From the NCBI GenBank assembly GCA_027296055.1, contig JAPUJT010000064.1:62001-126000 (forward strand): a stretch of DNA of 64,000 bases. Direction: 5' to 3'. Source of the DNA: Planctomycetota bacterium (GTDB lineage: Bacteria > Planctomycetota > JAPUJT01). The notes beneath the pieces were generated by a model, which worked only from the letters and a program-made list of their open reading frames with translations, did no database searches and was not told the origin of the DNA. Shown here piece by piece: positions 1-64,000 of this stretch. A program made the translations under genes and the position numbers. The number at the start of each line of letters is the position of its first letter. Position 1 is the stretch's first letter.

Positions 1-185
1 TCGAGGACGGTCTCCCCCTTCTTCGTGAAGAACTGGATGATCTCGCGCATCGCCTCCGGAGGCTTCATCGCCCCGTGGGCTTTTCGGAGGCGGTGCGTGG
101 CATCGACGGAGTAGTTGGTCTCCCAGACGGTGTTGGTCCAGAAGAGCCACTCGGAGCCGGTCAGATCGTTGAGGCGGTTCTCCAT
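1..185 (-). CDS. DNA (adenine/cytosine-N4) methyltransferase-like protein, N-terminus in window, truncated by left edge
   Basis: Not in ORF track. Reverse translation from ATG at 185: MENRLNDLTGSEWLFWTNTVWETNYSVDATHRLRKAHGAMKPPEAMREIIQFFTKKGETVL; the RKxHGAMKPPEAMREIIQFFTKKGETVLD pattern resembles N4/N6 DNA methylases just before the DPFAG motif. Confidence 0.75.
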   Translation of the reverse strand, partial: MENRLNDLTGSEWLFWTNTVWETNYSVDATHRLRKAHGAMKPPEAMREIIQFFTKKGETVL

Positions 186-190
186 CTTGA

Positions 191-2254
191 TCAGTCCGCG
201 TTGATCGCCCAGATCTCGACTCGGATGGGTGCGCCGGGGATCACGCGACCGACCATCGTCACCAGCCTGTCGGCATCCAGGAGACGCGCCTTCTGCTCCG
301 TCCTGAAGTCATACTCCAGGACGAGATCCTTCAGGAACGTCATCCCGTACAGCCCGGCCAGTCCTTCGAGGGAGCGCTGGGCGCCTTCCTTCCAGACGTA
401 AAACTCCAGGACGTGAGCGAAACGGCTCTGGATCTCCAGGCGGAGGAGATAGGGATTGTCGGGATCCTCCCCGATATCCAGGAACTTCCCGCGGACCCGG
501 ATGAACTTCGGGCTCAGGTCTTCGGCGAATGCCCCCACCTCTTCGGGGCCCAGGAGCGCATCGCCCGCCTTCGCCGGACTTCCACTAGAGAGGGCCTTGC
601 GAGCCCCCGGGTGATTGACGAAGGAGACCCGGCCGAGAATATTCGTGAACTCGACGGCCCAGGAGAGGAGGAAGTTCATCTTCTCTTCCCCTAGGGCGGA
701 GGCCCAGCGAGCATCGGCATCCGCGGACGGCAGGGCGCTCGAAAGGGGGGGCGCTGCCATGGCCCTGCGGATGTCCATGCTCCCGTAGTATGGGGCGTCG
801 AGGTGCGAGAGGAACCCGAGCTTCTTCCTGACGACGAACTTTTCGACCTTCTTCAGGGCGGTGCTGAGATCCGCCTCGACCAGCATCTCCTTCCCCCAGA
901 GCTTGTCCCTCAGGGCGGCGATGCCTTTCTTCTCCCTCTTCGTCATCCCCTCGAGGATCGAGGTGAGGCCCGCGCAGGTCCTGCAGACAATCCTCTTGTT
1001 GCCGTGGCACTTGTCGCACCTGTCCCAGTATGTCTGTTTTCGACGACCCACCCCTGAACGACGACCGCTGATAACGCGTACCCACCTCGTCTTCTGGACC
1101 TTCCCCGACCCTTTGCAAGTGGGACAGGTCATGAACGAAGCGCCGATGCCCCCCTCCGAACCCTTCGGGGTGCACGTCGGACAGTGGGCCGAGCCCCGAT
1201 CCGCTCCGCTCCTCTCCAGTTGAGCTGCGAGGCGGGCGATCTCGCTGCAGACCTTCTCGAGCGGCAGCATCGGGAGTCTCTCCTTCGCCTTCCTCATCTC
1301 ATCCGCCACCTTCCGGTAGGCCTTCAGGGAATCCTTCCCCCCGCCGATCGCCTTCTCCCTCGCGCTGGAGAGAGCGCTCTGGATCCGATCGAACTCGCTG
1401 CTCGAGATCTGGGCGAGGAGGGAGTGAGACAGCTCCTCGCCCTCGTTGGCCCCGCGTTCCAGAACGGAGCGGGCCTCCTCCATCCGGCCCGATCGCATCC
1501 GAGCGGACGCGAGTCGCGCCCGGGAACGCTCGGTGAAGGGGTTCTTGGGGAGGGAGAGGATCTTCTCGAAGCAGATGGCGGCCTCATCATCCATCCAGTG
1601 CCGCTCGAGGAGGTCTCCGAAATAGAAGAGGCAGTTGAGATCTCCTCCCGGGATCGCGCGGAACGACTCGCTGAAGGAAGCCACGTCGAGCGCCTGCTCG
1701 CAGGGCCCCTTCTCCAGGCTCCTCTTTCTCGACACGATGATCGAATTCTGCAGCTCGAACGATTTCTCCTGTGCCTGGACCGATTCGGCGGTCCCGATGT
1801 AGCGCTTCGCCACCTCGAAGAAGCGAGCCATGATCCGGAACGTCTCCCGAGGGTTCTGCTCCTCGTATCGCTTGGCCGAGGCGAACGCTTCCCTCGCCAG
1901 TTCCTCGCGGCTTGTCTCCTCCGGCTCATCCTCATCATCATCGCCGAGATCGATCACCTTGTCGCGACGGGCCCAGAAGATCTGCGAGTTGATGTCGACG
2001 ATCGCCTCCTCGGTCCTTGCAAAAAGCGACGGGTCGGCCTCCCCAGCCCGTTCGTAGAGTTCACGCGCCCTCTCCAGATCGGAGAGGCCCTCCTCTCGCT
2101 CCTTGTTCGTATTGAAGCCCGGGACGAGTGTGTTCTCGAGGTGCTGTGTGCCGGAGCGACGGAGCCGATCCGCCTCCTTCAGGCCATCGTCACCGAGAGC
2201 CAGGGAGGAGGAGAGGGCGAGAGCCCCGATCAGGATGACTGTGAAGGCTGGAAT
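191..2254 (-). CDS. Secreted TPR-like protein with DnaJ-type (CxxCxGxG) zinc-finger cluster
   Basis: ORF-track gene (191..1957) is open upstream to a signal-peptide-like N-terminus (IPAFTVILIGALALSSSLALG) preceded by CGGAGG; CPTC...CPTCKGSGK...CDKCHGNKRIVCRTCAG cluster. Start assigned to ATT at 2254, uncertain. Confidence 0.6.
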   Translation of the reverse strand: MPAFTVILIGALALSSSLALGDDGLKEADRLRRSGTQHLENTLVPGFNTNKEREEGLSDLERARELYERAGEADPSLFARTEEAIVDINSQIFWARRDKVIDLGDDDEDEPEETSREELAREAFASAKRYEEQNPRETFRIMARFFEVAKRYIGTAESVQAQEKSFELQNSIIVSRKRSLEKGPCEQALDVASFSESFRAIPGGDLNCLFYFGDLLERHWMDDEAAICFEKILSLPKNPFTERSRARLASARMRSGRMEEARSVLERGANEGEELSHSLLAQISSSEFDRIQSALSSAREKAIGGGKDSLKAYRKVADEMRKAKERLPMLPLEKVCSEIARLAAQLERSGADRGSAHCPTCTPKGSEGGIGASFMTCPTCKGSGKVQKTRWVRVISGRRSGVGRRKQTYWDRCDKCHGNKRIVCRTCAGLTSILEGMTKREKKGIAALRDKLWGKEMLVEADLSTALKKVEKFVVRKKLGFLSHLDAPYYGSMDIRRAMAAPPLSSALPSADADARWASALGEEKMNFLLSWAVEFTNILGRVSFVNHPGARKALSSGSPAKAGDALLGPEEVGAFAEDLSPKFIRVRGKFLDIGEDPDNPYLLRLEIQSRFAHVLEFYVWKEGAQRSLEGLAGLYGMTFLKDLVLEYDFRTEQKARLLDADRLVTMVGRVIPGAPIRVEIWAINAD

Positions 2255-2296
2255 GGTTGCCTCCGAAAAACCTTCGAGTGGATATCCCCATCCATC

Positions 2297-3574
2297 CTAC
2301 GAAGGGTCGGCGGAGGGATCAACCGGTCCCTTCCGGGCCGTGATAATCGTCTCCCAGGCGCCGACCCGCTTCCGGGAAACGATCGAGAGGCCCAGTTTCT
2401 CGAGGTCCTCCGCCACCTCGTCAGGAGTCGTCTGGCGGTAGTGCCGGTCCTCCTCCGCCCCCATGAGAAAACGGTAAAGTCTCTCCTCGAGTCTCCACAC
2501 CCAGGAATCCCAGCCGTGGACACCGACCAGGATGATGCCCCCCTCCCGAAGTGTCGAGGTGAGGCTGTCCAGAAGAAGGCCGGTATCGGGGAGGTGCTCC
2601 AGCACCTGCGAGCAGACGATCGCGTCGAAGGAGTCTCTCTTGAACGGAACGGCGGCCGGATCCGAACGAACCACCCTGCGGCCCAACCAGCGCAGGTGTC
2701 TCAGCCGCTTCAATCCCAGGTCGAGGACGATCGTCTGGGGGAGGGAGACGACGATGAGACTCGATGAGGGCCCGACGTCGAGGATTCGACCCTTTCCGTC
2801 GAGGTGCCGGAACAGGATCTTGAAACGCCGCCGGTGCCAGTACCGCTGAAGCGGATGACGGCTCCGGAAGGCACGTAGATCGTAATCGGCGCTCCGGAGG
2901 GAGTTACGCATCCGCCAGTATCTGAAGGTTGTCTTGAGGTACGAGACTCCGAAACGGAAGAGGCGAGCGTGGCTGCTTCCTGTCCCGCGTGGCCGGTAGT
3001 GAAACGGGACCTCGAGCACCCTCCATCCTCCGGCCACAGCGAAGAGGATGATCTCCTGGAGGACATCGAAATCTCGGGCCTTCGAAGTGATCGAATCGAG
3101 GAAGGATCGGCGGTAGAGGCGGAAGCCGCTCGAGAGGTCCTGGATGCGAAGGTCCAGGGCGACGCGAAAGAAGAGGTTGAGGACGCCGCTGAGAAACCGG
3201 CGGACGGCCGGCATATCGGCGAGCCCGAAGGCGACGTACCGCGAGGCGATCACCACGTCCCCCTCCTCGCGATGCCGGTACAGGTCTCGTATGAATATCG
3301 GCTCGTGGGAGAGGTCCGCATCCATCGTCAGGACGAACGGCGATGAGGCCTTCCCGAATCCGGCCCGCAAGGCTCCCCCGTATCCCGGATCCTCCTGGGC
3401 GATGGCGATGGCGCCGTGCTCGATCGCCACGGGGATGGTCGGGTCCTCTTCCGTCGGGACCACGACAATGACCTCATGGGAGATGTCCGGGATCGTGGAG
3501 GCGATCCAGGGAAGGAGACGCTTGATGTTCTCCGGTTCGCCGGCGGCAGGTATGACGATCGAGAGATCCGGCAT
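2297..3574 (-). CDS. Bifunctional GT2 glycosyltransferase (DPM1-like) fused to class I SAM methyltransferase
   Basis: MPDLSIVIPAAGEPENIKRLLPWI...TMDADLSHEP (GT2) then GRILDVGPSSSLIVV...DAIVCSQVLEHLPDT (SAM MT). Confidence 0.85.
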   Translation of the reverse strand: MPDLSIVIPAAGEPENIKRLLPWIASTIPDISHEVIVVVPTEEDPTIPVAIEHGAIAIAQEDPGYGGALRAGFGKASSPFVLTMDADLSHEPIFIRDLYRHREEGDVVIASRYVAFGLADMPAVRRFLSGVLNLFFRVALDLRIQDLSSGFRLYRRSFLDSITSKARDFDVLQEIILFAVAGGWRVLEVPFHYRPRGTGSSHARLFRFGVSYLKTTFRYWRMRNSLRSADYDLRAFRSRHPLQRYWHRRRFKILFRHLDGKGRILDVGPSSSLIVVSLPQTIVLDLGLKRLRHLRWLGRRVVRSDPAAVPFKRDSFDAIVCSQVLEHLPDTGLLLDSLTSTLREGGIILVGVHGWDSWVWRLEERLYRFLMGAEEDRHYRQTTPDEVAEDLEKLGLSIVSRKRVGAWETIITARKGPVDPSADPS

Positions 3575-3600
3575 GGAGGAAACGGCGGGATTCCCGAGAG

Positions 3601-4647
3601 TTAGGACGCCCTGGCCTTCTTGGCGGGCGCTCTCTTCGCGACGCGGGCCTTGCTCCGGGTCTTGACCTCTTTGCTGTGCTCCAGATACTGCCCCACGGCG
3701 CGGTGCTTCAGGTAGCGCTCACTGACGAGGTGATCAAGAGACATGGCGGAAAGTTCGGTGAAATGCCGGACGACCGCCTCTCTCACCGCCTCGGCCGTCT
3801 TCACATGATCTCGGTGTGCGCCCCCGAGGGGCTCTGCAATGATGTCGTCGACCACACCGAACTCGTCCAGGTCCCTGGCAGTCAGCCGCAAAACGTCCGC
3901 CGCCTCAGGGGCCTTGTCGCCGGTCTTCCAGAGGATGGCCGCGCACCCCTCCGGAGAGATCACCGAGTAGTAGGCGTTCTCCAGCATCAGGGTCCGATCG
4001 CCAACGCCGATCCCGAGAGCCCCGCCGCTGCCTCCCTCACCAATCACGAGGCAGACGATCGGGGTGCGGAAACGGGTCATCTCCATCAGGTTGCGGGCGA
4101 TGGCCTGTGCCTGCCCTCTCTCCTCGGCGCCGACCCCCGGGTAAGCGCCGGGGGTATCGATGATGCAGAAGATGGGGAGGCCGAATTTCGCGGCAATCCG
4201 CATCTTGTCGAGAGCCTTTCTATAGCCTTCCGGGTGGGCGCTGCCGAAGTTGCACTCGACCTTTTCCTTGGTCCCCTTCCCCTTCCGGTGGCCCACGATC
4301 AACATCTTCATCCCGGAGATCTTTCCGAAGCCACAGACGATCGCCCGATCATCGGAGAAGAGTCGGTCTCCGTACAGCTCCATGAAATCCTCGACGATCA
4401 TATTCAGGTAGTCGCTGGTGAGGGGTCGATTGGGGTGGCGGGCGATCTGGACCCTCTGCCAGGGAGAGAGACCCGCGTAGACCCTCCTCTTCTCCTCATC
4501 GAGCTTCTGAAGGAGGTCGCGGATCTGCCCGGACAGATCCATCTGCGTGGTCTCTGCGAACACCTCCAACTCTTCGATCTTCTTTTCCAGCTCCAGGATC
4601 GGAGCCTCGAACTCGAGATCGCCTGACGGTTTGACTTCTTGACTCAT
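3601..4647 (-). CDS. accA: Acetyl-CoA carboxylase carboxyltransferase subunit alpha
   Basis: LELEKKIEELE...RVQIARHPNRPLTSDYLN...ELYGDRLFSDDRAIVCGFGKI...TPGAYPGVGAEERGQ...IGEGGSGGALGIGVGDR. K/A-rich C-terminal tail. Confidence 0.95.
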   Translation of the reverse strand: MSQEVKPSGDLEFEAPILELEKKIEELEVFAETTQMDLSGQIRDLLQKLDEEKRRVYAGLSPWQRVQIARHPNRPLTSDYLNMIVEDFMELYGDRLFSDDRAIVCGFGKISGMKMLIVGHRKGKGTKEKVECNFGSAHPEGYRKALDKMRIAAKFGLPIFCIIDTPGAYPGVGAEERGQAQAIARNLMEMTRFRTPIVCLVIGEGGSGGALGIGVGDRTLMLENAYYSVISPEGCAAILWKTGDKAPEAADVLRLTARDLDEFGVVDDIIAEPLGGAHRDHVKTAEAVREAVVRHFTELSAMSLDHLVSERYLKHRAVGQYLEHSKEVKTRSKARVAKRAPAKKARAS

Positions 4648-4757
4648 GTCTCCTCCGGGGGACAACCGCCCCCTGGCACGACCGGCGGAGGACCCGCTGG
4701 CCAAGCCGAGAAGTCTACTGGCCTCCGCGGGGCCAAGTCAACCTGTTTCGAATCAGG

Positions 4758-4778
4758 CCGACAGAAACCTTTTGTCGG
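4758..4778. terminator. Putative stem-loop after the sigma-54 activator gene
   Basis: CCGACA-gaaaccttt-TGTCGG inverted repeat in the accA/sigma-54 activator intergenic region; no clear U tract. Confidence 0.3.
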
Positions 4779-4851
4779 TCAGGGTTTGGAAGGCGGCCTC
4801 GCCTGATAGGTAGCCAGAATCACCCTCAAGTGGACTCGACGGGGGCATGGG

Positions 4852-6876
4852 TCAGGAAACGGACGGCATCGCCCCGGGCTCCTTCTCGAGCTCCGGGAGG
4901 ACCTGCTGGTCGAGGTAGACGGATCTGTCCTCGGCCATGACGACGAGCCGGTCGATGAAGTTCTCGAGCTGCCGGACGTTGCCGGGCCAATCATGCTTGA
5001 GGATCGCCTCCAACGCATCCTCGCTGATCCCCTTCGTCTCTCTCGAATGACGCTTCCCGGAGGCATCGAGGAAGTGCCGGACGAGGTGAGGAATATCGTC
5101 CGGCCTCCGACGGAGCGGGGGGACGTGGATCGGCACCGCGTGCAGCCGGAAGAAGAGGTCATCGCGGAACTCCCCGCGGCCCACCTCCTTCCACAGGTCC
5201 TTCTTCGTCGCGGCGACGACCCGGACGTTGACGGGGATCGGGCCCTTTCCCCCCACCTTCTCGATTTCCCTCTCCTGGAGGACTCGCAGGAGGCGAAGCT
5301 GGGCCGAAGGGCTCATCTCTCCCACCTCATCCAGAAAGATCGTCCCCCCGATGGCCCGCTCGAACTTTCCACGGCGATCCGCCGTCGCCCCCGTGAACGA
5401 TCCCTTCACGTGCCCGAAGAGCTCGCTTTCGATCAGCTCCTGGGGGATCGAACCGCAGTCGACGGTGACGAACGGTCCATCCCGACGCGGGCTTTGCTCG
5501 TGAATCGCTCTCGCGACCAGCTCCTTGCCCACGCCCGACTCGCCGAGGATCAGGACGGTCACCGGTGACGGGGCCACGCGGCCGGCCTGGACGAGGACCT
5601 CCTGGATACCTTCTGATGCTCCTATGATCGGTCGGGTTCCATCTCGCGCCACCTCCGACACCTCCACACGCGCCGCAGGAGCGGCCGACGGGGGCGTCTC
5701 CTCTCGCAGGCGGTCGCCGCCGAGCGCCATCCCCGCCAGCTTTTCCTGAACACGAGCGGCCACGATCCTCCCCGCGTTCCTCGCCGCCTCCGGCAGGGTC
5801 TCCAGCAGCTTCGCCTTCCCATCTCGGATATCGTAGGCGTTCATCAACCGGCCGATTCCGGCGAGGAAGAACTGTTCCCCGGACGCCCCCGACTCCCCGG
5901 CGGATGCGATCCCGATCGGGAAGACCATCATGCTCTGGAGCTTCCCTTCCATCAGGATCTCCTCGAAGGCCCACTCGTACGCCCTCAGTGCCAGCGGGTT
6001 CGGGCTCTGCCATGGCGACGGAGCTTCCAGGATCGCCTTCTCGATGTCCTCGATCACGACGAGACGAGGACGCCTGGCGGGCTCGACGGACGCCGACGAG
6101 ATCCAGGTCGGGTAGTGATGGAGCTGGAACGAGAAGAGAAATCTCGCCACGCCTACCGGGACGTCATCCAGCGACCCTCCCTTCTCCCTCAGCCAGGTCC
6201 GCAGTCGAGAGATGGCGCCCTGTGCCAGGGTCCGGATCTTCTTGACGTCGGGGTGATCGGCCGCCACCGGCACGCGGGTCTTGCCCCGGGGTTTGACCCT
6301 GCGGGCCGCATCGGCGAATTCCTTGACCGGGAGAGCCCCGATCTCATCCAGCCACTGAAAGAGCTCGCGTGACTCCCCCTTCTGCAAGGCCTGCGCCAGC
6401 AGGGTCTCCTCGATGACATACTGGATGTAATCTGACGTCTTCCTCCCGAAGCGCCCCGCCTCGTCCGGCGCGAGGAATTCCTCCAGACGCTGCCCCAGCC
6501 GGCCGAACGGCTCGCCGGAGAGGCTCCGGGCGATCGCCCGGGGGAGCTGCCGGCAGGTCCCGCGGACCATCCGGTAGGCCTTCTCGTTCCCCTGCTCGAG
6601 TGAGCTTCGCGGGATGTAGGCCCCGGCGACGTAGTGGATCGTGTCCTTGTACGGGTACTCCCGCAGATAGGAAGGGTCCGGTATCCGGAGGAAGACTTCC
6701 GCCACTTGGAAACGGAGCACCTCGAGGGAGGTCAGGCAGACACGCCCGAGAAACGAGGAGGTGGCGGCGTCCACTTCCCAGATTCCGTAAGGGTTGCGGG
6801 AGGCATGGCGGGATAGACGAAGCCCCTCCATCGCATCGAGAAGATGCTCCTCTCCCTTGCCCTCCTTGAACGGCAT
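4852..6876 (-). CDS. Sigma-54-interacting AAA+ transcriptional activator with uncharacterised N-terminal region, no C-terminal HTH
   Basis: GESGVGKE Walker [14 protein letters not shown] loop, [20 protein letters not shown]; protein ends [39 protein letters not shown] overlaps the upstream gene stop (TGATG). Confidence 0.88.
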
Positions 6877-7847
6877 CAGTCCTCCCTGACCTTGGACGGA
6901 CGACTGGGATAGCGATCCTGCCGATCGAAGAAGACGGTGACGACGGCGCCATCCTCTTCCTTCTGACGCTCCGCACAACGCCGCGCGACGAGTGCGTTAG
7001 CCGCGGAGGTAGGCCCCAGCAGGAGCCCCTCCTCGGAAGCGATCTCCTCCAGGACCGGGATGGTCTCGTCGTAGTCGACGAGCTCCACGTCGTCGACCAG
7101 ATCCTCCAGGGTGTTGGGCGCAATCTTCCCGGGCCCGAAACCGAACAGCCGATGCGGCTTGGGGATCATCGTCTCCCCCCTCCTCTTGGCGAAGATCGCG
7201 GGGGCCTGTGGCACCTCGATCGCCACCGTCCGAATCTTGGGATACTGCTTCCGGAGGGCAGCGGCGATCCCGCTGAAGACTCCCCCGGTTCCGATCCCGC
7301 AGACGAACGTGGAAGGGACGACGCCGGCCGAGCGGAGATCCGCCGCGATCTCCTCGCCCGCCTGCTCGAAGGCGGCCCGATTCATCGGGTTGTCCGACTG
7401 GCTGATCAGGATGGCCTGGCCGTTCTGGGTCTGGACCCACTCCTCCGCCGCGGCCCGGGCCTCCGCCACGAACCCCTGATGGGGAGTCAGGACGAGGTCG
7501 GCACCGCACTGCCGGATCATCTCCTCACGCTCCGCCGTGAGACCTGCCGGCATGAAGACCCGCACCGGGAGACCCAGGCGGCGGCCGATACTGGCCAGAG
7601 AAATGCCCCCGTTCCCCGTAGTGTAGTCGCAGAGAGTCACGCCGGGGCGCAACTGCCCCTTGCTCCAGAGGTCCAGGATCATCCGGATGTAGGCCCGGTC
7701 CTTGTGACTCCCCGTGGGATGGGCGAACTCGCACTTCGCCCAGACCCGATAATCGGCCCAGCGGAGGCGCACCAAGGGTGTGGGGACGAGACTGGTCTCG
7801 AGGGCCTTGACGGCCATTTCCATGCTGTTCATGACTCGTTTCATCAC
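6876..7847 (-). CDS. PLP-dependent cysteine synthase/threonine synthase-like enzyme (fold type II)
   Basis: [16 protein letters not shown] (PLP Lys), [39 protein letters not shown]. Confidence 0.8.
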
Positions 7848-7877
7848 GCAAAGCCCGGACCAGCCGGGGCGAAAACG

Positions 7878-8930
7878 TCAGCGTCCCGGCCGGTAAAGGT
7901 AAAGCACCTCCGGGGCCGCTGCCGGGATACGGACGGGCAGAGTGAGCACGGTCTGGCTGCCGCCCGCCGTCCGGGCCCCGAGCAGGACCTCGGCCAGGGT
8001 CGGCTCCCTCCGGTAGCGTACGACTCGCGCCTCGGAGAGATTGGCCAGCTTCTTGGCCCCCTCGATGGCGTCCTCCAGATAACCGATCTCATCGATGAGT
8101 CCATGGTCTTTCGCGTAGCCCGCGAGAAAGACCCGTCCGTCCGCCGACGGCCAGATTTGCTCCCTGGTGAGTGAGCGTCCCTCCGCCACCAGCTTGAGGA
8201 ACCGACCGTGAAGCTCGTCGACGATCTTCTGGAGGATCAGACGTTCTTCCTCCGTCATCGGCCGCGTGGAGGAGAGGATGTCCTTGATTTTACCGGACTT
8301 CACGACGTTTTCGCGGACCCCGAACTCCTTCATGAGCTCGGAGAGATCCAGATTCGCGACGATCACCCCGATGCTCCCCGTCAGCGTGGTCGGGTGCGCG
8401 TATATCTTCTCCGCCCCGACCGCAACGTAATACCCGCCCGATGCGCATAGGTTCCCCATCAGGGCCATGACATGCTTCCCCTTCTCCCGCGCTCGTATCA
8501 GCTCCCGGTGCAGAATGTCGCTCGCGGTGACGGATCCGCCGGGACTGTCGATCTCGAGGATGATCACCTTGACGTCCGGATCATCGACCGCCTGCCGGAT
8601 CTTCTTCTTGCACTCCTCGACCATGTCGCGGGAGACCCCGAAGACGCTGGGGCCGGCGGATCTCATGATGATTCCGTTGAGGGGAATCAGGACGATCCGA
8701 TCGCTTCCCTCACCGGATACCTTGGTTTCCAGGTACTTGCCTGCTCGGACGGCGGGGGAGCCCGTGACGGCCATCAGCGCGAAGTTCATGAAGAGGCTGC
8801 ACGCGAGTCCGACTCCCAGAACGATCGCGAACCCCAGGAGACAACCGAACGCCATGGATTTTTTGGGTTTCTGGGGTCGCTGAGGGGTTGGGGGACGGGG
8901 GGCCGTTCCCCGGGATTCGGGTTCATTCAT
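7878..8930 (-). CDS. sppA: Signal peptide peptidase SppA (S49 family)
   Basis: VIILEIDSPGGSVTASDILHREL, NLCASGGYYVAVGAEKIYAHPTTLTGSIGVI; start at MNEPESRG. Confidence 0.9.
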   Translation of the reverse strand: MNEPESRGTAPRPPTPQRPQKPKKSMAFGCLLGFAIVLGVGLACSLFMNFALMAVTGSPAVRAGKYLETKVSGEGSDRIVLIPLNGIIMRSAGPSVFGVSRDMVEECKKKIRQAVDDPDVKVIILEIDSPGGSVTASDILHRELIRAREKGKHVMALMGNLCASGGYYVAVGAEKIYAHPTTLTGSIGVIVANLDLSELMKEFGVRENVVKSGKIKDILSSTRPMTEEERLILQKIVDELHGRFLKLVAEGRSLTREQIWPSADGRVFLAGYAKDHGLIDEIGYLEDAIEGAKKLANLSEARVVRYRREPTLAEVLLGARTAGGSQTVLTLPVRIPAAAPEVLYLYRPGR

Positions 8931-8931
8931 C

Positions 8932-9900
8932 TCACTTACTCCTGTAGAGTCGAAAGGCCTCGAGGGTCCTCTGCATATCTTCCGGCATCGGCGAGGAGAA
9001 TTCCAGCCACTCGTTCGTCTCGGGATGGCGAAAGCGGATCTCCGCCGCATGCAGCGCCTGTCGTGCCAGGATCGGCTTCTCGGAGCTCCCTTTCTTCTTC
9101 CCCTCGATCTCCGAAAGGGTGATGCTCGATCGCTTCCCGTACATCGGATCGCAGAGCACCGGCGTTCCGAGAGAGGACAGGTGCACCCGGATCTGATGCG
9201 TGCGTCCGGTCTCGGGTCGGAGCTTCAGATGAGCGTACCCGCGGAAGGACTCCTCCACCTCGTAGGAAGTGCGGGAGGGCCTGCCGCGCCCCGTGCGCAC
9301 CGAGAACTTCGTGCGGTGTCGGGGGTGGCGGCCTATGGGCGCCTCCACGACTCCTGCGCGTGGGGACGGGATGCCTTCGACGAGGGCGACGTATCTCTTC
9401 TGCACCTCTCTTTGACTGAACTGTCGCGATAGTTCCAGGTGGGCTACGTCGTTCTTTGCCACCAGGATCACGCCGCTCGTCTGCTTGTCGAGACGGTGGA
9501 CGATGCCGGGACGCTCCTTCCCGGAGATGCCGGAGAGGTCCTTGATGGCCGCGAGGAGTCCGTGGACCAGCGTGCCGGTGCGGTGGCCGCTCCCCGGATG
9601 GACGACGATCCCCGCCGCCTTGTCGATCACAGCCAGATGGCGATCCTGATGAAGGATCCGGAGGGCCATCTCCTCCGGCTCGAGATCGAGCGGTTCCGGA
9701 GGCGGAACCCGCACGAAGATCTCCTCCCCCGGAGCCACCTCCCTCTTGGGCCGAACCGGTTCGCCGTTCACGCGGACATCCCCCCGTCGGATCAGCTTCT
9801 GTATGAATGATCGGGAAAGTTGCGGGAGCTTATCCGCCAGGAAGCGATCGATCCTCTCCTTCGGAGATCCCGGGGTTGCGCGGAGATGAAACTCCTCCAC
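8932..9900 (-). CDS. rluD: RluA-family 23S rRNA pseudouridine synthase (RluD-like)
   Basis: S4-like N-terminus IDRFLADKLPQLSRSFIQKLIRRGDVRVNGE; GIVHRLDKQTSGVILVAKN; GRTHQIRVHLSSLGTPVLCDPMYG. Confidence 0.93.
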   Translation of the reverse strand: MEEFHLRATPGSPKERIDRFLADKLPQLSRSFIQKLIRRGDVRVNGEPVRPKREVAPGEEIFVRVPPPEPLDLEPEEMALRILHQDRHLAVIDKAAGIVVHPGSGHRTGTLVHGLLAAIKDLSGISGKERPGIVHRLDKQTSGVILVAKNDVAHLELSRQFSQREVQKRYVALVEGIPSPRAGVVEAPIGRHPRHRTKFSVRTGRGRPSRTSYEVEESFRGYAHLKLRPETGRTHQIRVHLSSLGTPVLCDPMYGKRSSITLSEIEGKKKGSSEKPILARQALHAAEIRFRHPETNEWLEFSSPMPEDMQRTLEAFRLYRSK

Positions 9901-9932
9901 GCTCTCCTCCCGGTCCTCCGGAAGAGGCGCTG

Positions 9933-10487
9933 TCAGGGGTTTTTCTCCTTGGGGGCCTCAGGGGGAGGATCTTCGGAGGAATCGTTCTTCTCCGGAGCGG
10001 GCTCCTCGTCGGGCGGAGGGGCCTTCGGCGCGGGAGGCCGGAACGAGAGCGCCCTCTCGAGGGACTCGGCGGACTTCTCGGCGAGTCCGCGAATCAGGTC
10101 TCGATCGGCCCAGCGATTCGCCACGTCGCGGTAGAGGAGGAGGGCCTCCTCCTTATCCACGCGATTGGCAGACCGGGAGAGAGCATGCGCCTGATCGAGC
10201 AGGGCCCAGGGCTCCACCGCCGTGCCCGAGTGGCGATCCGCTATGCCCTTGTAGGTATCGGCGGGTTGCCCCGCGGCGGTCGTGAGGTATTCGTCCCAGG
10301 CGATTCCACTGCCCCGCGTCTCCAGCTCCGACCCATAAACGATCAGCACGATCACCGCGGCCGCGATGAAGGTCCCGATGGCAAGGGGCGCCTGGAAGCG
10401 CCGGATCCATCCGATGCCCTTGTGGGTCGTCTCGAGGAGGATGTCCTCCTTCGGGGCTGCGATTCGAACCTTAAGTTTCTTGGCCAT
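9933..10487 (-). CDS. Single-TM YfgM-like/TPR-associated protein with Pro/Glu-rich tail
   Basis: MAKKLKVRIAAPKEDILLETTHKGIGWIRRFQAPLAIGTFIAAAVIVLIVYG then helical repeat region. Confidence 0.6.
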   Translation of the reverse strand: MAKKLKVRIAAPKEDILLETTHKGIGWIRRFQAPLAIGTFIAAAVIVLIVYGSELETRGSGIAWDEYLTTAAGQPADTYKGIADRHSGTAVEPWALLDQAHALSRSANRVDKEEALLLYRDVANRWADRDLIRGLAEKSAESLERALSFRPPAPKAPPPDEEPAPEKNDSSEDPPPEAPKEKNP

Positions 10488-10500
10488 ATCGACTTCCAGT

Positions 10501-11412
10501 CTACCCTCGGCGCCCCTTCTTCGCAATCGCCTTCCTTCCCCGGCCGCGCGAGAGGGCGATATGGCCCATGATTCGATAGGTGAGCTTGGCCGCGGTGAAC
10601 TGCGACACGACCGACCCGGCGATGGGACGGGTCTCGACGACATCGAAGGCGACGACGTCCCGTCGGCGGCTGACCTCACGGACGACGTCCGCCACCTGAT
10701 CCCAGGTGAGGCCGCCGGGCTCCGGCGTCCCGACCCCGGGGACGAGAGAGGGATCGAAGACGTCCATGTCGATCGACAGATAGACGTGCTTGGGCAGGCC
10801 GGCGAGTAGACCGCGGGGAGGCCATGCCTTTCCCCGCGTCTGATGCGCGAAGAAGGTGCGCACCGCTCCCGAGGAGACGAGGCGGGCTTCCTCCGCGGAA
10901 AGGCTGCGAATCCCCACCTGGTGGATCGGGCACAACTCGAGGCAGCGGCGCATCACGCAGCCGTGACCGTAACGAGTCCCGTCGTACGAGTCGCGCAGAT
11001 CCGTGTGGGCATCCAGGTGGAGGATACCAAGATCGGGGTACGCCTTCTTGGCCGCGCGAACGGGCCCGAGAGAGAGGGAGTGTTCCCCGCCGAGGAGGAT
11101 CGGGACCTTTCGATCCCGGAATATCCCGGCGAATACTTTCTCGAGACGGTCCGCCACCCGTTCGGGAGAGCCACGAGGGTAAGAGGGCGGCAGACAGTGG
11201 ATCCCATCTTCGATCGTCTCGCGGCCGATCACTTCATCGTAGGTCTCCATGTTGCGGGAGGCCTCGAGAATCGCCGCGGGGCCGGCCCGCGTGCCGCGCA
11301 GATACGTCACGGTCCCCTCGTACCCGACGGGGACGACGACGAAGAGGGAGTCTCGATAGACGGCGAGTTTGCGGCCCGCGCCAGTGAAGGCGTCGGGGGA
11401 GTGCCGGGGCAA
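10501..11412 (-). CDS. speB: Agmatinase (ureohydrolase family)
   Basis: LGGEHSLSLG, LHLDAHTDLRDSYDGTRYGHGCVMRR, SIDMDVFDPSLVPGVGTPEPGG; probable TTG start at 11412 with upstream GAGG. Confidence 0.9.
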   Translation of the reverse strand: MPRHSPDAFTGAGRKLAVYRDSLFVVVPVGYEGTVTYLRGTRAGPAAILEASRNMETYDEVIGRETIEDGIHCLPPSYPRGSPERVADRLEKVFAGIFRDRKVPILLGGEHSLSLGPVRAAKKAYPDLGILHLDAHTDLRDSYDGTRYGHGCVMRRCLELCPIHQVGIRSLSAEEARLVSSGAVRTFFAHQTRGKAWPPRGLLAGLPKHVYLSIDMDVFDPSLVPGVGTPEPGGLTWDQVADVVREVSRRRDVVAFDVVETRPIAGSVVSQFTAAKLTYRIMGHIALSRGRGRKAIAKKGRRG

Positions 11413-11422
11413 GACGGAAACC

Positions 11423-11980
11423 TCACATGATGAAAACGGATGCGGCAACCACGGAAGTCCAGAGCCCTCCCTTGCCGATGGCCGATTGGGTGATGTTGGT
11501 CGTGCGAACGATCTTTCCGCTGATCTTCCAGAGCTCTTTCTTTTCATCCCAGGCGGCGTCCGGATTGAACCCCACACCGAGAACCGTCGCCAGCATCGAG
11601 GCGGCCAGGTCCTCCGCGTACTCGCCTGCCTGCCCTTCCGTCTCTCCGAACGAATGATGCTCCGAGAGGTAGCCGTACATGTTCTTGTCGCGCGGAAGGG
11701 CGAGACCCACGGTGGCTGCCGCGAGCCGACGATTCTCATCCGTCTCCGCCCGGCTCATCACCACGTACGTGACCGCTCCGGGCAACAGGAGTTTCACCCC
11801 GACCTTCTTCGACACGAGCTCGCAGTGCGGGGGAAAAATGCTCGAGACGTGAACCAGATTGTATTGCGCTATGTCGGCGTCGCGAAGCGCTTCCTCGAAG
11901 GCCGCCAGCTTCTCCCGGTGCCGGCCGACCCCCTTCGTGAGAAAGCATCTCCTCGGCACGAGGGCTTTTCGTCTCATCAT
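11423..11980 (-). CDS. pdaD: Pyruvoyl-dependent arginine decarboxylase
   Basis: AQYNLVHVSSIFPPHCEL (Ser-Ser self-processing site), PRDKNMYGYLSEHHSFGETEGQAGEYAEDLAASML. Confidence 0.9.
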   Translation of the reverse strand: MMRRKALVPRRCFLTKGVGRHREKLAAFEEALRDADIAQYNLVHVSSIFPPHCELVSKKVGVKLLLPGAVTYVVMSRAETDENRRLAAATVGLALPRDKNMYGYLSEHHSFGETEGQAGEYAEDLAASMLATVLGVGFNPDAAWDEKKELWKISGKIVRTTNITQSAIGKGGLWTSVVAASVFIM

Positions 11981-12110
11981 CTCCAGGATCTCCTAGAGCC
12001 CGAACCCGTCCAGACTAGGGGTGTAGAGCCGACAAATTAAGGTACCGCCCGACCCAATGCAAAGAGATTCGCAGCCCGCCGGGGTCTGATCTGCAAGAAC
12101 CCAGGAGGAC

Positions 12111-12129
12111 GATTCCCAAATAGGGAATC
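12111..12129. repeat. Short perfect inverted repeat upstream of the 12224 ORF
   Basis: GATTCCC-AAATA-GGGAATC. Confidence 0.5.
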
Positions 12130-12223
12130 CCGTCGGGCCCGCCCCGGGAAATCAGTTGTCGTTCCCCCCGTGCCCGGGTTAGGATGTAAGGGATACAGGG
12201 GGGGCAGAGAGCGGAGGTCTGCC

Positions 12224-12400
12224 ATGGCTGAACCCGAGAACGAGAAGGAAGAGAAGGAAGAGGAGAAGGAGGAGGAGGAGAACGCCGAGGTTTCCCTCAC
12301 CCAGCTCATCGACCGGAACCGGTACTTGATCGAAGGGCTCAAGCAGCAGCTCGATCGGGCCAAGAGAAGAATGATGGAAGGCCCGGAAGACGAAGAGTAG
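12224..12400 (+). CDS. Small (58 aa) acidic Glu/Lys-rich coiled-coil protein upstream of mutS
   Basis: MAEPENEKEEKEEEKEEEENAEVSLTQLIDRNRYLIEGLKQQLDRAKRRMMEGPEDEE preceded by a purine-rich RBS (GCGGAGG). Confidence 0.55.
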   Translation: MAEPENEKEEKEEEKEEEENAEVSLTQLIDRNRYLIEGLKQQLDRAKRRMMEGPEDEE

Positions 12401-12488
12401 TCCGGTTCCAGATTCCCTACCCCCCGAGCGCCCCTGAGAAGCACCTAGTCTAGGCCTGCCTGGAGAGGCTCCATCGCCTCGGACGCCG

Positions 12489-14972
12489 ATGCCCCGTACT
12501 TCCGCCGACACCCCCGTCATGCGCCAGTACTGGGCGATCAAACGCCAGCACCCCGCTGAAATTCTCTTCTTTCACATGGGCGACTTCTACGAGATGTTCT
12601 ACGAGGACGCCGAGAAGGCCGCTTCGCTTCTAGGGATTGCCTTGACCAGCCGATCGAGGGGGGCCGACGCCATCCCGATGGCCGGCGTGCCTTGTCATAC
12701 TGCCGAGGCCTACATTGCGAGGTTGGTGAGGGCCGGTCAGCGGGTGGCCGTGTGTGAGCAGACCGAAGAGTCCGGAGAGGGCAAAGGGATCCTTCCGCGA
12801 GAGGTGACGCGTATCGTGAGCGCCGGGACCCTGGTGCAAGAGAGCGCCATCCCGGAGAAAGAGCCCCTCTACTGTCTCGCCGTGGCCCCGGGGGAAAAGC
12901 AGTGGGGCCTGGCCTGGGCGGACCTCTCCACCGGCTCATTCCAGGTGGAGGAGATCGCGGCGGAGGAGGCTTCGGATCGCATCGGTCGCCTCGGCGCCGC
13001 CGAGTGCCTGGTGGCCCAGGGAGAAGAGCGAACCGTCTCGGATCGGATCCGGGACGGCATCGGTCGCGCTCCGATGACCCGCTATCCTGATTTCGCCTTC
13101 GGTCGCGAGACGGCCCGCGATGCCCTTCGAGCTCACTTCGGGGTGGCCACGCTCGACGGGTACGGTTGCGGCGATCTGGAGATAGGAATCTCCGCAGCGG
13201 GCGCCCTCCTCCGCTACCTCCAGGAGACCCAGAAGGGATCCGTCCGACAGATCACGCGCATCGCCCGGTCCGAGACGAGGGATCGGATGAATCTGAACAG
13301 CACGACGCGGAAGTCTCTCGAGCTTCTCGAAGCCACGGGCAGAGGCGGCCCCGAGGGGAGCCTCCTCGGGGTCATCGATCAGACGGAGACCGCGATGGGA
13401 GGGAGGGAGCTGCGCCAATGGTTGCTGGAGCCTCTTCTCTCCATCGATGAGATTCGAGGGCGGCACGACGCGGTGGCGGAGATCGTCGAGCATCCGGAAC
13501 TGGAGCAACGGCTGCGCGGCCCTCTCTCGAGGATGGGCGATCTGGAGAGGCTGGCAGGGAGGATCGCGGCCGGAACCGCCTCGCCCCGTGACCTCGTTGC
13601 GCTGCTGCAAGCCCTCGATCGGATCCCCACGATCCGCCCGACAGCGGGTGGCTGCGACTCGGAAATGCTTCAGCAGCTAGGAACGGCCTTGGACCCCCTC
13701 CCGGATGTTCACGACTTGCTGAAGAGGTCGATCGCGGATCGTCCACCGGCATCCATCAAGGATGGAGGCGTGATCCGCGACGGGTATCACGAGGAGATCG
13801 ACTCCTTGCGGACGCTCGCGAGGGAAGGGAGCGCCTGGATGGCCGCGTTCCAGTCGCGGGAGGCCAAACGGACGGGGATCTCCTCCCTGAAGGTCGGCTA
13901 CCACCGGGTCTTCGGCTACCACATCGAGGTGAGCCGATCGCAGTCCCACAAGGTGCCCGAGGAGTACCACAGGAAGCAGACCCTGAAGAACGCCGAGCGC
14001 TACGTGACCGATGAGCTGAGGGAGCAAGAGAGGAAGGTGCTCGCGGCGGGGGACAGTATCCGGAAGCTCGAGGCGGAGATCTTCGAGGAGATCCGGGAGG
14101 CGGTCGCCCTCCATACCGAATCGATCCAGTCGACGGCGCGGGCTCTCGCCCGGATCGACTGTCTCGTCTCCCTCTCTCGTACGGCCCTCCAGGAGAGATA
14201 CGTCCGCCCCGAGGTGACGGATGGCACGCGGATCGAGATCCAGGCAGGCCGCCACCCTGTCATCGAGAAGACCCTGATTCGAGACCCGTTCGTGCCGAAC
14301 GATGTCCACATCGACGGGGATGGGGATCGCCTCCTCCTGATCACGGGCCCCAACATGGCGGGTAAGTCCACGTACATCCGCCAGGTCGCCCTGATAGTGA
14401 TCCTGGCGCAGATGGGTTCGTTCGTGCCGGCGGCACGCGCCCGCATCGGGATCGTGGATCGGATCTACACACGCGTGGGAGCCTCCGACGAGATCTCACG
14501 CGGGGCCAGCACGTTCATGGTGGAGATGACGGAGACGGCAGAGATCCTTCACGGCTCCACCGATCGGAGCCTCGTGATCCTCGATGAAGTCGGCCGGGGT
14601 ACGAGCACTTACGACGGGCTCTCCCTCGCCTGGGCGATCTCGGAGCACCTCGCCCGCCCCGGCGGGCCGCGCACACTCTTCGCCACTCACTACCACGAGT
14701 TGTGTAACCTCGCCGACTCGATTCCGGGCATCCGGAACTATCACGCCGCAGTACGCGAGTCGGGAGACGACGTGATCTTCTTGAGGCAGATCCTGCCGGG
14801 AAGCACCGACCGATCGTACGGCATCCACGTGGCCCGCCTCGCCGGGATCCCCCGGGGAATCCTCGGCCGCGCCCGAAGCATCCTCAAAAAACTGGAGGAC
14901 GTCGCCACCTCTCCCTCCGCGCCCCGACCTCGACGCGCCCCCTCTCCCGGCCAGCTCGATTTCTGGGGTTAG
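12489..14972 (+). CDS. mutS: DNA mismatch repair protein MutS
   Basis: VMRQYWAIKRQHPAEILFFHMGDFYEMFYEDA; ITGPNMAGKSTYIRQVALIVILAQMGSFVPA; ILDEVGRGTSTYDGLSLAWA. Confidence 0.98.
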   Translation: MPRTSADTPVMRQYWAIKRQHPAEILFFHMGDFYEMFYEDAEKAASLLGIALTSRSRGADAIPMAGVPCHTAEAYIARLVRAGQRVAVCEQTEESGEGKGILPREVTRIVSAGTLVQESAIPEKEPLYCLAVAPGEKQWGLAWADLSTGSFQVEEIAAEEASDRIGRLGAAECLVAQGEERTVSDRIRDGIGRAPMTRYPDFAFGRETARDALRAHFGVATLDGYGCGDLEIGISAAGALLRYLQETQKGSVRQITRIARSETRDRMNLNSTTRKSLELLEATGRGGPEGSLLGVIDQTETAMGGRELRQWLLEPLLSIDEIRGRHDAVAEIVEHPELEQRLRGPLSRMGDLERLAGRIAAGTASPRDLVALLQALDRIPTIRPTAGGCDSEMLQQLGTALDPLPDVHDLLKRSIADRPPASIKDGGVIRDGYHEEIDSLRTLAREGSAWMAAFQSREAKRTGISSLKVGYHRVFGYHIEVSRSQSHKVPEEYHRKQTLKNAERYVTDELREQERKVLAAGDSIRKLEAEIFEEIREAVALHTESIQSTARALARIDCLVSLSRTALQERYVRPEVTDGTRIEIQAGRHPVIEKTLIRDPFVPNDVHIDGDGDRLLLITGPNMAGKSTYIRQVALIVILAQMGSFVPAARARIGIVDRIYTRVGASDEISRGASTFMVEMTETAEILHGSTDRSLVILDEVGRGTSTYDGLSLAWAISEHLARPGGPRTLFATHYHELCNLADSIPGIRNYHAAVRESGDDVIFLRQILPGSTDRSYGIHVARLAGIPRGILGRARSILKKLEDVATSPSAPRPRRAPSPGQLDFWG

Positions 14973-14976
14973 GCCC

Positions 14977-15033
14977 AGAGTTTAGTGACGCGCACCCATC
15001 GCACCCCGAGTTTGGCGCGCGTCATGAAACTCT
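14977..15033. repeat. 17-bp imperfect inverted repeat between convergent mutS and GT2 genes (possible bidirectional terminator)
   Basis: AGAGTTTAGTGACGCGC ... 23 nt ... GCGCGTCATGAAACTCT, 15/17 paired. Confidence 0.55.
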
Positions 15034-16013
15034 CAGCGGGTGCTCGGTCCGGAGACGGCCCCGGTGAGGACGGCTGCCAGGAAAACGAACGGGACCAGGG
15101 CACAGACGGGAAAGAGCAGGATGATCTCGTGTGGCTGGGTCTCCTTGGGGGCGAACTTGTGCAGGTGGATCAGGAGGATGCCCATCAGGGCTGCGGCAGT
15201 GGCGCCGGCAGCCCAGGGCCCCCCCGTGACCACCAGCATGGGCAGGGCGAAGAGGTATACGAGGTAGAGGACGATTCGCGGCTTCCAGATGGATATCAAT
15301 CCTATCTGGTGGACGTCGACGCGGAGGAGGTAGTTCTTCCAGTCCTTCCGGAAGAGGAGAGGGTCGTTCCGATACCGCCACGCCTGAAGGAGCGGGGTAC
15401 GCCAGGTTCCCCGGCCGGGGGGGTGCGTGATCAGCGAAGCCGGTGCGAAGGCGATGCGCCCTCCCCGTTCGAGGACCCGGTGGGCCAGGTCCGTGTCCTC
15501 TCGAAACGGGATAAGGCCGAACTTCTCGTCGAAACGGCCGGCGCGTTCGAACTCTTCTTTCCGGAAGATGAGGTTGCACCCGAGGAATCTCCTGCCAAAC
15601 GGGTTCTGAATCCTGCGGGCAAAGGGTCCGCCTCCCTCCCCTGCCGGCATCACCGTCCGGCCCTCCACCCCCGCTACCTCCGCTTCCGCCAGCGGGGCCA
15701 TCCCTTCACGAAGCCACGCGGGATGGGCGATCGTGTCGCTGTCGAGGAAGGCCAACACCTCTCCCCGGGCCTCTCGCGCTCCTGCATTTCGCGCGGCGGC
15801 GGGCCCCTTGTGCTCCTGGGCGATCACCCGGACCGATCGGCCGGCCTCCTCCGCGACATCGGCGAGACGCTTCGCTGTTCCGTCCGTCGAGCCATCGTCG
15901 ACGATCAGGATCTCGAACTCGCTGGCCGGGAGATCCTGGGCGAAAAGCGAGAGGAGGCAACGCTCCACCGCCTCCCGTCGATTGTGGGTGGGCACGATGA
16001 CCGAGGCAAGCAC
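15033..16013 (-). CDS. GT2 family glycosyltransferase
   Basis: VLASVIVPTHNRREAVERCLLSLFAQDLPASEFEILIVDDGSTDGT...AFLDSDTIAHPAWL; GTG start at 16013; C-terminal TM segments. Confidence 0.88.
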   Translation of the reverse strand: MLASVIVPTHNRREAVERCLLSLFAQDLPASEFEILIVDDGSTDGTAKRLADVAEEAGRSVRVIAQEHKGPAAARNAGAREARGEVLAFLDSDTIAHPAWLREGMAPLAEAEVAGVEGRTVMPAGEGGGPFARRIQNPFGRRFLGCNLIFRKEEFERAGRFDEKFGLIPFREDTDLAHRVLERGGRIAFAPASLITHPPGRGTWRTPLLQAWRYRNDPLLFRKDWKNYLLRVDVHQIGLISIWKPRIVLYLVYLFALPMLVVTGGPWAAGATAAALMGILLIHLHKFAPKETQPHEIILLFPVCALVPFVFLAAVLTGAVSGPSTR

Positions 16014-16014
16014 G

Positions 16015-16896
16015 CTACTTCGCTCCGTTCCAGAGGGTACGGAGCACGGCCGCGTAGCCACGAACCCGCTCAGCCCTTACGTCCCTTCGGCTGGGAGCGA
16101 TCAGGTAGAGGGAGATCCACAGGCCGAGACGCAGGACTGATCTCAAGATAAGGATCCTTCGTAGAGTCTGAAGACTCTGGCGGGAGTAGTGCTTTCGGTA
16201 GAATTCGATCAGGCTCGCGTGGTACCAGCGCAGCTTCTCCTCTCCATATCGGGCATCCCGATTCCCGGAGATGTGGTCGACCGCGGAGCCCCGCTCGATC
16301 GTCGTGCGCCAGGCGGATCGACCCATCCGATAGCAGAGGTCGACATCCTCGTAGTAGAGGAAGAAGGACGGGTCGAACGGTCCCACGTCATCGATGGCAG
16401 CCCGCCGAAGGAGAAGGCAGCAGCCGTGCAGCCATCCCACCGCAGAAGGCCGATCTTCGAACAAGCGATCCAGGAACAAGGTTTCCTTCAGCAGGCCTCG
16501 ATTCGAAGGGAACGGGCGGAGGTGGTCGTGCTCGCCTCCCGGCGCCTCGCGGATGACAGGTCCCAGCGCGCCGATCTCGGGACGGGAGCGCATCGTCCGG
16601 ACCATCTCTCCCAACGTCCCCCTGGAGAGAATCACATCCGGGCCGAGGATCAGAATCAGCTCGGATTTCGTGGAGGCGATTCCATGATTTGCCGCCCGGG
16701 CGAATCCTTGATTCTCGGGCCGGACGATCAGTCGGGCGCGGGATTCCCCGTTGAGAACTGCGCTCCGATCGGTGGAGTGATTGTCCACCACCACGACCTC
16801 GAACGGATCCGGGTAACGAGATTCCTTGATCGCGTCGAGGCACCGGCCGAGCTGATCGCCGGAGTTGTAATTTACGATGACTACGGAGAGGTCCAT
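16015..16896 (-). CDS. GT2 family glycosyltransferase (rhamnosyltransferase-like)
   Basis: MDLSVVIVNYNSGDQLGRCLDAIKESRYPDPFEVVVVDNHSTD...LYYEDVDLCYRM. Confidence 0.88.
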   Translation of the reverse strand: MDLSVVIVNYNSGDQLGRCLDAIKESRYPDPFEVVVVDNHSTDRSAVLNGESRARLIVRPENQGFARAANHGIASTKSELILILGPDVILSRGTLGEMVRTMRSRPEIGALGPVIREAPGGEHDHLRPFPSNRGLLKETLFLDRLFEDRPSAVGWLHGCCLLLRRAAIDDVGPFDPSFFLYYEDVDLCYRMGRSAWRTTIERGSAVDHISGNRDARYGEEKLRWYHASLIEFYRKHYSRQSLQTLRRILILRSVLRLGLWISLYLIAPSRRDVRAERVRGYAAVLRTLWNGAK

Positions 16897-18146
16897 CCGT
16901 TTCCATCCCCCGGTCGATGCCGTCGGAGCGAGAGAGCGCGTGCGCTCACCAGCGCCGCCACTCGTACAAGATAACCCGGCAGGGCCGCCCACCCCCTGGA
17001 GGTGACGCGCGGGGATTCCAGATAGTCCATGAGGGGAGCCAACCGGGCCCTCCAGGTCATCTGTGGCCTGAGTTGCGCCATCCTGCCAGGCGCCTCGCGG
17101 TACCACGATTCCCCTCGAGCCGCCTCCCGGATCGCCCGCGTCCAGGCCTCCACGTCTTCGGACGGCAGGGTCCGTCCCAGCCCCATCCTCCCCACCCAGT
17201 TCCCCAGCTCGTCTCCGCCGCTGCAGATGACCGGCAACCCCGCCCAGAGGCAGTCGACGAGGCGCGTCCGGTAAGCGAAGCGCGCCTCGATGGTACGGGG
17301 ATGCGCCGAGACCCCCGCGTCCGCCTCGAGCAGGTAACGGCCCCTCTCGGCATACCCCCTCCACCCGGGAAGGAAGTGGACGGATTTCCCGTAGAGTCCG
17401 AGCTGGTGGGCCAGCTCCTCGGCCCGCCGGGCCATCTTCGACCCGGTCTCATGCGGCGCGGGGCCTTCCTTACCCAGAAAGACGAGATGCGTCCGCTTCC
17501 GGGCGAGGCGCCCCACGGCGCGGATCGGCGTGAGGGGATCTGTCCAGTCCCAGATCCCGCCGGGCCAGAGGAGGATGAAGTCATCTTCGCCAATCCCCGG
17601 GATGACTCCCCGCAGAACCCGCGATTCTTGCCGCGGTCTCTCTTCCGGGATACCGAATGGGGCGGAGACACAGAGCCCATCGAACCCGGCCCGCCCCATC
17701 GAAGCGAAGGCTCCGGCATACAGGTCCCTCTGTCTTTCCCCCCCACAGACGAAGAAGTCACCCCGCTCCATTCCAAGCAGGAAGAGCCGGTGCTGAAACT
17801 CCGCTCGGCTCTCCGCCGATCCGATCCGGGCAAGGTTTTCCAGAGAGACGGCCGAGGTCAGATCCCAGATGGCAGGCTTGTGCGGGAAGAGTACGAAGAG
17901 AGGCCAGGTGGCCGAGAGGCGCACCCCCTGGGTGATGACGGCATCGCACCGACGGATCTCGTCCAGGATCGACGAGATCTTCGGGGCTCGCATCCGGACG
18001 CCCTTCGGGGCGGGTCCATCCCCCGGGGCGATAAGGGTGACCCGATGCCTCCTCGACAGCTCTCGCGCCGTCTCGTAGGCCCGGATCGCCGGGCCTGACA
18101 TTCGCTTCCCGACCGGGTCCGAGGAGATGATCAGGACATGCCTCAA
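16881..18146 (-). CDS. GT4-like family glycosyltransferase
   Basis: HVLIISSDPVGKRMSGPAIRAYETARELSRRHRVTLIAPGD...FILLWPGGIWDWTDPLTPIRAVGRL; likely TTG start. Confidence 0.8.
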   Translation of the reverse strand: MRHVLIISSDPVGKRMSGPAIRAYETARELSRRHRVTLIAPGDGPAPKGVRMRAPKISSILDEIRRCDAVITQGVRLSATWPLFVLFPHKPAIWDLTSAVSLENLARIGSAESRAEFQHRLFLLGMERGDFFVCGGERQRDLYAGAFASMGRAGFDGLCVSAPFGIPEERPRQESRVLRGVIPGIGEDDFILLWPGGIWDWTDPLTPIRAVGRLARKRTHLVFLGKEGPAPHETGSKMARRAEELAHQLGLYGKSVHFLPGWRGYAERGRYLLEADAGVSAHPRTIEARFAYRTRLVDCLWAGLPVICSGGDELGNWVGRMGLGRTLPSEDVEAWTRAIREAARGESWYREAPGRMAQLRPQMTWRARLAPLMDYLESPRVTSRGWAALPGYLVRVAALVSARALSLRRHRPGDGNGWTSP

Positions 18147-18196
18147 TCCGTCCGCCTTTCTCACAGGCTGCGGTCGACCTCTTCGGGAGCGTCTGC

Positions 18197-18225
18197 TTGC
18201 TTCGCCCGGATGAAGCAACTATACT
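18197..18225 (+). promoter_or_regulatory. Sigma-70-type promoter with embedded inverted repeat, upstream of the 18276 ORF
   Basis: TTGCTT-N17-TATACT; TTGCTTC-gcccggat-GAAGCAA inverted repeat overlaps -35 and spacer. Confidence 0.6.
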
Positions 18226-18275
18226 CAGAGACGTCCTTTAGGTTATCCAGACTGGCCCGAATCCCCAGGGAACGA

Positions 18276-18917
18276 ATGGCCGACGATCACGACACCCAGC
18301 AGGCTCGCACACGGACGGCGCTCGTAGATTCCTCCGGACTGGAGGGAAAGGACGGTCCACCGCCGTCGTCCCCTTCCTCGTCATCCCCTTCTTCATCCAC
18401 GGGTGAGACGCCCGCGCCTGCCTCCAGGATGATCGAGGCCCCCGACCTCCAGGGCCCCGCCCTCCCCATCGCCGACCCCGACGATGCGAAGGAGGTGGTC
18501 GGCAAGTTGGCTCTCTTTCTCCGCGAAGCTCAGAGTGACGCGGCAACCCACAAGAGCCTGGCGACGGCGCTCACCAGGTCACTCCGGGAACTGCGCGAGG
18601 AGAACGAGACGATCACCCGTCGACTCGGGGATCTCGAGAAGGAACTTCTCTCCTTACGGGCCGACAGAGAGGATCTCGAAGGAGCGGTCCGGAAAGGCGA
18701 GGAGGACCGGGTCGCGGCCGGGGCGCAGCTGGCCTCCTCCGAACGCGCCCGATCGGAATCCGAGGAACATATCCACCGACTTCAGGATGAAACTCTCTCC
18801 CTCCGCCGCCGAGTCGAGGAACTGATTCGCGAGAGGGACGAGGCCCTTCTCCGTCGAGCCGACGCCGTCCGGTCGGCCATGAACTCCGTGCGGAAGGCGA
18901 TCCAGGAGCAAATCTAG
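18276..18917 (+). CDS. Ser/Pro-rich N-terminus plus long coiled-coil protein of unknown function
   Basis: PPPSSPSSSSPSSSTGETPAP low complexity then heptad-rich LRELREENETITRRLGDLEKELLSLRADREDLEGAV; own promoter at 18197. Confidence 0.65.
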   Translation: MADDHDTQQARTRTALVDSSGLEGKDGPPPSSPSSSSPSSSTGETPAPASRMIEAPDLQGPALPIADPDDAKEVVGKLALFLREAQSDAATHKSLATALTRSLRELREENETITRRLGDLEKELLSLRADREDLEGAVRKGEEDRVAAGAQLASSERARSESEEHIHRLQDETLSLRRRVEELIRERDEALLRRADAVRSAMNSVRKAIQEQI

Positions 18918-21655
18918 CTCTCTTCCTCTGCGGATCCCTTTCCCATCCACTGACGGATCTTGCCCAACCATCCGTTGCCATGGTCTACTGGGGTTTCACG
19001 CTCTTCCTCGAGTAGGGCTTCGATATTCCTTATGTGTGTCGCCATGTCCGACATGGCGCGATGCTTGGCCTGCAACTGCGCCTCGAGACTCTGCATCTGC
19101 TGATCCTTCTTTGCGACCTGTCCAGCGAGATCCGTCTCTCTCTGCTTCGATGAGACGATCTGGATGGTCCGAGCGTCGGCGACCCTCTCTGCCCGGCGCC
19201 TCGCCTGGTCCTGCGTCTCGAGCTTCTCCCAGATCTCCCTGACGGCCCCCTCCTTGAGAGGTTTCTCCCGATGGAGACGATGGAGCCCGGGGAGAACCGC
19301 CTGCTCGGGACCCTTGTCGGGCGCGAAGGAGGGGTTCCGACAGAACTCCCTCAAAGGGGCCACGACCTTGCTCCAGACGAACTCCTCTCGCACCTTCTCG
19401 ATCTTCTCCCGTATCGCCCAGACTTCATCGGGCTTCTCGACGAGGCGAACGATCGCCGTCGCCAGGGCGTCCGGGTCACCGGCGGGGACGACCAGGCCCA
19501 GTCCTTCGCGATCCACCATCTCCGCCAGAGCGTCACCCTCCGTGCAGATGATCGGGAGACCCGACCACAGGTAATCCATGAACCGGGTCCTGCTTGCGAG
19601 TCGCGCCTCCACCCCCCTCCGATGCGTCGAGACGCCGAAGTCCGAGTCCAGGAGGTAGTCCAGCCGATCCGCATAGGGGACATACCCCTTCTCATTGAAG
19701 AACACGAAGCGGCCATGGAGGCCCAGCTCCTTCGAGAGGGCCATCGCCTGTTCCTGCACCCTCATCCGAGGTACTTCCGGATTCGGATGGCGGGTACCCA
19801 GAAAGAAGAGTTTCACGTCGGGTCTCTTCCGACTCACTCGATCCATCGCATGAATCAGCGTCTCCGGATCGAACCAGTTGAAGATCCCTCCCGCCCAGAG
19901 AATCACCTTGTCATCAGGACCGATCCCCTTCACCTGACCCTTGATCACGTGGCGGCCCTTCACGGGAGCGGTGTCCGGGATACCGAAGGGAACCGTGGCG
20001 ATCATCTTCTCCAGGCTCGTGTCATGGTCGAAGGTCTCCACGTTCAGGCGGTTCAAGGCGGAGAGGGCGCCGAGCCAGTAGTCCCGCTGACGCTCGTTCG
20101 CGCAGAGGAAGAAATCGCCCATCAAGATCTGCTCGTTCGCGATGATCAGGTTCAAGGCGTGAGCTCGCCTTCGATCCTCCTCGCCCATCTCGTTGTACCG
20201 GTAGGTATTCAGGTTTTCGATGGGGAAGGGACAGTAGAGGTCCACGATGAAGATCTTCCGAAGTGTCTTGAGGAAAGAGAGGTGATACAGGGCCCATCCC
20301 TGGACCAGGATGACGTCTCGCTCGGCCGCCAGGCTCCGGAACTCGGCCTGGTTCTTGTCGGAGTACGAAAAGATGCGAAACCCCTCCGGCTTCAGAGTTG
20401 TCTGGTTCGGGACAGCGAGGGTGACGGAGAATTCCGGGGCAAGCTGCCGAGCGAACTCCCAGCACCGGATCGCCGGGCCCGCCATCTCCTCGCCGACGTA
20501 GTCGGTCGAGACGATCAATATCTTCCTGGCAGACCTCCCCTCAGGCCGGGTCGCCCCAGCGATGTCGAATATCCTGAACAGCTCACGCTGGATCTTCCGG
20601 TACCCCGCCCCGAGATCGCCGGAGGCTGGATCTTCCCACGACTCCCCGAACCGAGAGAGGATCTCCGCGTCCGTCCTACGCCGACGCTGCTGGATCTCCT
20701 TGCGCTTCTCCATCATTTGCGGAAGGGCTTTCGCTATCGCGTGGAGGGCGACCAGCGGAGTGGCCGACTTCACGGGAAGGACCTCGCCATCTCCGAGAGG
20801 CCTCGTCGACTCGAGGTCGTATCTGTCGGCCTCGATCTCTCCCCCCATCAGGGCCCGGTGCGCCTGAAGGAGGAAGGAGGCGGGCAGCACTCGATAGAGA
20901 TTCTCGTCCTCCAGGTTCTTGAAGGCGGTGAGGATCCCGTTTCTCTCCAGGAGGTGCAGCTTCTTGTGACCCGGGTGCGAACCTGAGGTGCCGCCGTGAA
21001 CGTGGTAGCAGACCGCCGCGGGACAGTAGACGACCCGGTAGCCCAGGACCCACAGTCTCCAGCCGAGATCCACGTCGACGTAGTGCCAGAGTAGATCCTC
21101 GTCGAATCCGCCGGCTTCGAGGAAGGCATCCTTGCGGATCAGCATCGCGCCTGAGCACGGAAAGAGGGTCTCGTGGTAGTCCATCCCCTTGCCGTCCTTC
21201 GCCTCGCCGTAGGCCTTCTGGAAACCCCGTCCCTCGAAGTTCACCAACCCGCCGGCGTAGTCGACCCGCTCGCCGTCCCAGGAGAGCATCTTCGAGGCGA
21301 CACACACGACCTTCCTCTTGGCGCTCACGGGTCTCAGCATCTTCTCCAGCCAATCGGGCTCGAGCCGGACGTCATTGTTCAAGAAGGCGATGTAGCTCCC
21401 CCCGGCCATCTTCGCCGCCTCGTTGTTCGGCTTCGCGTACCCCTCGTTTCGCATCTTGCGGACGACAATGACCCGGGGAAAGTTCTCACGAATGAAGGAG
21501 ACGGAGCCATCGGTGGAGCCGTTATCCACCACGATGACCTCCATGCGATCACGGGGGTAGCGGAGGGCCTCGAGGGATGGGAGGGACGCTTCGAGATGTT
21601 CCCTGCCGTTCCAGTTGAGGACGATCAGGGTTACAAGCGGCCTCTGGGAGCTCAT
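18914..21655 (-). CDS. GT2-linker-GT4 fusion glycosyltransferase with C-terminal coiled coil
   Basis: RPLVTLIVLNWNGREHLEASLPSLEALRYPRDRMEVIVVDNGSTDGSV (GT2); KEIQQRRRRTDAEILSRFGE linker; ARKILIVSTDYVGEEMAGPAIRCWEFARQL...VILWAGGIFNWFDPETLIHAMDRV (GT4). Confidence 0.88.
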   Translation of the reverse strand: MSSQRPLVTLIVLNWNGREHLEASLPSLEALRYPRDRMEVIVVDNGSTDGSVSFIRENFPRVIVVRKMRNEGYAKPNNEAAKMAGGSYIAFLNNDVRLEPDWLEKMLRPVSAKRKVVCVASKMLSWDGERVDYAGGLVNFEGRGFQKAYGEAKDGKGMDYHETLFPCSGAMLIRKDAFLEAGGFDEDLLWHYVDVDLGWRLWVLGYRVVYCPAAVCYHVHGGTSGSHPGHKKLHLLERNGILTAFKNLEDENLYRVLPASFLLQAHRALMGGEIEADRYDLESTRPLGDGEVLPVKSATPLVALHAIAKALPQMMEKRKEIQQRRRRTDAEILSRFGESWEDPASGDLGAGYRKIQRELFRIFDIAGATRPEGRSARKILIVSTDYVGEEMAGPAIRCWEFARQLAPEFSVTLAVPNQTTLKPEGFRIFSYSDKNQAEFRSLAAERDVILVQGWALYHLSFLKTLRKIFIVDLYCPFPIENLNTYRYNEMGEEDRRRAHALNLIIANEQILMGDFFLCANERQRDYWLGALSALNRLNVETFDHDTSLEKMIATVPFGIPDTAPVKGRHVIKGQVKGIGPDDKVILWAGGIFNWFDPETLIHAMDRVSRKRPDVKLFFLGTRHPNPEVPRMRVQEQAMALSKELGLHGRFVFFNEKGYVPYADRLDYLLDSDFGVSTHRRGVEARLASRTRFMDYLWSGLPIICTEGDALAEMVDREGLGLVVPAGDPDALATAIVRLVEKPDEVWAIREKIEKVREEFVWSKVVAPLREFCRNPSFAPDKGPEQAVLPGLHRLHREKPLKEGAVREIWEKLETQDQARRRAERVADARTIQIVSSKQRETDLAGQVAKKDQQMQSLEAQLQAKHRAMSDMATHIRNIEALLEEERETPVDHGNGWLGKIRQWMGKGSAEEES

Positions 21656-23586
21656 CTCCGGCCCTCCCCCGCCCCGGCCAGGATCTCGTCCAGTCCGAAA
21701 GCCTCCACCAGCGCCCGTCGCGTGTCCTCGTATTCGTCCCCACCGCCAGAAGGTTCTGACCCTATGGAGAACAGGGAGAGGATTTCCTCGTCCGAGCGAG
21801 CGCGACGCGCCTGAATCCGACGTCGTCCGGCCTGGGCCTGCTCGAGGCCTCCGAGGAACCTCTCGACGGCCAGAAGGTGGGCGGCATGAAAGGGAGTGAT
21901 CTTCTCCATCCGGTCGCCATCATCATCGGGCGACCCGAACCGATAGGACTCCGGAGAGATCTCGGAGCTGACCCAACCTCTTTCCAGCGTCAACAATATT
22001 GCCAGAGGGAGGATGCGGTTCAGATTCGCCTCGTCGTAGTTCTTGTAGAGGGCAGTAAGCGCACCCCTTTCCTCCCACACGACCCTGCGGACCCGCTGCG
22101 CCATGTCCAGCTTTCGAGGAGTCCGCAACTGGACGGGGGAGGCGGGAGCGTGACGCACCTCGTATCCCAGGACCCACAGCCTCCAACCGAGATCCAGGTC
22201 GTCCAGGCAGGCATGAAACCCGGCGTCGAACCCACCGGCTTCGAAGAAGACCTCTCGATCGATCAGCATTCCTCCTCCGAAGGGGAACAGGGCGGGCCCG
22301 CTGGGGCGGAGGCCCTCTCCCGTCATCCCCTCTGGCACCTCCGGGAGAGGCCGGCCGAGAAAGTCCATCGCCCCCGGGACGGGCGGGATCAGCTTTCCCT
22401 CGGGCCCGAAGAGACACGAGGTCGAGCAGACGATCCTGGAAGCATCATCGATCGGCTCCAGCAGACCATCGATCCAATCAGCCTCGATCCTGCAGGTCGA
22501 GTCGAGAAATGCCACGTACTTCCCCGATGCTTCCCTGGCGCCCTCCATCCGCGCCGCCGGGATTCCTCTCCGGGGTCGCGAACGGACCGTCCGGACACGG
22601 TGATCGCCGGGGAGAGCGACCTCCTGTTTCCCGCTGCGGTCGACCACCACGACGTCGACACGCTCCATCGGATAGCGCTGATCTCGGATCCGTTCGAGAC
22701 ACTCCTCGAGGGCCTCATCTTCCTCCGAGTGCAGCACGACGACGGAGACCGTCGGCCTCTTCGAACCAACCGGGGCGGCCACCTTCGTCTTCATCCCATG
22801 AAAGAAGACCCCCGCCGAGATGTACTCCAGCTTCTCTGGGCGGAGACTCCGGAACAGGGTGAGATCTTTCTGTTCGCGAAGTCGCTGCAGAATTTCGCCG
22901 ATGGTGAGCCCCCGGAACGTGTTCCGGAGCGCTTCGCTTTGCAGCGACTCCTCGAAGACGCCCAGGATCTCTCTCAATGTGACCCAGGGTTCCTGATGCG
23001 GACCCACCCCACTCTGGATCTTCTCGAAGGCCGACAGCAGCAACTCGAGGCCCGGCCGGGTCACGTTGAAGAAGTGGTTCGGCACCGCGTGAAAGGAGCT
23101 CATGAACGCCGCGTCGATCCGTACCTCCCCGTCTTCCTTGAGCACCCGGTGGATTTCGCTGATGTAGCGACGGGGATCCGTGACATGCTCGAGGACCGCC
23201 TCGCTGACCACCGCGTCGAAGGATCCTTTCCGGAAGGGGAGGTGCAGACCGTCCCCGATCACGTCGGTCGAGGATGACAGGTACATCTCGAGCTGCACGA
23301 CGTGCGGGAAGGCCTGTTTGTCGGCCCCGGCGCCGTCGTCGAGCACGAGGCCTCCCTCGAACCTCTCGATCAGCTCGAGGGATCCGGGGGCGTACGGGTT
23401 CGCCGGCGGGGCCCCCTCGCGCCGTATCTCCCCTCCTGGATCGGGGAGCATGACAGGGACGGAGCCCTGCATCCGGTACACGGCCCAGCACGCCTGGCAG
23501 GTGATCTTCTCCCGCTCCTCTTCAATCCGGACGTCCCCCTGGCAGCGAGGGCAGGCCAGGATTTCGAGGATCCGATCCGCCTTCAT
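21652..23586 (-). CDS. Trm112-like zinc module + SAM methyltransferase + GT2 fusion
   Basis: MKADRILEILACPRCQGDVRIEEEREKITCQACWAVYRM; FDAVVSEAVLEHVTDPRRYISEIHRVLKEDGEV; PTVSVVVLHSEEDEALEECLERIRDQRYP; same linker signature RRRIQARRARSDEEILSLF; ATGA overlap with downstream gene. Confidence 0.85.
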   Translation of the reverse strand: MKADRILEILACPRCQGDVRIEEEREKITCQACWAVYRMQGSVPVMLPDPGGEIRREGAPPANPYAPGSLELIERFEGGLVLDDGAGADKQAFPHVVQLEMYLSSSTDVIGDGLHLPFRKGSFDAVVSEAVLEHVTDPRRYISEIHRVLKEDGEVRIDAAFMSSFHAVPNHFFNVTRPGLELLLSAFEKIQSGVGPHQEPWVTLREILGVFEESLQSEALRNTFRGLTIGEILQRLREQKDLTLFRSLRPEKLEYISAGVFFHGMKTKVAAPVGSKRPTVSVVVLHSEEDEALEECLERIRDQRYPMERVDVVVVDRSGKQEVALPGDHRVRTVRSRPRRGIPAARMEGAREASGKYVAFLDSTCRIEADWIDGLLEPIDDASRIVCSTSCLFGPEGKLIPPVPGAMDFLGRPLPEVPEGMTGEGLRPSGPALFPFGGGMLIDREVFFEAGGFDAGFHACLDDLDLGWRLWVLGYEVRHAPASPVQLRTPRKLDMAQRVRRVVWEERGALTALYKNYDEANLNRILPLAILLTLERGWVSSEISPESYRFGSPDDDGDRMEKITPFHAAHLLAVERFLGGLEQAQAGRRRIQARRARSDEEILSLFSIGSEPSGGGDEYEDTRRALVEAFGLDEILAGAGEGRR

Positions 23587-24308
23587 GCCGCGGACCTCCT
23601 GAGGAGCAAGATCGCCTCGTAGTCCATCTCCACCATCTCGTCCAGTTCCCAACCAAGTCCCATATGGGTATCGGTGTATCGGACGGCTTCGAGAACGTCG
23701 TCGGGAATCCACACGTGAAAGTGCACCTTGTAGTCGTTCTCATCGACCAGTTTCACGAAGTCGCGTAAATCCTTCTCCTTCTTCAGCTCGTGATGGGCGC
23801 GTCCAAACTCGCGGATGTGACTCTCGCGGCTCCCACGACCTCCGTCCTCATGATCCTGGATCAGATGAGCGAGCGTGGTCCGGGGTCGAGTACGGTCGAA
23901 GGTGAAACGCATGTCCGGGATCGCCAGAAAGAGGTCGCCGCCGGGCACGAGGACCCGGTGCCACTCCGAGAGGGCCCCGAGGGGATCCTCCATATGCTCG
24001 AGCACATGACTGGAGATGACGAAGTCCTGGGAGGCGTCGTCGATCCCCTTCAGGGTTTCCCCCGGGACGAGCACGTCCGGCGCTACCAGTCGCTCATCTT
24101 CGTATTCCGGCGAGACCCTCCTCACGGTCTCTGCGTCCACGCAATCCACGTAGATCGCCTGGGCCACCGCCGCGCGCAGCCGCGTCGGGCGGGTGAAGGC
24201 GCCGATCTCCAGACCCCGACCGCGAATCTTTCCCGCGAGCCGATCCCGGATCCGCCTGCCCTGGTCATCCGGCGGAGAGTAGGTCTTTGCCTTGTCGGAC
24301 TGGGTCAT
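23583..24308 (-). CDS. SAM-dependent methyltransferase
   Basis: IRGRGLEIGAFTRPTRL...DFVISSHVLEHMEDPLGALSEWHRVLVPGGDLFLAIPDM. Confidence 0.85.
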   Translation of the reverse strand: MTQSDKAKTYSPPDDQGRRIRDRLAGKIRGRGLEIGAFTRPTRLRAAVAQAIYVDCVDAETVRRVSPEYEDERLVAPDVLVPGETLKGIDDASQDFVISSHVLEHMEDPLGALSEWHRVLVPGGDLFLAIPDMRFTFDRTRPRTTLAHLIQDHEDGGRGSRESHIREFGRAHHELKKEKDLRDFVKLVDENDYKVHFHVWIPDDVLEAVRYTDTHMGLGWELDEMVEMDYEAILLLRRSAA

Positions 24309-25093
24309 CATTTGTACCCACAGAAGAAGACGCAGGGGCTGAGGGCTTTTCGTGCATCGTCGCTGATCTTCTCGAACGGTCCGTAGTCGTTTTTCTCCAT
24401 TCGAGCGACGAGCTCGCCAAACGTCATCCCCAGTGCTTCCTTCCTGGCGGGCGGATCCATCCCTTGCAGAAGGATCGCCAGCACCCACCGAAAGAGATGT
24501 GGGGCGGTAGGATCCCAGGAGACCTGCAGCGGATGGAAATCTCTCGTGAGGCGCCGGAGGCCCTCGACGGTCATGTTGAAGTAGTGCTCCCGGACGGAAC
24601 GGAACGGCTGCATGAACGCCACGCGGAGAAGGATGACTCCTCCGGGTTTCGTGACCCGATGGATCTCCGCCGTGGCGAGGAACGGGTCCGGGAGATACTC
24701 GATCGCGGAGCTCGAATAGATCGCATCGAAAGTCGAGTCCTGGAAGGGAAGCGCGTCAGGGGTGCCAAGGACGTCCGTCGTGGGAAATCGAACCGTGTCG
24801 AACTGGACCACGTGGGGATACTTTTGCTTCTGGTTGCCCGCGCCGTAATCCAGGACGATTCCATCCCTGAACTCCTCCGGGAGATCCCTCGGGATGCGGA
24901 CGTAGGGCTTCTCGACGGCCAGATCTTCCCCCTTCGCCGCCGGTGGAGTCCCCTGGACGATCATCCACGGCACGCCGTCCTCTACCCGGTATCGGTGTCC
25001 ACACTCGGGGCAGAAGAGGGCGTCCCGGATCGGCTCGACCCGCACGCGGCAGGTGGGGCAGCCAAGTATTTCGACAAGACGGTCGAGATCCAT
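24308..25093 (-). CDS. Trm112-like zinc module + SAM methyltransferase
   Basis: VEILGCPTCRVRVEPIRDALFCPECGHRYRVEDGVPWM; VLDYGAGNQKQKYPHVVQFDTV; paralogous to the methyltransferase half of 21652..23586. Confidence 0.85.
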   Translation of the reverse strand: MDLDRLVEILGCPTCRVRVEPIRDALFCPECGHRYRVEDGVPWMIVQGTPPAAKGEDLAVEKPYVRIPRDLPEEFRDGIVLDYGAGNQKQKYPHVVQFDTVRFPTTDVLGTPDALPFQDSTFDAIYSSSAIEYLPDPFLATAEIHRVTKPGGVILLRVAFMQPFRSVREHYFNMTVEGLRRLTRDFHPLQVSWDPTAPHLFRWVLAILLQGMDPPARKEALGMTFGELVARMEKNDYGPFEKISDDARKALSPCVFFCGYK

Positions 25094-25099
25094 TTCTCC

Positions 25100-28051
25100 T
25101 CAGAAGTAAAGAAGACGGTAGGCCAGGTCTTTCCTTCTGAATAACCCGTTCCGTGATTCCGCCCGGAGGTAGCAACCTGCGTAGTTTCCGATGTGAGAGC
25201 TGGGCGACTCGAGTGAAAGAGTGAACCGCCGGCCCCTCGAGTTCCTGACGGGATCGAACCGGAACACGAACTCCTCATTGTCGGTGAGATCCCTGGCGCT
25301 CACCTTGACCTCCCTCAGCGGCTGCCTCCCGGATCGCAAGCGGAAGATCAGATCCGCCGTGTTCTGGCGCTTGTAGGTAGCCACTTCCAACGCCACCCCG
25401 CAGAGTCCGTGTCTGTCCGCCCGGAAGGCCTGCTTGACCGCCCGTGTCCCCCGGATCGGCACGATGAGGGCATCGTCGGTTCCGTCTTTGCGCCGCACGA
25501 TGAAGTCGTAGATCCGGAAAGGGAGGCTGTTCATGACCCGGTCCACGAGCGGACTCGCGCGGTTGAGCTCCTGGTGCAGGGCGCTCACGGTCTCGAGGAT
25601 GCGCCTCCTCTCCTCCAGGAGCCGTCTCTTCTCATCCCCCTTCGAACGGATCAACTCGAGAACCCCCTCGGCAACAGCGTCTCCATCCGTCCCGACCCGA
25701 CGTCGGCCCGACCCGGCGATCCCCCGATCCGGTGCGAACCGGGAGTTCCGGCAGAAACCGGCGAGAGGGATGACGACCTTGCTCCAGCGGTAGGCCAGAC
25801 CCAGCCTGCCGCTCGCCTTGCCCATCCTCTTCAACTTCTTGGAAGAGCCCAGGAGCTCCAGGATTGTCTCCGCCAGACGCTCGGGATCGGCGGAAGGAAC
25901 GATCACCGCGGCGCCGGCCCCCTCCGCCTCCTCCGTCAGATGGTCGGTGCCCGCCGAGATGATCGGGAGGGAAGCCGAGAGATAGTCGAGGAGCTGGGTC
26001 CGCGATGAGAAGCGCGACTCCAGCGTCTCCGGGTAGGCGCTCACCCCGATGTCCGCATCGAGAAAGAAGTTCGCTCGGTCCCTCTCGGGGACCGCTTCCT
26101 GGAAGAATACCGTTTCACCGAGCACGCCCAGCTCACGCGCGAGATCGGTGCATTCCTTCAGCCAGTCCGCGCGGGGCGATCCCCCGCCGGGATGTCCTGC
26201 TCCGAGAAGGAGGAGCTTGCAGTCCTGGCGCTTCAGCCGCACCCTGTCCATCGCTCGGATGAAGATCCTTGGATCCATCCAGGGATGTTTCCCTCCCCCC
26301 CAGATCAGGACCTTGTCCTCCGCCGCAATCTTCGGGCAGGCCTCCCGTATCGCCCGGCCACGACGGGAGGGCGGCTCCTCGGGGATGCCGTCCGGGACGA
26401 TCCCGACGAGCCCGCGCAAGGTCGGATCCCCCGCGTACGTGTCGGGGTTGATCCGGCCCGATGCCAGGAGCCCTCCGAGGGCAAAATCCGCCCCCCTCTC
26501 GCTTGCTACCAGGAAGTAGTCCGCCACCTCCAGCTGCCGCAGGAAGACACCGATGCCCTTTGCGTGAGCAGCCCTCTGACTCACCTGCCCCCCCCATTCA
26601 CGGTCGCGGACCTCCAGGTTCTCGAGGACGGTGGGTCGGTAGAGATCCAGCACCAGGGGGATGGCCCCGCTTCGCAGAGCTGGATACTTCTCGAGCGCGG
26701 CTCCCGAGGTCACCACGACCTTCGCCTTCGCCAGCTCGTTCGACAACTGCTCGTCGTCCTCGATACGAACGATCTCGATCCCTTCCCCGTTCCGCTCCCC
26801 GACCTCATAGGGTGTCGTGATCTTCACGCGAAATTCCCGCGCGAGGACCCTGGCCATCTCGAGGAATCGAGTGGCGGAACCGGACAGCGGGTCGTCGAAA
26901 GCCGAGCTCGAGGCGAAGACGATCTGATCCTCTTTCTCCAGCCCGAAGGAGCGACGAACGCCAAGGAGGGAGACGACCTCCTTCTGAACTTTCCGGTAGG
27001 TCGCCTCTCCCAGGATCGGGGCCAGGGGATCCCCGAACCGACCCAGGATCTCCTCATCCGGAACGGTTCGCCGCCTCTGGATCTCGAGACGACTCTTCAG
27101 AAGCCGCGGGAGGGCCTCGGTCACGGCCTGCACGGCGACCAGCCCGGCGGCGCCGGACCGGTCGAAAGCGTCTCCCCCGCCATCGAACTCGAGGTCTTTC
27201 GGGGACGCTTCGAGACGAAAGTCTTTCCGGTCGATCCGGGCGGAGGGCATCGCTCGCTGAACGGCGAGCAGCAAGGACGCGCTCACCGTGGTGGAGAGCG
27301 CCCCTTCGCCATAGTTCTTGATGATCGTGAAGAGGGAGTTCCGCTGAGCCAAGAACTTTCTCTTGTACTCGGGGAACTCCCGTGTCGTGGCACGGTGTGC
27401 GCGGTACGCGATGGAATTATTTGCAAGGACGATCCTGTGACCATAGAGCCAGAGTCTCCATCCGAGGTCGACATCCTCGCCGCAGGAGATATAGTCCGCG
27501 TCGAACCCGCCCACGTCGAGAAACACTTTCCGGCGGATCAACATGGATCCCGCGCCGGGGAAGAAGATCTCGTCCCCGTCCTTGACGGTCTTCCGGAGGT
27601 CCTTCGTTGTTCCACCAGGCAAGCTCCGGCCTTCGAAGTTGATCGCCTCCCCGCCGAATTCTGTCCCCTTGTCATCCCAGGTCTGGATTCGCCCACCGAC
27701 GCAGGCGATCCCGGGTTCCGCCACCGCGGCCTCGACCAGCTGAAGCAACCAGCCCCTATCGACTCTCATGTCCTGGTGGAGAAGGGCGAGGTACTCCCCT
27801 TTCGCCTTCTCCGCCGCTACGTTGTTGCCACCAGCCAGGCCGAGGTTTTTCTTCGACTCGATCAGGTTGACCCCGGTGTAGGACTTGCGAACGAGATCGA
27901 CCGTGCCGTCGTCCGAGCCGTTGTCCACGATGAGGATCTCGAGCCGATCGGAGGGATAGTCGATCTCCCCCAGAGACTCCAGGCAGGTCCTCAGGAGATC
28001 TCGGCCATTGTGGGAGACGATGATGACGGAAACCTTCGGAAGGTTCTTCAT
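25100..28051 (-). CDS. Giant GT2-linker-GT4 fusion with C-terminal domain shared with the YfhO proteins
   Basis: PKVSVIIVSHNGRDLLRTCLESLGEIDYPSDRLEILIVDNGSDDGTV; RLEIQRRRTVPDEEILGRFGDP linker; VLIWGGGKHPWMDPRIFIRAMDRV; C-terminal KQAFRADRHGLCGVALEVATYKRQN...FRFDPVRNSRGRRFTLSLESP. Confidence 0.88.
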   Translation of the reverse strand: MKNLPKVSVIIVSHNGRDLLRTCLESLGEIDYPSDRLEILIVDNGSDDGTVDLVRKSYTGVNLIESKKNLGLAGGNNVAAEKAKGEYLALLHQDMRVDRGWLLQLVEAAVAEPGIACVGGRIQTWDDKGTEFGGEAINFEGRSLPGGTTKDLRKTVKDGDEIFFPGAGSMLIRRKVFLDVGGFDADYISCGEDVDLGWRLWLYGHRIVLANNSIAYRAHRATTREFPEYKRKFLAQRNSLFTIIKNYGEGALSTTVSASLLLAVQRAMPSARIDRKDFRLEASPKDLEFDGGGDAFDRSGAAGLVAVQAVTEALPRLLKSRLEIQRRRTVPDEEILGRFGDPLAPILGEATYRKVQKEVVSLLGVRRSFGLEKEDQIVFASSSAFDDPLSGSATRFLEMARVLAREFRVKITTPYEVGERNGEGIEIVRIEDDEQLSNELAKAKVVVTSGAALEKYPALRSGAIPLVLDLYRPTVLENLEVRDREWGGQVSQRAAHAKGIGVFLRQLEVADYFLVASERGADFALGGLLASGRINPDTYAGDPTLRGLVGIVPDGIPEEPPSRRGRAIREACPKIAAEDKVLIWGGGKHPWMDPRIFIRAMDRVRLKRQDCKLLLLGAGHPGGGSPRADWLKECTDLARELGVLGETVFFQEAVPERDRANFFLDADIGVSAYPETLESRFSSRTQLLDYLSASLPIISAGTDHLTEEAEGAGAAVIVPSADPERLAETILELLGSSKKLKRMGKASGRLGLAYRWSKVVIPLAGFCRNSRFAPDRGIAGSGRRRVGTDGDAVAEGVLELIRSKGDEKRRLLEERRRILETVSALHQELNRASPLVDRVMNSLPFRIYDFIVRRKDGTDDALIVPIRGTRAVKQAFRADRHGLCGVALEVATYKRQNTADLIFRLRSGRQPLREVKVSARDLTDNEEFVFRFDPVRNSRGRRFTLSLESPSSHIGNYAGCYLRAESRNGLFRRKDLAYRLLYF

Positions 28052-29127
28052 GACTGGAAGACCTCCCGGATGCCAAACAGATCTACCGTCGAGTCGAAGA
28101 CCCTGCGGTAAGTCTTCCCGAACTCATGGGCCCGGAACGGGTCCCCGAAGAGCCGAAGGATCTCGTCGTCCGGGACGATTCGCTGGTCCTGGATCGCGCG
28201 GCGCCGCTTCTCGAGCTCCCCGAGACGGTTCGTGAACTCCTCGACGGCCAGGAAGGTCGCCGTGGCTGGCCGGGGGATCTCTTCCCGACCCATCTCGTCC
28301 TCGCCACCCGGCAAATACTCGGAGGGTCGCAGCTTCGCCCGGGCGAAACCGCGGGAAAGCGTCAACAGGATCGCCCCGGGCAGGACTCGCCGAAGATTCT
28401 CCTCGTCATAGTTCTTGTAGATGGTCATCAGGGCGTTCCGCTCGAAGAGCAGGAGGCGCTGGGCGTAGGAGATCTTTCCGGCCGTCCCCTGCCCCTTGTG
28501 ATAGGCGATGGCCCCGGGAACGATCGCGACGCGGTGGCCGAGGAGATTCAGTCTCCAGCCGAGATCCACGTCTTCGAAATAGGCGAAGTAGTCCGGATCG
28601 AAGCCGCCGACATCGAGAAAGGTGTCTCGACGCACCAGCATCGCCGCGCCATGTGGAAAGAGGATCCATCGACGGGTCTGCTCGCGCGAGAACGCTTCCT
28701 CCCAGCAGTGGCCACCGAAGGAGACGACACCGCCCTCGTACTGCTTCTCTGTCCCGTCCCAGGAGTCGATTCTCGAGGTGGCGCACTCCGCCTTCGCTTT
28801 CCCCATCTCCTCGATCATCTTCGAGAGCCAGGAGGGATCGAGGCGGGCGTCGCTGTTGATGAAGGCAACGTGCTCTCCCAGGGCCACTTCGGCCCCCAGG
28901 TTGGCGGCCGCGGCGAAGCCCAGGTTTCGTTCCTTTCGTATCACGCGTATGCCGACGAAATCCCGGATGCCATCCAACGAGTCGTCCCGAGAGCCGTTGT
29001 CGATGATGATGACTTCCCGATCCGAGCGCGCGAACTGCTGCGTGATGATCGATTCGATGCAGGCCCGCAGGGTGTCCCCGCCGTTGTAATTCACCACGAC
29101 TACGCTGGCCAGATACGACACGGTCAT
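28048..29127 (-). CDS. GT2 glycosyltransferase with the shared linker tail
   Basis: YLASVVVVNYNGGDTLRACIESIITQ; tail RRRAIQDQRIVPDDEILRLFGDPF matches linker of fused paralogues; ATGA overlap with neighbours. Confidence 0.88.
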   Translation of the reverse strand: MTVSYLASVVVVNYNGGDTLRACIESIITQQFARSDREVIIIDNGSRDDSLDGIRDFVGIRVIRKERNLGFAAAANLGAEVALGEHVAFINSDARLDPSWLSKMIEEMGKAKAECATSRIDSWDGTEKQYEGGVVSFGGHCWEEAFSREQTRRWILFPHGAAMLVRRDTFLDVGGFDPDYFAYFEDVDLGWRLNLLGHRVAIVPGAIAYHKGQGTAGKISYAQRLLLFERNALMTIYKNYDEENLRRVLPGAILLTLSRGFARAKLRPSEYLPGGEDEMGREEIPRPATATFLAVEEFTNRLGELEKRRRAIQDQRIVPDDEILRLFGDPFRAHEFGKTYRRVFDSTVDLFGIREVFQS

Positions 29128-30521
29128 CGCCTCCAGGACGAGGAAGCGCCCCCGGATCTAGACAGACGCTCCAGGACCAACCGCCGGGCGCCCTCCAGGA
29201 TCTTTCTGAATTTGCCTTCCGAGGCGAGAGCGATGGCCTTGCCGCCGTACCGTCGCAGGGAACGGCCCCGGCCATTCCACCTGGCCCCGTGATCCGCTGC
29301 CCGCGCGGGACGCCGGCAAAACCGGACGAGCGGTCGCACAGAATCGCTCCACCGGCGACTCGCTCCGGTGCGCCGGGCTCTCTCTCCACAGGTCTTTCGG
29401 CTCCGTGGGTCCTTCGCGAGACGAAGAATCGCCGAGACCCATCCGGCAACGTCTCCATAGGCCACGACCTCGCCGAGACGCTCTTGCTGGACCCACTGCG
29501 CCGCCTCATCTCCCTCGGTCGTGATGATCGGCAGGCCGGCCCAGAGGTAGTCCAGGATTCGCGTCCGGACGGCGAAGCGAGTCTCCACGGACGCCCGGTG
29601 GGCCGAGACGCCGACATCCGCATCGATGAGGAAGGAGGCGCGGTCTTGGTAAGGCACCCAACTGTTGAAGAAGACGAACTTGCCGGCGAGCCCCGTCTCG
29701 GTGGCCCTTCTTCGCGCTCGGATCATCACCGCGGGATCGGGGAACCCTGGATCGGGGTGGCAGGTACCGGCAAAGAGGAGCTTGATGTCTGCCCGCTGGT
29801 TGGCGATGACCCGCATCGCCTCGATGACCGTCACCGGGTCCAGCCAGTTCCAGAGCCCGCCGCCCCAGTAGAGGAGCAGATCGTCCCGACCTATCCCCGG
29901 GATCGACTCTCGAGGACCCGGACCCTCCGGCACGGGCGGCTCGTCTGGCAGACCGTAGGGGACGAGGTCGACCAGCCTCTCGAACTGCGGATCATCACGA
30001 TAATTCAAGGGATTCAGCCTGCTGAGAGCGAGCAGCATCCCGAGGATCAGGTCGCGCTGCCTCTCGCTGCCCACGAGGAAGAAGTCACCGATCCGGAGGA
30101 GGTGGTTGACCATGCGGAGCAGGTCTTCGTGCTCCAGGGTCTCATCGTGAGTCATCCCCGCACCGTCGCTCCTCCTCTCGCCCCGCCTGCCCTCCAGGTC
30201 CTCCAGGAGCACGGGACAGACCATGTCGATCACCACAGGCACTCGACGAGGGGGTCGAAAGCTCGGGTAGCGTCGGAAGAGATCCCCCTGCAAGATCAGG
30301 ACGTCCGCCCCCGCGACGACACGCGACAGATGGCCCTCATTCCCGATCACGCGGACAGGGACCCCGGGGATCGGCTCCTGCTCCATCTTGGGCACGGCCA
30401 GGCAGACATCGAACTCGCCCGAGAGGGCCTTCGCTATCTCGAAATGCCGCATCCCCACCCCCGCCATGTCCGCACCCACGATGTTGGGCGTGACGAAAAG
30501 TATCCGGCTGCGGGTGGACAT
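29124..30521 (-). CDS. GT4-like glycosyltransferase
   Basis: SRILFVTPNIVGADMAGVGMRHFEIAKAL...LLLYWGGGLWNWLDPVTVIEAMRVI. Confidence 0.82.
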   Translation of the reverse strand: MSTRSRILFVTPNIVGADMAGVGMRHFEIAKALSGEFDVCLAVPKMEQEPIPGVPVRVIGNEGHLSRVVAGADVLILQGDLFRRYPSFRPPRRVPVVIDMVCPVLLEDLEGRRGERRSDGAGMTHDETLEHEDLLRMVNHLLRIGDFFLVGSERQRDLILGMLLALSRLNPLNYRDDPQFERLVDLVPYGLPDEPPVPEGPGPRESIPGIGRDDLLLYWGGGLWNWLDPVTVIEAMRVIANQRADIKLLFAGTCHPDPGFPDPAVMIRARRRATETGLAGKFVFFNSWVPYQDRASFLIDADVGVSAHRASVETRFAVRTRILDYLWAGLPIITTEGDEAAQWVQQERLGEVVAYGDVAGWVSAILRLAKDPRSRKTCGERARRTGASRRWSDSVRPLVRFCRRPARAADHGARWNGRGRSLRRYGGKAIALASEGKFRKILEGARRLVLERLSRSGGASSSWRR

Positions 30522-30577
30522 TGCTCAACCCAACCTGCTGAGTCCCAAGAAGTTGGACGATACCTGGGGGCGCGCGC

Positions 30578-30606
30578 ATTCTAGCTTGCCCTATGCGAGA
30601 TTACAA
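30578..30606 (-). promoter_or_regulatory. Putative sigma-70 promoter internal to the glycan locus
   Basis: Minus strand TTGTAA-N17-TAGAAT directly upstream of the 29124..30521 gene. Confidence 0.5.
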
Positions 30607-33393
30607 GATCGGGGAAGGTCTGCGGCGGCGGCGCAGGACCATGAGAGCCGTCATGCCGACGATCGAGCCCATGGCCCATGTGAGGCCGAGCAGAAAGGAG
30701 AGAGGCATGTACTTGAATTCCACGATCTGCGGACCGGGGTCCACGCGGACCGCCCGAAATAGACCGTTCGCCGCGTAGATGGTTCGAGACTCTCCGTTCA
30801 CCGTGACTTTCCAGCCAGGATAGAAGGCATCGAGGAGAACGAGGAATCCTGCTCCTTCCGCATCGACGGAGATCTTCACCCGATTGGCCCCATACTCCTC
30901 GATGGAAGCCCTGCTCCCGTCCGCGCTCCAGGTCGGTCCCGCCCCCTCCGGGGGAAGTCCTGCACCGTCCCCTCTCTCCAGGATCACCGACCGGCGAGGC
31001 TCGAATCCGGACGCCCCGATCTGCTGCAAGGCTTCGCGCTGCTCGGACACCCATGTGGCGCGGGGGACGACATACGCTCGCGGGAGGGCCAATCGGTTCT
31101 CGAAGATCGTGACCTCGCCCCAGTGAGCGACCCGGAATCGAGACCCGGGACTGACGAAGTGAATCCCGAAACCGAGGTCGCCGGCCGCCGGTTCACCGCT
31201 CTCCAGGCGCACCCCATCCGGGTACCGCCCCTCGGGATGCATCCATACCGTGACGGCGTTCCCTGAAGAGGCGTCCGGAGAGGCGAGAGTGAAGGCGTAC
31301 CGGTTCCCCTTCGATTCCGGGATCGGATCGAACGGAAACCAGAAGTAGGCGTTGTTCTCGATCTCCTCCATCCTCACGCGAACGGTCCGTAGAGGTTCCT
31401 GGCCAGGACTCTCTTCATGCAGGCGGAACTCGAGGATGCCCCGATTCTCCCTCGCGTAGGTTGCCAGAAAGACACTCACTGCCGACAGGTTGTTTTCGGA
31501 GCAGAGAAACGTCTGACCCGGAGCCTGGCCCGGAAGGATCTCTCCCCTGGGGATGTTCCCCGGGAGGACTTCCGATCTCGGCCCATCTTCGAGCCGGAGA
31601 TCCCGGTCCCTGTGAGTGATGACGTACCTCAGGTTGGACAGATCAGCGCCGGCTCTGTCGATATCCGGTATCACATCTCCCCGGATGAGATTCTGATGAG
31701 GCCATTTCAGGCCCATGACCTCCCTCATCCACTGCATGGTTCGATCCGGGAACATCGGGGCGTGACCGCCGATGTCGTCCAGCCCGTACGCCTGGGCCGT
31801 ATTCGGCAGGAGAATGTTATCCTGTCCAAATACGCGAAAGGGGGCCTTCGCGCGGGCCTCTTTCAGGAACCGGATGTACGGTGGCTCGCGAAATGGGTCG
31901 GCCCGGTCCAGCCTCGTGCGGGGGATCGGCAGAAAGAGATCGAGGACGAGGAGAAACATCAGAGCAGCGGTGAGCGGTCGGGTTCCGATCCGTCCCCGCC
32001 GACAGCCTTCTGCCAGGAGCAGGGTCGCCAGGGCGACGAGGAGCGGAGCGAGGATTCCGACAAGGAGCACTCCCCCCGCTTCCTTCTGCGAGGCGGGCCC
32101 CCAGAAGGCCCAGAGGGCCAAAGCCAGGAAACCCAAGATGCCGATCGCTCCGGTTCGCAGCCCCCCTCGGCGGCCCGCGAGGATCTCCCCCATCGCGGCG
32201 CTCGCCAGGACCGCGAGGGAAAAGTAGAGGACCGGACTGAGGAACCGAGTGATGAAGACCCGGTTGAAGATCGGGAGCGATCCGATCAGCCAGTTGAATC
32301 CGGGGAGACCGTAGATCTTCAGGAGGCAGAAGAGGGCCGTCGCGGTGAAGAAGGCCCAGGGCCTGCGGCGCCCGACGCCTCCAACGACCGCTGCCAGGGC
32401 GAGGATCGTCACCGTCGCGCCCGCGTAACCCGGGTCACTGACGGGGGTGGTGCCGTCCCAACGGGCATGAAGCGGTCCGAACATGTCCGGAGCCACGAGC
32501 AAGGGAAGGCTGCGGAGAGGGAGCGCGAGCTGTCCGATCCACGTGCCGTGCTCGTGATACGCGATCGCGAGCGATTCGAGGAAGGGTATCCAGAGCGGCG
32601 CCGAGATCCCCATACCGAGCAACGTCGCCAGGGCGGCGCCGACGAGACGACTCGCGAGCAGACGCTTCCTCTCCGGCATTGTCCCGCATCGGTATAGCAC
32701 GTAGGCGGCGCCGAACAGCAGGGCCATCGCTGAGGGCTCCGGGGTTCCCCCGAGGACCTGCAAGGCCATGGCCACGCCCAGCCAGGCTATGGATCCGGCG
32801 GAAGGGGATCGAACGACGCGTTCCGCCCCGTAGAGGAGAAGCGGCAGGCAGAGGGAGGAGTTCACGAAAGCAATGTTCACATTCCAGACGTGAAAGCCGC
32901 AAAGCATGTAGGCGTACGCCCCGAAGAGGGATGGGATCATCCCGAGGCCCATCAAGCGGAGGTAGAGGGCCGCGAACACTCCGGCGAGCAGGAGGCGGAG
33001 TAGCATGTAGGCATCCCAGGCCCAGGGCGCGTCCGAAAGATGCAAGACCCACTGGGGGGGGAAGAGCACGGCGGTCGGCATATCTGCGAGCCACGGCATT
33101 CCGTACGCGAGGTGCGGATTCCAGAGCGGTAGCTCTCCACGCCAGAATCTCTCACGGCCGAGCCGGGCATCGGGCTCGTGCATCGTCGGGGGGCTGATGG
33201 CATCCAGGACCGGGATATCCCAGGGATAGCCCGGCCTCCCCGAGTATCCCCAGGATCCGAAGGGCGTCGTCCCCGGCGCGAAGTTCGTGGTCGCCAGTGT
33301 CCGGCCAAGGAAAGCCACGTCGTAGAAGGAGATGAGGAGCCCGGCGGCAAGCAGGGCGATGAGCCACATACGAGATGAGCGAAGAAGAGACAT
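30601..33393 (-). CDS. YfhO-family multi-pass membrane protein (GT-C-like)
   Basis: Multiple TM segments, LWNPHLAYGMPWLADMPTAVLFPPQWVLHL, C-terminal VLLDAFYPGWKVTVNGESRTIYAANGLFRAVRVDPGPQIVEFKYMP typical of YfhO. Confidence 0.85.
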   Translation of the reverse strand: MSLLRSSRMWLIALLAAGLLISFYDVAFLGRTLATTNFAPGTTPFGSWGYSGRPGYPWDIPVLDAISPPTMHEPDARLGRERFWRGELPLWNPHLAYGMPWLADMPTAVLFPPQWVLHLSDAPWAWDAYMLLRLLLAGVFAALYLRLMGLGMIPSLFGAYAYMLCGFHVWNVNIAFVNSSLCLPLLLYGAERVVRSPSAGSIAWLGVAMALQVLGGTPEPSAMALLFGAAYVLYRCGTMPERKRLLASRLVGAALATLLGMGISAPLWIPFLESLAIAYHEHGTWIGQLALPLRSLPLLVAPDMFGPLHARWDGTTPVSDPGYAGATVTILALAAVVGGVGRRRPWAFFTATALFCLLKIYGLPGFNWLIGSLPIFNRVFITRFLSPVLYFSLAVLASAAMGEILAGRRGGLRTGAIGILGFLALALWAFWGPASQKEAGGVLLVGILAPLLVALATLLLAEGCRRGRIGTRPLTAALMFLLVLDLFLPIPRTRLDRADPFREPPYIRFLKEARAKAPFRVFGQDNILLPNTAQAYGLDDIGGHAPMFPDRTMQWMREVMGLKWPHQNLIRGDVIPDIDRAGADLSNLRYVITHRDRDLRLEDGPRSEVLPGNIPRGEILPGQAPGQTFLCSENNLSAVSVFLATYARENRGILEFRLHEESPGQEPLRTVRVRMEEIENNAYFWFPFDPIPESKGNRYAFTLASPDASSGNAVTVWMHPEGRYPDGVRLESGEPAAGDLGFGIHFVSPGSRFRVAHWGEVTIFENRLALPRAYVVPRATWVSEQREALQQIGASGFEPRRSVILERGDGAGLPPEGAGPTWSADGSRASIEEYGANRVKISVDAEGAGFLVLLDAFYPGWKVTVNGESRTIYAANGLFRAVRVDPGPQIVEFKYMPLSFLLGLTWAMGSIVGMTALMVLRRRRRPSPIL

Positions 33394-33401
33394 GAGCCAG
33401 T

Positions 33402-36275
33402 TCAGTGGGGACCGGAATCGCCGATGCCCCGGGATCTCAGTCTTCGCACCGTCTCACGGAGAGGGGACGCGGCAACGATGAGACAACTGAGGACCGCCAA
33501 CGCCAGACCGAGCAAAAGAGAAGAGGGTAAGTATCGAAACTCTACCTCGTGCGCGCCGGCCTCCAGGGACACCGCTCGAAAGAGACCGTTCGCCGGGAAA
33601 ATCTTCCGAGGTTTGTCATCGACGATCGCGCTCCAGCCGGGAAAGTAAGCGTCGAGGAGGACGAGGTAGCCTGGGGCATCCATCGTGACGGCGATTTTCA
33701 CCCGGTTGGCCTCGTACGCGACGATCTCGACGTTCGGCCTCTCCGGCGGCCCCCCATCCGGATGTCTCCCGCCGGGATGTCCATTGACGAGAGCCGCCCG
33801 CGCCAGACGCGGATGATCATCCCCCCCCTCGAGGATGACGGTCTCACGAAAGTCCAGCCCTCCGGCTCGAAGACGGTCGAACGCCTCGTCCTCCGTTCCG
33901 ACCCATTCGGCCCGGGAGACCAGATAGGCCCTCGGCAAGCACTTCAGGTTCTCGAGGATCGTCACATCTTCATCATAGACGACCCGGTACCGTTCCGCCG
34001 AAGGGCTATAACCCAGATCGAAACCGAGGTCTCCGTTCTTGATCACACCATTCTCCAGACGGCTTCCCTGCGCGTAACGGCCCGTGGGGTGCATCCAGAT
34101 CGTGGCAGCGTTGCCCGTGGTCGCATCGGGGCAGGCCACCGTGAAGGAGTACGATTTCCCGAGGGAGTCGGGCAGAGGATCGAAGGGAAACAGATGGTGC
34201 GCATTGTCCTTCACGCGCTCAACCCGATCTTCGACCACCCGCAGCGGTTCCCCCCCCGGCATGCCGTCGTACAAACGGAACTCCAGTCGGCCCCGGATCT
34301 CTCTCCCATAGGCGGCCATGTATACGCTCACGGCAGACAATCCTGCCCTCGAGGCCTTGAAGGTCTGGCCCACCTCGAGGCCCTGGACGATCTCTCCCAC
34401 AGGCACGGTACCTGGAGTGACAACGGATGCCGCCACTCCAGGTGGCCAGAGCCTTCCGCCCGGCCGGGAGATCACGTACTTCAAGTTGATCAGATCTGCC
34501 CCCTCGATGTCCACGTCGGGTATTGCGTCCCCGCTGACTATATTGAAGGGCGCCTCCCCCATGTTCATGACCTCCTTCATCCATCGCATGTAGCGGCCGA
34601 CGAAGATCGGGAAGTTCCCGTCGATCGCATCCAGACCGAATGCGGCGGCTGAATTCGGCATCAGGATCCCTTTCGTGCTCAAGACGCGGAAGTGGTCTTC
34701 AAGCTGCCGGTCCTTCAAGAACTTGACGTAGGGCGCCTCCAGAAACGGGTCGGTGCGATCGAGCCTTGTCCGCGGAACGGGAAGGTACAGGTCCACCGCC
34801 AGCACGAGGATCAGCGCCCCGGCCATGGCGCTCGAGGAAATCCATCCTCTCCGAGATCCTTGCGCCAGAGCAAGCACCATCAGGGCGACGAAGGCGGGCG
34901 CCACGTGTCCGCGCAGCATCGTGGACACCGCGCCCTTCTCGACGGCTTCGGGGTGCAATCCCCAGATGGAGATCCCCACGAGAGCCAGCATCCCTAGAGA
35001 CACGACGCGCAGTGGGAGACGCCGACCTCGCACGAACGCGTCCATCGAGGCTCCTGCCAGCGCGCACATCGAGACGTAGAGGACCGGGCTGAAAAATCGC
35101 GTGTGGGTCGCCCGATCGAAGAGAGGAAGCTGACCTACGATCCAGTTGAAGCCCGGAAATCCGTAGATCTTGAGCGCCGCGAAGAGGGCGGCCCCCATGA
35201 AGAACGGCCAGGGCGGCCGCCGACCTGTGGAACCGATGAACGCGAGGATCGCGAAGATGGTTATGGCCATGCCAGCATAGCCGGGATCCCATACGGCCAG
35301 GGAGCCGTTCCATCGAGCCGAGAGCGGCCCCAGGCTGTGGGGAGCGAAGATCTGGGTGATCGCCTCGAAGGGCATCGCCCACAGACCCACGTCCGGCGAA
35401 TTGGTGTGAAACGAGATGGGGAGCCATTCCACGAACGGGATCCAGACAGGCGCGGAGAGCCCGAGACCGAGGAGGCTCGCCCCGACGGCGTAACCGACCC
35501 GCTTCCAGAAGTGCTGTCGCATGTCCGGTAGGGTCGCGGAGCGGTAGATGACGTAGGCTGCGGCAAGCAGTATGGCGAACGCCGACGGCTCGGGCGATCC
35601 CGCGAGAATCTGGAGGGCAACGGTTCCCGCCAAAGGAGCCACCGTTCGCATTCCGGGTTGCCGAACAGCCCTCTCCGCGAAGTAGAGGAGCAACGGAAGC
35701 AGGAGAGAGGAATTGACGGATACGAGATTGACGTTCCAGACCTGGAACCCACAGAGCATGTACCCGTATGCCCCGAAGAGGGACCCGGGTCGTTCCAGGC
35801 CCATGCTGCGGAGATAGACGAACATGAAGATCCCGGACAAAAAGAGACGCAGGAATATGAGCGTATCCCATACCCACGGCGCGTCCGAGATGATCAGGAT
35901 CCACTGGAGGGGGTAGAGGAGGGCGGAAGGCAGTTCCGCCAGGAAGGGTTGCCCGCAAGCCAGGTGGGGGTTCCAGAGGGGCAACTGGCCGCTCCAGACC
36001 ATGTTGTGCGCGGCTCGGGCAGCTGGCTCGTGAAGGAAGGCGGAGCCTGCCGGATCGATCGTCGGAAAATCGCCCGACCATTCCCCTTCGAAACCGTACG
36101 ATCCCAATCCCGTGGGGCTTGCCCCCTGGACGAAGTTCGTGGTCAGAAATGTCCGCCCGAGAAAGGCGACGTCATGAAAGGACACGATGACGCCCAGGGC
36201 GAGGAAGACGGGAGCCCCCCAGAGACCGATCTTTCGTTGGCCCTTGGGAGCCGGCCCGGAACCCTTACTTGACAT
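33402..36275 (-). CDS. YfhO-family multi-pass membrane protein, tandem paralogue
   Basis: LWNPHLACGQPFLAELPSALLYPLQWIL; VLLDAYFPGWSAIVDDKPRKIFPANGLFRAVSLEAGAHEVEFRYLPSS; extensive similarity to 30601..33393. Confidence 0.85.
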   Translation of the reverse strand: MSSKGSGPAPKGQRKIGLWGAPVFLALGVIVSFHDVAFLGRTFLTTNFVQGASPTGLGSYGFEGEWSGDFPTIDPAGSAFLHEPAARAAHNMVWSGQLPLWNPHLACGQPFLAELPSALLYPLQWILIISDAPWVWDTLIFLRLFLSGIFMFVYLRSMGLERPGSLFGAYGYMLCGFQVWNVNLVSVNSSLLLPLLLYFAERAVRQPGMRTVAPLAGTVALQILAGSPEPSAFAILLAAAYVIYRSATLPDMRQHFWKRVGYAVGASLLGLGLSAPVWIPFVEWLPISFHTNSPDVGLWAMPFEAITQIFAPHSLGPLSARWNGSLAVWDPGYAGMAITIFAILAFIGSTGRRPPWPFFMGAALFAALKIYGFPGFNWIVGQLPLFDRATHTRFFSPVLYVSMCALAGASMDAFVRGRRLPLRVVSLGMLALVGISIWGLHPEAVEKGAVSTMLRGHVAPAFVALMVLALAQGSRRGWISSSAMAGALILVLAVDLYLPVPRTRLDRTDPFLEAPYVKFLKDRQLEDHFRVLSTKGILMPNSAAAFGLDAIDGNFPIFVGRYMRWMKEVMNMGEAPFNIVSGDAIPDVDIEGADLINLKYVISRPGGRLWPPGVAASVVTPGTVPVGEIVQGLEVGQTFKASRAGLSAVSVYMAAYGREIRGRLEFRLYDGMPGGEPLRVVEDRVERVKDNAHHLFPFDPLPDSLGKSYSFTVACPDATTGNAATIWMHPTGRYAQGSRLENGVIKNGDLGFDLGYSPSAERYRVVYDEDVTILENLKCLPRAYLVSRAEWVGTEDEAFDRLRAGGLDFRETVILEGGDDHPRLARAALVNGHPGGRHPDGGPPERPNVEIVAYEANRVKIAVTMDAPGYLVLLDAYFPGWSAIVDDKPRKIFPANGLFRAVSLEAGAHEVEFRYLPSSLLLGLALAVLSCLIVAASPLRETVRRLRSRGIGDSGPH

Positions 36276-37710
36276 ATCCTAGCGAGCGCAGTCTCTCCAT
36301 GAGCTCCGGGTCCTTCTCCGGCGCTTCGGTCTCTGCCGCCACCCCTTCGGTATCCCCGAGATCATCCAAGAGCTTGATGTGCTCCCTGAACACGGCCAGG
36401 GCTTCCCGTGCTCTGGCACTCTCGCGAGGCGCGACGCCCGCCTGTTCCTTCGGGTCCGCGGTGAGGTCGTAAAAGGTAATCTCCTTCGTGTCCTGCCGCT
36501 CGATGATCTTCCAACGGGAAGTCCGCAACGATCGCAGGGGTGGATTGTCCCTCCCCGGCAGCGTCCGCAGGCTGCTGTAGGCCGGCGGCAGATCGATGTC
36601 CTTCTTCCGGCCATCCAACGCGGGGAGAAGACTCACTCCAAAGATGCTTGAAGGGGGTGGTCGCCTCACGATCTCCAGGACGGTTGGGAATACGTCGATC
36701 AGCCTTACCTGTGATTCGATCTTCAGACCGGGTCGAATGACGCCCGGCAGTCTCATGACGAGAGGGACACGGATCGACTCGTCGAATAGTGTCTTCGCGT
36801 GACCCATCTGGCCATGATCCGAGAACTCCTCACCGTGGTCCGACGTCAGGATGATGAGCGTCCGGTCAAGAACCCCATGGTTCCTCAGGAGCTCGAGAAC
36901 ATCGCCGATCATTTCATCCGTCGCGCGGATCCCGCCGTCGTAGAGCGCAATGGCCCTCTCGTAGGGATCGAGACCGTCTCCCTGCGGGAACATCTTGTCG
37001 TAGGGGGAGGGGGGGGCGTATGGCATGTGGACGTCCCAGATGTGAACGAAGGCGAAGAACGGTTCCTGGGGTGGTTTCTCGAGCCAGGACTCCAGGGATC
37101 CAAGAATCAACGGATTCGTGGAGCCGGGGACCTCGTCGGGGCCCGGAGTCCGATTGAAGATGACATCGTGGACCACCTCGTCGCCTGGTTTCACGTAGGT
37201 GCTACAGTTGTAGTAGTGGTCGAAACCGCGAGCGAATCCATCTTGCGGGCGCAGGAAGTGTCCCGAATAGAATCCCAGCGTCGCATAGCCGGCATCCTTG
37301 AGGACCCCGGGAAGGACAGGCAGTCGGTTCTCGAGTCGCTTGTTCGGAAGGTCCGCTCCATGGATCGGAGCGTAGACCGAGGTGAACAGGGCGACATGAG
37401 AGGGGAGTGTCCGCGAGCCGGACGCGATGGCCCATCGAAAGAGCGCTCCCTCCCGGGCCAACGTGTCGATGTGGGGGCTCGTGTCCCGCGCGTACCCGTA
37501 ACACCCAAGGTGATCGGCCCTCAGGGTGTCGATGCTTATGAGCAGCACGTTGGGCTGCCGGAAGGGCGCGGAGGGGGCCTCCCCCCGCGACTCCGTCTCA
37601 CGTCCTTGGCCACCCCCCGAGATGGCGTAGACCAGTGCCAGAAGGCACAGGCAAACCACCACGAGGCCAGTCCGGACGGACCCAAAGATTCGACATCTCC
37701 CGCTTCGCAT
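36265..37710 (-). CDS. Sulfatase/alkaline-phosphatase superfamily enzyme, N-terminally anchored
   Basis: PNVLLISIDTLRADHLGCYGYARDTSPHIDTLAREG; GSRTLPSHVALFTS; TLIILTSDHGEEFSDHGQMGHAKTLFDESIRVPLVM. Confidence 0.88.
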   Translation of the reverse strand: MRSGRCRIFGSVRTGLVVVCLCLLALVYAISGGGQGRETESRGEAPSAPFRQPNVLLISIDTLRADHLGCYGYARDTSPHIDTLAREGALFRWAIASGSRTLPSHVALFTSVYAPIHGADLPNKRLENRLPVLPGVLKDAGYATLGFYSGHFLRPQDGFARGFDHYYNCSTYVKPGDEVVHDVIFNRTPGPDEVPGSTNPLILGSLESWLEKPPQEPFFAFVHIWDVHMPYAPPSPYDKMFPQGDGLDPYERAIALYDGGIRATDEMIGDVLELLRNHGVLDRTLIILTSDHGEEFSDHGQMGHAKTLFDESIRVPLVMRLPGVIRPGLKIESQVRLIDVFPTVLEIVRRPPPSSIFGVSLLPALDGRKKDIDLPPAYSSLRTLPGRDNPPLRSLRTSRWKIIERQDTKEITFYDLTADPKEQAGVAPRESARAREALAVFREHIKLLDDLGDTEGVAAETEAPEKDPELMERLRSLGYVK

Positions 37711-37935
37711 TTAAGCCGCGAGGCTATTCTCGGGCTGATCGGATTGCAAGAGTCCTCCGGCGCCGCGGTAAAACCACGATTCGAAACGGTGAGACATCCG
37801 CACGACTCACCGCCAGGGGGGACATGCATCCGACGCACGCCAACCGCGGCCTGAAACGGACCGAACTTCCGGGGCCTGACGCCTTCCCTGCGGCCGCCCA
37901 GGGTACGTGTCCCCCAGCGCGCTGGTGCGCTCGAC

Positions 37936-37966
37936 TTTGCCTAATCATTGAATCTCATCTAAACTG
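37936..37966 (+). promoter_or_regulatory. Putative promoter for the 38001 glycosyltransferase gene
   Basis: TTGCCT-N17-TAAACT (37937..37965) about 35 bp before the ATG; CCAGCGCGCTGG perfect palindrome just upstream. Confidence 0.45.
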
Positions 37967-38000
37967 GTGGGCTCTAGCGCGCCAGAAGGAAGACGAGTGA

Positions 38001-39131
38001 ATGAAGACCGCCTTGGTCCACGACTGGCTTACGGGATGGCGCGGGGGCGAGAGGTGCCTGGAGGCGATCCTCCCCCTTTTCCCCGACGCCCCGGTCTACA
38101 CGCTCTTTCACCACCCGGGGAGCGCGAAAAAGGAAATCGAGTCTCGCCCGATTGTCACGTCCCCCCTCCAACGGTGGCCGGTCCCGCGAAGCCGATATCG
38201 ATGGTTGCTCCCCTTCTTCCCCTGGGCCGCGTCGCGGCTCGACCTGGATGGCTTCGACCTGGTCCTCTCGATCAGCCATTGCGTGGCGAAGGGTGTTATC
38301 ATCCCCCCTGGGGCGATCCATGTCTCCTACTGCCTCACTCCGATGCGTTACGCCTGGGACCTGGGGGGCGAGTACTGGCGGGGCAGCCGTCTGCCTCTCC
38401 CCGCCGCGCCCGGAGGGGCCCTTCTTCGGGCGTGGCTCCGCGCCTGGGATCGCGAGACGAGCCGGAGAGTCACGCGGTTCGCCGCGATTTCCCGCTTCGT
38501 CGCCGCGCGAATCCGGCGAGTGTATGGACGCGAGTCGGAGCTGATCCCTCCCCCGGTCGACTGCACGCGATTCGTGCCGGACGGTCGACCGGAGAGCTAC
38601 TTTCTGATCGTCTCCGCGCTGCAACCGTACAAACGCGTCGCGGATGCGGTGCTGGCGTTTCGCCGGCTGCGGTTGCCGCTTCGCATCGTGGGGATCGGTC
38701 CAGAGCGCCGTCGCCTGGAGAAGCTGGCCGGGCCCGAGACCGAATTCGTCGGAGCGGTGGATGAAGAGGCGCTCGTGAAGCTCTACGCCGGCTGTCGCGC
38801 CCTGGTCTTCGCCGGCGTGGATGACTTCGGTCTCGCCCCGGTCGAAGCGATGGCCTGTGGGCGGCCGGTCGTGGCCCTCGGGAGAGGAGGAGTGCTCGAC
38901 ACGGTGATCCCTCTCCACGGACGCAACAAAAAAGACGCCACCGGCGTCCTGTATCGAGGGGAAGGGCCGGGGCCTCTCGGCGAGGCCATCGGGCGTTTCA
39001 TCCGCAACGAGGATCGTTTTGATCCCTCGGTGGCCCGGCGCCGAGCCCTCGAGTTCGACCTTCCCCGATTCCAGGAGCGCATGCGGAGCTTCCTCGAAGC
39101 AGCGATCGCCAGACGAGGGGACCGATGCTGA
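38001..39131 (+). CDS. GT4 family glycosyltransferase (mannosyltransferase-like)
   Basis: MKTALVHDWLTGWRGGERCLEAILPLFPDAPVYTLFH; GVDDFGLAPVEAMACGRPVVALGRGG. Confidence 0.9.
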   Translation: MKTALVHDWLTGWRGGERCLEAILPLFPDAPVYTLFHHPGSAKKEIESRPIVTSPLQRWPVPRSRYRWLLPFFPWAASRLDLDGFDLVLSISHCVAKGVIIPPGAIHVSYCLTPMRYAWDLGGEYWRGSRLPLPAAPGGALLRAWLRAWDRETSRRVTRFAAISRFVAARIRRVYGRESELIPPPVDCTRFVPDGRPESYFLIVSALQPYKRVADAVLAFRRLRLPLRIVGIGPERRRLEKLAGPETEFVGAVDEEALVKLYAGCRALVFAGVDDFGLAPVEAMACGRPVVALGRGGVLDTVIPLHGRNKKDATGVLYRGEGPGPLGEAIGRFIRNEDRFDPSVARRRALEFDLPRFQERMRSFLEAAIARRGDRC

Positions 39132-40519
39132 AGCGACACCACCAGCTGATGCTCTCGATCCTGGTCATCCTCGACGCCGCCGCCACCGCTCTCTGCTGGC
39201 TGATCGCCTACTTCCTCCGGGCACACCTGGGACTGCTCGCCGTGACGCCGGGGAATCTCGATCCCCGTCTCTACACCTCGCTCCTCGCCGTCGCCGTCAT
39301 CGTCGGGCTGGTGTCCTACAAGGCCTGCGGTCTCTACCGTCCGATGCGCCTCGGGACCATGGGGAGAGAGCTGTGGGAGATAGCCAAGGCGACGATCCTC
39401 TCCCTGTCGATCCTGGCCGCCCTGCTCTTCTTCCTGGGTGTGCGGGACGTCTCGCGCGGGGTCGTGGTTCTGTTCGCCGCCATCCACCCGGGTCTGTTCT
39501 TCGCCTCACGCGTCTCGATCCGGCTCGCCCTCCGTCGGATGCGACGCCGCGGCCTCAACCGGCGCTACGCACTGATCGTCGGGGCCGGCAGAGCAGGGCA
39601 GAGGATGGCGGAGGCGATCGCACGAAACCCGTGGACGGGGATCGAGGTGCTGGGCTTCCTCGATGACCGTCCGGAGCGGCACGGAAAAATCTACCTGGAC
39701 CGCCCTGTCCTCGGGCCGGTGGCCCTCCTCAAGGACCTCCTCGCCGAAAAGACGGTCGATCAGGTCTACCTCTCCCTGCCGCCGGACGAGAAGGACGGGA
39801 TCTCGACCGCGATCGATGCGCTGGGACAGGCGCCCGTGGACGTCAAGTTGATTCCCGAGGGGCTGGATCTCCTGTCCCTCCGTAGAGAGATCTCGTCGCT
39901 GGACGGCATCCCGGTGATCAATCTGCGCGAGAGCCCGCTGTCCGGGTGGAACCTGGCGCTCAAGCGAACCGTGGACATCAGCCTGTCCTGCGCCGTGATG
40001 GTCTTCACGGCGCCTGTGATGCTGGGTATCTCCGTGGCGATCCTCATGACCTCCGGCAGACCCATCTTCTTCAGCCAGACCCGGATGGGCCTCGACGGCC
40101 GATCTTTTAGGATCCTGAAGTTCAGAACGATGCGCGTCGGGGCCGAGAGCGAATCGTGGACCCGGCCGGACGACCCCCGCCGCACGGCGCTAGGAAGGTG
40201 GCTACGGCGCTTCAGCCTGGATGAGCTGCCCCAGTTCCTGAACGTGATCCTGGGGGAGATGAGCATCGTGGGTCCTCGCCCCGAGCGCCCTCTCCTGATC
40301 GAAGAGTTCCGCCGCACCTTCCCCCGCTACATGCTGCGGCACCGGGTCAGGGCCGGGATCACCGGCTGGGCTCAGGTCTCCGGGTGGCGGGGGAACACCT
40401 CCGTGAGGAAGAGGATCCAGTATGATCTTTATTACATCGAGAACTGGTCAATGGGCTTCGACTTGCGGATCCTGGGGCTCACCCTGCTGAGGGGGTTCGT
40501 GCAGCGGAACGCCTACTGA
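39125..40519 (+). CDS. Undecaprenyl-phosphate sugar phosphotransferase (WbaP/WcaJ-type polyprenyl glycosylphosphotransferase)
   Basis: N-terminal TM bundle, VGAGRAGQRMAEAI; C-terminal LKRTVDISLSCAVMVFTAPVM...RMGLDGRSFRILKFRTM...DELPQFLNVILGEMSIVGPRPERP. Confidence 0.93.
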   Translation: MLKRHHQLMLSILVILDAAATALCWLIAYFLRAHLGLLAVTPGNLDPRLYTSLLAVAVIVGLVSYKACGLYRPMRLGTMGRELWEIAKATILSLSILAALLFFLGVRDVSRGVVVLFAAIHPGLFFASRVSIRLALRRMRRRGLNRRYALIVGAGRAGQRMAEAIARNPWTGIEVLGFLDDRPERHGKIYLDRPVLGPVALLKDLLAEKTVDQVYLSLPPDEKDGISTAIDALGQAPVDVKLIPEGLDLLSLRREISSLDGIPVINLRESPLSGWNLALKRTVDISLSCAVMVFTAPVMLGISVAILMTSGRPIFFSQTRMGLDGRSFRILKFRTMRVGAESESWTRPDDPRRTALGRWLRRFSLDELPQFLNVILGEMSIVGPRPERPLLIEEFRRTFPRYMLRHRVRAGITGWAQVSGWRGNTSVRKRIQYDLYYIENWSMGFDLRILGLTLLRGFVQRNAY

Positions 40520-41907
40520 ACCACACCGATCACCAGCCTCTTGAACTCGTCCCCCCTCTCCTCATAATTCAGATACTGATCGTAGGAAGCGCAGCCGGGT
40601 GAGAGAAGAATGGTGCAGCCCTCCTTCGCCTCCTCCCGGACCAGACGCACCGCCTCCTCCAGCGACTTGCAAACGATCCGGAGGGGAATGGCTGATTCGA
40701 TCTCCCTGGCGATCCTCGGACCCGCCTCGCCGAAGAGATAGGCCTTCGCCACTCGCCCGGCCGCCGCGCGCGCGATCGGCCCGATCGATTCGTCACTCTC
40801 CTTGCCCCCTCCTATCCAGTGTATGGGACCTTCGAGAGATTCGATGGCGGCGGCAGCAGCAGCGGGCGTCGTGGCCTTCGAATCGTTGAAAAACTCGACG
40901 CCTTCGAGCGTTGCGACTCGCTCCAGGCGATGCGGGAGTCCCCGAAACCCCAGAACGGCCGAACGGATCGCCTCGAGGTCGATTCCAACCGCGCGAGCTG
41001 CCAGAGCGGCAGCCATGACGTTCGAAGGCTGGAACTTTCCTCGAATCGGAATCTCATCTACCGCGCAGATGGCCTCCATCGTCCCATCGATGCGAATCCA
41101 CAACTTGCCGTCTTTCAACATCGAGTCGACGTTCGAAGCATCCCCTGTGGAAAACCAGAAAGTACGCGCCGGTGCGTCGAGGCCCCACTCGCGCACTGTC
41201 GGGTCATCCCGGTTCAGTATGGCCGCGTCTCCCGACGCCTGAAACTCGAGGATCCCTCTCTTCGCGGTGGCGTAAGACGCTGAATCTTCATGCCAGTCCA
41301 GATGGTGTGGGGAAAAGTTGGTGATCACGCTCACCTTGGGACTCACGGACAGCTCTCGCAACCAGTGGAGCTGAAAGCTGGAGAGCTCGAGGACGACGGT
41401 CACATCCGGGCCGAGGCGATCCGCCTGGCCGAGGAGGGAGCCCCCGATGTTTCCTCCCGAGAAGACAGGGCGGCCGGACTCCCGGATCATATCGGTCAGG
41501 AGGGCGGTCGTGGTCGTCTTGCCCCGGGTCCCGGTGACGCCGATCGGGTAAGCCTCCATCCGATCCCACAAGATGTTCAGAGGGCTGGTGATCGGAGTGC
41601 TGGCGGCTCTTGCCGCGCGGATGAGGGGCGAGGCCGGGGGGACGGCGGGGCTGAATACAGCCAGGTCGCAGTCGCTCACGTCCTCGGGGCGGTTTTCACC
41701 GAGCCGATACCGGATGGGAAGGCCTTCGAGGGAGCCGAGCGAGGCCAGCAGTTTCTCGCGACGGCGGAGATCGGTCACGAGGACATCTGCGCCCTCTTCC
41801 ACGAAGAACCGCGCCGCTCCGACGCCCCCGCCGAAGGTCCCGAGGCCGACCACGGTGACCTTTTTTCCCCGGAAGCCGCCCCGGGGCGATCGTGGCGCCC
41901 GGTTCAC
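40513..41907 (-). CDS. murD: UDP-N-acetylmuramoylalanine--D-glutamate ligase
   Basis: VTVVGLGTFGGGVGAARFFVEEGADVLVTDLR; GVTGTRGKTTTTALLTDMI; FFNDSKATTPAAAAAAIESL; LLSPGCASYDQYLNYEERGDEFKRLV. Confidence 0.95.
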   Translation of the reverse strand: MNRAPRSPRGGFRGKKVTVVGLGTFGGGVGAARFFVEEGADVLVTDLRRREKLLASLGSLEGLPIRYRLGENRPEDVSDCDLAVFSPAVPPASPLIRAARAASTPITSPLNILWDRMEAYPIGVTGTRGKTTTTALLTDMIRESGRPVFSGGNIGGSLLGQADRLGPDVTVVLELSSFQLHWLRELSVSPKVSVITNFSPHHLDWHEDSASYATAKRGILEFQASGDAAILNRDDPTVREWGLDAPARTFWFSTGDASNVDSMLKDGKLWIRIDGTMEAICAVDEIPIRGKFQPSNVMAAALAARAVGIDLEAIRSAVLGFRGLPHRLERVATLEGVEFFNDSKATTPAAAAAAIESLEGPIHWIGGGKESDESIGPIARAAAGRVAKAYLFGEAGPRIAREIESAIPLRIVCKSLEEAVRLVREEAKEGCTILLSPGCASYDQYLNYEERGDEFKRLVIGVVQ

Positions 41908-42296
41908 TCGACTCCCCGGTAAGCCGCCGCTCGCTCGAGGACGGCCTTGACCGTCTCTTCCTCCAGGGCCGGAAGAACGACCGTGACCTCCGTTGTGTCG
42001 TGGAAGGTAAAGGGTAGGAGTCCGAATATCAGATCCAGGGGGGGGATCTCGTAAAGGGGCGGGCGCAGGGGGATCTCCACGTCGACCGGCGCGTGGCCCT
42101 CGGCGATCACGACGGCCCGACGGGTCCCATACCAGAGGAACGGCTCGTCCCGGGGGGTCTTGCCTATCCTGCGGCCATCCAGGTAGACCAGGGCCCCGGC
42201 TGGCTCGCTACGCAGGAGCATCTTGCGCTCCACGCAAGCGATGGGGAGAACCAAGACGAGAATGAGCGCCGCCTTGGTCCTGAATATCCAACGGAT
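41904..42296 (-). CDS. PEGA-domain lipoprotein
   Basis: LILVLVLPIAC lipobox, MLLRSEPAGALVYLDGRRIGKTPRDEPFLWYGTRRAVVIAEGH (PEGA). Start uncertain; the upstream ATG at 42368 lies in the tRNA-Ser gene. Confidence 0.65.
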   Translation of the reverse strand: MRWIFRTKAALILVLVLPIACVERKMLLRSEPAGALVYLDGRRIGKTPRDEPFLWYGTRRAVVIAEGHAPVDVEIPLRPPLYEIPPLDLIFGLLPFTFHDTTEVTVVLPALEEETVKAVLERAAAYRGVE

Positions 42297-42318
42297 GGGA
42301 ACGTCCCCCCCAGAATAC

Positions 42319-42411
42319 TGGCGGAGAGGCCGGGATTCGAACCCGGGGAAGAGGCAATACCCCTTCAACGGATTAGCAATCCGCCGCTTTCGACCGCTCA
42401 GCCACCTCTCC
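42319..42411 (-). tRNA. tRNA-Ser(GCU)
   Basis: Reverse complement GGAGAGGTGGCTGAGCGG...CGGATTGCTAATCC...GGGTTCGAATCCC...CCTCTCCGCCA; anticodon GCT, long variable arm, encoded CCA. Confidence 0.95.
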
Positions 42412-42453
42412 GTGTTCTTCGTACGCAGGCAAGGGCAACGCTTCGTTTTCTAT

Positions 42454-42545
42454 TGGCGGAGGGTGTAGGATTCGAACCCACGGTCCCCGGGTATGGGGAC
42501 AACGGTTTTCAAAACCGCCGCATTCGACCGCTCTGCCAACCCTCC
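42454..42545 (-). tRNA. tRNA-Ser(UGA)
   Basis: Reverse complement GGAGGGTTGGCAGAGCGG...CGGTTTTGAAAACCG...GGGTTCGAATCC...CCTCCGCCA; anticodon TGA, long variable arm. Confidence 0.95.
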
Positions 42546-42584
42546 TTGTTCAGCAAGGCGTCGTATCTGTCGGCGTCTCCGCCG

Positions 42585-43184
42585 CTACGGGAAAACTCTG
42601 AACCGTCCCAGAGGCCAGAATCGAAAGAACGCTCGTCCCACGACCGCCTCTTCGTCAATGAACCCCAAGATCCGGGAGCGACTGTCGTTCGAGCTTTTTC
42701 GATTGTCGCCAAGGACAAAGAGCATTCCTTCAGGCACGATATCCTCGGAATAGTCTCTCTGATCTCGATTGTTCTCATCAATGAAGATTTCCTCGACGAA
42801 CTCCCCATCGACATAGACCACGCCCTGGCGTATCTCCACCTGCTGACCCGCCGTCGCGACGACACGCTTGATAAGCTTCTTGCTCTCAACCGGATGTGGA
42901 AACACCACGATGTCTCCGAACCGGTATTGCCGGAAGTGGTGCGTCAACTTCTCGACGAAAAGCCTATCCGAGTGCTTCAGTGTTGGCTCCATCGAGGCGC
43001 CCTTGATCTGATATCCCTCGGCAACGTGCGCCCGGAAGATGAGCACGAGCACGAGAGCGAAGAAGAGTGACTTCAACCATCCGCGGATCTCCTCCGCGAG
43101 GCGTTCTGTGGACGCCTGCTTGGGATGCGTGACGGCGGGTCCGTCTTCCTTCTCGTTCGCGTCGGGTGCCGGCTGATCTGGCAT
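42585..43184 (-). CDS. lepB: Signal peptidase I
   Basis: YQIKGASMEPTLKHSDRLFVEKL (catalytic Ser), DIVVFPHPVESKKLIKRVVATAGQQVEIR (Lys), LGDNRKSSNDSR. Confidence 0.95.
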   Translation of the reverse strand: MPDQPAPDANEKEDGPAVTHPKQASTERLAEEIRGWLKSLFFALVLVLIFRAHVAEGYQIKGASMEPTLKHSDRLFVEKLTHHFRQYRFGDIVVFPHPVESKKLIKRVVATAGQQVEIRQGVVYVDGEFVEEIFIDENNRDQRDYSEDIVPEGMLFVLGDNRKSSNDSRSRILGFIDEEAVVGRAFFRFWPLGRFRVFP

Positions 43185-43311
43185 GCCAAATTCCGGGGAA
43201 AAACTCTTTTCAGAAAAAATGTTTCGCGGCCACTTTGCATCCTAGCAAACCCATTGGGCGTGTCAAGATAGATCCGATCGCGCCCGCGCGCGAGTCAGCA
43301 TCAAAAACGAG

Positions 43312-43339
43312 TTGACACTCTTCGCGTGTCTGCTATCAT
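43312..43339 (+). promoter_or_regulatory. Putative dnaA promoter
   Basis: TTGACA (43312..43317)-N16-TATCAT (43334..43339). Confidence 0.6.
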
Positions 43340-43461
43340 GCCGCGCGTTCACTGGGTCCCGCGATAATTCATTCATCGAAAACGTTTTGCATCGCGAGTC
43401 CGATTTGTATCGGGGCCCATCGAAATTCGTCATCCATCCAAACTAACAGGCACATCCCAGC

Positions 43462-44784
43462 ATGGAAGGATCTCCCCCCGGAGTTTGGGAGCGCGCTCTC
43501 GAGTTTCTCGAGCAGAAGCTCCGGCCAAGTCAGTTTCACACGTGGTTTCAGGCGATCGACTGCCTCGAAGTCGATGATCGTTCGATCTATCTGGCGGTGC
43601 CGAGCCGGAGCTTCCGCGATTGGATCCTCAAGAACTACAGGGACGTGCTGCAGGAAGCGGTCCGGCGTAGCGACGGGGTAGAGCGAAGCGTGGAGTTCGT
43701 GGTTCGTCCTCTACCCAAAGTGCCGCCGCGTCCGCCCGAAGCGCCTCCGAAAATCCACAACCAGGTCCTCCTCAATCCCCTCTACACGTTCGAGAACTTC
43801 GTCGTGGGGCCAAGCAACCGCCTGGCTCACGCCGCGGCGGTTGCCGTAACCGAGTCTCCGGGCACAGGCTATAACCCCCTCTTCCTCCCTGGCGCCGCCG
43901 GGTTAGGCAAGACACATCTACTTCAGGCCGCGGCCCATGCCGCCCTCGTCGCCCGCCCGGACGCGAACCTCGTCTACCTGTCGTGCGAGGCCTTCGTCAA
44001 TCAGTTCATCTCGGCGGTGGCGAAGGGCGACCTGGAAAGCTTTCGTTACCGATTCCGGCACGTGGACTTCCTGTTCATTGATGATATTCATTTCCTGGCC
44101 CGAAAGGATCGGACGCAGGAGGAATTTTTCCATACGTTCAACACGCTTTACAATGCCCAGCGCCAGATCGTCCTTTCCAGTGACAGTCCCCCCAAGGAGA
44201 TCCCCACGCTCGAAGAACGGCTGGTTTCCAGGTTCAAGTGGGGACTCGTCGCGCGGGTCGAGCCCCCATCCTTCGAGACCCGGATGGCGATCATTCATTC
44301 CAAGGCCAAGCTGCGTGGTCGCGAGCTGCCCCAGAGCGTGACGGAGTACATCGCGTCGCGGATCGAGACAAACATCCGTGAACTCGAGGGCGCCATAAAC
44401 AAGATCCAGGGCTACGCCGCCCTCGTCCAGAAGCCGATCAGCCTGGGAATGGCCAAGGAAGCGCTCCGGGACTCGTTCGCTCCTGCGCGAGAAGCCACGA
44501 TTGCAGACATTCACAACGAGGTGACGAATTACTTCGATCTGAAACCTGCCGACGTACTGTCGAGGAAGCGTTCCAAGTCCATTGTCTTCCCCCGCCAGAT
44601 CGGCATGTACCTCGCCCGGGAACTGACAGGTCTCTCCCTCAACCAGATAGGCGAGTACTTCGGCGGCCGGGATCACAGCACCGTTCTGTACTCCACGGAC
44701 AAGATTCGCCGCCTCCTGGACAGCGATCCGCTCACACAGGAAACCCTGGAAAGCCTGCGCAAAAAGATCTTGGGGAATGCCTAG
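43462..44784 (+). CDS. dnaA: Chromosomal replication initiator protein DnaA
   Basis: VWERALEFLEQKLRPSQFHTWFQAI; NPLYTFENFVVGPSNRLAHAAAVAV; FLPGAAGLGKTHLLQA; GLSLNQIGEYFGGRDHSTVLYSTDKI. Confidence 0.98.
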   Translation: MEGSPPGVWERALEFLEQKLRPSQFHTWFQAIDCLEVDDRSIYLAVPSRSFRDWILKNYRDVLQEAVRRSDGVERSVEFVVRPLPKVPPRPPEAPPKIHNQVLLNPLYTFENFVVGPSNRLAHAAAVAVTESPGTGYNPLFLPGAAGLGKTHLLQAAAHAALVARPDANLVYLSCEAFVNQFISAVAKGDLESFRYRFRHVDFLFIDDIHFLARKDRTQEEFFHTFNTLYNAQRQIVLSSDSPPKEIPTLEERLVSRFKWGLVARVEPPSFETRMAIIHSKAKLRGRELPQSVTEYIASRIETNIRELEGAINKIQGYAALVQKPISLGMAKEALRDSFAPAREATIADIHNEVTNYFDLKPADVLSRKRSKSIVFPRQIGMYLARELTGLSLNQIGEYFGGRDHSTVLYSTDKIRRLLDSDPLTQETLESLRKKILGNA

Positions 44785-45045
44785 AACTTTCCACATTCTC
44801 TACTACCTGGAGGGATCGTTGGGTCGACTGCTGGAAAATGTGGACAAGAGGGGCCCCTCGATCACCGGTTGCCAAGACTTTGCCGGCAGGCTCTCCACAG
44901 GCCTGTTCCCGACCGAAGCCTGGTGGCCACCGGATGATATGGGGCATGGGCACTCGAGATCCGACCGCCGCCGGCATGCATGATGTCTGTTATGGATGAT
45001 AGATCTAAAGAGTTAAGAAGGATCCGCTAGAAGAGGAGACCCGAC
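44785..45045. other. Candidate oriC (dnaA-dnaN intergenic region)
   Basis: DnaA-box-like CTTTCCACA (44787..44795), TGTGGACAA = TTGTCCACA (44839..44847), weaker CTCTCCACA (44891..44899). Confidence 0.5.
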
Positions 45046-46155
45046 ATGAAGATCACGGTTCATGGGGGAGAATTCTCGAACGCTCTCGGCATCGTAGGGG
45101 GTGTCGTTCCCACCCGAGCGGCCAGACCCATCTTGCAGAATGTCTGCCTCTCCGCGCGGGGGAAGGATTTCGAGATCCTCGGGACGGACATGGAAGTGGG
45201 AGTTCGCCATCGCGTCGAAGAGGTGGAGATAGCCGAGGAAGGGGAGATCCTTCTCCCGGCAGCCCGGCTGAGCGCCATCATACGTGAGCTCGCGGGGGGC
45301 CAGGTGGAGATATCGTGCTCGGAGGGACGGGCCGAGATCCGTGCGCCGGGCTGCTACTTCAAGCTTGTAGGGGAAGAGGCGACGGATTTTCCTGTGATTC
45401 CTGCGTTTCCGAAGGGGTCCGGGCTGGAGATTCCTGCCGAGCTCCTCTCATCTCTGGTACGTCGAACCATGTTCGCAGCGGCTGCTGAAGAGTCACGGTA
45501 TGCGATCCATGGTGTCTTGATGGAACTGCAGCAGAAGGAAATCAGGATTGTCGCCACCGATGGGAAGCGGCTGGCATGGGCCACGGGGAAGCTCGAGAAG
45601 GGAGGAAAGAAAGGGAAGGAAACAGCCCTTCTTCCTGGAAGAGGACTTTCCCAGGTGTTGAAGGGCGTGGAGCCAGGTGAGGAGACGGTTCGCATGGTCT
45701 TCGAGGACAAACGTGTCCTGGCTCAGGCAGGGCGCTCCACCGTGGTGGCATCGAAGATCGAGGGGACCTTCCCCAATTACGAGGAAGTGGTCCCGAGCAA
45801 GTGCCTGGTCAAGGTCGAGGTGGATAGGGATGAGTTCGCCGCGTGTGTCCGACGGGGAGCCCTCCTCGCGTCGGAAGGCAGTCATGCGGTAGCCATAGAG
45901 TTTGGTCCAGAGCGATTGAAGCTTGGCGCCAAGGTTTCCAATGTAGGGGAGGGAGAGGTGGAGATGCCCATCCGGATGGACGGGGAGCCTCTCGAGGTCC
46001 ATTTCAACCCGAAGTACCTCCTCGACTACTTGAAGGTGGCCCAGGGAGAGAAGGTCAGGATCGAGATGAGTGACCCTCGGTCCGCCGTGGTGCTACGAGA
46101 TGAAGGGGGCTTGCTGTACGTTCTGATGCCCATCACCCTCGAAGGCGCCTCCTGA
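45046..46155 (+). CDS. dnaN: DNA polymerase III subunit beta
   Basis: MKITVHGGEFSNALGIVGGVVPTRAARPILQNVCLSARG...YVLMPITLEG. Confidence 0.95.
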   Translation: MKITVHGGEFSNALGIVGGVVPTRAARPILQNVCLSARGKDFEILGTDMEVGVRHRVEEVEIAEEGEILLPAARLSAIIRELAGGQVEISCSEGRAEIRAPGCYFKLVGEEATDFPVIPAFPKGSGLEIPAELLSSLVRRTMFAAAAEESRYAIHGVLMELQQKEIRIVATDGKRLAWATGKLEKGGKKGKETALLPGRGLSQVLKGVEPGEETVRMVFEDKRVLAQAGRSTVVASKIEGTFPNYEEVVPSKCLVKVEVDRDEFAACVRRGALLASEGSHAVAIEFGPERLKLGAKVSNVGEGEVEMPIRMDGEPLEVHFNPKYLLDYLKVAQGEKVRIEMSDPRSAVVLRDEGGLLYVLMPITLEGAS

Positions 46156-46186
46156 GCGTTTTCGCGATGAGAAAGGGATCCCTGCG

Positions 46187-46486
46187 GTGAAAAAGGTCTC
46201 ACAGCCCAAGAAGCTGGGCTCGAGTGTCTCGTCGTGGATTCGCTCCGCCAGGATGGGTCCCGGAGCGCGCATCCGGAAGGTCTGGGATGACCGTGTAGAG
46301 CCCTCTCTCAAGGTAAAGGCCCGCTTGGCGGAGCTGAAGTCAGACACCCTCTGGGTCGAGGTGGAGACGTCTGCAGCTCTGGAAGAGATGGCGACTTACG
46401 GGCGTGAACCGATACTCCGAGAGCTTGCAAGTGAGGGGATACGAGAGGTTCGTTTCGTCCTGCCCCGAAAGCGGCCCTGGCGGTAG
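46187..46486 (+). CDS. DUF721/DciA-like protein
   Basis: Located between dnaN and gyrB; RKVWDDRVEPSLKVKARLAELKSDTLWVEVETSAALEEMATYGREPILRELA fits the DUF721 pattern; GTG start. Confidence 0.7.
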   Translation: MKKVSQPKKLGSSVSSWIRSARMGPGARIRKVWDDRVEPSLKVKARLAELKSDTLWVEVETSAALEEMATYGREPILRELASEGIREVRFVLPRKRPWR

Positions 46487-46579
46487 ATACAAGCCCTTAT
46501 ACACTAACAAGTTACAAGTTCATTCCCGAAGATGATTCCCCCCGATTTTGACTAGGTATCGCGCGGAACAAGCTTATAA

Positions 46580-49174
<2,595 letters not shown>

Positions 49175-49209
49175 GCGGCCTCGCCGTGTAGACGGCCGGT
49201 TGCGACCCG

Positions 49210-49295
49210 TGTGGAGAAGTGCGGGGTGAACTCCTCAACTCGTTGGATCTCAACGGGTTGTCTCTCAAGAGAATTGTGGAGAACGCGGTGGATAA
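49210..49295 (+). other. Cluster of three same-orientation DnaA-box-like motifs at the gyrB-panB junction
   Basis: TGTGGAGAA (49210..49218), TGTGGAGAA (49275..49283), GGTGGATAA (49287..49295), resembling TGTGGATAA. Confidence 0.4.
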
Positions 49296-50181
49296 GTCGA
49301 CAACATCCAGAACGCCGAACGAATCCCGGCAGATCACCGTGCCGCAGGTCACCTCCTGGAAGAAGCGGGACGAGAAGATCGCCATGGTCACCGCCTACGA
49401 CTACCCCACCGCTATCCTCGTCGATCGAGCGGGTATCGAGGTCGTCCTGGTGGGGGACAGCCTGGCCAACGTGATCCTGGGTCAGAAGGGCACGGTGGGT
49501 GTCACGATGGATGAGATGATCCACCACGCCCGCGCGGTCCGCCGAGGGATCGAGAGGGCGCTCCTGATAGGGGACATGCCCTTCCTCTCCTACCAGGCAT
49601 CGAAGGAAGAGGCGATCCGCAACGCGGGTCGATTCCTGAAGGAGGCTGGTACCGATGCCATCAAGCTGGAGGGGGGCCGCACGATAGCCGCCACCGTCCG
49701 CGGCATCGTGGAGGCGGGAATCCCCGTGATGGGTCACATCGGTCTTACCCCCCAGTCGGCAAGCAAGCTGGGAGGCTACCGGGTCCAGGGAAAGGACGCG
49801 GGGAGCGCTCAGGATCTGATCCGAGATGCCACGGCCCTGGAGTCGGCGGGTGTCTTCAGCATCGTGCTCGAGTGCGTCCCGGATCGTGTTTCGGAGAGGA
49901 TCACCAGTGCCGTATCGGTGCCGACGATCGGAATCGGCGCCGGTCCTTCGTGTGACGGGCAGGTTCTCGTCCTGCACGATCTCCTCGGCCTGACGGTCGG
50001 TGATTCGCCGCGATTCGTGAAGCGCTACGCCGATCTCTCGGAGGAGATCCTCAAGGCCTTGCGGGCGTACAGGGCCGATGTCGCCTCCGGGACCTTTCCC
50101 GGCCGGGAGCACTCCTTCACCATCCTCGATCGGGAGTTCAAGAAGATCCCCCCTCCCGGGATTCAGAAACCAAAGGTTTGA
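49219..50181 (+). CDS. panB: 3-methyl-2-oxobutanoate hydroxymethyltransferase (true start may be GTG near 49339)
   Basis: KIAMVTAYDYPTAILVDRAGIEVVLVGDSLANVILGQ; GDMPFLSYQASKEEAIRNAGRFLKEAGTDAIKLEGG; GHIGLTPQSASKLGGYRVQGK. Confidence 0.95.
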   Translation: MRGELLNSLDLNGLSLKRIVENAVDKSTTSRTPNESRQITVPQVTSWKKRDEKIAMVTAYDYPTAILVDRAGIEVVLVGDSLANVILGQKGTVGVTMDEMIHHARAVRRGIERALLIGDMPFLSYQASKEEAIRNAGRFLKEAGTDAIKLEGGRTIAATVRGIVEAGIPVMGHIGLTPQSASKLGGYRVQGKDAGSAQDLIRDATALESAGVFSIVLECVPDRVSERITSAVSVPTIGIGAGPSCDGQVLVLHDLLGLTVGDSPRFVKRYADLSEEILKALRAYRADVASGTFPGREHSFTILDREFKKIPPPGIQKPKV

Positions 50182-50188
50182 ATTGAAG

Positions 50189-51130
50189 ATGAAGATAGCG
50201 GTCCTGGGGCCCGGCGCGCTGGGGTGCCTTCTCGGAAGTCGTCTCCGTGAGGCCGGGGAGGACGTCATCCTCCTGGATCGAGATGCCGAGAGAGCGACGA
50301 CGATTGCCCGCGAGGGGGTGCGCATCGAGAACTCACAGGGGATCCGGACGGTCCGGGTGCCGGTGACCTCCGATCCGGCGACCGTCGGGAAGATGGATCT
50401 CCTCGTGGTAGCGGTCAAGGCTTACGACACCCGCGCCGCCGTCGAGCAGTGGCGCGGCGTCCTGAGTGAGGGAACAATCCTCCTCACCCTGCAGAACGGC
50501 CTGGGAAACGTCGAGGTCCTTCTCGAGGCGGCGCCCAAGGAATGTCCCGTGGTAGGAGGATCCACCGGAGAGGGGGCCACACGGATCGGTCCGGGTCACA
50601 GCCTGCACGCCGGATCGGGGGAAACGGTCCTGGCGGCGGCGCGAGGGGGAGCCCCGGCGGCGGAAGCGGCCGCTGCGCCTCTGAAACGGGCAGGGCTGTC
50701 CGTTCGGGTGGGAGATGACGTTCATGCCGTCATCTGGTCGAAATTCCTCACGAACGTCGGGTGTAACGCCCTGGCCGGCGTGCTGGGGCTGAGCAACGGC
50801 GACCTCTGCGACCGGGAAGAAGCCCGCGCCGTGATCCGGGACCTGATCCGCGAGGCGTCCGAGGTGGGACGACGAAAGGGAGTCCGGCTCCCGTCAGGAG
50901 ACGCCGCCCGGCGAGCGGAGGAAGTGCTTCGGCTAACCGCCGACAACACGAACTCCTTGCTTCAGGACCTTCGTCGAGGCCGACGGACCGAGATCGACGC
51001 CCTCAACGGAATGGTGGTAGAGGAAGGGAAGGCCCAGGGGCTGGAGACTCCGGTCAACCGCGCTCTGTGGGGCATGGTGCGCACGCTGGAATCGAGAGGA
51101 GAGCAAAAGAGTGCCCGAACAGCCCGGTAA
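50189..51130 (+). CDS. panE: 2-dehydropantoate 2-reductase
   Basis: MKIAVLGPGALGCLLGSRLREAGEDVILLDRD; TLQNGLGNVEVL; WSKFLTNVGCNALAGVLGLSNGDL. Confidence 0.93.
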   Translation: MKIAVLGPGALGCLLGSRLREAGEDVILLDRDAERATTIAREGVRIENSQGIRTVRVPVTSDPATVGKMDLLVVAVKAYDTRAAVEQWRGVLSEGTILLTLQNGLGNVEVLLEAAPKECPVVGGSTGEGATRIGPGHSLHAGSGETVLAAARGGAPAAEAAAAPLKRAGLSVRVGDDVHAVIWSKFLTNVGCNALAGVLGLSNGDLCDREEARAVIRDLIREASEVGRRKGVRLPSGDAARRAEEVLRLTADNTNSLLQDLRRGRRTEIDALNGMVVEEGKAQGLETPVNRALWGMVRTLESRGEQKSARTAR

Positions 51131-53618
51131 AATAAAGACGCTGCTGATCGAAGAGGAGATGCGTGATAGCTACCTCACTTACGCGATGAGCGTCATCGTT
51201 GCCCGTGCCCTTCCGGACGTCCGCGACGGTCTCAAGCCATCCCAGCGGCGCATCCTCGTGGCGATGAACGACCTGAATCTCGGCCCACGCACAAAATATC
51301 GTAAGTGTGCCAAGATCGCGGGCGATACCTCGGGCAACTATCATCCCCACGGCGAGGCCGTGATCTATCCCACGCTTGTACGGATGGCCCAGCCGTTCAA
51401 CTTGCGCTACATGCTCGTCGAAGGCCAGGGTAACTTCGGATCGGTCGACGGCGATCCTCCCGCAGCGATGAGGTACACCGAGGCGCGCCTCCGGCAAAGC
51501 TCGATGGAGCTTCTGGAGGACATCGAGAGGGACACCGTCGAATTCGTCGAGAACTACGACGAGACGCGGCTCGAGCCAACCGTCTTGCCCGGCAAGTTTC
51601 CCAATCTCCTCGTCAATGGCTGCACGGGAATTGCAGTCGGTATGGCGACGAGCATGCCACCTCACAACCTCAGGGAGGTCGTGGACGCCATCATCAAGGT
51701 GATCGATGAGCCGGAGACAACGGTCGATGAGCTGATGGAGCTGATCCCGGGCCCCGACTTCCCCACCGGGGCTCTCATCTGTGGCCGCAGGGCGATCCGG
51801 GAGGCCTACACGAGCGGGCGCGGGTCGATCGTGCAGAGGGCACTGGTGCACGAGGAGGAAGGGAAGCGAGGCCGAAAACGACTCGTCATCACCGAGATCC
51901 CTTACCAGGTGAACAAGACCCGCCTGATCGAGAAGATCGCTTCCCTTCACAACGATGGACAGGTTCGGGGGATCTCCGACATACGCGACGAGAGCGATCG
52001 GGATGGGATGCGGATCGTGATCGAGCTGGGCCGCGACGGCGACCCGGGCGTCATCCTGAATCATCTGTACAAACACACGTCTCTTCAGGAAACGTTCAGC
52101 ATCATCATGATCGCGCTCGTGGATGGGCGGCCGCGCACCCTCTCCATGAAGGACCTCATCGTCGAGTTCCAGCGCCACCGGATGGACGTGATCCGCCGCC
52201 GGACCCGATACCTCCTCGCCAAGGCGACGGCGCGGATCCACATCCTCCAGGGACTGCTCATCGCCCTGGACCACATCGATCAGGTGATCGAGATCATTCG
52301 AGGCTCGGGGACGGCGGAAGAAGCGGCGACGCGTCTGCGGGCGGAGTTCGGGCTCTCGGAGGCGCAGGCTGAAGCCATCCTCTCCATGAGGTTGCGCAGG
52401 CTGACGGGCCTGGAGCGGAAGAAGCTGGAGGATGAGCAGAGCAAGCTCGAGGAGCAGATTCGCTACTACCAGGATGTCCTGGCCAAGGAGGAGCTGGTCC
52501 TCGAGATCATCAAGGAAGACCTGTACGAGTTGCGAGAGAAGTACGGGGACGACCGGCGCACCGAGATCACCGGCGAGGTTGCCGACCTGGAGATCGAAGA
52601 CCTGATCACCATGGAAGAGGTGGTCGTCACGATCAGTAACCAGGGTTACGTCAAGCGGATGCCCCCCTCGGCCTACCGAAGTCAGGGGCGGGGAGGAAAG
52701 GGGGTAACCGGCGCCGACACGAAGCAGGGCGACTTCATCGAGCACATATTCAGTGCCTCGACGCACGACTTCATCCTGATCTTCACCGATCGGGGGAAGG
52801 TCTACTGGCTAAAGGTCCACGACATCCCATCTCTCTCTCGCACGGCACGCGGGAGGGCGATGGTCAATATGGTCCAGCTGGCCAAGGGCGAGACGATGAC
52901 GTCCTTCGTGCCCGTCCGAGACTTTCGGTCCGGCGATCTCGTGATGGCCACGGCAGGTGGCAAGGTGAAGCGGACGCCCCTGTCGGCATTCTCGAACCCG
53001 AAGAGGACAGGGATCATCGCGCTCCGGCTCGCATCTGGAGATCAACTGATCGGCGTCGAGATTCTCAGGGAAGGGGAAGGTGTCCTGCTGGCGACTCGCA
53101 AGGGGAAGGCGATCCGATTCGAGTCCAGCAAGAGAGAGCTTCGTCCGATGGGGCGCGTCGCGGCGGGCGTGAACGGGATCCGCTTGAAGGGGGAGGACCG
53201 GGTCGTCTCGCTCGTCCTGCAGAAGGAAGACGAGACGGTGCTCACGGCGTGCGAGAACGGCTACGGGAAGAGGACGGGCTGGAATGCGTATCCGGTCAAG
53301 CACCGTGGAGGGATGGGGGTGGTGAACATTGTCGCGTCCGAGCGAAACGGCGAAGTCGTCCGAACGATGAGTGTTGGAGGCGACGACGACCTGATGATGA
53401 TCACCGGGAAGGGCCAGGTGATTCGCACGCCCATCAAGACAATTTCGATCATCGGTCGGGCTACGCAAGGGGTTCGGCTGATCTCTCTCCGGGAGGAGGA
53501 TCGCCTCGTCTCCGCCACGCGTGTCGAGGCGGCCCCGAAGCTGGATGTCGAAGCTGACGAGGACGGGACCTCTCCTCCCGAATCACCGACAGGAGATGCT
53601 GACCCTGTTACGGAATGA
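51111..53618 (+). CDS. gyrA: DNA gyrase subunit A
   Basis: [77 protein letters not shown]-terminal beta-pinwheel repeats; GTG start overlapping panE. Confidence 0.98.
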
Positions 53619-53636
53619 TCCTTTTTGATCGACTCA

Positions 53637-54416
53637 TCATGGAATGATAAGGGCGGTCGAGATGATCCCTTTGCGCTTGAGGTTTGACATTTCCTGCTTC
53701 GCTTCGCGGTAGTCCTTGAACTTTCCAAAGCAGACACGATAGAGGGGCTGTCCCGGGGATCCCACGGGCTGAACGCGCGGCTCCAGGCCGGCCGACCGGA
53801 TCGCCCTGGCGCTCCTGTCCGCGTTGTCCTTCACCCGAAACATCCCGGTCTGGATGGAGAAGTAACGCTCTCGATTTCGGGCCAGGACCCGTTCCGCCGC
53901 CGGGGCGGCGGTTGCGTCGGGGTATTTCTCGAGAATCTCACGCAGCCGTCCATCCGCTTCCTTCCACCGGCCGAGGCGTTGGGCGCAGAGTGCGCTCTGA
54001 AAGAGGATCTCGTCCGTGGGCACTCCCCCCGCGCCCCTGGCGGACAGGTAGGCCTTCTCTGCATCTTCGAATCTGTCTTGCTGTAGCAGGGCGTCGCCGA
54101 TAGCGAACGATGCCACGGCTTGCTCCGTGGGATCTCGGAAGGCGATCTTGGCCGATTCGAATCGCTCCCGCGCCAGGATCGGCTTTCCCTGGACGAGGAG
54201 ACAGCGTCCCTCGTAGTAGAGGGCCCAGGGGACCAACTGGGATGACGGATGGGCGTTGCGAAATCGCTCGAACTGCAACTGAGCGGCTGGAAAATCCTCA
54301 CGCAGGAACGCCTCTTCGGCATTGCTGAACTCGACGGGACGGGTCTGGTCGATGGGGCCAGGAGGAAGGATACAGCCGGCGAACAGGAGCAAGAGACCGA
54401 GCCTTCCGGCATTCAT
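53637..54416 (-). CDS. TPR lipoprotein with C-terminal SPOR domain
   Basis: MNAGRLGLLLLFAGC lipobox; TPR-like repeats; YFSIQTGMFRVKDNADRSARAIRSAGLEPRVQPV...YRVCFGKFKDYREAKQEMSNLKRKG (SPOR). Confidence 0.8.
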   Translation of the reverse strand: MNAGRLGLLLLFAGCILPPGPIDQTRPVEFSNAEEAFLREDFPAAQLQFERFRNAHPSSQLVPWALYYEGRCLLVQGKPILARERFESAKIAFRDPTEQAVASFAIGDALLQQDRFEDAEKAYLSARGAGGVPTDEILFQSALCAQRLGRWKEADGRLREILEKYPDATAAPAAERVLARNRERYFSIQTGMFRVKDNADRSARAIRSAGLEPRVQPVGSPGQPLYRVCFGKFKDYREAKQEMSNLKRKGIISTALIIP

Positions 54417-54478
54417 GCCCTCATGATAACATGCCTCCGCAACGAGCGAGACCCAAAACGTGCAAGCAAGGACGGCCG

Positions 54479-56419
54479 ATGACCGATCGGTACGGGGTGG
54501 ACACCGGCGGGACCTATACCGATCTGGTGGGCTGGGTGGGCGGGCGACTGATTCGCAAGAAGGTCCCATCGACGCCGAAGGACCCGGGCCAGGCGGTCGT
54601 CTCGGCTTTAGGATCAGCGAAGGACAGGGAGGGTGAGCTGATCCACGGCTCGACCGTCGCCACGAACGCCTTGCTCGAGAGACGGGGAGTTCCGTGCGGC
54701 CTCGTCGTCACCGCCGGATTCGAGGACGTGATCGAGATAGGGCGGCAGGACCGACCCAACCTGTACGACCTGAAGGTGCGGCGATCGCCGCCCCTCGTCC
54801 CACGCGCAGCTCGGTTCGGTGTCAGGGAGCGCGTCACCGCACAAGGGGAGATTCTCCTGCCGGTCTCCGAGGATGACCTGGCCAAGGTAGGACAGAAGCT
54901 CCGAGAGCAGGGCGTCCGATCCGTAGCCGTCTGCTTTCTCCATTCCTACAGAAACCCCGAGAACGAACGGAAGGCCGCCGCCTTTCTGCGCTCGAGTGGG
55001 GACTTCTTCGTCGTCGCCTCATCTGACGTGCTGCCGGAATACCGGGAGGTGGAGCGATTCACCACGGCCACCGTCAGCGCCAGCATCACCCCGATCATGG
55101 CAGACTACGTCGATTCGCTTGAGAAGCAGATCTCTCCGCGCCTCTGGATCATGCATTCGGGCGGAGGAATCGTCCCCGCGGGGTCGGTCCGATCGGAAGC
55201 GGCCCGGACCGTCCTCTCGGGGCCGGCTGCCGGGGTCGTCGGAGGGCTTCGGGCAGCCCGCGCGGCGGGGTACGAACGGGCCATCACATTTGACATGGGG
55301 GGGACCTCCACCGACGTCGCCCTCTGCGACGGTGACCTGCCGATGACGAATCAGGTCCGTGTGGGGGATCTCCGCGTGACGCTCCCATCCATCGACATCG
55401 TCACGGTGGGGGCGGGAGGCGGCTCGATCGCCTGGGTGGATGCGGGCGGCGCTCTCCGTGTCGGCCCCAGAAGCGCCGGCGCGGATCCGGGGCCCGTGGC
55501 CTTCGGCAAGGGAGAGGAGATCACCGTAACCGATGCGAGTCTCTTCCTCGGTAGGGTGCAGAAGGGGGCCTTTCTCTCGGGAATGCTGCGGCTAGACTAC
55601 GAGCGCGTCGAAGCCAGCATGGCGCGCCTGGGGAAGAGAGTGAATCTGAACGTCCACGAGACGGCAGAAGGAGTCCTCGAGGTGGCTCGGGCCGAGGTCG
55701 GTCGCGCCCTGAGAAGAGTTTCGCTCGAGAGGGGACACGATCCCGCAGAGTTCGCCCTGGTCGCGTTCGGTGGGGCCGGGCCACTCCACGCACTCGAGGT
55801 GGCGCGAGACCTGGGATGCTCCATCGTTATCATACCGCCGGATCCCGGGCTGGTCTCGGCGATGGGTCTCCTCTGCTCGGACCACGTGGCCCACGCCTCG
55901 CAGACGGTGGTAGGCTCGGGACGAGAGCCCGATGACGTTTTCGCGGACATGGCGGAAAGGACAGCGGCGGATCTCGGCGGATCAAAGCCCGAAGACGTGC
56001 TCGAACGGTACTCGGATCTCCGCTACCGGGGGCAGTCGTACGAGATCACGGTCCCGTGGGGATCCGATCGCGCCGAACGATTCCATGAGGCGCACTCCCG
56101 CGCCTTCGGGACGTCGGATCGATCCCGTGACGTCCAGGAGGTCGCCCTGCGCCTCACGCGACGCCGCCTTGTTTCTCCCCCGGATATGGCCACGCCGTGG
56201 GTCGAGCCGCGTGAGTTGGAGCCCTCCGGCCTCCAGATCGAGGGTCGGTGGCGGCAAGTGACTGTCTACGAGCGGGAAGCGATGGCCGTCGGAAAGTTCC
56301 TGAATGGACCTGCCCTGATCACAGAGTACAGCTCGACGACGTACTTGCCCCCGGGGACGGTAGGCGCGGTCCATGAGAGCGGATCGATTGTCCTGCGCTG
56401 GAAGGGGGGAGGCGAATGA
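54479..56419 (+). CDS. hyuA: Hydantoinase/oxoprolinase subunit A
   Basis: RYGVDTGGTYTDLV; HGSTVATNALLERRG; ITFDMGGTSTDVALCDG; ALVAFGGAGPLHA. Confidence 0.92.
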   Translation: MTDRYGVDTGGTYTDLVGWVGGRLIRKKVPSTPKDPGQAVVSALGSAKDREGELIHGSTVATNALLERRGVPCGLVVTAGFEDVIEIGRQDRPNLYDLKVRRSPPLVPRAARFGVRERVTAQGEILLPVSEDDLAKVGQKLREQGVRSVAVCFLHSYRNPENERKAAAFLRSSGDFFVVASSDVLPEYREVERFTTATVSASITPIMADYVDSLEKQISPRLWIMHSGGGIVPAGSVRSEAARTVLSGPAAGVVGGLRAARAAGYERAITFDMGGTSTDVALCDGDLPMTNQVRVGDLRVTLPSIDIVTVGAGGGSIAWVDAGGALRVGPRSAGADPGPVAFGKGEEITVTDASLFLGRVQKGAFLSGMLRLDYERVEASMARLGKRVNLNVHETAEGVLEVARAEVGRALRRVSLERGHDPAEFALVAFGGAGPLHALEVARDLGCSIVIIPPDPGLVSAMGLLCSDHVAHASQTVVGSGREPDDVFADMAERTAADLGGSKPEDVLERYSDLRYRGQSYEITVPWGSDRAERFHEAHSRAFGTSDRSRDVQEVALRLTRRRLVSPPDMATPWVEPRELEPSGLQIEGRWRQVTVYEREAMAVGKFLNGPALITEYSSTTYLPPGTVGAVHESGSIVLRWKGGGE

Positions 56420-57978
56420 GCCGCCCGGATCCCGTGAGGCTTCGCGTTTACGAGAATCTGTTCGCGGGCATCGCTGAAGAGATGGGAATCGCCCTCGCCC
56501 GCAGCGCCTTTTCCACGAACATCAAGGAACGTCTCGACCTCTCGTGCGCCGTCTTCGATCGCGAGGGAGAGATGCTGGCCCACGCGGCCCACATCCCCGT
56601 TCACCTCGGCTCCACACCCCTGTCGGTGCGCGCGGCGATCGAGAAGTTGGACCTGGGCCCGGGAGACATGGCTCTCCTGAACGATCCGTATGCGGGCGGG
56701 ACGCACCTGCCCGATCTGACGCTGGTCGCCCCCGTCTGGCGCGGCGAGGAGAAGATCTTCTACGTGGCGAACCGGGCCCATCACGCCGACGTGGGCGGGC
56801 CCGTTCCGGGCTCGATGGGACCCTCCCAGGACATCTTCGGCGAGGGGATCCGGATCCCACCGGTCCTCCTGTGGCGGGGAGGCGAGAGAGTGTCGGAGGT
56901 GTGGGATCTCCTCCTGGCCAACATGCGCCTCCCCGACGAGAGGAAGGGGGATCTCGATGCCCAGACGGCGGCGAACAGAACGGGAGAGCGTCGTCTCATC
57001 TCCTTGGTGGAGACGAGGGGCATCGAGGAGATCCAGACATACGGCCGTCACCTTCTGGATCATTCCGAGCGGTCCGTCGCCGAAGCGATTCGAGGAATCC
57101 CGGACGGGGAGTATCAGTTCGAGGACTTCCTCGACAATGATGGTCTCGGCTCCAGACCGATCCGCATCGCCGTCCGGATCCGGGTGTCCGGAGAAAAGAT
57201 GACGGTCGACTTCTCAGGAACCGACCCTCAGACGGAAGGGGGAATGAACGCCAACTACGCGATCACTCTCTCCGCCCTCTTCTATGTGATCCGGTGCATC
57301 GTTCCCTTCGAGATCCCGTCCAGCTCCGGCTGCCTGAGATCGGTGGAGCTGATCACGCCGGAGGGCAGCGTGGTGGCCGCCACCTACCCCGCCGGAGTCG
57401 CGGGGGGCAACGTGGAGACATCGCAGAGGATCGTCGACGTCCTTCTCGGGGCGCTCGCCCAGGCGGTACCTGAACGGGTCCCGGCCGCCGCCCAGGGGAC
57501 GATGAACAACCTGGCGATGGGAGGTTACGACCCCCACCGAGAGAGGCACTGGTCGTACTACGAGACGATTGGCGGAGGGATGGGCGCGGGGCCCGGTTGG
57601 GACGGGGAGAGCGGGATTCAGGTCCACATGACCAACACCCGCAACACGCCGATCGAGCACCTCGAGAACGAATACCCCGTCCGATGCACCAGTTACCGGA
57701 TCCGTCCGGAATCGGGAGGAAGAGGAGAGCGTCGCGGTGGGGACGGGATCATCAGGGAGATCGAATTCCTCGCCCCGACGCGCGTCACCCTGCTCTCGGA
57801 GCGGCGCTCGCGACAGCCGTACGGGCTCTCCGGTGGAGAACCCGGGGCCACGGGAGTCGACATCCTGATCCGGGGAGACCAGCTTCTCCCACTCCCTGCC
57901 AAGGGAAACTTCAGAGCGGAGAAAGGTGACATCCTCAAGATAGCGACTCCGGGCGGCGGCGGGTGGGGCAAGTCTTGA
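56416..57978 (+). CDS. hyuB: Hydantoinase/oxoprolinase subunit B
   Basis: [70 protein letters not shown]. Confidence 0.92.
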
Positions 57979-58003
57979 CACTCATCCGGCTCCGGGCTAT
58001 CTT
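57975..58003 (+). promoter_or_regulatory. Sigma-70-type promoter upstream of the FBP aldolase/phosphatase gene
   Basis: TTGACA-N17-TATCTT; -35 overlaps the hyuB stop codon. Confidence 0.65.
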
Positions 58004-58013
58004 GCGAATAGAA

Positions 58014-58028
58014 GTCGCCATCGGCGAC
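58014..58028 (+). promoter_or_regulatory. Stem-loop at the 5' end of the predicted leader
   Basis: GTCGCC-ATC-GGCGAC perfect hairpin just after the predicted transcription start. Confidence 0.45.
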
Positions 58029-58071
58029 ACCCACCGCAATACACACTGATCTGGGAAAGGCAGGGTACGAA

Positions 58072-59169
58072 ATGAAGGTCACCCTAAGTGTCATCAAGGC
58101 GGACATCGGAAGCATCGGCGGACACCTCAAGCCGAGCGCTATGCTGTTCGACAGGGTCCGAAGCTTCGTCGGGGAGCGGGCCAAGGGTCTCCTGATCGAT
58201 CACTACATCGGCTCCGCAGGAGATGACATCCACATCTTGATGACGCATACCAAAGGCGTCGACAACGAGGACGTGCACAAGCTCGCCTGGGATGCCTTCG
58301 TTGCCGGCACCGAGACGGCCAAGATTCAGGGCCTCTACGGAGCCGGACAGGATCTCCTCAAGGACGCCTTCTCCGGCAACGTGAGGGGTCTGGGTCCCGC
58401 GTCCGCCGAGATGGAGATCGAGGAGCGCCCCAACGAGCCTTTCCTCCTCTTTGCGGCGGACAAGACAGACCCGGGCGCCTTCAATCTTCCGCTATACCTT
58501 TCCTACTCCGACCCGATGTTTTGTCCCGGGCTAATGCTCGCCCCGAACATGAACAAGGGTTTCACCTATACGATCATGGATGTTTCCCACACCGAGGGAG
58601 ACCGGGTGATCGAGTTGAACTCCCCGGAAGACATCTACAACATCGCTTGCCTCCTACGCGACAACGAGCGGTTCGTGGTCGAGAGCATCCATTCGAGGAA
58701 CACCGGGGAGCAGTGTGTCTCCGTCTCCACCTCGCGTCTGCACAATATCGCGGGAAAGTACACCGGAAAGGATGATCCGGTGCTGCTGGCCCGGACCCAG
58801 GGTTACTTCCCGTCCACCGGAGAGGTTCTCCAACCCTATCAGATCGGGCACTTCGTCGGCGGGTTCATGCGTGGGAGCCACGTCGGACCCCTGATGCCGC
58901 TGAAGCTCAATACCGGGACCTCGTTCTTCGATGGCCCGCCGCTGATCACCGGCGCAGCTTTCTGCGTCCAGGACGGAAAGCTGACGGAGCCGGTCGATCT
59001 CTTCGAGCATCCCTTCTGGGATCACGTGAGGGACAACGTATCCAGGAAAGCCCTCGACATTCGCCGCCAGGGCTTCTCCGGGAGCGCGATGCTCCCCTTC
59101 AACGAGCTGGAGTACACGGGGATCGTGGAGAGGCTCGGTGTCCTCGACGAAAAGTTCAAGGTTCGTTAG
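58072..59169 (+). CDS. fbp: Bifunctional fructose-1,6-bisphosphate aldolase/phosphatase (archaeal-type class V)
   Basis: MKVTLSVIKADIGSIGGHLKPS; DDIHILMTHTKGVDNEDVHKLAWDAF; KIQGLYGAGQDLLKDAFSGNVRGLGP; FLLFAADKTDPGAFNLPLY; SDPMFCPGLMLAP. Confidence 0.95.
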   Translation: MKVTLSVIKADIGSIGGHLKPSAMLFDRVRSFVGERAKGLLIDHYIGSAGDDIHILMTHTKGVDNEDVHKLAWDAFVAGTETAKIQGLYGAGQDLLKDAFSGNVRGLGPASAEMEIEERPNEPFLLFAADKTDPGAFNLPLYLSYSDPMFCPGLMLAPNMNKGFTYTIMDVSHTEGDRVIELNSPEDIYNIACLLRDNERFVVESIHSRNTGEQCVSVSTSRLHNIAGKYTGKDDPVLLARTQGYFPSTGEVLQPYQIGHFVGGFMRGSHVGPLMPLKLNTGTSFFDGPPLITGAAFCVQDGKLTEPVDLFEHPFWDHVRDNVSRKALDIRRQGFSGSAMLPFNELEYTGIVERLGVLDEKFKVR

Positions 59170-59184
59170 GAAGTCGATCTCTCG

Positions 59185-60369
59185 ATGATGGTCGCCCCCC
59201 TGCAAGGAGTCCGCGTCCTGGATACCTCCCGAGGCGTGGCAGGGTCCTATGCCTCTTGCCTCCTGGCGGATCTTGGCGCCGATGTCCTGAAGATCGAGGA
59301 CCCTGGAGTCGGGGATCCTCTGCGCGCAGAGCCCCCGTTCACGGAGGGGGGGGAGAGCGTTGCCTTCCTCGCCCTCAACAGGAACAAGCGAGGAATTACC
59401 CTTCAGCTCGGCAAGACGAGCGGGCGACGCATCTTCACCAAGCTTCTCGGAACACACGACGTGCTTGTTCACAACGCCCGCCCCGCTCTGCTCGGGGCTC
59501 TGGGGGCCGGCCGGGCGACCCTCCGGGAGATCCGGCCCCGAATGATCACCTGCTCGATCACCCCTTTCGGGACGAGCGGCCCCTATGCTGACACCTCCGG
59601 GCCGGAACTCGTCCTGGAGGCGATGGCCGGGCTCCTTCAGGGCTCGGCCGCCGTATGGACCACGCGTTCCGGTCCGAGCCTTCGGGCTGCCGAGATGTCG
59701 GCGGGTCTCTACGCTGCACTCGGCGTGACCTCGGCGCTCCATCATCCGGGAGAGGAGGGTCTGGATCTGGAAGTAAGTCAGTTCGAGAGTCTTGCCTCTT
59801 TCCTCAGCCCGTCGTTGCAGGCGTATTTCGCATCGGCCAAAGGTCCCCCCGACGGAGGTCAGGATCCGGCCTGGTCTCCTTCCGGCATTTTTCCCGCCAG
59901 CGACGCCTCTATCGCCGTGGTCGTCACGAGCGAGCAGGCATGGAAGCAGCTCTGTGCCGCCCTGGAGATGGAGCCCCTCGTCACCGACGAGCGGTTCCTG
60001 ACGCACGAGGATCGCTTGGCAAACCGGCCCGAGCTGACGAGGATACTGGAGGAGAAATTCAGCGACCGGACCGCTGCCGAATGGGTGGAAGACCTCAGCG
60101 ATCGAGGGATCGCGGCGAGCCGATGCGTGTCGATGAAGGAACTGGCCGATGACCCCCACCTCGCGTCGAGAGGTCATATCGCATCGGTGCCGGATACACT
60201 CCTCGGGGAAGTGCGGCTGGTGGGGAGCCCTGTGCGAGTCGGCGGGGTCCAGGGCAGAATCGCCCGCTCCGCACCGCTTCTCGGGGAGCACAACGGGGAA
60301 GTCCTCGGTCGGATGCTGGGCTACTCCAAATCGGAACTGAAGAGGCTACGCGGTGAGAAGATCATATAG
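59185..60369 (+). CDS. CaiB/BaiF (class III) CoA-transferase family protein
   Basis: PLQGVRVLDTSRGVAGSYASCLLADLGADVLKIEDPGVGDPLR; NKRGITLQL; AWKQLCAALEMEPLVTDERFLTHEDRLANRPEL. Confidence 0.9.
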   Translation: MMVAPLQGVRVLDTSRGVAGSYASCLLADLGADVLKIEDPGVGDPLRAEPPFTEGGESVAFLALNRNKRGITLQLGKTSGRRIFTKLLGTHDVLVHNARPALLGALGAGRATLREIRPRMITCSITPFGTSGPYADTSGPELVLEAMAGLLQGSAAVWTTRSGPSLRAAEMSAGLYAALGVTSALHHPGEEGLDLEVSQFESLASFLSPSLQAYFASAKGPPDGGQDPAWSPSGIFPASDASIAVVVTSEQAWKQLCAALEMEPLVTDERFLTHEDRLANRPELTRILEEKFSDRTAAEWVEDLSDRGIAASRCVSMKELADDPHLASRGHIASVPDTLLGEVRLVGSPVRVGGVQGRIARSAPLLGEHNGEVLGRMLGYSKSELKRLRGEKII

Positions 60370-60754
60370 CCTTTTGATGGCGGCGATGGTCGCCGCCATC
60401 ATCTCTGTCGCCTGCGGTGGGCCGGACAAGCAGGACGATGACGACGATCAACCGAAGACCTCGCCGGTGGAGAGCGGGCATGACTACTGGCTTCAGAAGT
60501 TCGAGCCGTACATCACACCGGAGTTTCGAGCGGCCTTCCTGGCGGCGCCCGAAGATGAACTGATGGAGAAATTCGGGGAGGCGCTCCAGGAATTCCAGAC
60601 AAGGGAGTATGATCTGGAGCGGGTGAGAGCCAGGCTGACCCCGACGCAGATAGCCGAATACCGCCGCCTACCCGATCTGGCCGCCTCCCGCGAGTTTCTC
60701 GAAAAACATCTTGGAACATCCTGGCAAGGCCCCCCCGTGAGAAGAACCGACTAG
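60353..60754 (+). CDS. Small lipoprotein of unknown function with two LTPxxxxxxxxLPDxxxxxxF-like helical repeats
   Basis: GTG start; MAAMVAAIISVACGG lipobox; ITPEFRAAFLAAPEDELMEKF and LTPTQIAEYRRLPDLAASREFL. Confidence 0.6.
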   Translation: MRRSYSLLMAAMVAAIISVACGGPDKQDDDDDQPKTSPVESGHDYWLQKFEPYITPEFRAAFLAAPEDELMEKFGEALQEFQTREYDLERVRARLTPTQIAEYRRLPDLAASREFLEKHLGTSWQGPPVRRTD

Positions 60755-60771
60755 CGCTCGATGGGGCTCCC

Positions 60772-60799
60772 TTGCGCCTTATCGACCGGCCGATAGAAT
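60772..60799 (+). promoter_or_regulatory. Putative promoter of the ABC/Gld-like operon
   Basis: TTGCGC-N16-TAGAAT upstream of the GTG at 60854. Confidence 0.4.
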
Positions 60800-60853
60800 C
60801 ATTCCGATCCTATCGTAGAACGAGACGGGAATGGTCCGCAGGGAGATTCTCCA

Positions 60854-61798
60854 GTGATCGAGGTAGATCGCCTCACGAAGATGTTCGGTCAGCAGGCCGC
60901 AGTACAAGACGCCTCATTCGAGGTGGAGAAGGGGGCTGTGCTCGGATTTCTCGGCCCGAACGGTGCGGGAAAATCGACGACGATGAGGATCTTGACGTGC
61001 TTCCTGCGACCGACTCTGGGAAGGGTGGTGGTCGGCGGCCACGACGTCACGAAGGACACCCTGGCGGTGCGACGGCTGATCGGCTACCTGCCCGAGAGCA
61101 ATCCGCTCTATCTCGAGATGAAGGTCGCTGAGTATCTGAAGTATCGAGCCGGCCTGAAGGGGGTCGAGTCCTCGAGGAGGAGAGCGATCGTGAGCGAGTT
61201 GATGGCGCGGTGCGGGCTTGCCGACGTGGAACGGAAAGTGATCGGAAACCTCTCCCGCGGCTTCCGGCAAAGAGTAGGTCTCGCCGATGCGCTGCTCCAC
61301 GATCCGCAGGTCCTGATCCTGGATGAGCCGACGGTCGGACTCGACCCGAATCAGATCAAGCAGGTTCGCGAGATGATCCGGGACCTGGCGGAGAAGCGCA
61401 CCGTCATCCTCTCGACGCACATCCTACAGGAGGTCGATGCGGTCTGCGATCAGGTGATCATCATCGACAAGGGCCGCATTGTCCTGAAGGACTCGCTGGA
61501 AGGCCTCCGCAAGGGCATCGCGGCTTCCGCCCGATGCCGGGTGGAGATCCGATCTTCGGGACGAGACGTGGCCGAGTCGCTTCGGTCCATCCCCGCGGTG
61601 GCCACGGTCGAGGAGCAGAGCGGAGACGAATTTTCCGTCTATCTCCTCGACGCCAAAGGCGGAGAGGATCTCCGGGAGGCGATCTACCGGAAGACAGTCG
61701 AACGGGGATGGACCCTCCGCGATCTGAGGATGCAGACGCGAAGTCTCGAGGACATCTTCGCCGAGATCACCTTAGGGAAGGCAGGGATGGGATCGTGA
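60854..61798 (+). CDS. ABC transporter ATP-binding protein (GldA-like)
   Basis: LGFLGPNGAGKSTTMRILTCFLRPTLG; LSRGFRQRVGLADALLHDPQVLILDEPTVGLDPNQ. Confidence 0.95.
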   Translation: MIEVDRLTKMFGQQAAVQDASFEVEKGAVLGFLGPNGAGKSTTMRILTCFLRPTLGRVVVGGHDVTKDTLAVRRLIGYLPESNPLYLEMKVAEYLKYRAGLKGVESSRRRAIVSELMARCGLADVERKVIGNLSRGFRQRVGLADALLHDPQVLILDEPTVGLDPNQIKQVREMIRDLAEKRTVILSTHILQEVDAVCDQVIIIDKGRIVLKDSLEGLRKGIAASARCRVEIRSSGRDVAESLRSIPAVATVEEQSGDEFSVYLLDAKGGEDLREAIYRKTVERGWTLRDLRMQTRSLEDIFAEITLGKAGMGS

Positions 61799-62520
61799 AC
61801 CGGGTCGGTATCCAGTTCAAGCGGGAGTTCTCGGCGTATTTCATGACGCCGATGGGCTTCGTCGTGATGACGATCGTCCTGCTGTTCGCCGGATTCTTCT
61901 TCACCCAGTGGGTGATCTTCTACCGGATCGGAACGTACCAGTTGATGATCCAGCCGCTGACGATGCTGAACTGGATCATCGGACCGGTGATAGCAATGCG
62001 GCTGATCGCTGAGGAGAAGAGGAGCGGCACCTTCGAGGCCCTGATGACGGCGCCCGTGAAGGAATGGGAGATCGTGCTGGCAAAGTATCTCGGTGCAATC
62101 TTCTTCTATGCCGTCCTGTACCTGCCGACACTCCTCTACCTCGTTATCCTTTTTCATTATGCGGACGAGCCCAAGGAGGCCAACCGACCGGAGATCCTCC
62201 TCACCCTGTCCGCGTACGCTGGCCTTCTTCTGTCCGGGTGGGCCTTCATCTCGATCGGACTGTTCGTATCCACGTTGACCCGGCACCAGATCGTCGCGGC
62301 GATCGTCACTTTCCTCGCTCTGATCGTCCTCTGGGCCCTCGGCTTCGCGGCACAGACGGTAGGCGGATGGCTCGGGAGCATTCTCCTCTACATCAACTTC
62401 TTCGATCATGTCGAATCCTTCGGCCGGGGAATCATCTCGACCAAGGACGTCTTCTATTTCCTCTCCCTGATCGGCTTCTTCCTATTCCTGAGCCATCTGA
62501 GCCTCGTCCAGAAAGGGTAG
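61795..62520 (+). CDS. ABC transporter permease (GldF-like)
   Basis: GTG start overlapping the ATPase stop (GTGA); VGIQFKREFSAYFMTPMGFVVMTIVLLFAGFFF; LRLIAEEKRSGTFEALMTAPV. Confidence 0.88.
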   Translation: MNRVGIQFKREFSAYFMTPMGFVVMTIVLLFAGFFFTQWVIFYRIGTYQLMIQPLTMLNWIIGPVIAMRLIAEEKRSGTFEALMTAPVKEWEIVLAKYLGAIFFYAVLYLPTLLYLVILFHYADEPKEANRPEILLTLSAYAGLLLSGWAFISIGLFVSTLTRHQIVAAIVTFLALIVLWALGFAAQTVGGWLGSILLYINFFDHVESFGRGIISTKDVFYFLSLIGFFLFLSHLSLVQKG

Positions 62521-62529
62521 AGAGCGACC

Positions 62530-64000
62530 ATGTCCCCAGACACGGCAAATCCCCCGAGTGCGCCCCCCTCCCCCCCCGCGGCGATCACGAAGCCGACGGG
62601 AGCGGCGCGGCCATGGTTGCAGGTGGCCAACGTGGCGATGGCGGCGATTCTCGGTCTCGTGATTCTCGCAGAGGTGAACTACCTCAACAATCGCCATTAT
62701 CTTCGTATCGATCTCACGTCCAACCGACGCTATTCGATCTCGCCGAAGTCGATCCAGATCTTACGCTCTCTGGAATTCCCGATCCGCGTGGAGACGTCCT
62801 TCACGATGGGCAATGACGTCCACGTGATGGCCCGGGATCTGCTTGCCGAGTACGCCGAATACTCGGATCAGTTCATCCTGGGGGAGAACAAGAACTTCAT
62901 ACAGGACCCGACCGGCCTGGAGGAGTTTGCCGCGAGGTACAAGCTCTCCAGCTTCGAGGAGGCTCTCGACAAGGTCGTACTCGAGTACCGGGGCGGCGAG
63001 AGGCTCCGGATCGTCAAGCTGGAAGAGATGATGAAATACGGACGGGTGAACCCGTCGACGGGCCAGCCGTCGGCGTCGACGTTTCAGGGAGAGGAGAAGA
63101 TCACCTCGGCGATCCTGGATCTCACCGAAGGGCGCAAGACCGGAGTCTATTTCACCGTCGGCCACGGAGAGCTGGACATCAAGACGCTCAGTGCGCCGGG
63201 GCTCTCCAAGTGGAGAGCTCTTCTCGATCTGGAGAACTACAAGGTAGACACGATCGATCTCCTCTCCGAGGAGGAATTGCCAGAAGACTGCGACGTGATC
63301 GTGATCGTCCGCGCCAAGGATCCGTTCCGTCCAGAGGAGGAAGAAGCGCTGAAGAAGTATCTCGATGGCGGAGGACACCTCTTGCTCCTCGCCGGATTTC
63401 GAGATCGACCGGGGCTCGAGTCGATCCTCTCCGACTGGGGGATCGATCTCCGTAACGACGTCGTCTGCCTGCTTCAGCCCCGGCTGACGGAGATCGTGAT
63501 CGGCGAGTATCTGCCTCACCCGATCACCGCCCCGCTGAAGGGTCAGCGCATCACACCGTATCAGGCCCGTTCGGTGAGCCTTCTCGAGCCTCTTCCTGAT
63601 GGCGTGGAAGGGACCATCCTCTTCCAGTCTCCCGCAGAGGCATGGGGAGAGACCCGCTGGCAGCGCGGGGCTCCCGTGAAGGAGGATGCCGATGATCACG
63701 AGGGTCCGGTGCCGATGGCCGTGGCGCTGGAGAGAAAGGGTGACGACGACGAGAAGGCGCGAGTCGCCGTCGTCGGCTCGGCGTTCTTCGTGATGAACTC
63801 CCGATCGTTCCTCGGCATGCCGGTAGCCCAGATCGAAGAGGGGGCCAACGACGATCTGGCCCTGAACCTTATCGGCTGGCTCACCGCGCGGGAACGCGTC
63901 ATAGGGGTGGCCGGGAAGAAGATAGGCATCCCCAAGGTGCGCATTCTCGAGAAGGGGGACCGGATCACGATCTATCTCTTCTGTCTGGCCATCCTGCCGG
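62530..64000 (+). CDS. GldG-like ABC-associated auxiliary protein, truncated by right edge
   Basis: Not in ORF track (runs off end). MSPDTANPPSAPPSPPAAITKPTG...EVNYLNNRHYLRIDLTSNRRYSISPKSIQILRSLEFPIRVETSF...YFTVGHGELDIK. Confidence 0.85.
   Translation, partial: MSPDTANPPSAPPSPPAAITKPTGAARPWLQVANVAMAAILGLVILAEVNYLNNRHYLRIDLTSNRRYSISPKSIQILRSLEFPIRVETSFTMGNDVHVMARDLLAEYAEYSDQFILGENKNFIQDPTGLEEFAARYKLSSFEEALDKVVLEYRGGERLRIVKLEEMMKYGRVNPSTGQPSASTFQGEEKITSAILDLTEGRKTGVYFTVGHGELDIKTLSAPGLSKWRALLDLENYKVDTIDLLSEEELPEDCDVIVIVRAKDPFRPEEEEALKKYLDGGGHLLLLAGFRDRPGLESILSDWGIDLRNDVVCLLQPRLTEIVIGEYLPHPITAPLKGQRITPYQARSVSLLEPLPDGVEGTILFQSPAEAWGETRWQRGAPVKEDADDHEGPVPMAVALERKGDDDEKARVAVVGSAFFVMNSRSFLGMPVAQIEEGANDDLALNLIGWLTARERVIGVAGKKIGIPKVRILEKGDRITIYLFCLAILP

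Follow-up and report, generated by a model that had tools for sequence, protein, structure and literature searches.

The 64,000-nt stretch of DNA analysed here (the window) carries a gene cluster that most likely makes a methylated cell-surface sugar chain and decorates it outside the membrane. With moderate confidence we read it as half of an ABC-transporter-dependent surface polysaccharide system that is split between two loci in a Gram-negative (LpxC-bearing) host, the other half being a sister locus with exporter genes on a different contig of the same genome (C151). The one unusual part of the cluster is an undescribed small domain found on enzymes at both sides of the membrane. An earlier, sequence-only reading had proposed that the locus assembles a surface glycan which is methylated and decorated by YfhO-type enzymes; this is supported, and some of the gene associations recur elsewhere. 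The features considered are as follows.

2297..3574, minus strand: DPMS-like GT2 fused to a methyltransferase, outside the span of the cluster (PF00535 and PF13489; phmmer)
15033..16061, minus strand: GT2, 342-aa ORF, with C-terminal membrane segments (PF00535, 9.9e-33; TM-like 263-281 and 313-331)
16015..16896, minus strand: GT2 (PF00535, 3.3e-24, residues 160-327 of the long ORF; frame and sequence)
16881..18218, minus strand: GT4-like (39% identity to the GT4 half of F913; Pfam below cut-off)
18276..18917, plus strand: coiled-coil-like ORF, 213 aa (sequence, heptad signal, coding-like GC3 of 0.75)
18914..21655, minus strand: F913, GT2 (extended), GT4 and C-terminal coiled-coil-like tail (Pfam; heptad signal)
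21652..23586, minus strand: MG686, Trm112-like zinc ribbon, methyltransferase and GT2 (PF03966, PF08241, PF00535; ATGA start)
23583..24311, minus strand: MT301, SAM methyltransferase, 301-aa ORF (PF08241, 9.1e-11; ATGA start)
24308..25093, minus strand: MT261, Trm112-methyltransferase, 261 aa (PF03966 and PF08241; 34% to a 393-aa C151 protein)
25100..28051, minus strand: F983, GT2, GT4 and C-terminal beta-sandwich domain, residues ~860-983 (Pfam; phmmer)
28048..29127, minus strand: GT2c, GT2 of the same extended subfamily (PF00535, 2.7e-30)
29124..30521, minus strand: GT4b, GT4, sister of the C151 GT4 beside Wzm/Wzt (57% identity over 448 residues; tree)
30601..33393, minus strand: YfhO1, GT-C-type membrane protein with an inserted beta-sandwich domain, ~595-770 (PF09586, 2.2e-17; domain model pLDDT 89.5)
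33402..36275, minus strand: YfhO2, paralogue with the same inserted domain, ~600-780 (PF09586, 7.3e-19; weak structure model)
36265..37710, minus strand: alkaline-phosphatase (AP)-superfamily enzyme with N-terminal anchor and Thr at the nucleophile position (PF00884, 3.2e-50; S1 sulfatase alignment)
38001..39131, plus strand: GT4 (PF00534, 1.5e-17)
39125..40519, plus strand: WcaJ-type undecaprenyl-phosphate glucose phosphotransferase, the initiating enzyme (TIGR03023, 471 bits, cut-off 410.75)

The minus-strand run from 37710 to 15033 forms a tight gene array, the sole break of which is the plus-strand ORF at 18276-18917. All ORFs of the sequence-only reading were found where it had placed them, including this single interruption, and the ATGA overlaps it described were confirmed in the sequence for five gene pairs (F913/MG686, MG686/MT301, MT301/MT261, F983/GT2c, and GT2c/GT4b). 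Several starts are probably internal to longer ORFs. MG686, open from 23712, probably begins at the internal ATG at 23586 (~644 aa) and MT301, open from 24488, at that of 24311 (~242 aa), both within ATGA overlaps, while the GT2 ORF open from 17364 probably begins with the ATG at 16896.

Pfam matches agree with the domain set proposed earlier, namely two GT2-GT4 fusions, a methyltransferase-GT2 fusion and two YfhO proteins. The description of the methyltransferases as Trm112 proteins holds for the 686- and 261-aa proteins and fails for the third, in which Pfam finds no Trm112-like part. The GT4-like protein at 16881-18218 scores 21 bits against a Pfam cut-off of 27 and still aligns with other GT4s. 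In ABC-dependent pathways the chain may be ended by a modification enzyme that carries a coiled-coil ruler. The heptad signal of F913 begins at about residue 837; this protein has the coiled-coil-like tail without a methyltransferase, and MG686 combines methyltransferase and GT2 with no evident coiled coil. A search of F983 against genome contigs returned a weak Clostridia GT2 match and nothing else. The initiating enzyme that had been placed next to the cluster was confirmed above the TIGR03023 cut-off, with Bac_transf and CoA_binding_3 Pfam matches in addition; a polyprenyl-phosphate initiating transferase of this kind is expected of ABC-dependent pathways. No TM-like segment was seen in the glycosyltransferase fusions or methyltransferases, about nine were seen in each YfhO protein and one anchor in the AP-superfamily enzyme, a topology which we count in favour of assembly inside and decoration outside.

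Both YfhO proteins score well above the PF09586 cut-off of 28.5 bits (63.2 and 68.1). A sequence search of the PDB with YfhO2 gave nothing below 0.5, and its weak model (pLDDT 61.8) has GT-C enzymes, AftD, ArnT, and OST, as best PDB matches, with TM scores of 0.23-0.46. YfhO1, YfhO2, and F983 have in common a beta-sandwich domain of ~120-150 aa without Pfam match, that of F983 matching the two YfhO proteins in phmmer at 2e-15 and 3e-12. A sequence search of the PDB with the domain gave no relative, and the only Foldseek matches below 1e-3 were to two jelly-roll domains, one in a viral capsid and one in a phage baseplate (TM 0.62). We rejected placing it in any known CBM family, as Foldseek matches CBM6, 22, 28, and 36 no more than weakly (TM 0.36-0.47). 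Searches of plasmids with the domain and with the GT4 gave no match for either. Other members of the phylum carry the domain in glycan loci with an ABC exporter. It is conceivable, if doubtful, that it is a glycan reader which marks the enzymes of one polysaccharide, on the cytoplasmic side glycosyltransferases and methyltransferases and on the periplasmic side YfhO GT-C enzymes, and so couples inner assembly to outer decoration in a Gram-negative phylum. The common domain offers a handle on the ligands of these enzymes and on scattered genes acting on the same glycan.

The enzyme at 36265..37710 had been assigned to the sulfatase/alkaline-phosphatase superfamily. The superfamily stands by PF00884, and a literal sulfatase function was rejected: alignment to S1 sulfatases places TLPSH (residues 101-105) against S-G-P-S-R of 7p24, with Thr at the nucleophile position, and the FGly signature C/S-x-P-x-R is absent.

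As the sequence-only reading had stated, Pfam domain searches of the cluster's genes detect neither Wzx nor Wzy nor an ABC exporter; the export pump probably comes from genes in another part of the genome. The genome-wide exporter search which that reading called for found candidates. On C151 lies the closest relative of the GT4 at 29124-30521, 57% identical to it along its full length, and the two are sisters in the tree with support 100/98. Directly after the C151 gene come Wzm (PF01061) and Wzt (PF00005), which probably account for the exporter that the cluster lacks. The same contig encodes the 393-aa Trm112-type methyltransferase related to MT261, as well as a 2078-aa multi-glycosyltransferase protein with three GT2 domains and one GT4 domain, preceded by a methyltransferase match that stays just under threshold (20.5 vs 21.2 bits). 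In the 309-aa Wzt ORF Pfam finds ABC_tran and no C-terminal carbohydrate- or cap-binding domain, so that nothing indicates cap-gated export of the A. aeolicus kind (PMC9445017). Such a domain belongs to Wzt of the cap-recognising type, and not all ABC systems have one. A Polysacc_synt/Wzx-like gene (C74) and genes for Wzy_C proteins (C132, C160, C134) were found too, all unlinked to the cluster. With these genes present, the 'unusual' export route, which had been named as one option beside an unlinked one, is not needed. Since the exporter is on a separate contig, we infer the functional coupling of both loci, as we do all enzymatic specificities and glycan binding by the beta domain; C151 could make its own glycan, separate from that of the cluster.

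In the proposed mechanism, chain synthesis would begin with undecaprenyl-PP-glucose formed by WcaJ, and soluble GT2/GT4 enzymes would extend it in the cytoplasm, where Trm112-type methyltransferases, one of them GT2-fused, would methylate it and perhaps halt its growth. Wzm/Wzt of C151 would carry the lipid-linked chain through the membrane, and YfhO1 and YfhO2 would add side-chain sugars outside from an Und-P-sugar donor. A candidate enzyme for this donor, as predicted from its sequence, is the DPMS-like GT2 at 2297-3574, which matches dolichol-phosphate mannose synthase 5mlz (phmmer 2.6e-17) and also sll0501 (5ekp), and which lies 11 kb from the cluster with unrelated genes between. No PF04138 match, that is, no GtrA-type flippase, was found in the genome (MAG ~92% complete); a Wzx-type flippase can replace the GtrA type in multi-component transmembrane glycosylation systems (PMC8035078). 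The Thr-type AP-superfamily enzyme may add or remove a phosphate-linked group, and the beta-sandwich domain common to YfhO1, YfhO2, and F983 would serve to bind one and the same glycan at either face of the membrane.

The same genes can be read as a Wzx/Wzy-dependent exopolysaccharide or O-antigen pathway, in which WcaJ and the glycosyltransferases make a repeat unit, the Wzx of C74 flips it, a Wzy of C132, C160 or C134 polymerises it and YfhO decorates it. Initiators of the WcaJ type occur in many Wzx/Wzy systems, and the TIGR03023 match as well as the Wzx-like and Wzy_C genes fit this pathway. We consider it rather unlikely nevertheless, as Wzx and Wzy candidates occur unlinked only and none was seen beside paralogues of the window's GT4 or Trm112-methyltransferase families, where Wzm/Wzt was. 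Moreover, big multi-domain glycosyltransferase fusions with methyltransferases typify ABC-type assembly (PMC11231755).

That a single operon-like run encodes both YfhO proteins, and that the YfhO2 model matches oligosaccharyltransferases besides ArnT and AftD, would suit a self-contained glycolipid or glycoprotein pathway, in which a short methylated oligosaccharide is transferred by the YfhO proteins with no classical exporter. This is improbable: characterised YfhO proteins transfer single sugars from C55-P donors (PMC8035078), the model concerned is weak, and a translocation step is still required. There is also a slim chance that the cluster is a loose collection of glycosyltransferase genes, arisen by duplication and fusion, which serve several glycans. 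The window's four GT2 copies fall outside a single clade (three changes of label in the tree) and relatives hold only parts of the set, but the ATGA-coupled tight order and the domain common to F983 and both YfhO proteins point to one product.

Other genomes give further evidence for the two-locus ABC-dependent reading. In a related one (G134) Wzm, Wzt, and a pair of beta-domain proteins come after a GT4 of the GT4b family, with the GT4-Wzm-Wzt order of C151. In another (G032) a methyltransferase carries the beta domain; it lies no more than 10 kb from a Wzm, next to a multi-GT2 protein and a homologue of the C151 methyltransferase. Twin YfhO-beta genes appear again in a third (G001), next to two sulfatase-family genes, and YfhO lies within ~10 kb of a member of the window's GT2 subfamily in seven other sampled genomes, out of 26 (at most 1.4 expected). 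Counting against the reading, no relative of Wzm/Wzt was detected in the scanned stretches of most synteny cases (families f20, f30, and f40). The conserved co-occurrence predicted earlier was seen for parts of the set elsewhere in the phylum and was not demonstrated for the whole set as one block, the class being represented by a single genome in the collection.

In the literature found, no locus pairing YfhO with an O-antigen cluster is described, nor is YfhO in a glycan locus of an LPS-type organism; characterised YfhO proteins are Gram-positive. The cluster and its relatives offer a concrete setting where YfhO would decorate an ABC-exported glycan. On the best reading, the decoration logic resembles that of streptococcal rhamnose polysaccharides. 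For the SCC of S. mutans, ABC export is reported to be followed by GT-C glucosylation from Glc-P-Und and GroP transfer by SccH (PMC11754754). SCC and the group A carbohydrate (SccN/SccP, SccM/SccQ, SccH; PMC11754754) would share with the cluster an Und-PP-linked chain, ABC export, an Und-P-sugar synthase with GT-C decoration and an outer phosphate-linked group, the last being the presumed concern of the AP-superfamily enzyme here. Those systems are Gram-positive, whereas the cluster has an unlinked exporter, methyltransferases and YfhO-family GT-C enzymes with the beta domain. The CsbB-GtcA-YfhO systems of lipoteichoic and wall teichoic acid in B. subtilis, S. aureus, and L. monocytogenes (PMC8035078) are matched by the YfhO-family proteins, probable GT-C enzymes, above Pfam cut-off and the DPMS-like GT2 in the window, but the present host bears LpxC, its two YfhO genes are adjacent and carry the beta domain, and no GtrA-type flippase was found.

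Modular assembly enzymes have precedents in ABC-type systems. In Klebsiella pneumoniae O7 O-antigen (PMC11231755), ORF6 combines methyltransferase, CBM, kinase, coiled coil, and glycosyltransferases; the cluster has comparable modules, including a CBM-like one, but spreads them over several proteins, with no kinase found, and has YfhO enzymes. The S-layer glycan cluster of Geobacillus stearothermophilus (WsaE, WsaF, Wzm/Wzt; PMC2943079) likewise contains a methyltransferase-glycosyltransferase fusion, a multi-glycosyltransferase protein, an initiating sugar-phosphate transferase, Wzm/Wzt, and overlapping genes. It differs in that wzm/wzt are unlinked here, YfhO, the AP-superfamily enzyme and the beta domain are extra, and the domain order of MG686 is Trm112-methyltransferase-GT2.

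The genes from which the sequence-only reading drew a surface-glycan system are real: the open reading frames are present, GC3 is 0.75-0.87 across the cluster and GC by codon position fits coding throughout. The window (bases 62001-126000 of contig C168) belongs to a draft genome of 5.26 Mb in 206 contigs, with completeness of 91.7% and contamination of 5.6%. Its class is represented by this one genome, and the comparison set comprised 246 genomes drawn from the phylum. With LpxC encoded in the genome, the cell is likely to be Gram-negative and to bear LPS. Ten genes lie in a row on the minus strand between 37710 and 18914, where neighbours overlap, in five cases by ATGA, or are no more than 79 bp apart; the starts of the 686- and 301-aa ORFs are probably internal ATGs. 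The layout is as follows.

38001-40519, other flank of the cluster: divergent GT4 and WcaJ-type initiator
36265-37710, minus: AP-superfamily enzyme
33402-36275, minus: YfhO2
30601-33393, minus: YfhO1
29124-30521, minus: GT4
Next in order, minus: GT2
25100-28051, minus: F983 (983 aa), GT2-GT4 with a C-terminal beta domain
Next in order, minus: Trm112-methyltransferase, methyltransferase, and Trm112-methyltransferase-GT2
18914-21655, minus: F913 (913 aa), GT2-GT4 with coiled coil
18276-18917, plus: 213-aa ORF, coiled-coil-like, arranged tail-to-tail to the F913 gene, homologue not seen in the loci compared
Beyond this ORF, minus: three further GT genes

Every enzyme class of the cluster is already known, and the cluster is a variant of known polysaccharide assembly. 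What is new is the combination: an LPS-type organism has paired YfhO enzymes together with a Pfam-less domain common to proteins across the membrane. Both YfhO proteins exceed the Pfam cut-off and have about nine TM-like segments each, the beta domain lying in the long hydrophilic stretch that precedes the last one. The ten best PDB matches of the full YfhO2 model, which is weak (pLDDT 61.8), were AftD, ArnT (including its Und-P-bound form) and oligosaccharyltransferase-containing entries, as would be expected for a GT-C fold.

The homologous segments (YfhO1 ~595-770, YfhO2 ~600-780 and the last 120-140 residues of F983) were connected by phmmer, F983 retrieving the two YfhO proteins at 2e-15 and 3e-12. 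No significant Pfam match was obtained for the F983 and YfhO1 segments up to E = 1, and a PDB sequence search with the family alignment gave no relative. The AlphaFold model of the domain is confident (pLDDT 89.5) and almost wholly beta; among PDB structures it matches jelly-roll folds, with TM values as high as 0.62, and more weakly carbohydrate-binding modules, which makes glycan binding a reasonable inference. This fits the proposal that larger GT-C enzymes, AftD and S. aureus YfhO among them, have carbohydrate-binding domains that serve the acceptor polymer (PMC8035078). The domain occurs in only 5 of the 246 genomes (E 1e-6). In G134 (contig C11, L083 6547-12659), the gene after Wzt encodes a protein that weakly matches sulfotransferases and has a beta domain and a long coiled coil, and two more beta domains lie in the GT4/WsaF-like protein encoded next, both adjoining Wzm/Wzt; in G032 it is carried by a methyltransferase whose gene is no more than 10 kb from Wzm, in G029 by an unannotated protein and in G001 by two adjacent YfhO proteins. 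A divergent copy is found in the window's own genome (contig C93, L107 4085-6763) on a further multi-spanning membrane protein with no Pfam match.

YfhO alone is not special in the phylum, as it was found in 84 of the 246 genomes. Its closeness to the cluster's GT2 subfamily is non-random: YfhO lies within ~10 kb of the subfamily in 7 of 26 genomes (G191, G019, G134, G195, G044, G149 and G084), where at most 1.4 would be expected (P ~2e-4 by simulation), although the seven belong to three families (f20, f30, f40) and are thus not fully independent events. Several of these loci also contain a GT2-GT4 fusion of ~820-970 aa. PrkA genes adjoin GT2/YfhO loci in G108 (L071 715-5441), where they are accompanied by DUF444 and SpoVR, and in G084 (L075 1-1454).

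The AP-superfamily enzyme matches PF00884 at 3e-50 and keeps S-D-H-G-E, but T-L-P-S-H occupies the position of the C/S-x-P-x-R of sulfatases. A Thr nucleophile is known in phosphotransferases such as LtaS and EptA, and the protein is more likely a phosphate-group transferase or hydrolase than a sulfatase. The best evidence for a recurrent set of twin YfhO-beta proteins, AP-type enzyme and GT2 array comes from one genome outside the window's class, G001. There, the two YfhO-beta genes are divergent from two sulfatase-family genes (L104) with T-P-P-A-H in place of T-L-P-S-H; the GT2 subfamily occurs in tandem copies, one of them sister to the GT2 of F913 (99/95), on other contigs, the contigs being short.

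It had been noted that no exporter was recognised in the cluster and that the route would be unusual or unlinked. An unlinked Wzm/Wzt pair was indeed found on C151, another contig of the genome, by searching with F913; that it carries the cluster's product is our inference. A 456-aa GT4 there shares 57% identity along its length with the window GT4 at 29124-30521, is its sister in the tree (100/98), and is directly followed by an ABC-2 permease, Wzm (PF01061), and the ATPase Wzt (PF00005). This 20-kb stretch also encodes a Trm112-type methyltransferase (34% identity to its counterpart in the window), further methyltransferases and GT4s, and a protein of 2078 aa that combines three GT2 domains with one GT4 domain. 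In G134, too, a GT4 of this family precedes Wzm and Wzt, so the family is at home in ABC-exporter loci.

We lean, by a modest margin over even, towards a chain started by WcaJ, built in the cytoplasm, methylated, exported through C151 and decorated outside. WcaJ would start the Und-PP-linked chain, cytoplasmic GTs would extend it and the methyltransferases would modify it and perhaps terminate it, as proposed for WsaE (PMC2943079). After export by the C151 Wzm/Wzt, the YfhO enzymes and the AP-superfamily enzyme would decorate it. A DPMS-like GT2 fused to a methyltransferase (2297-3574, 11 kb from the cluster), a possible Und-P-sugar synthase, may make the donor. The S. mutans SCC follows the same logic (PMC11754754). 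Weak points are that the exporter is unlinked to the cluster, that its Wzt is short and lacks a cap-binding domain, and that a GtrA flippase was not found in the genome. Assembly by Wzx/Wzy is a considerably less probable route; the genome does encode Wzx-like and Wzy_C proteins, none of them seen next to paralogues from the cluster's GT4 or Trm112-methyltransferase families. YfhO-mediated transfer with no exporter is improbable, and a loose island of GT genes is just as improbable.

Beside the cluster, 40513-53618 holds likely origin genes, assigned from sequence and for part by Pfam: a MurD-like ligase, two tRNA-Ser, a signal peptidase, and then DnaA-, DnaN-, GyrB- and GyrA-like proteins.
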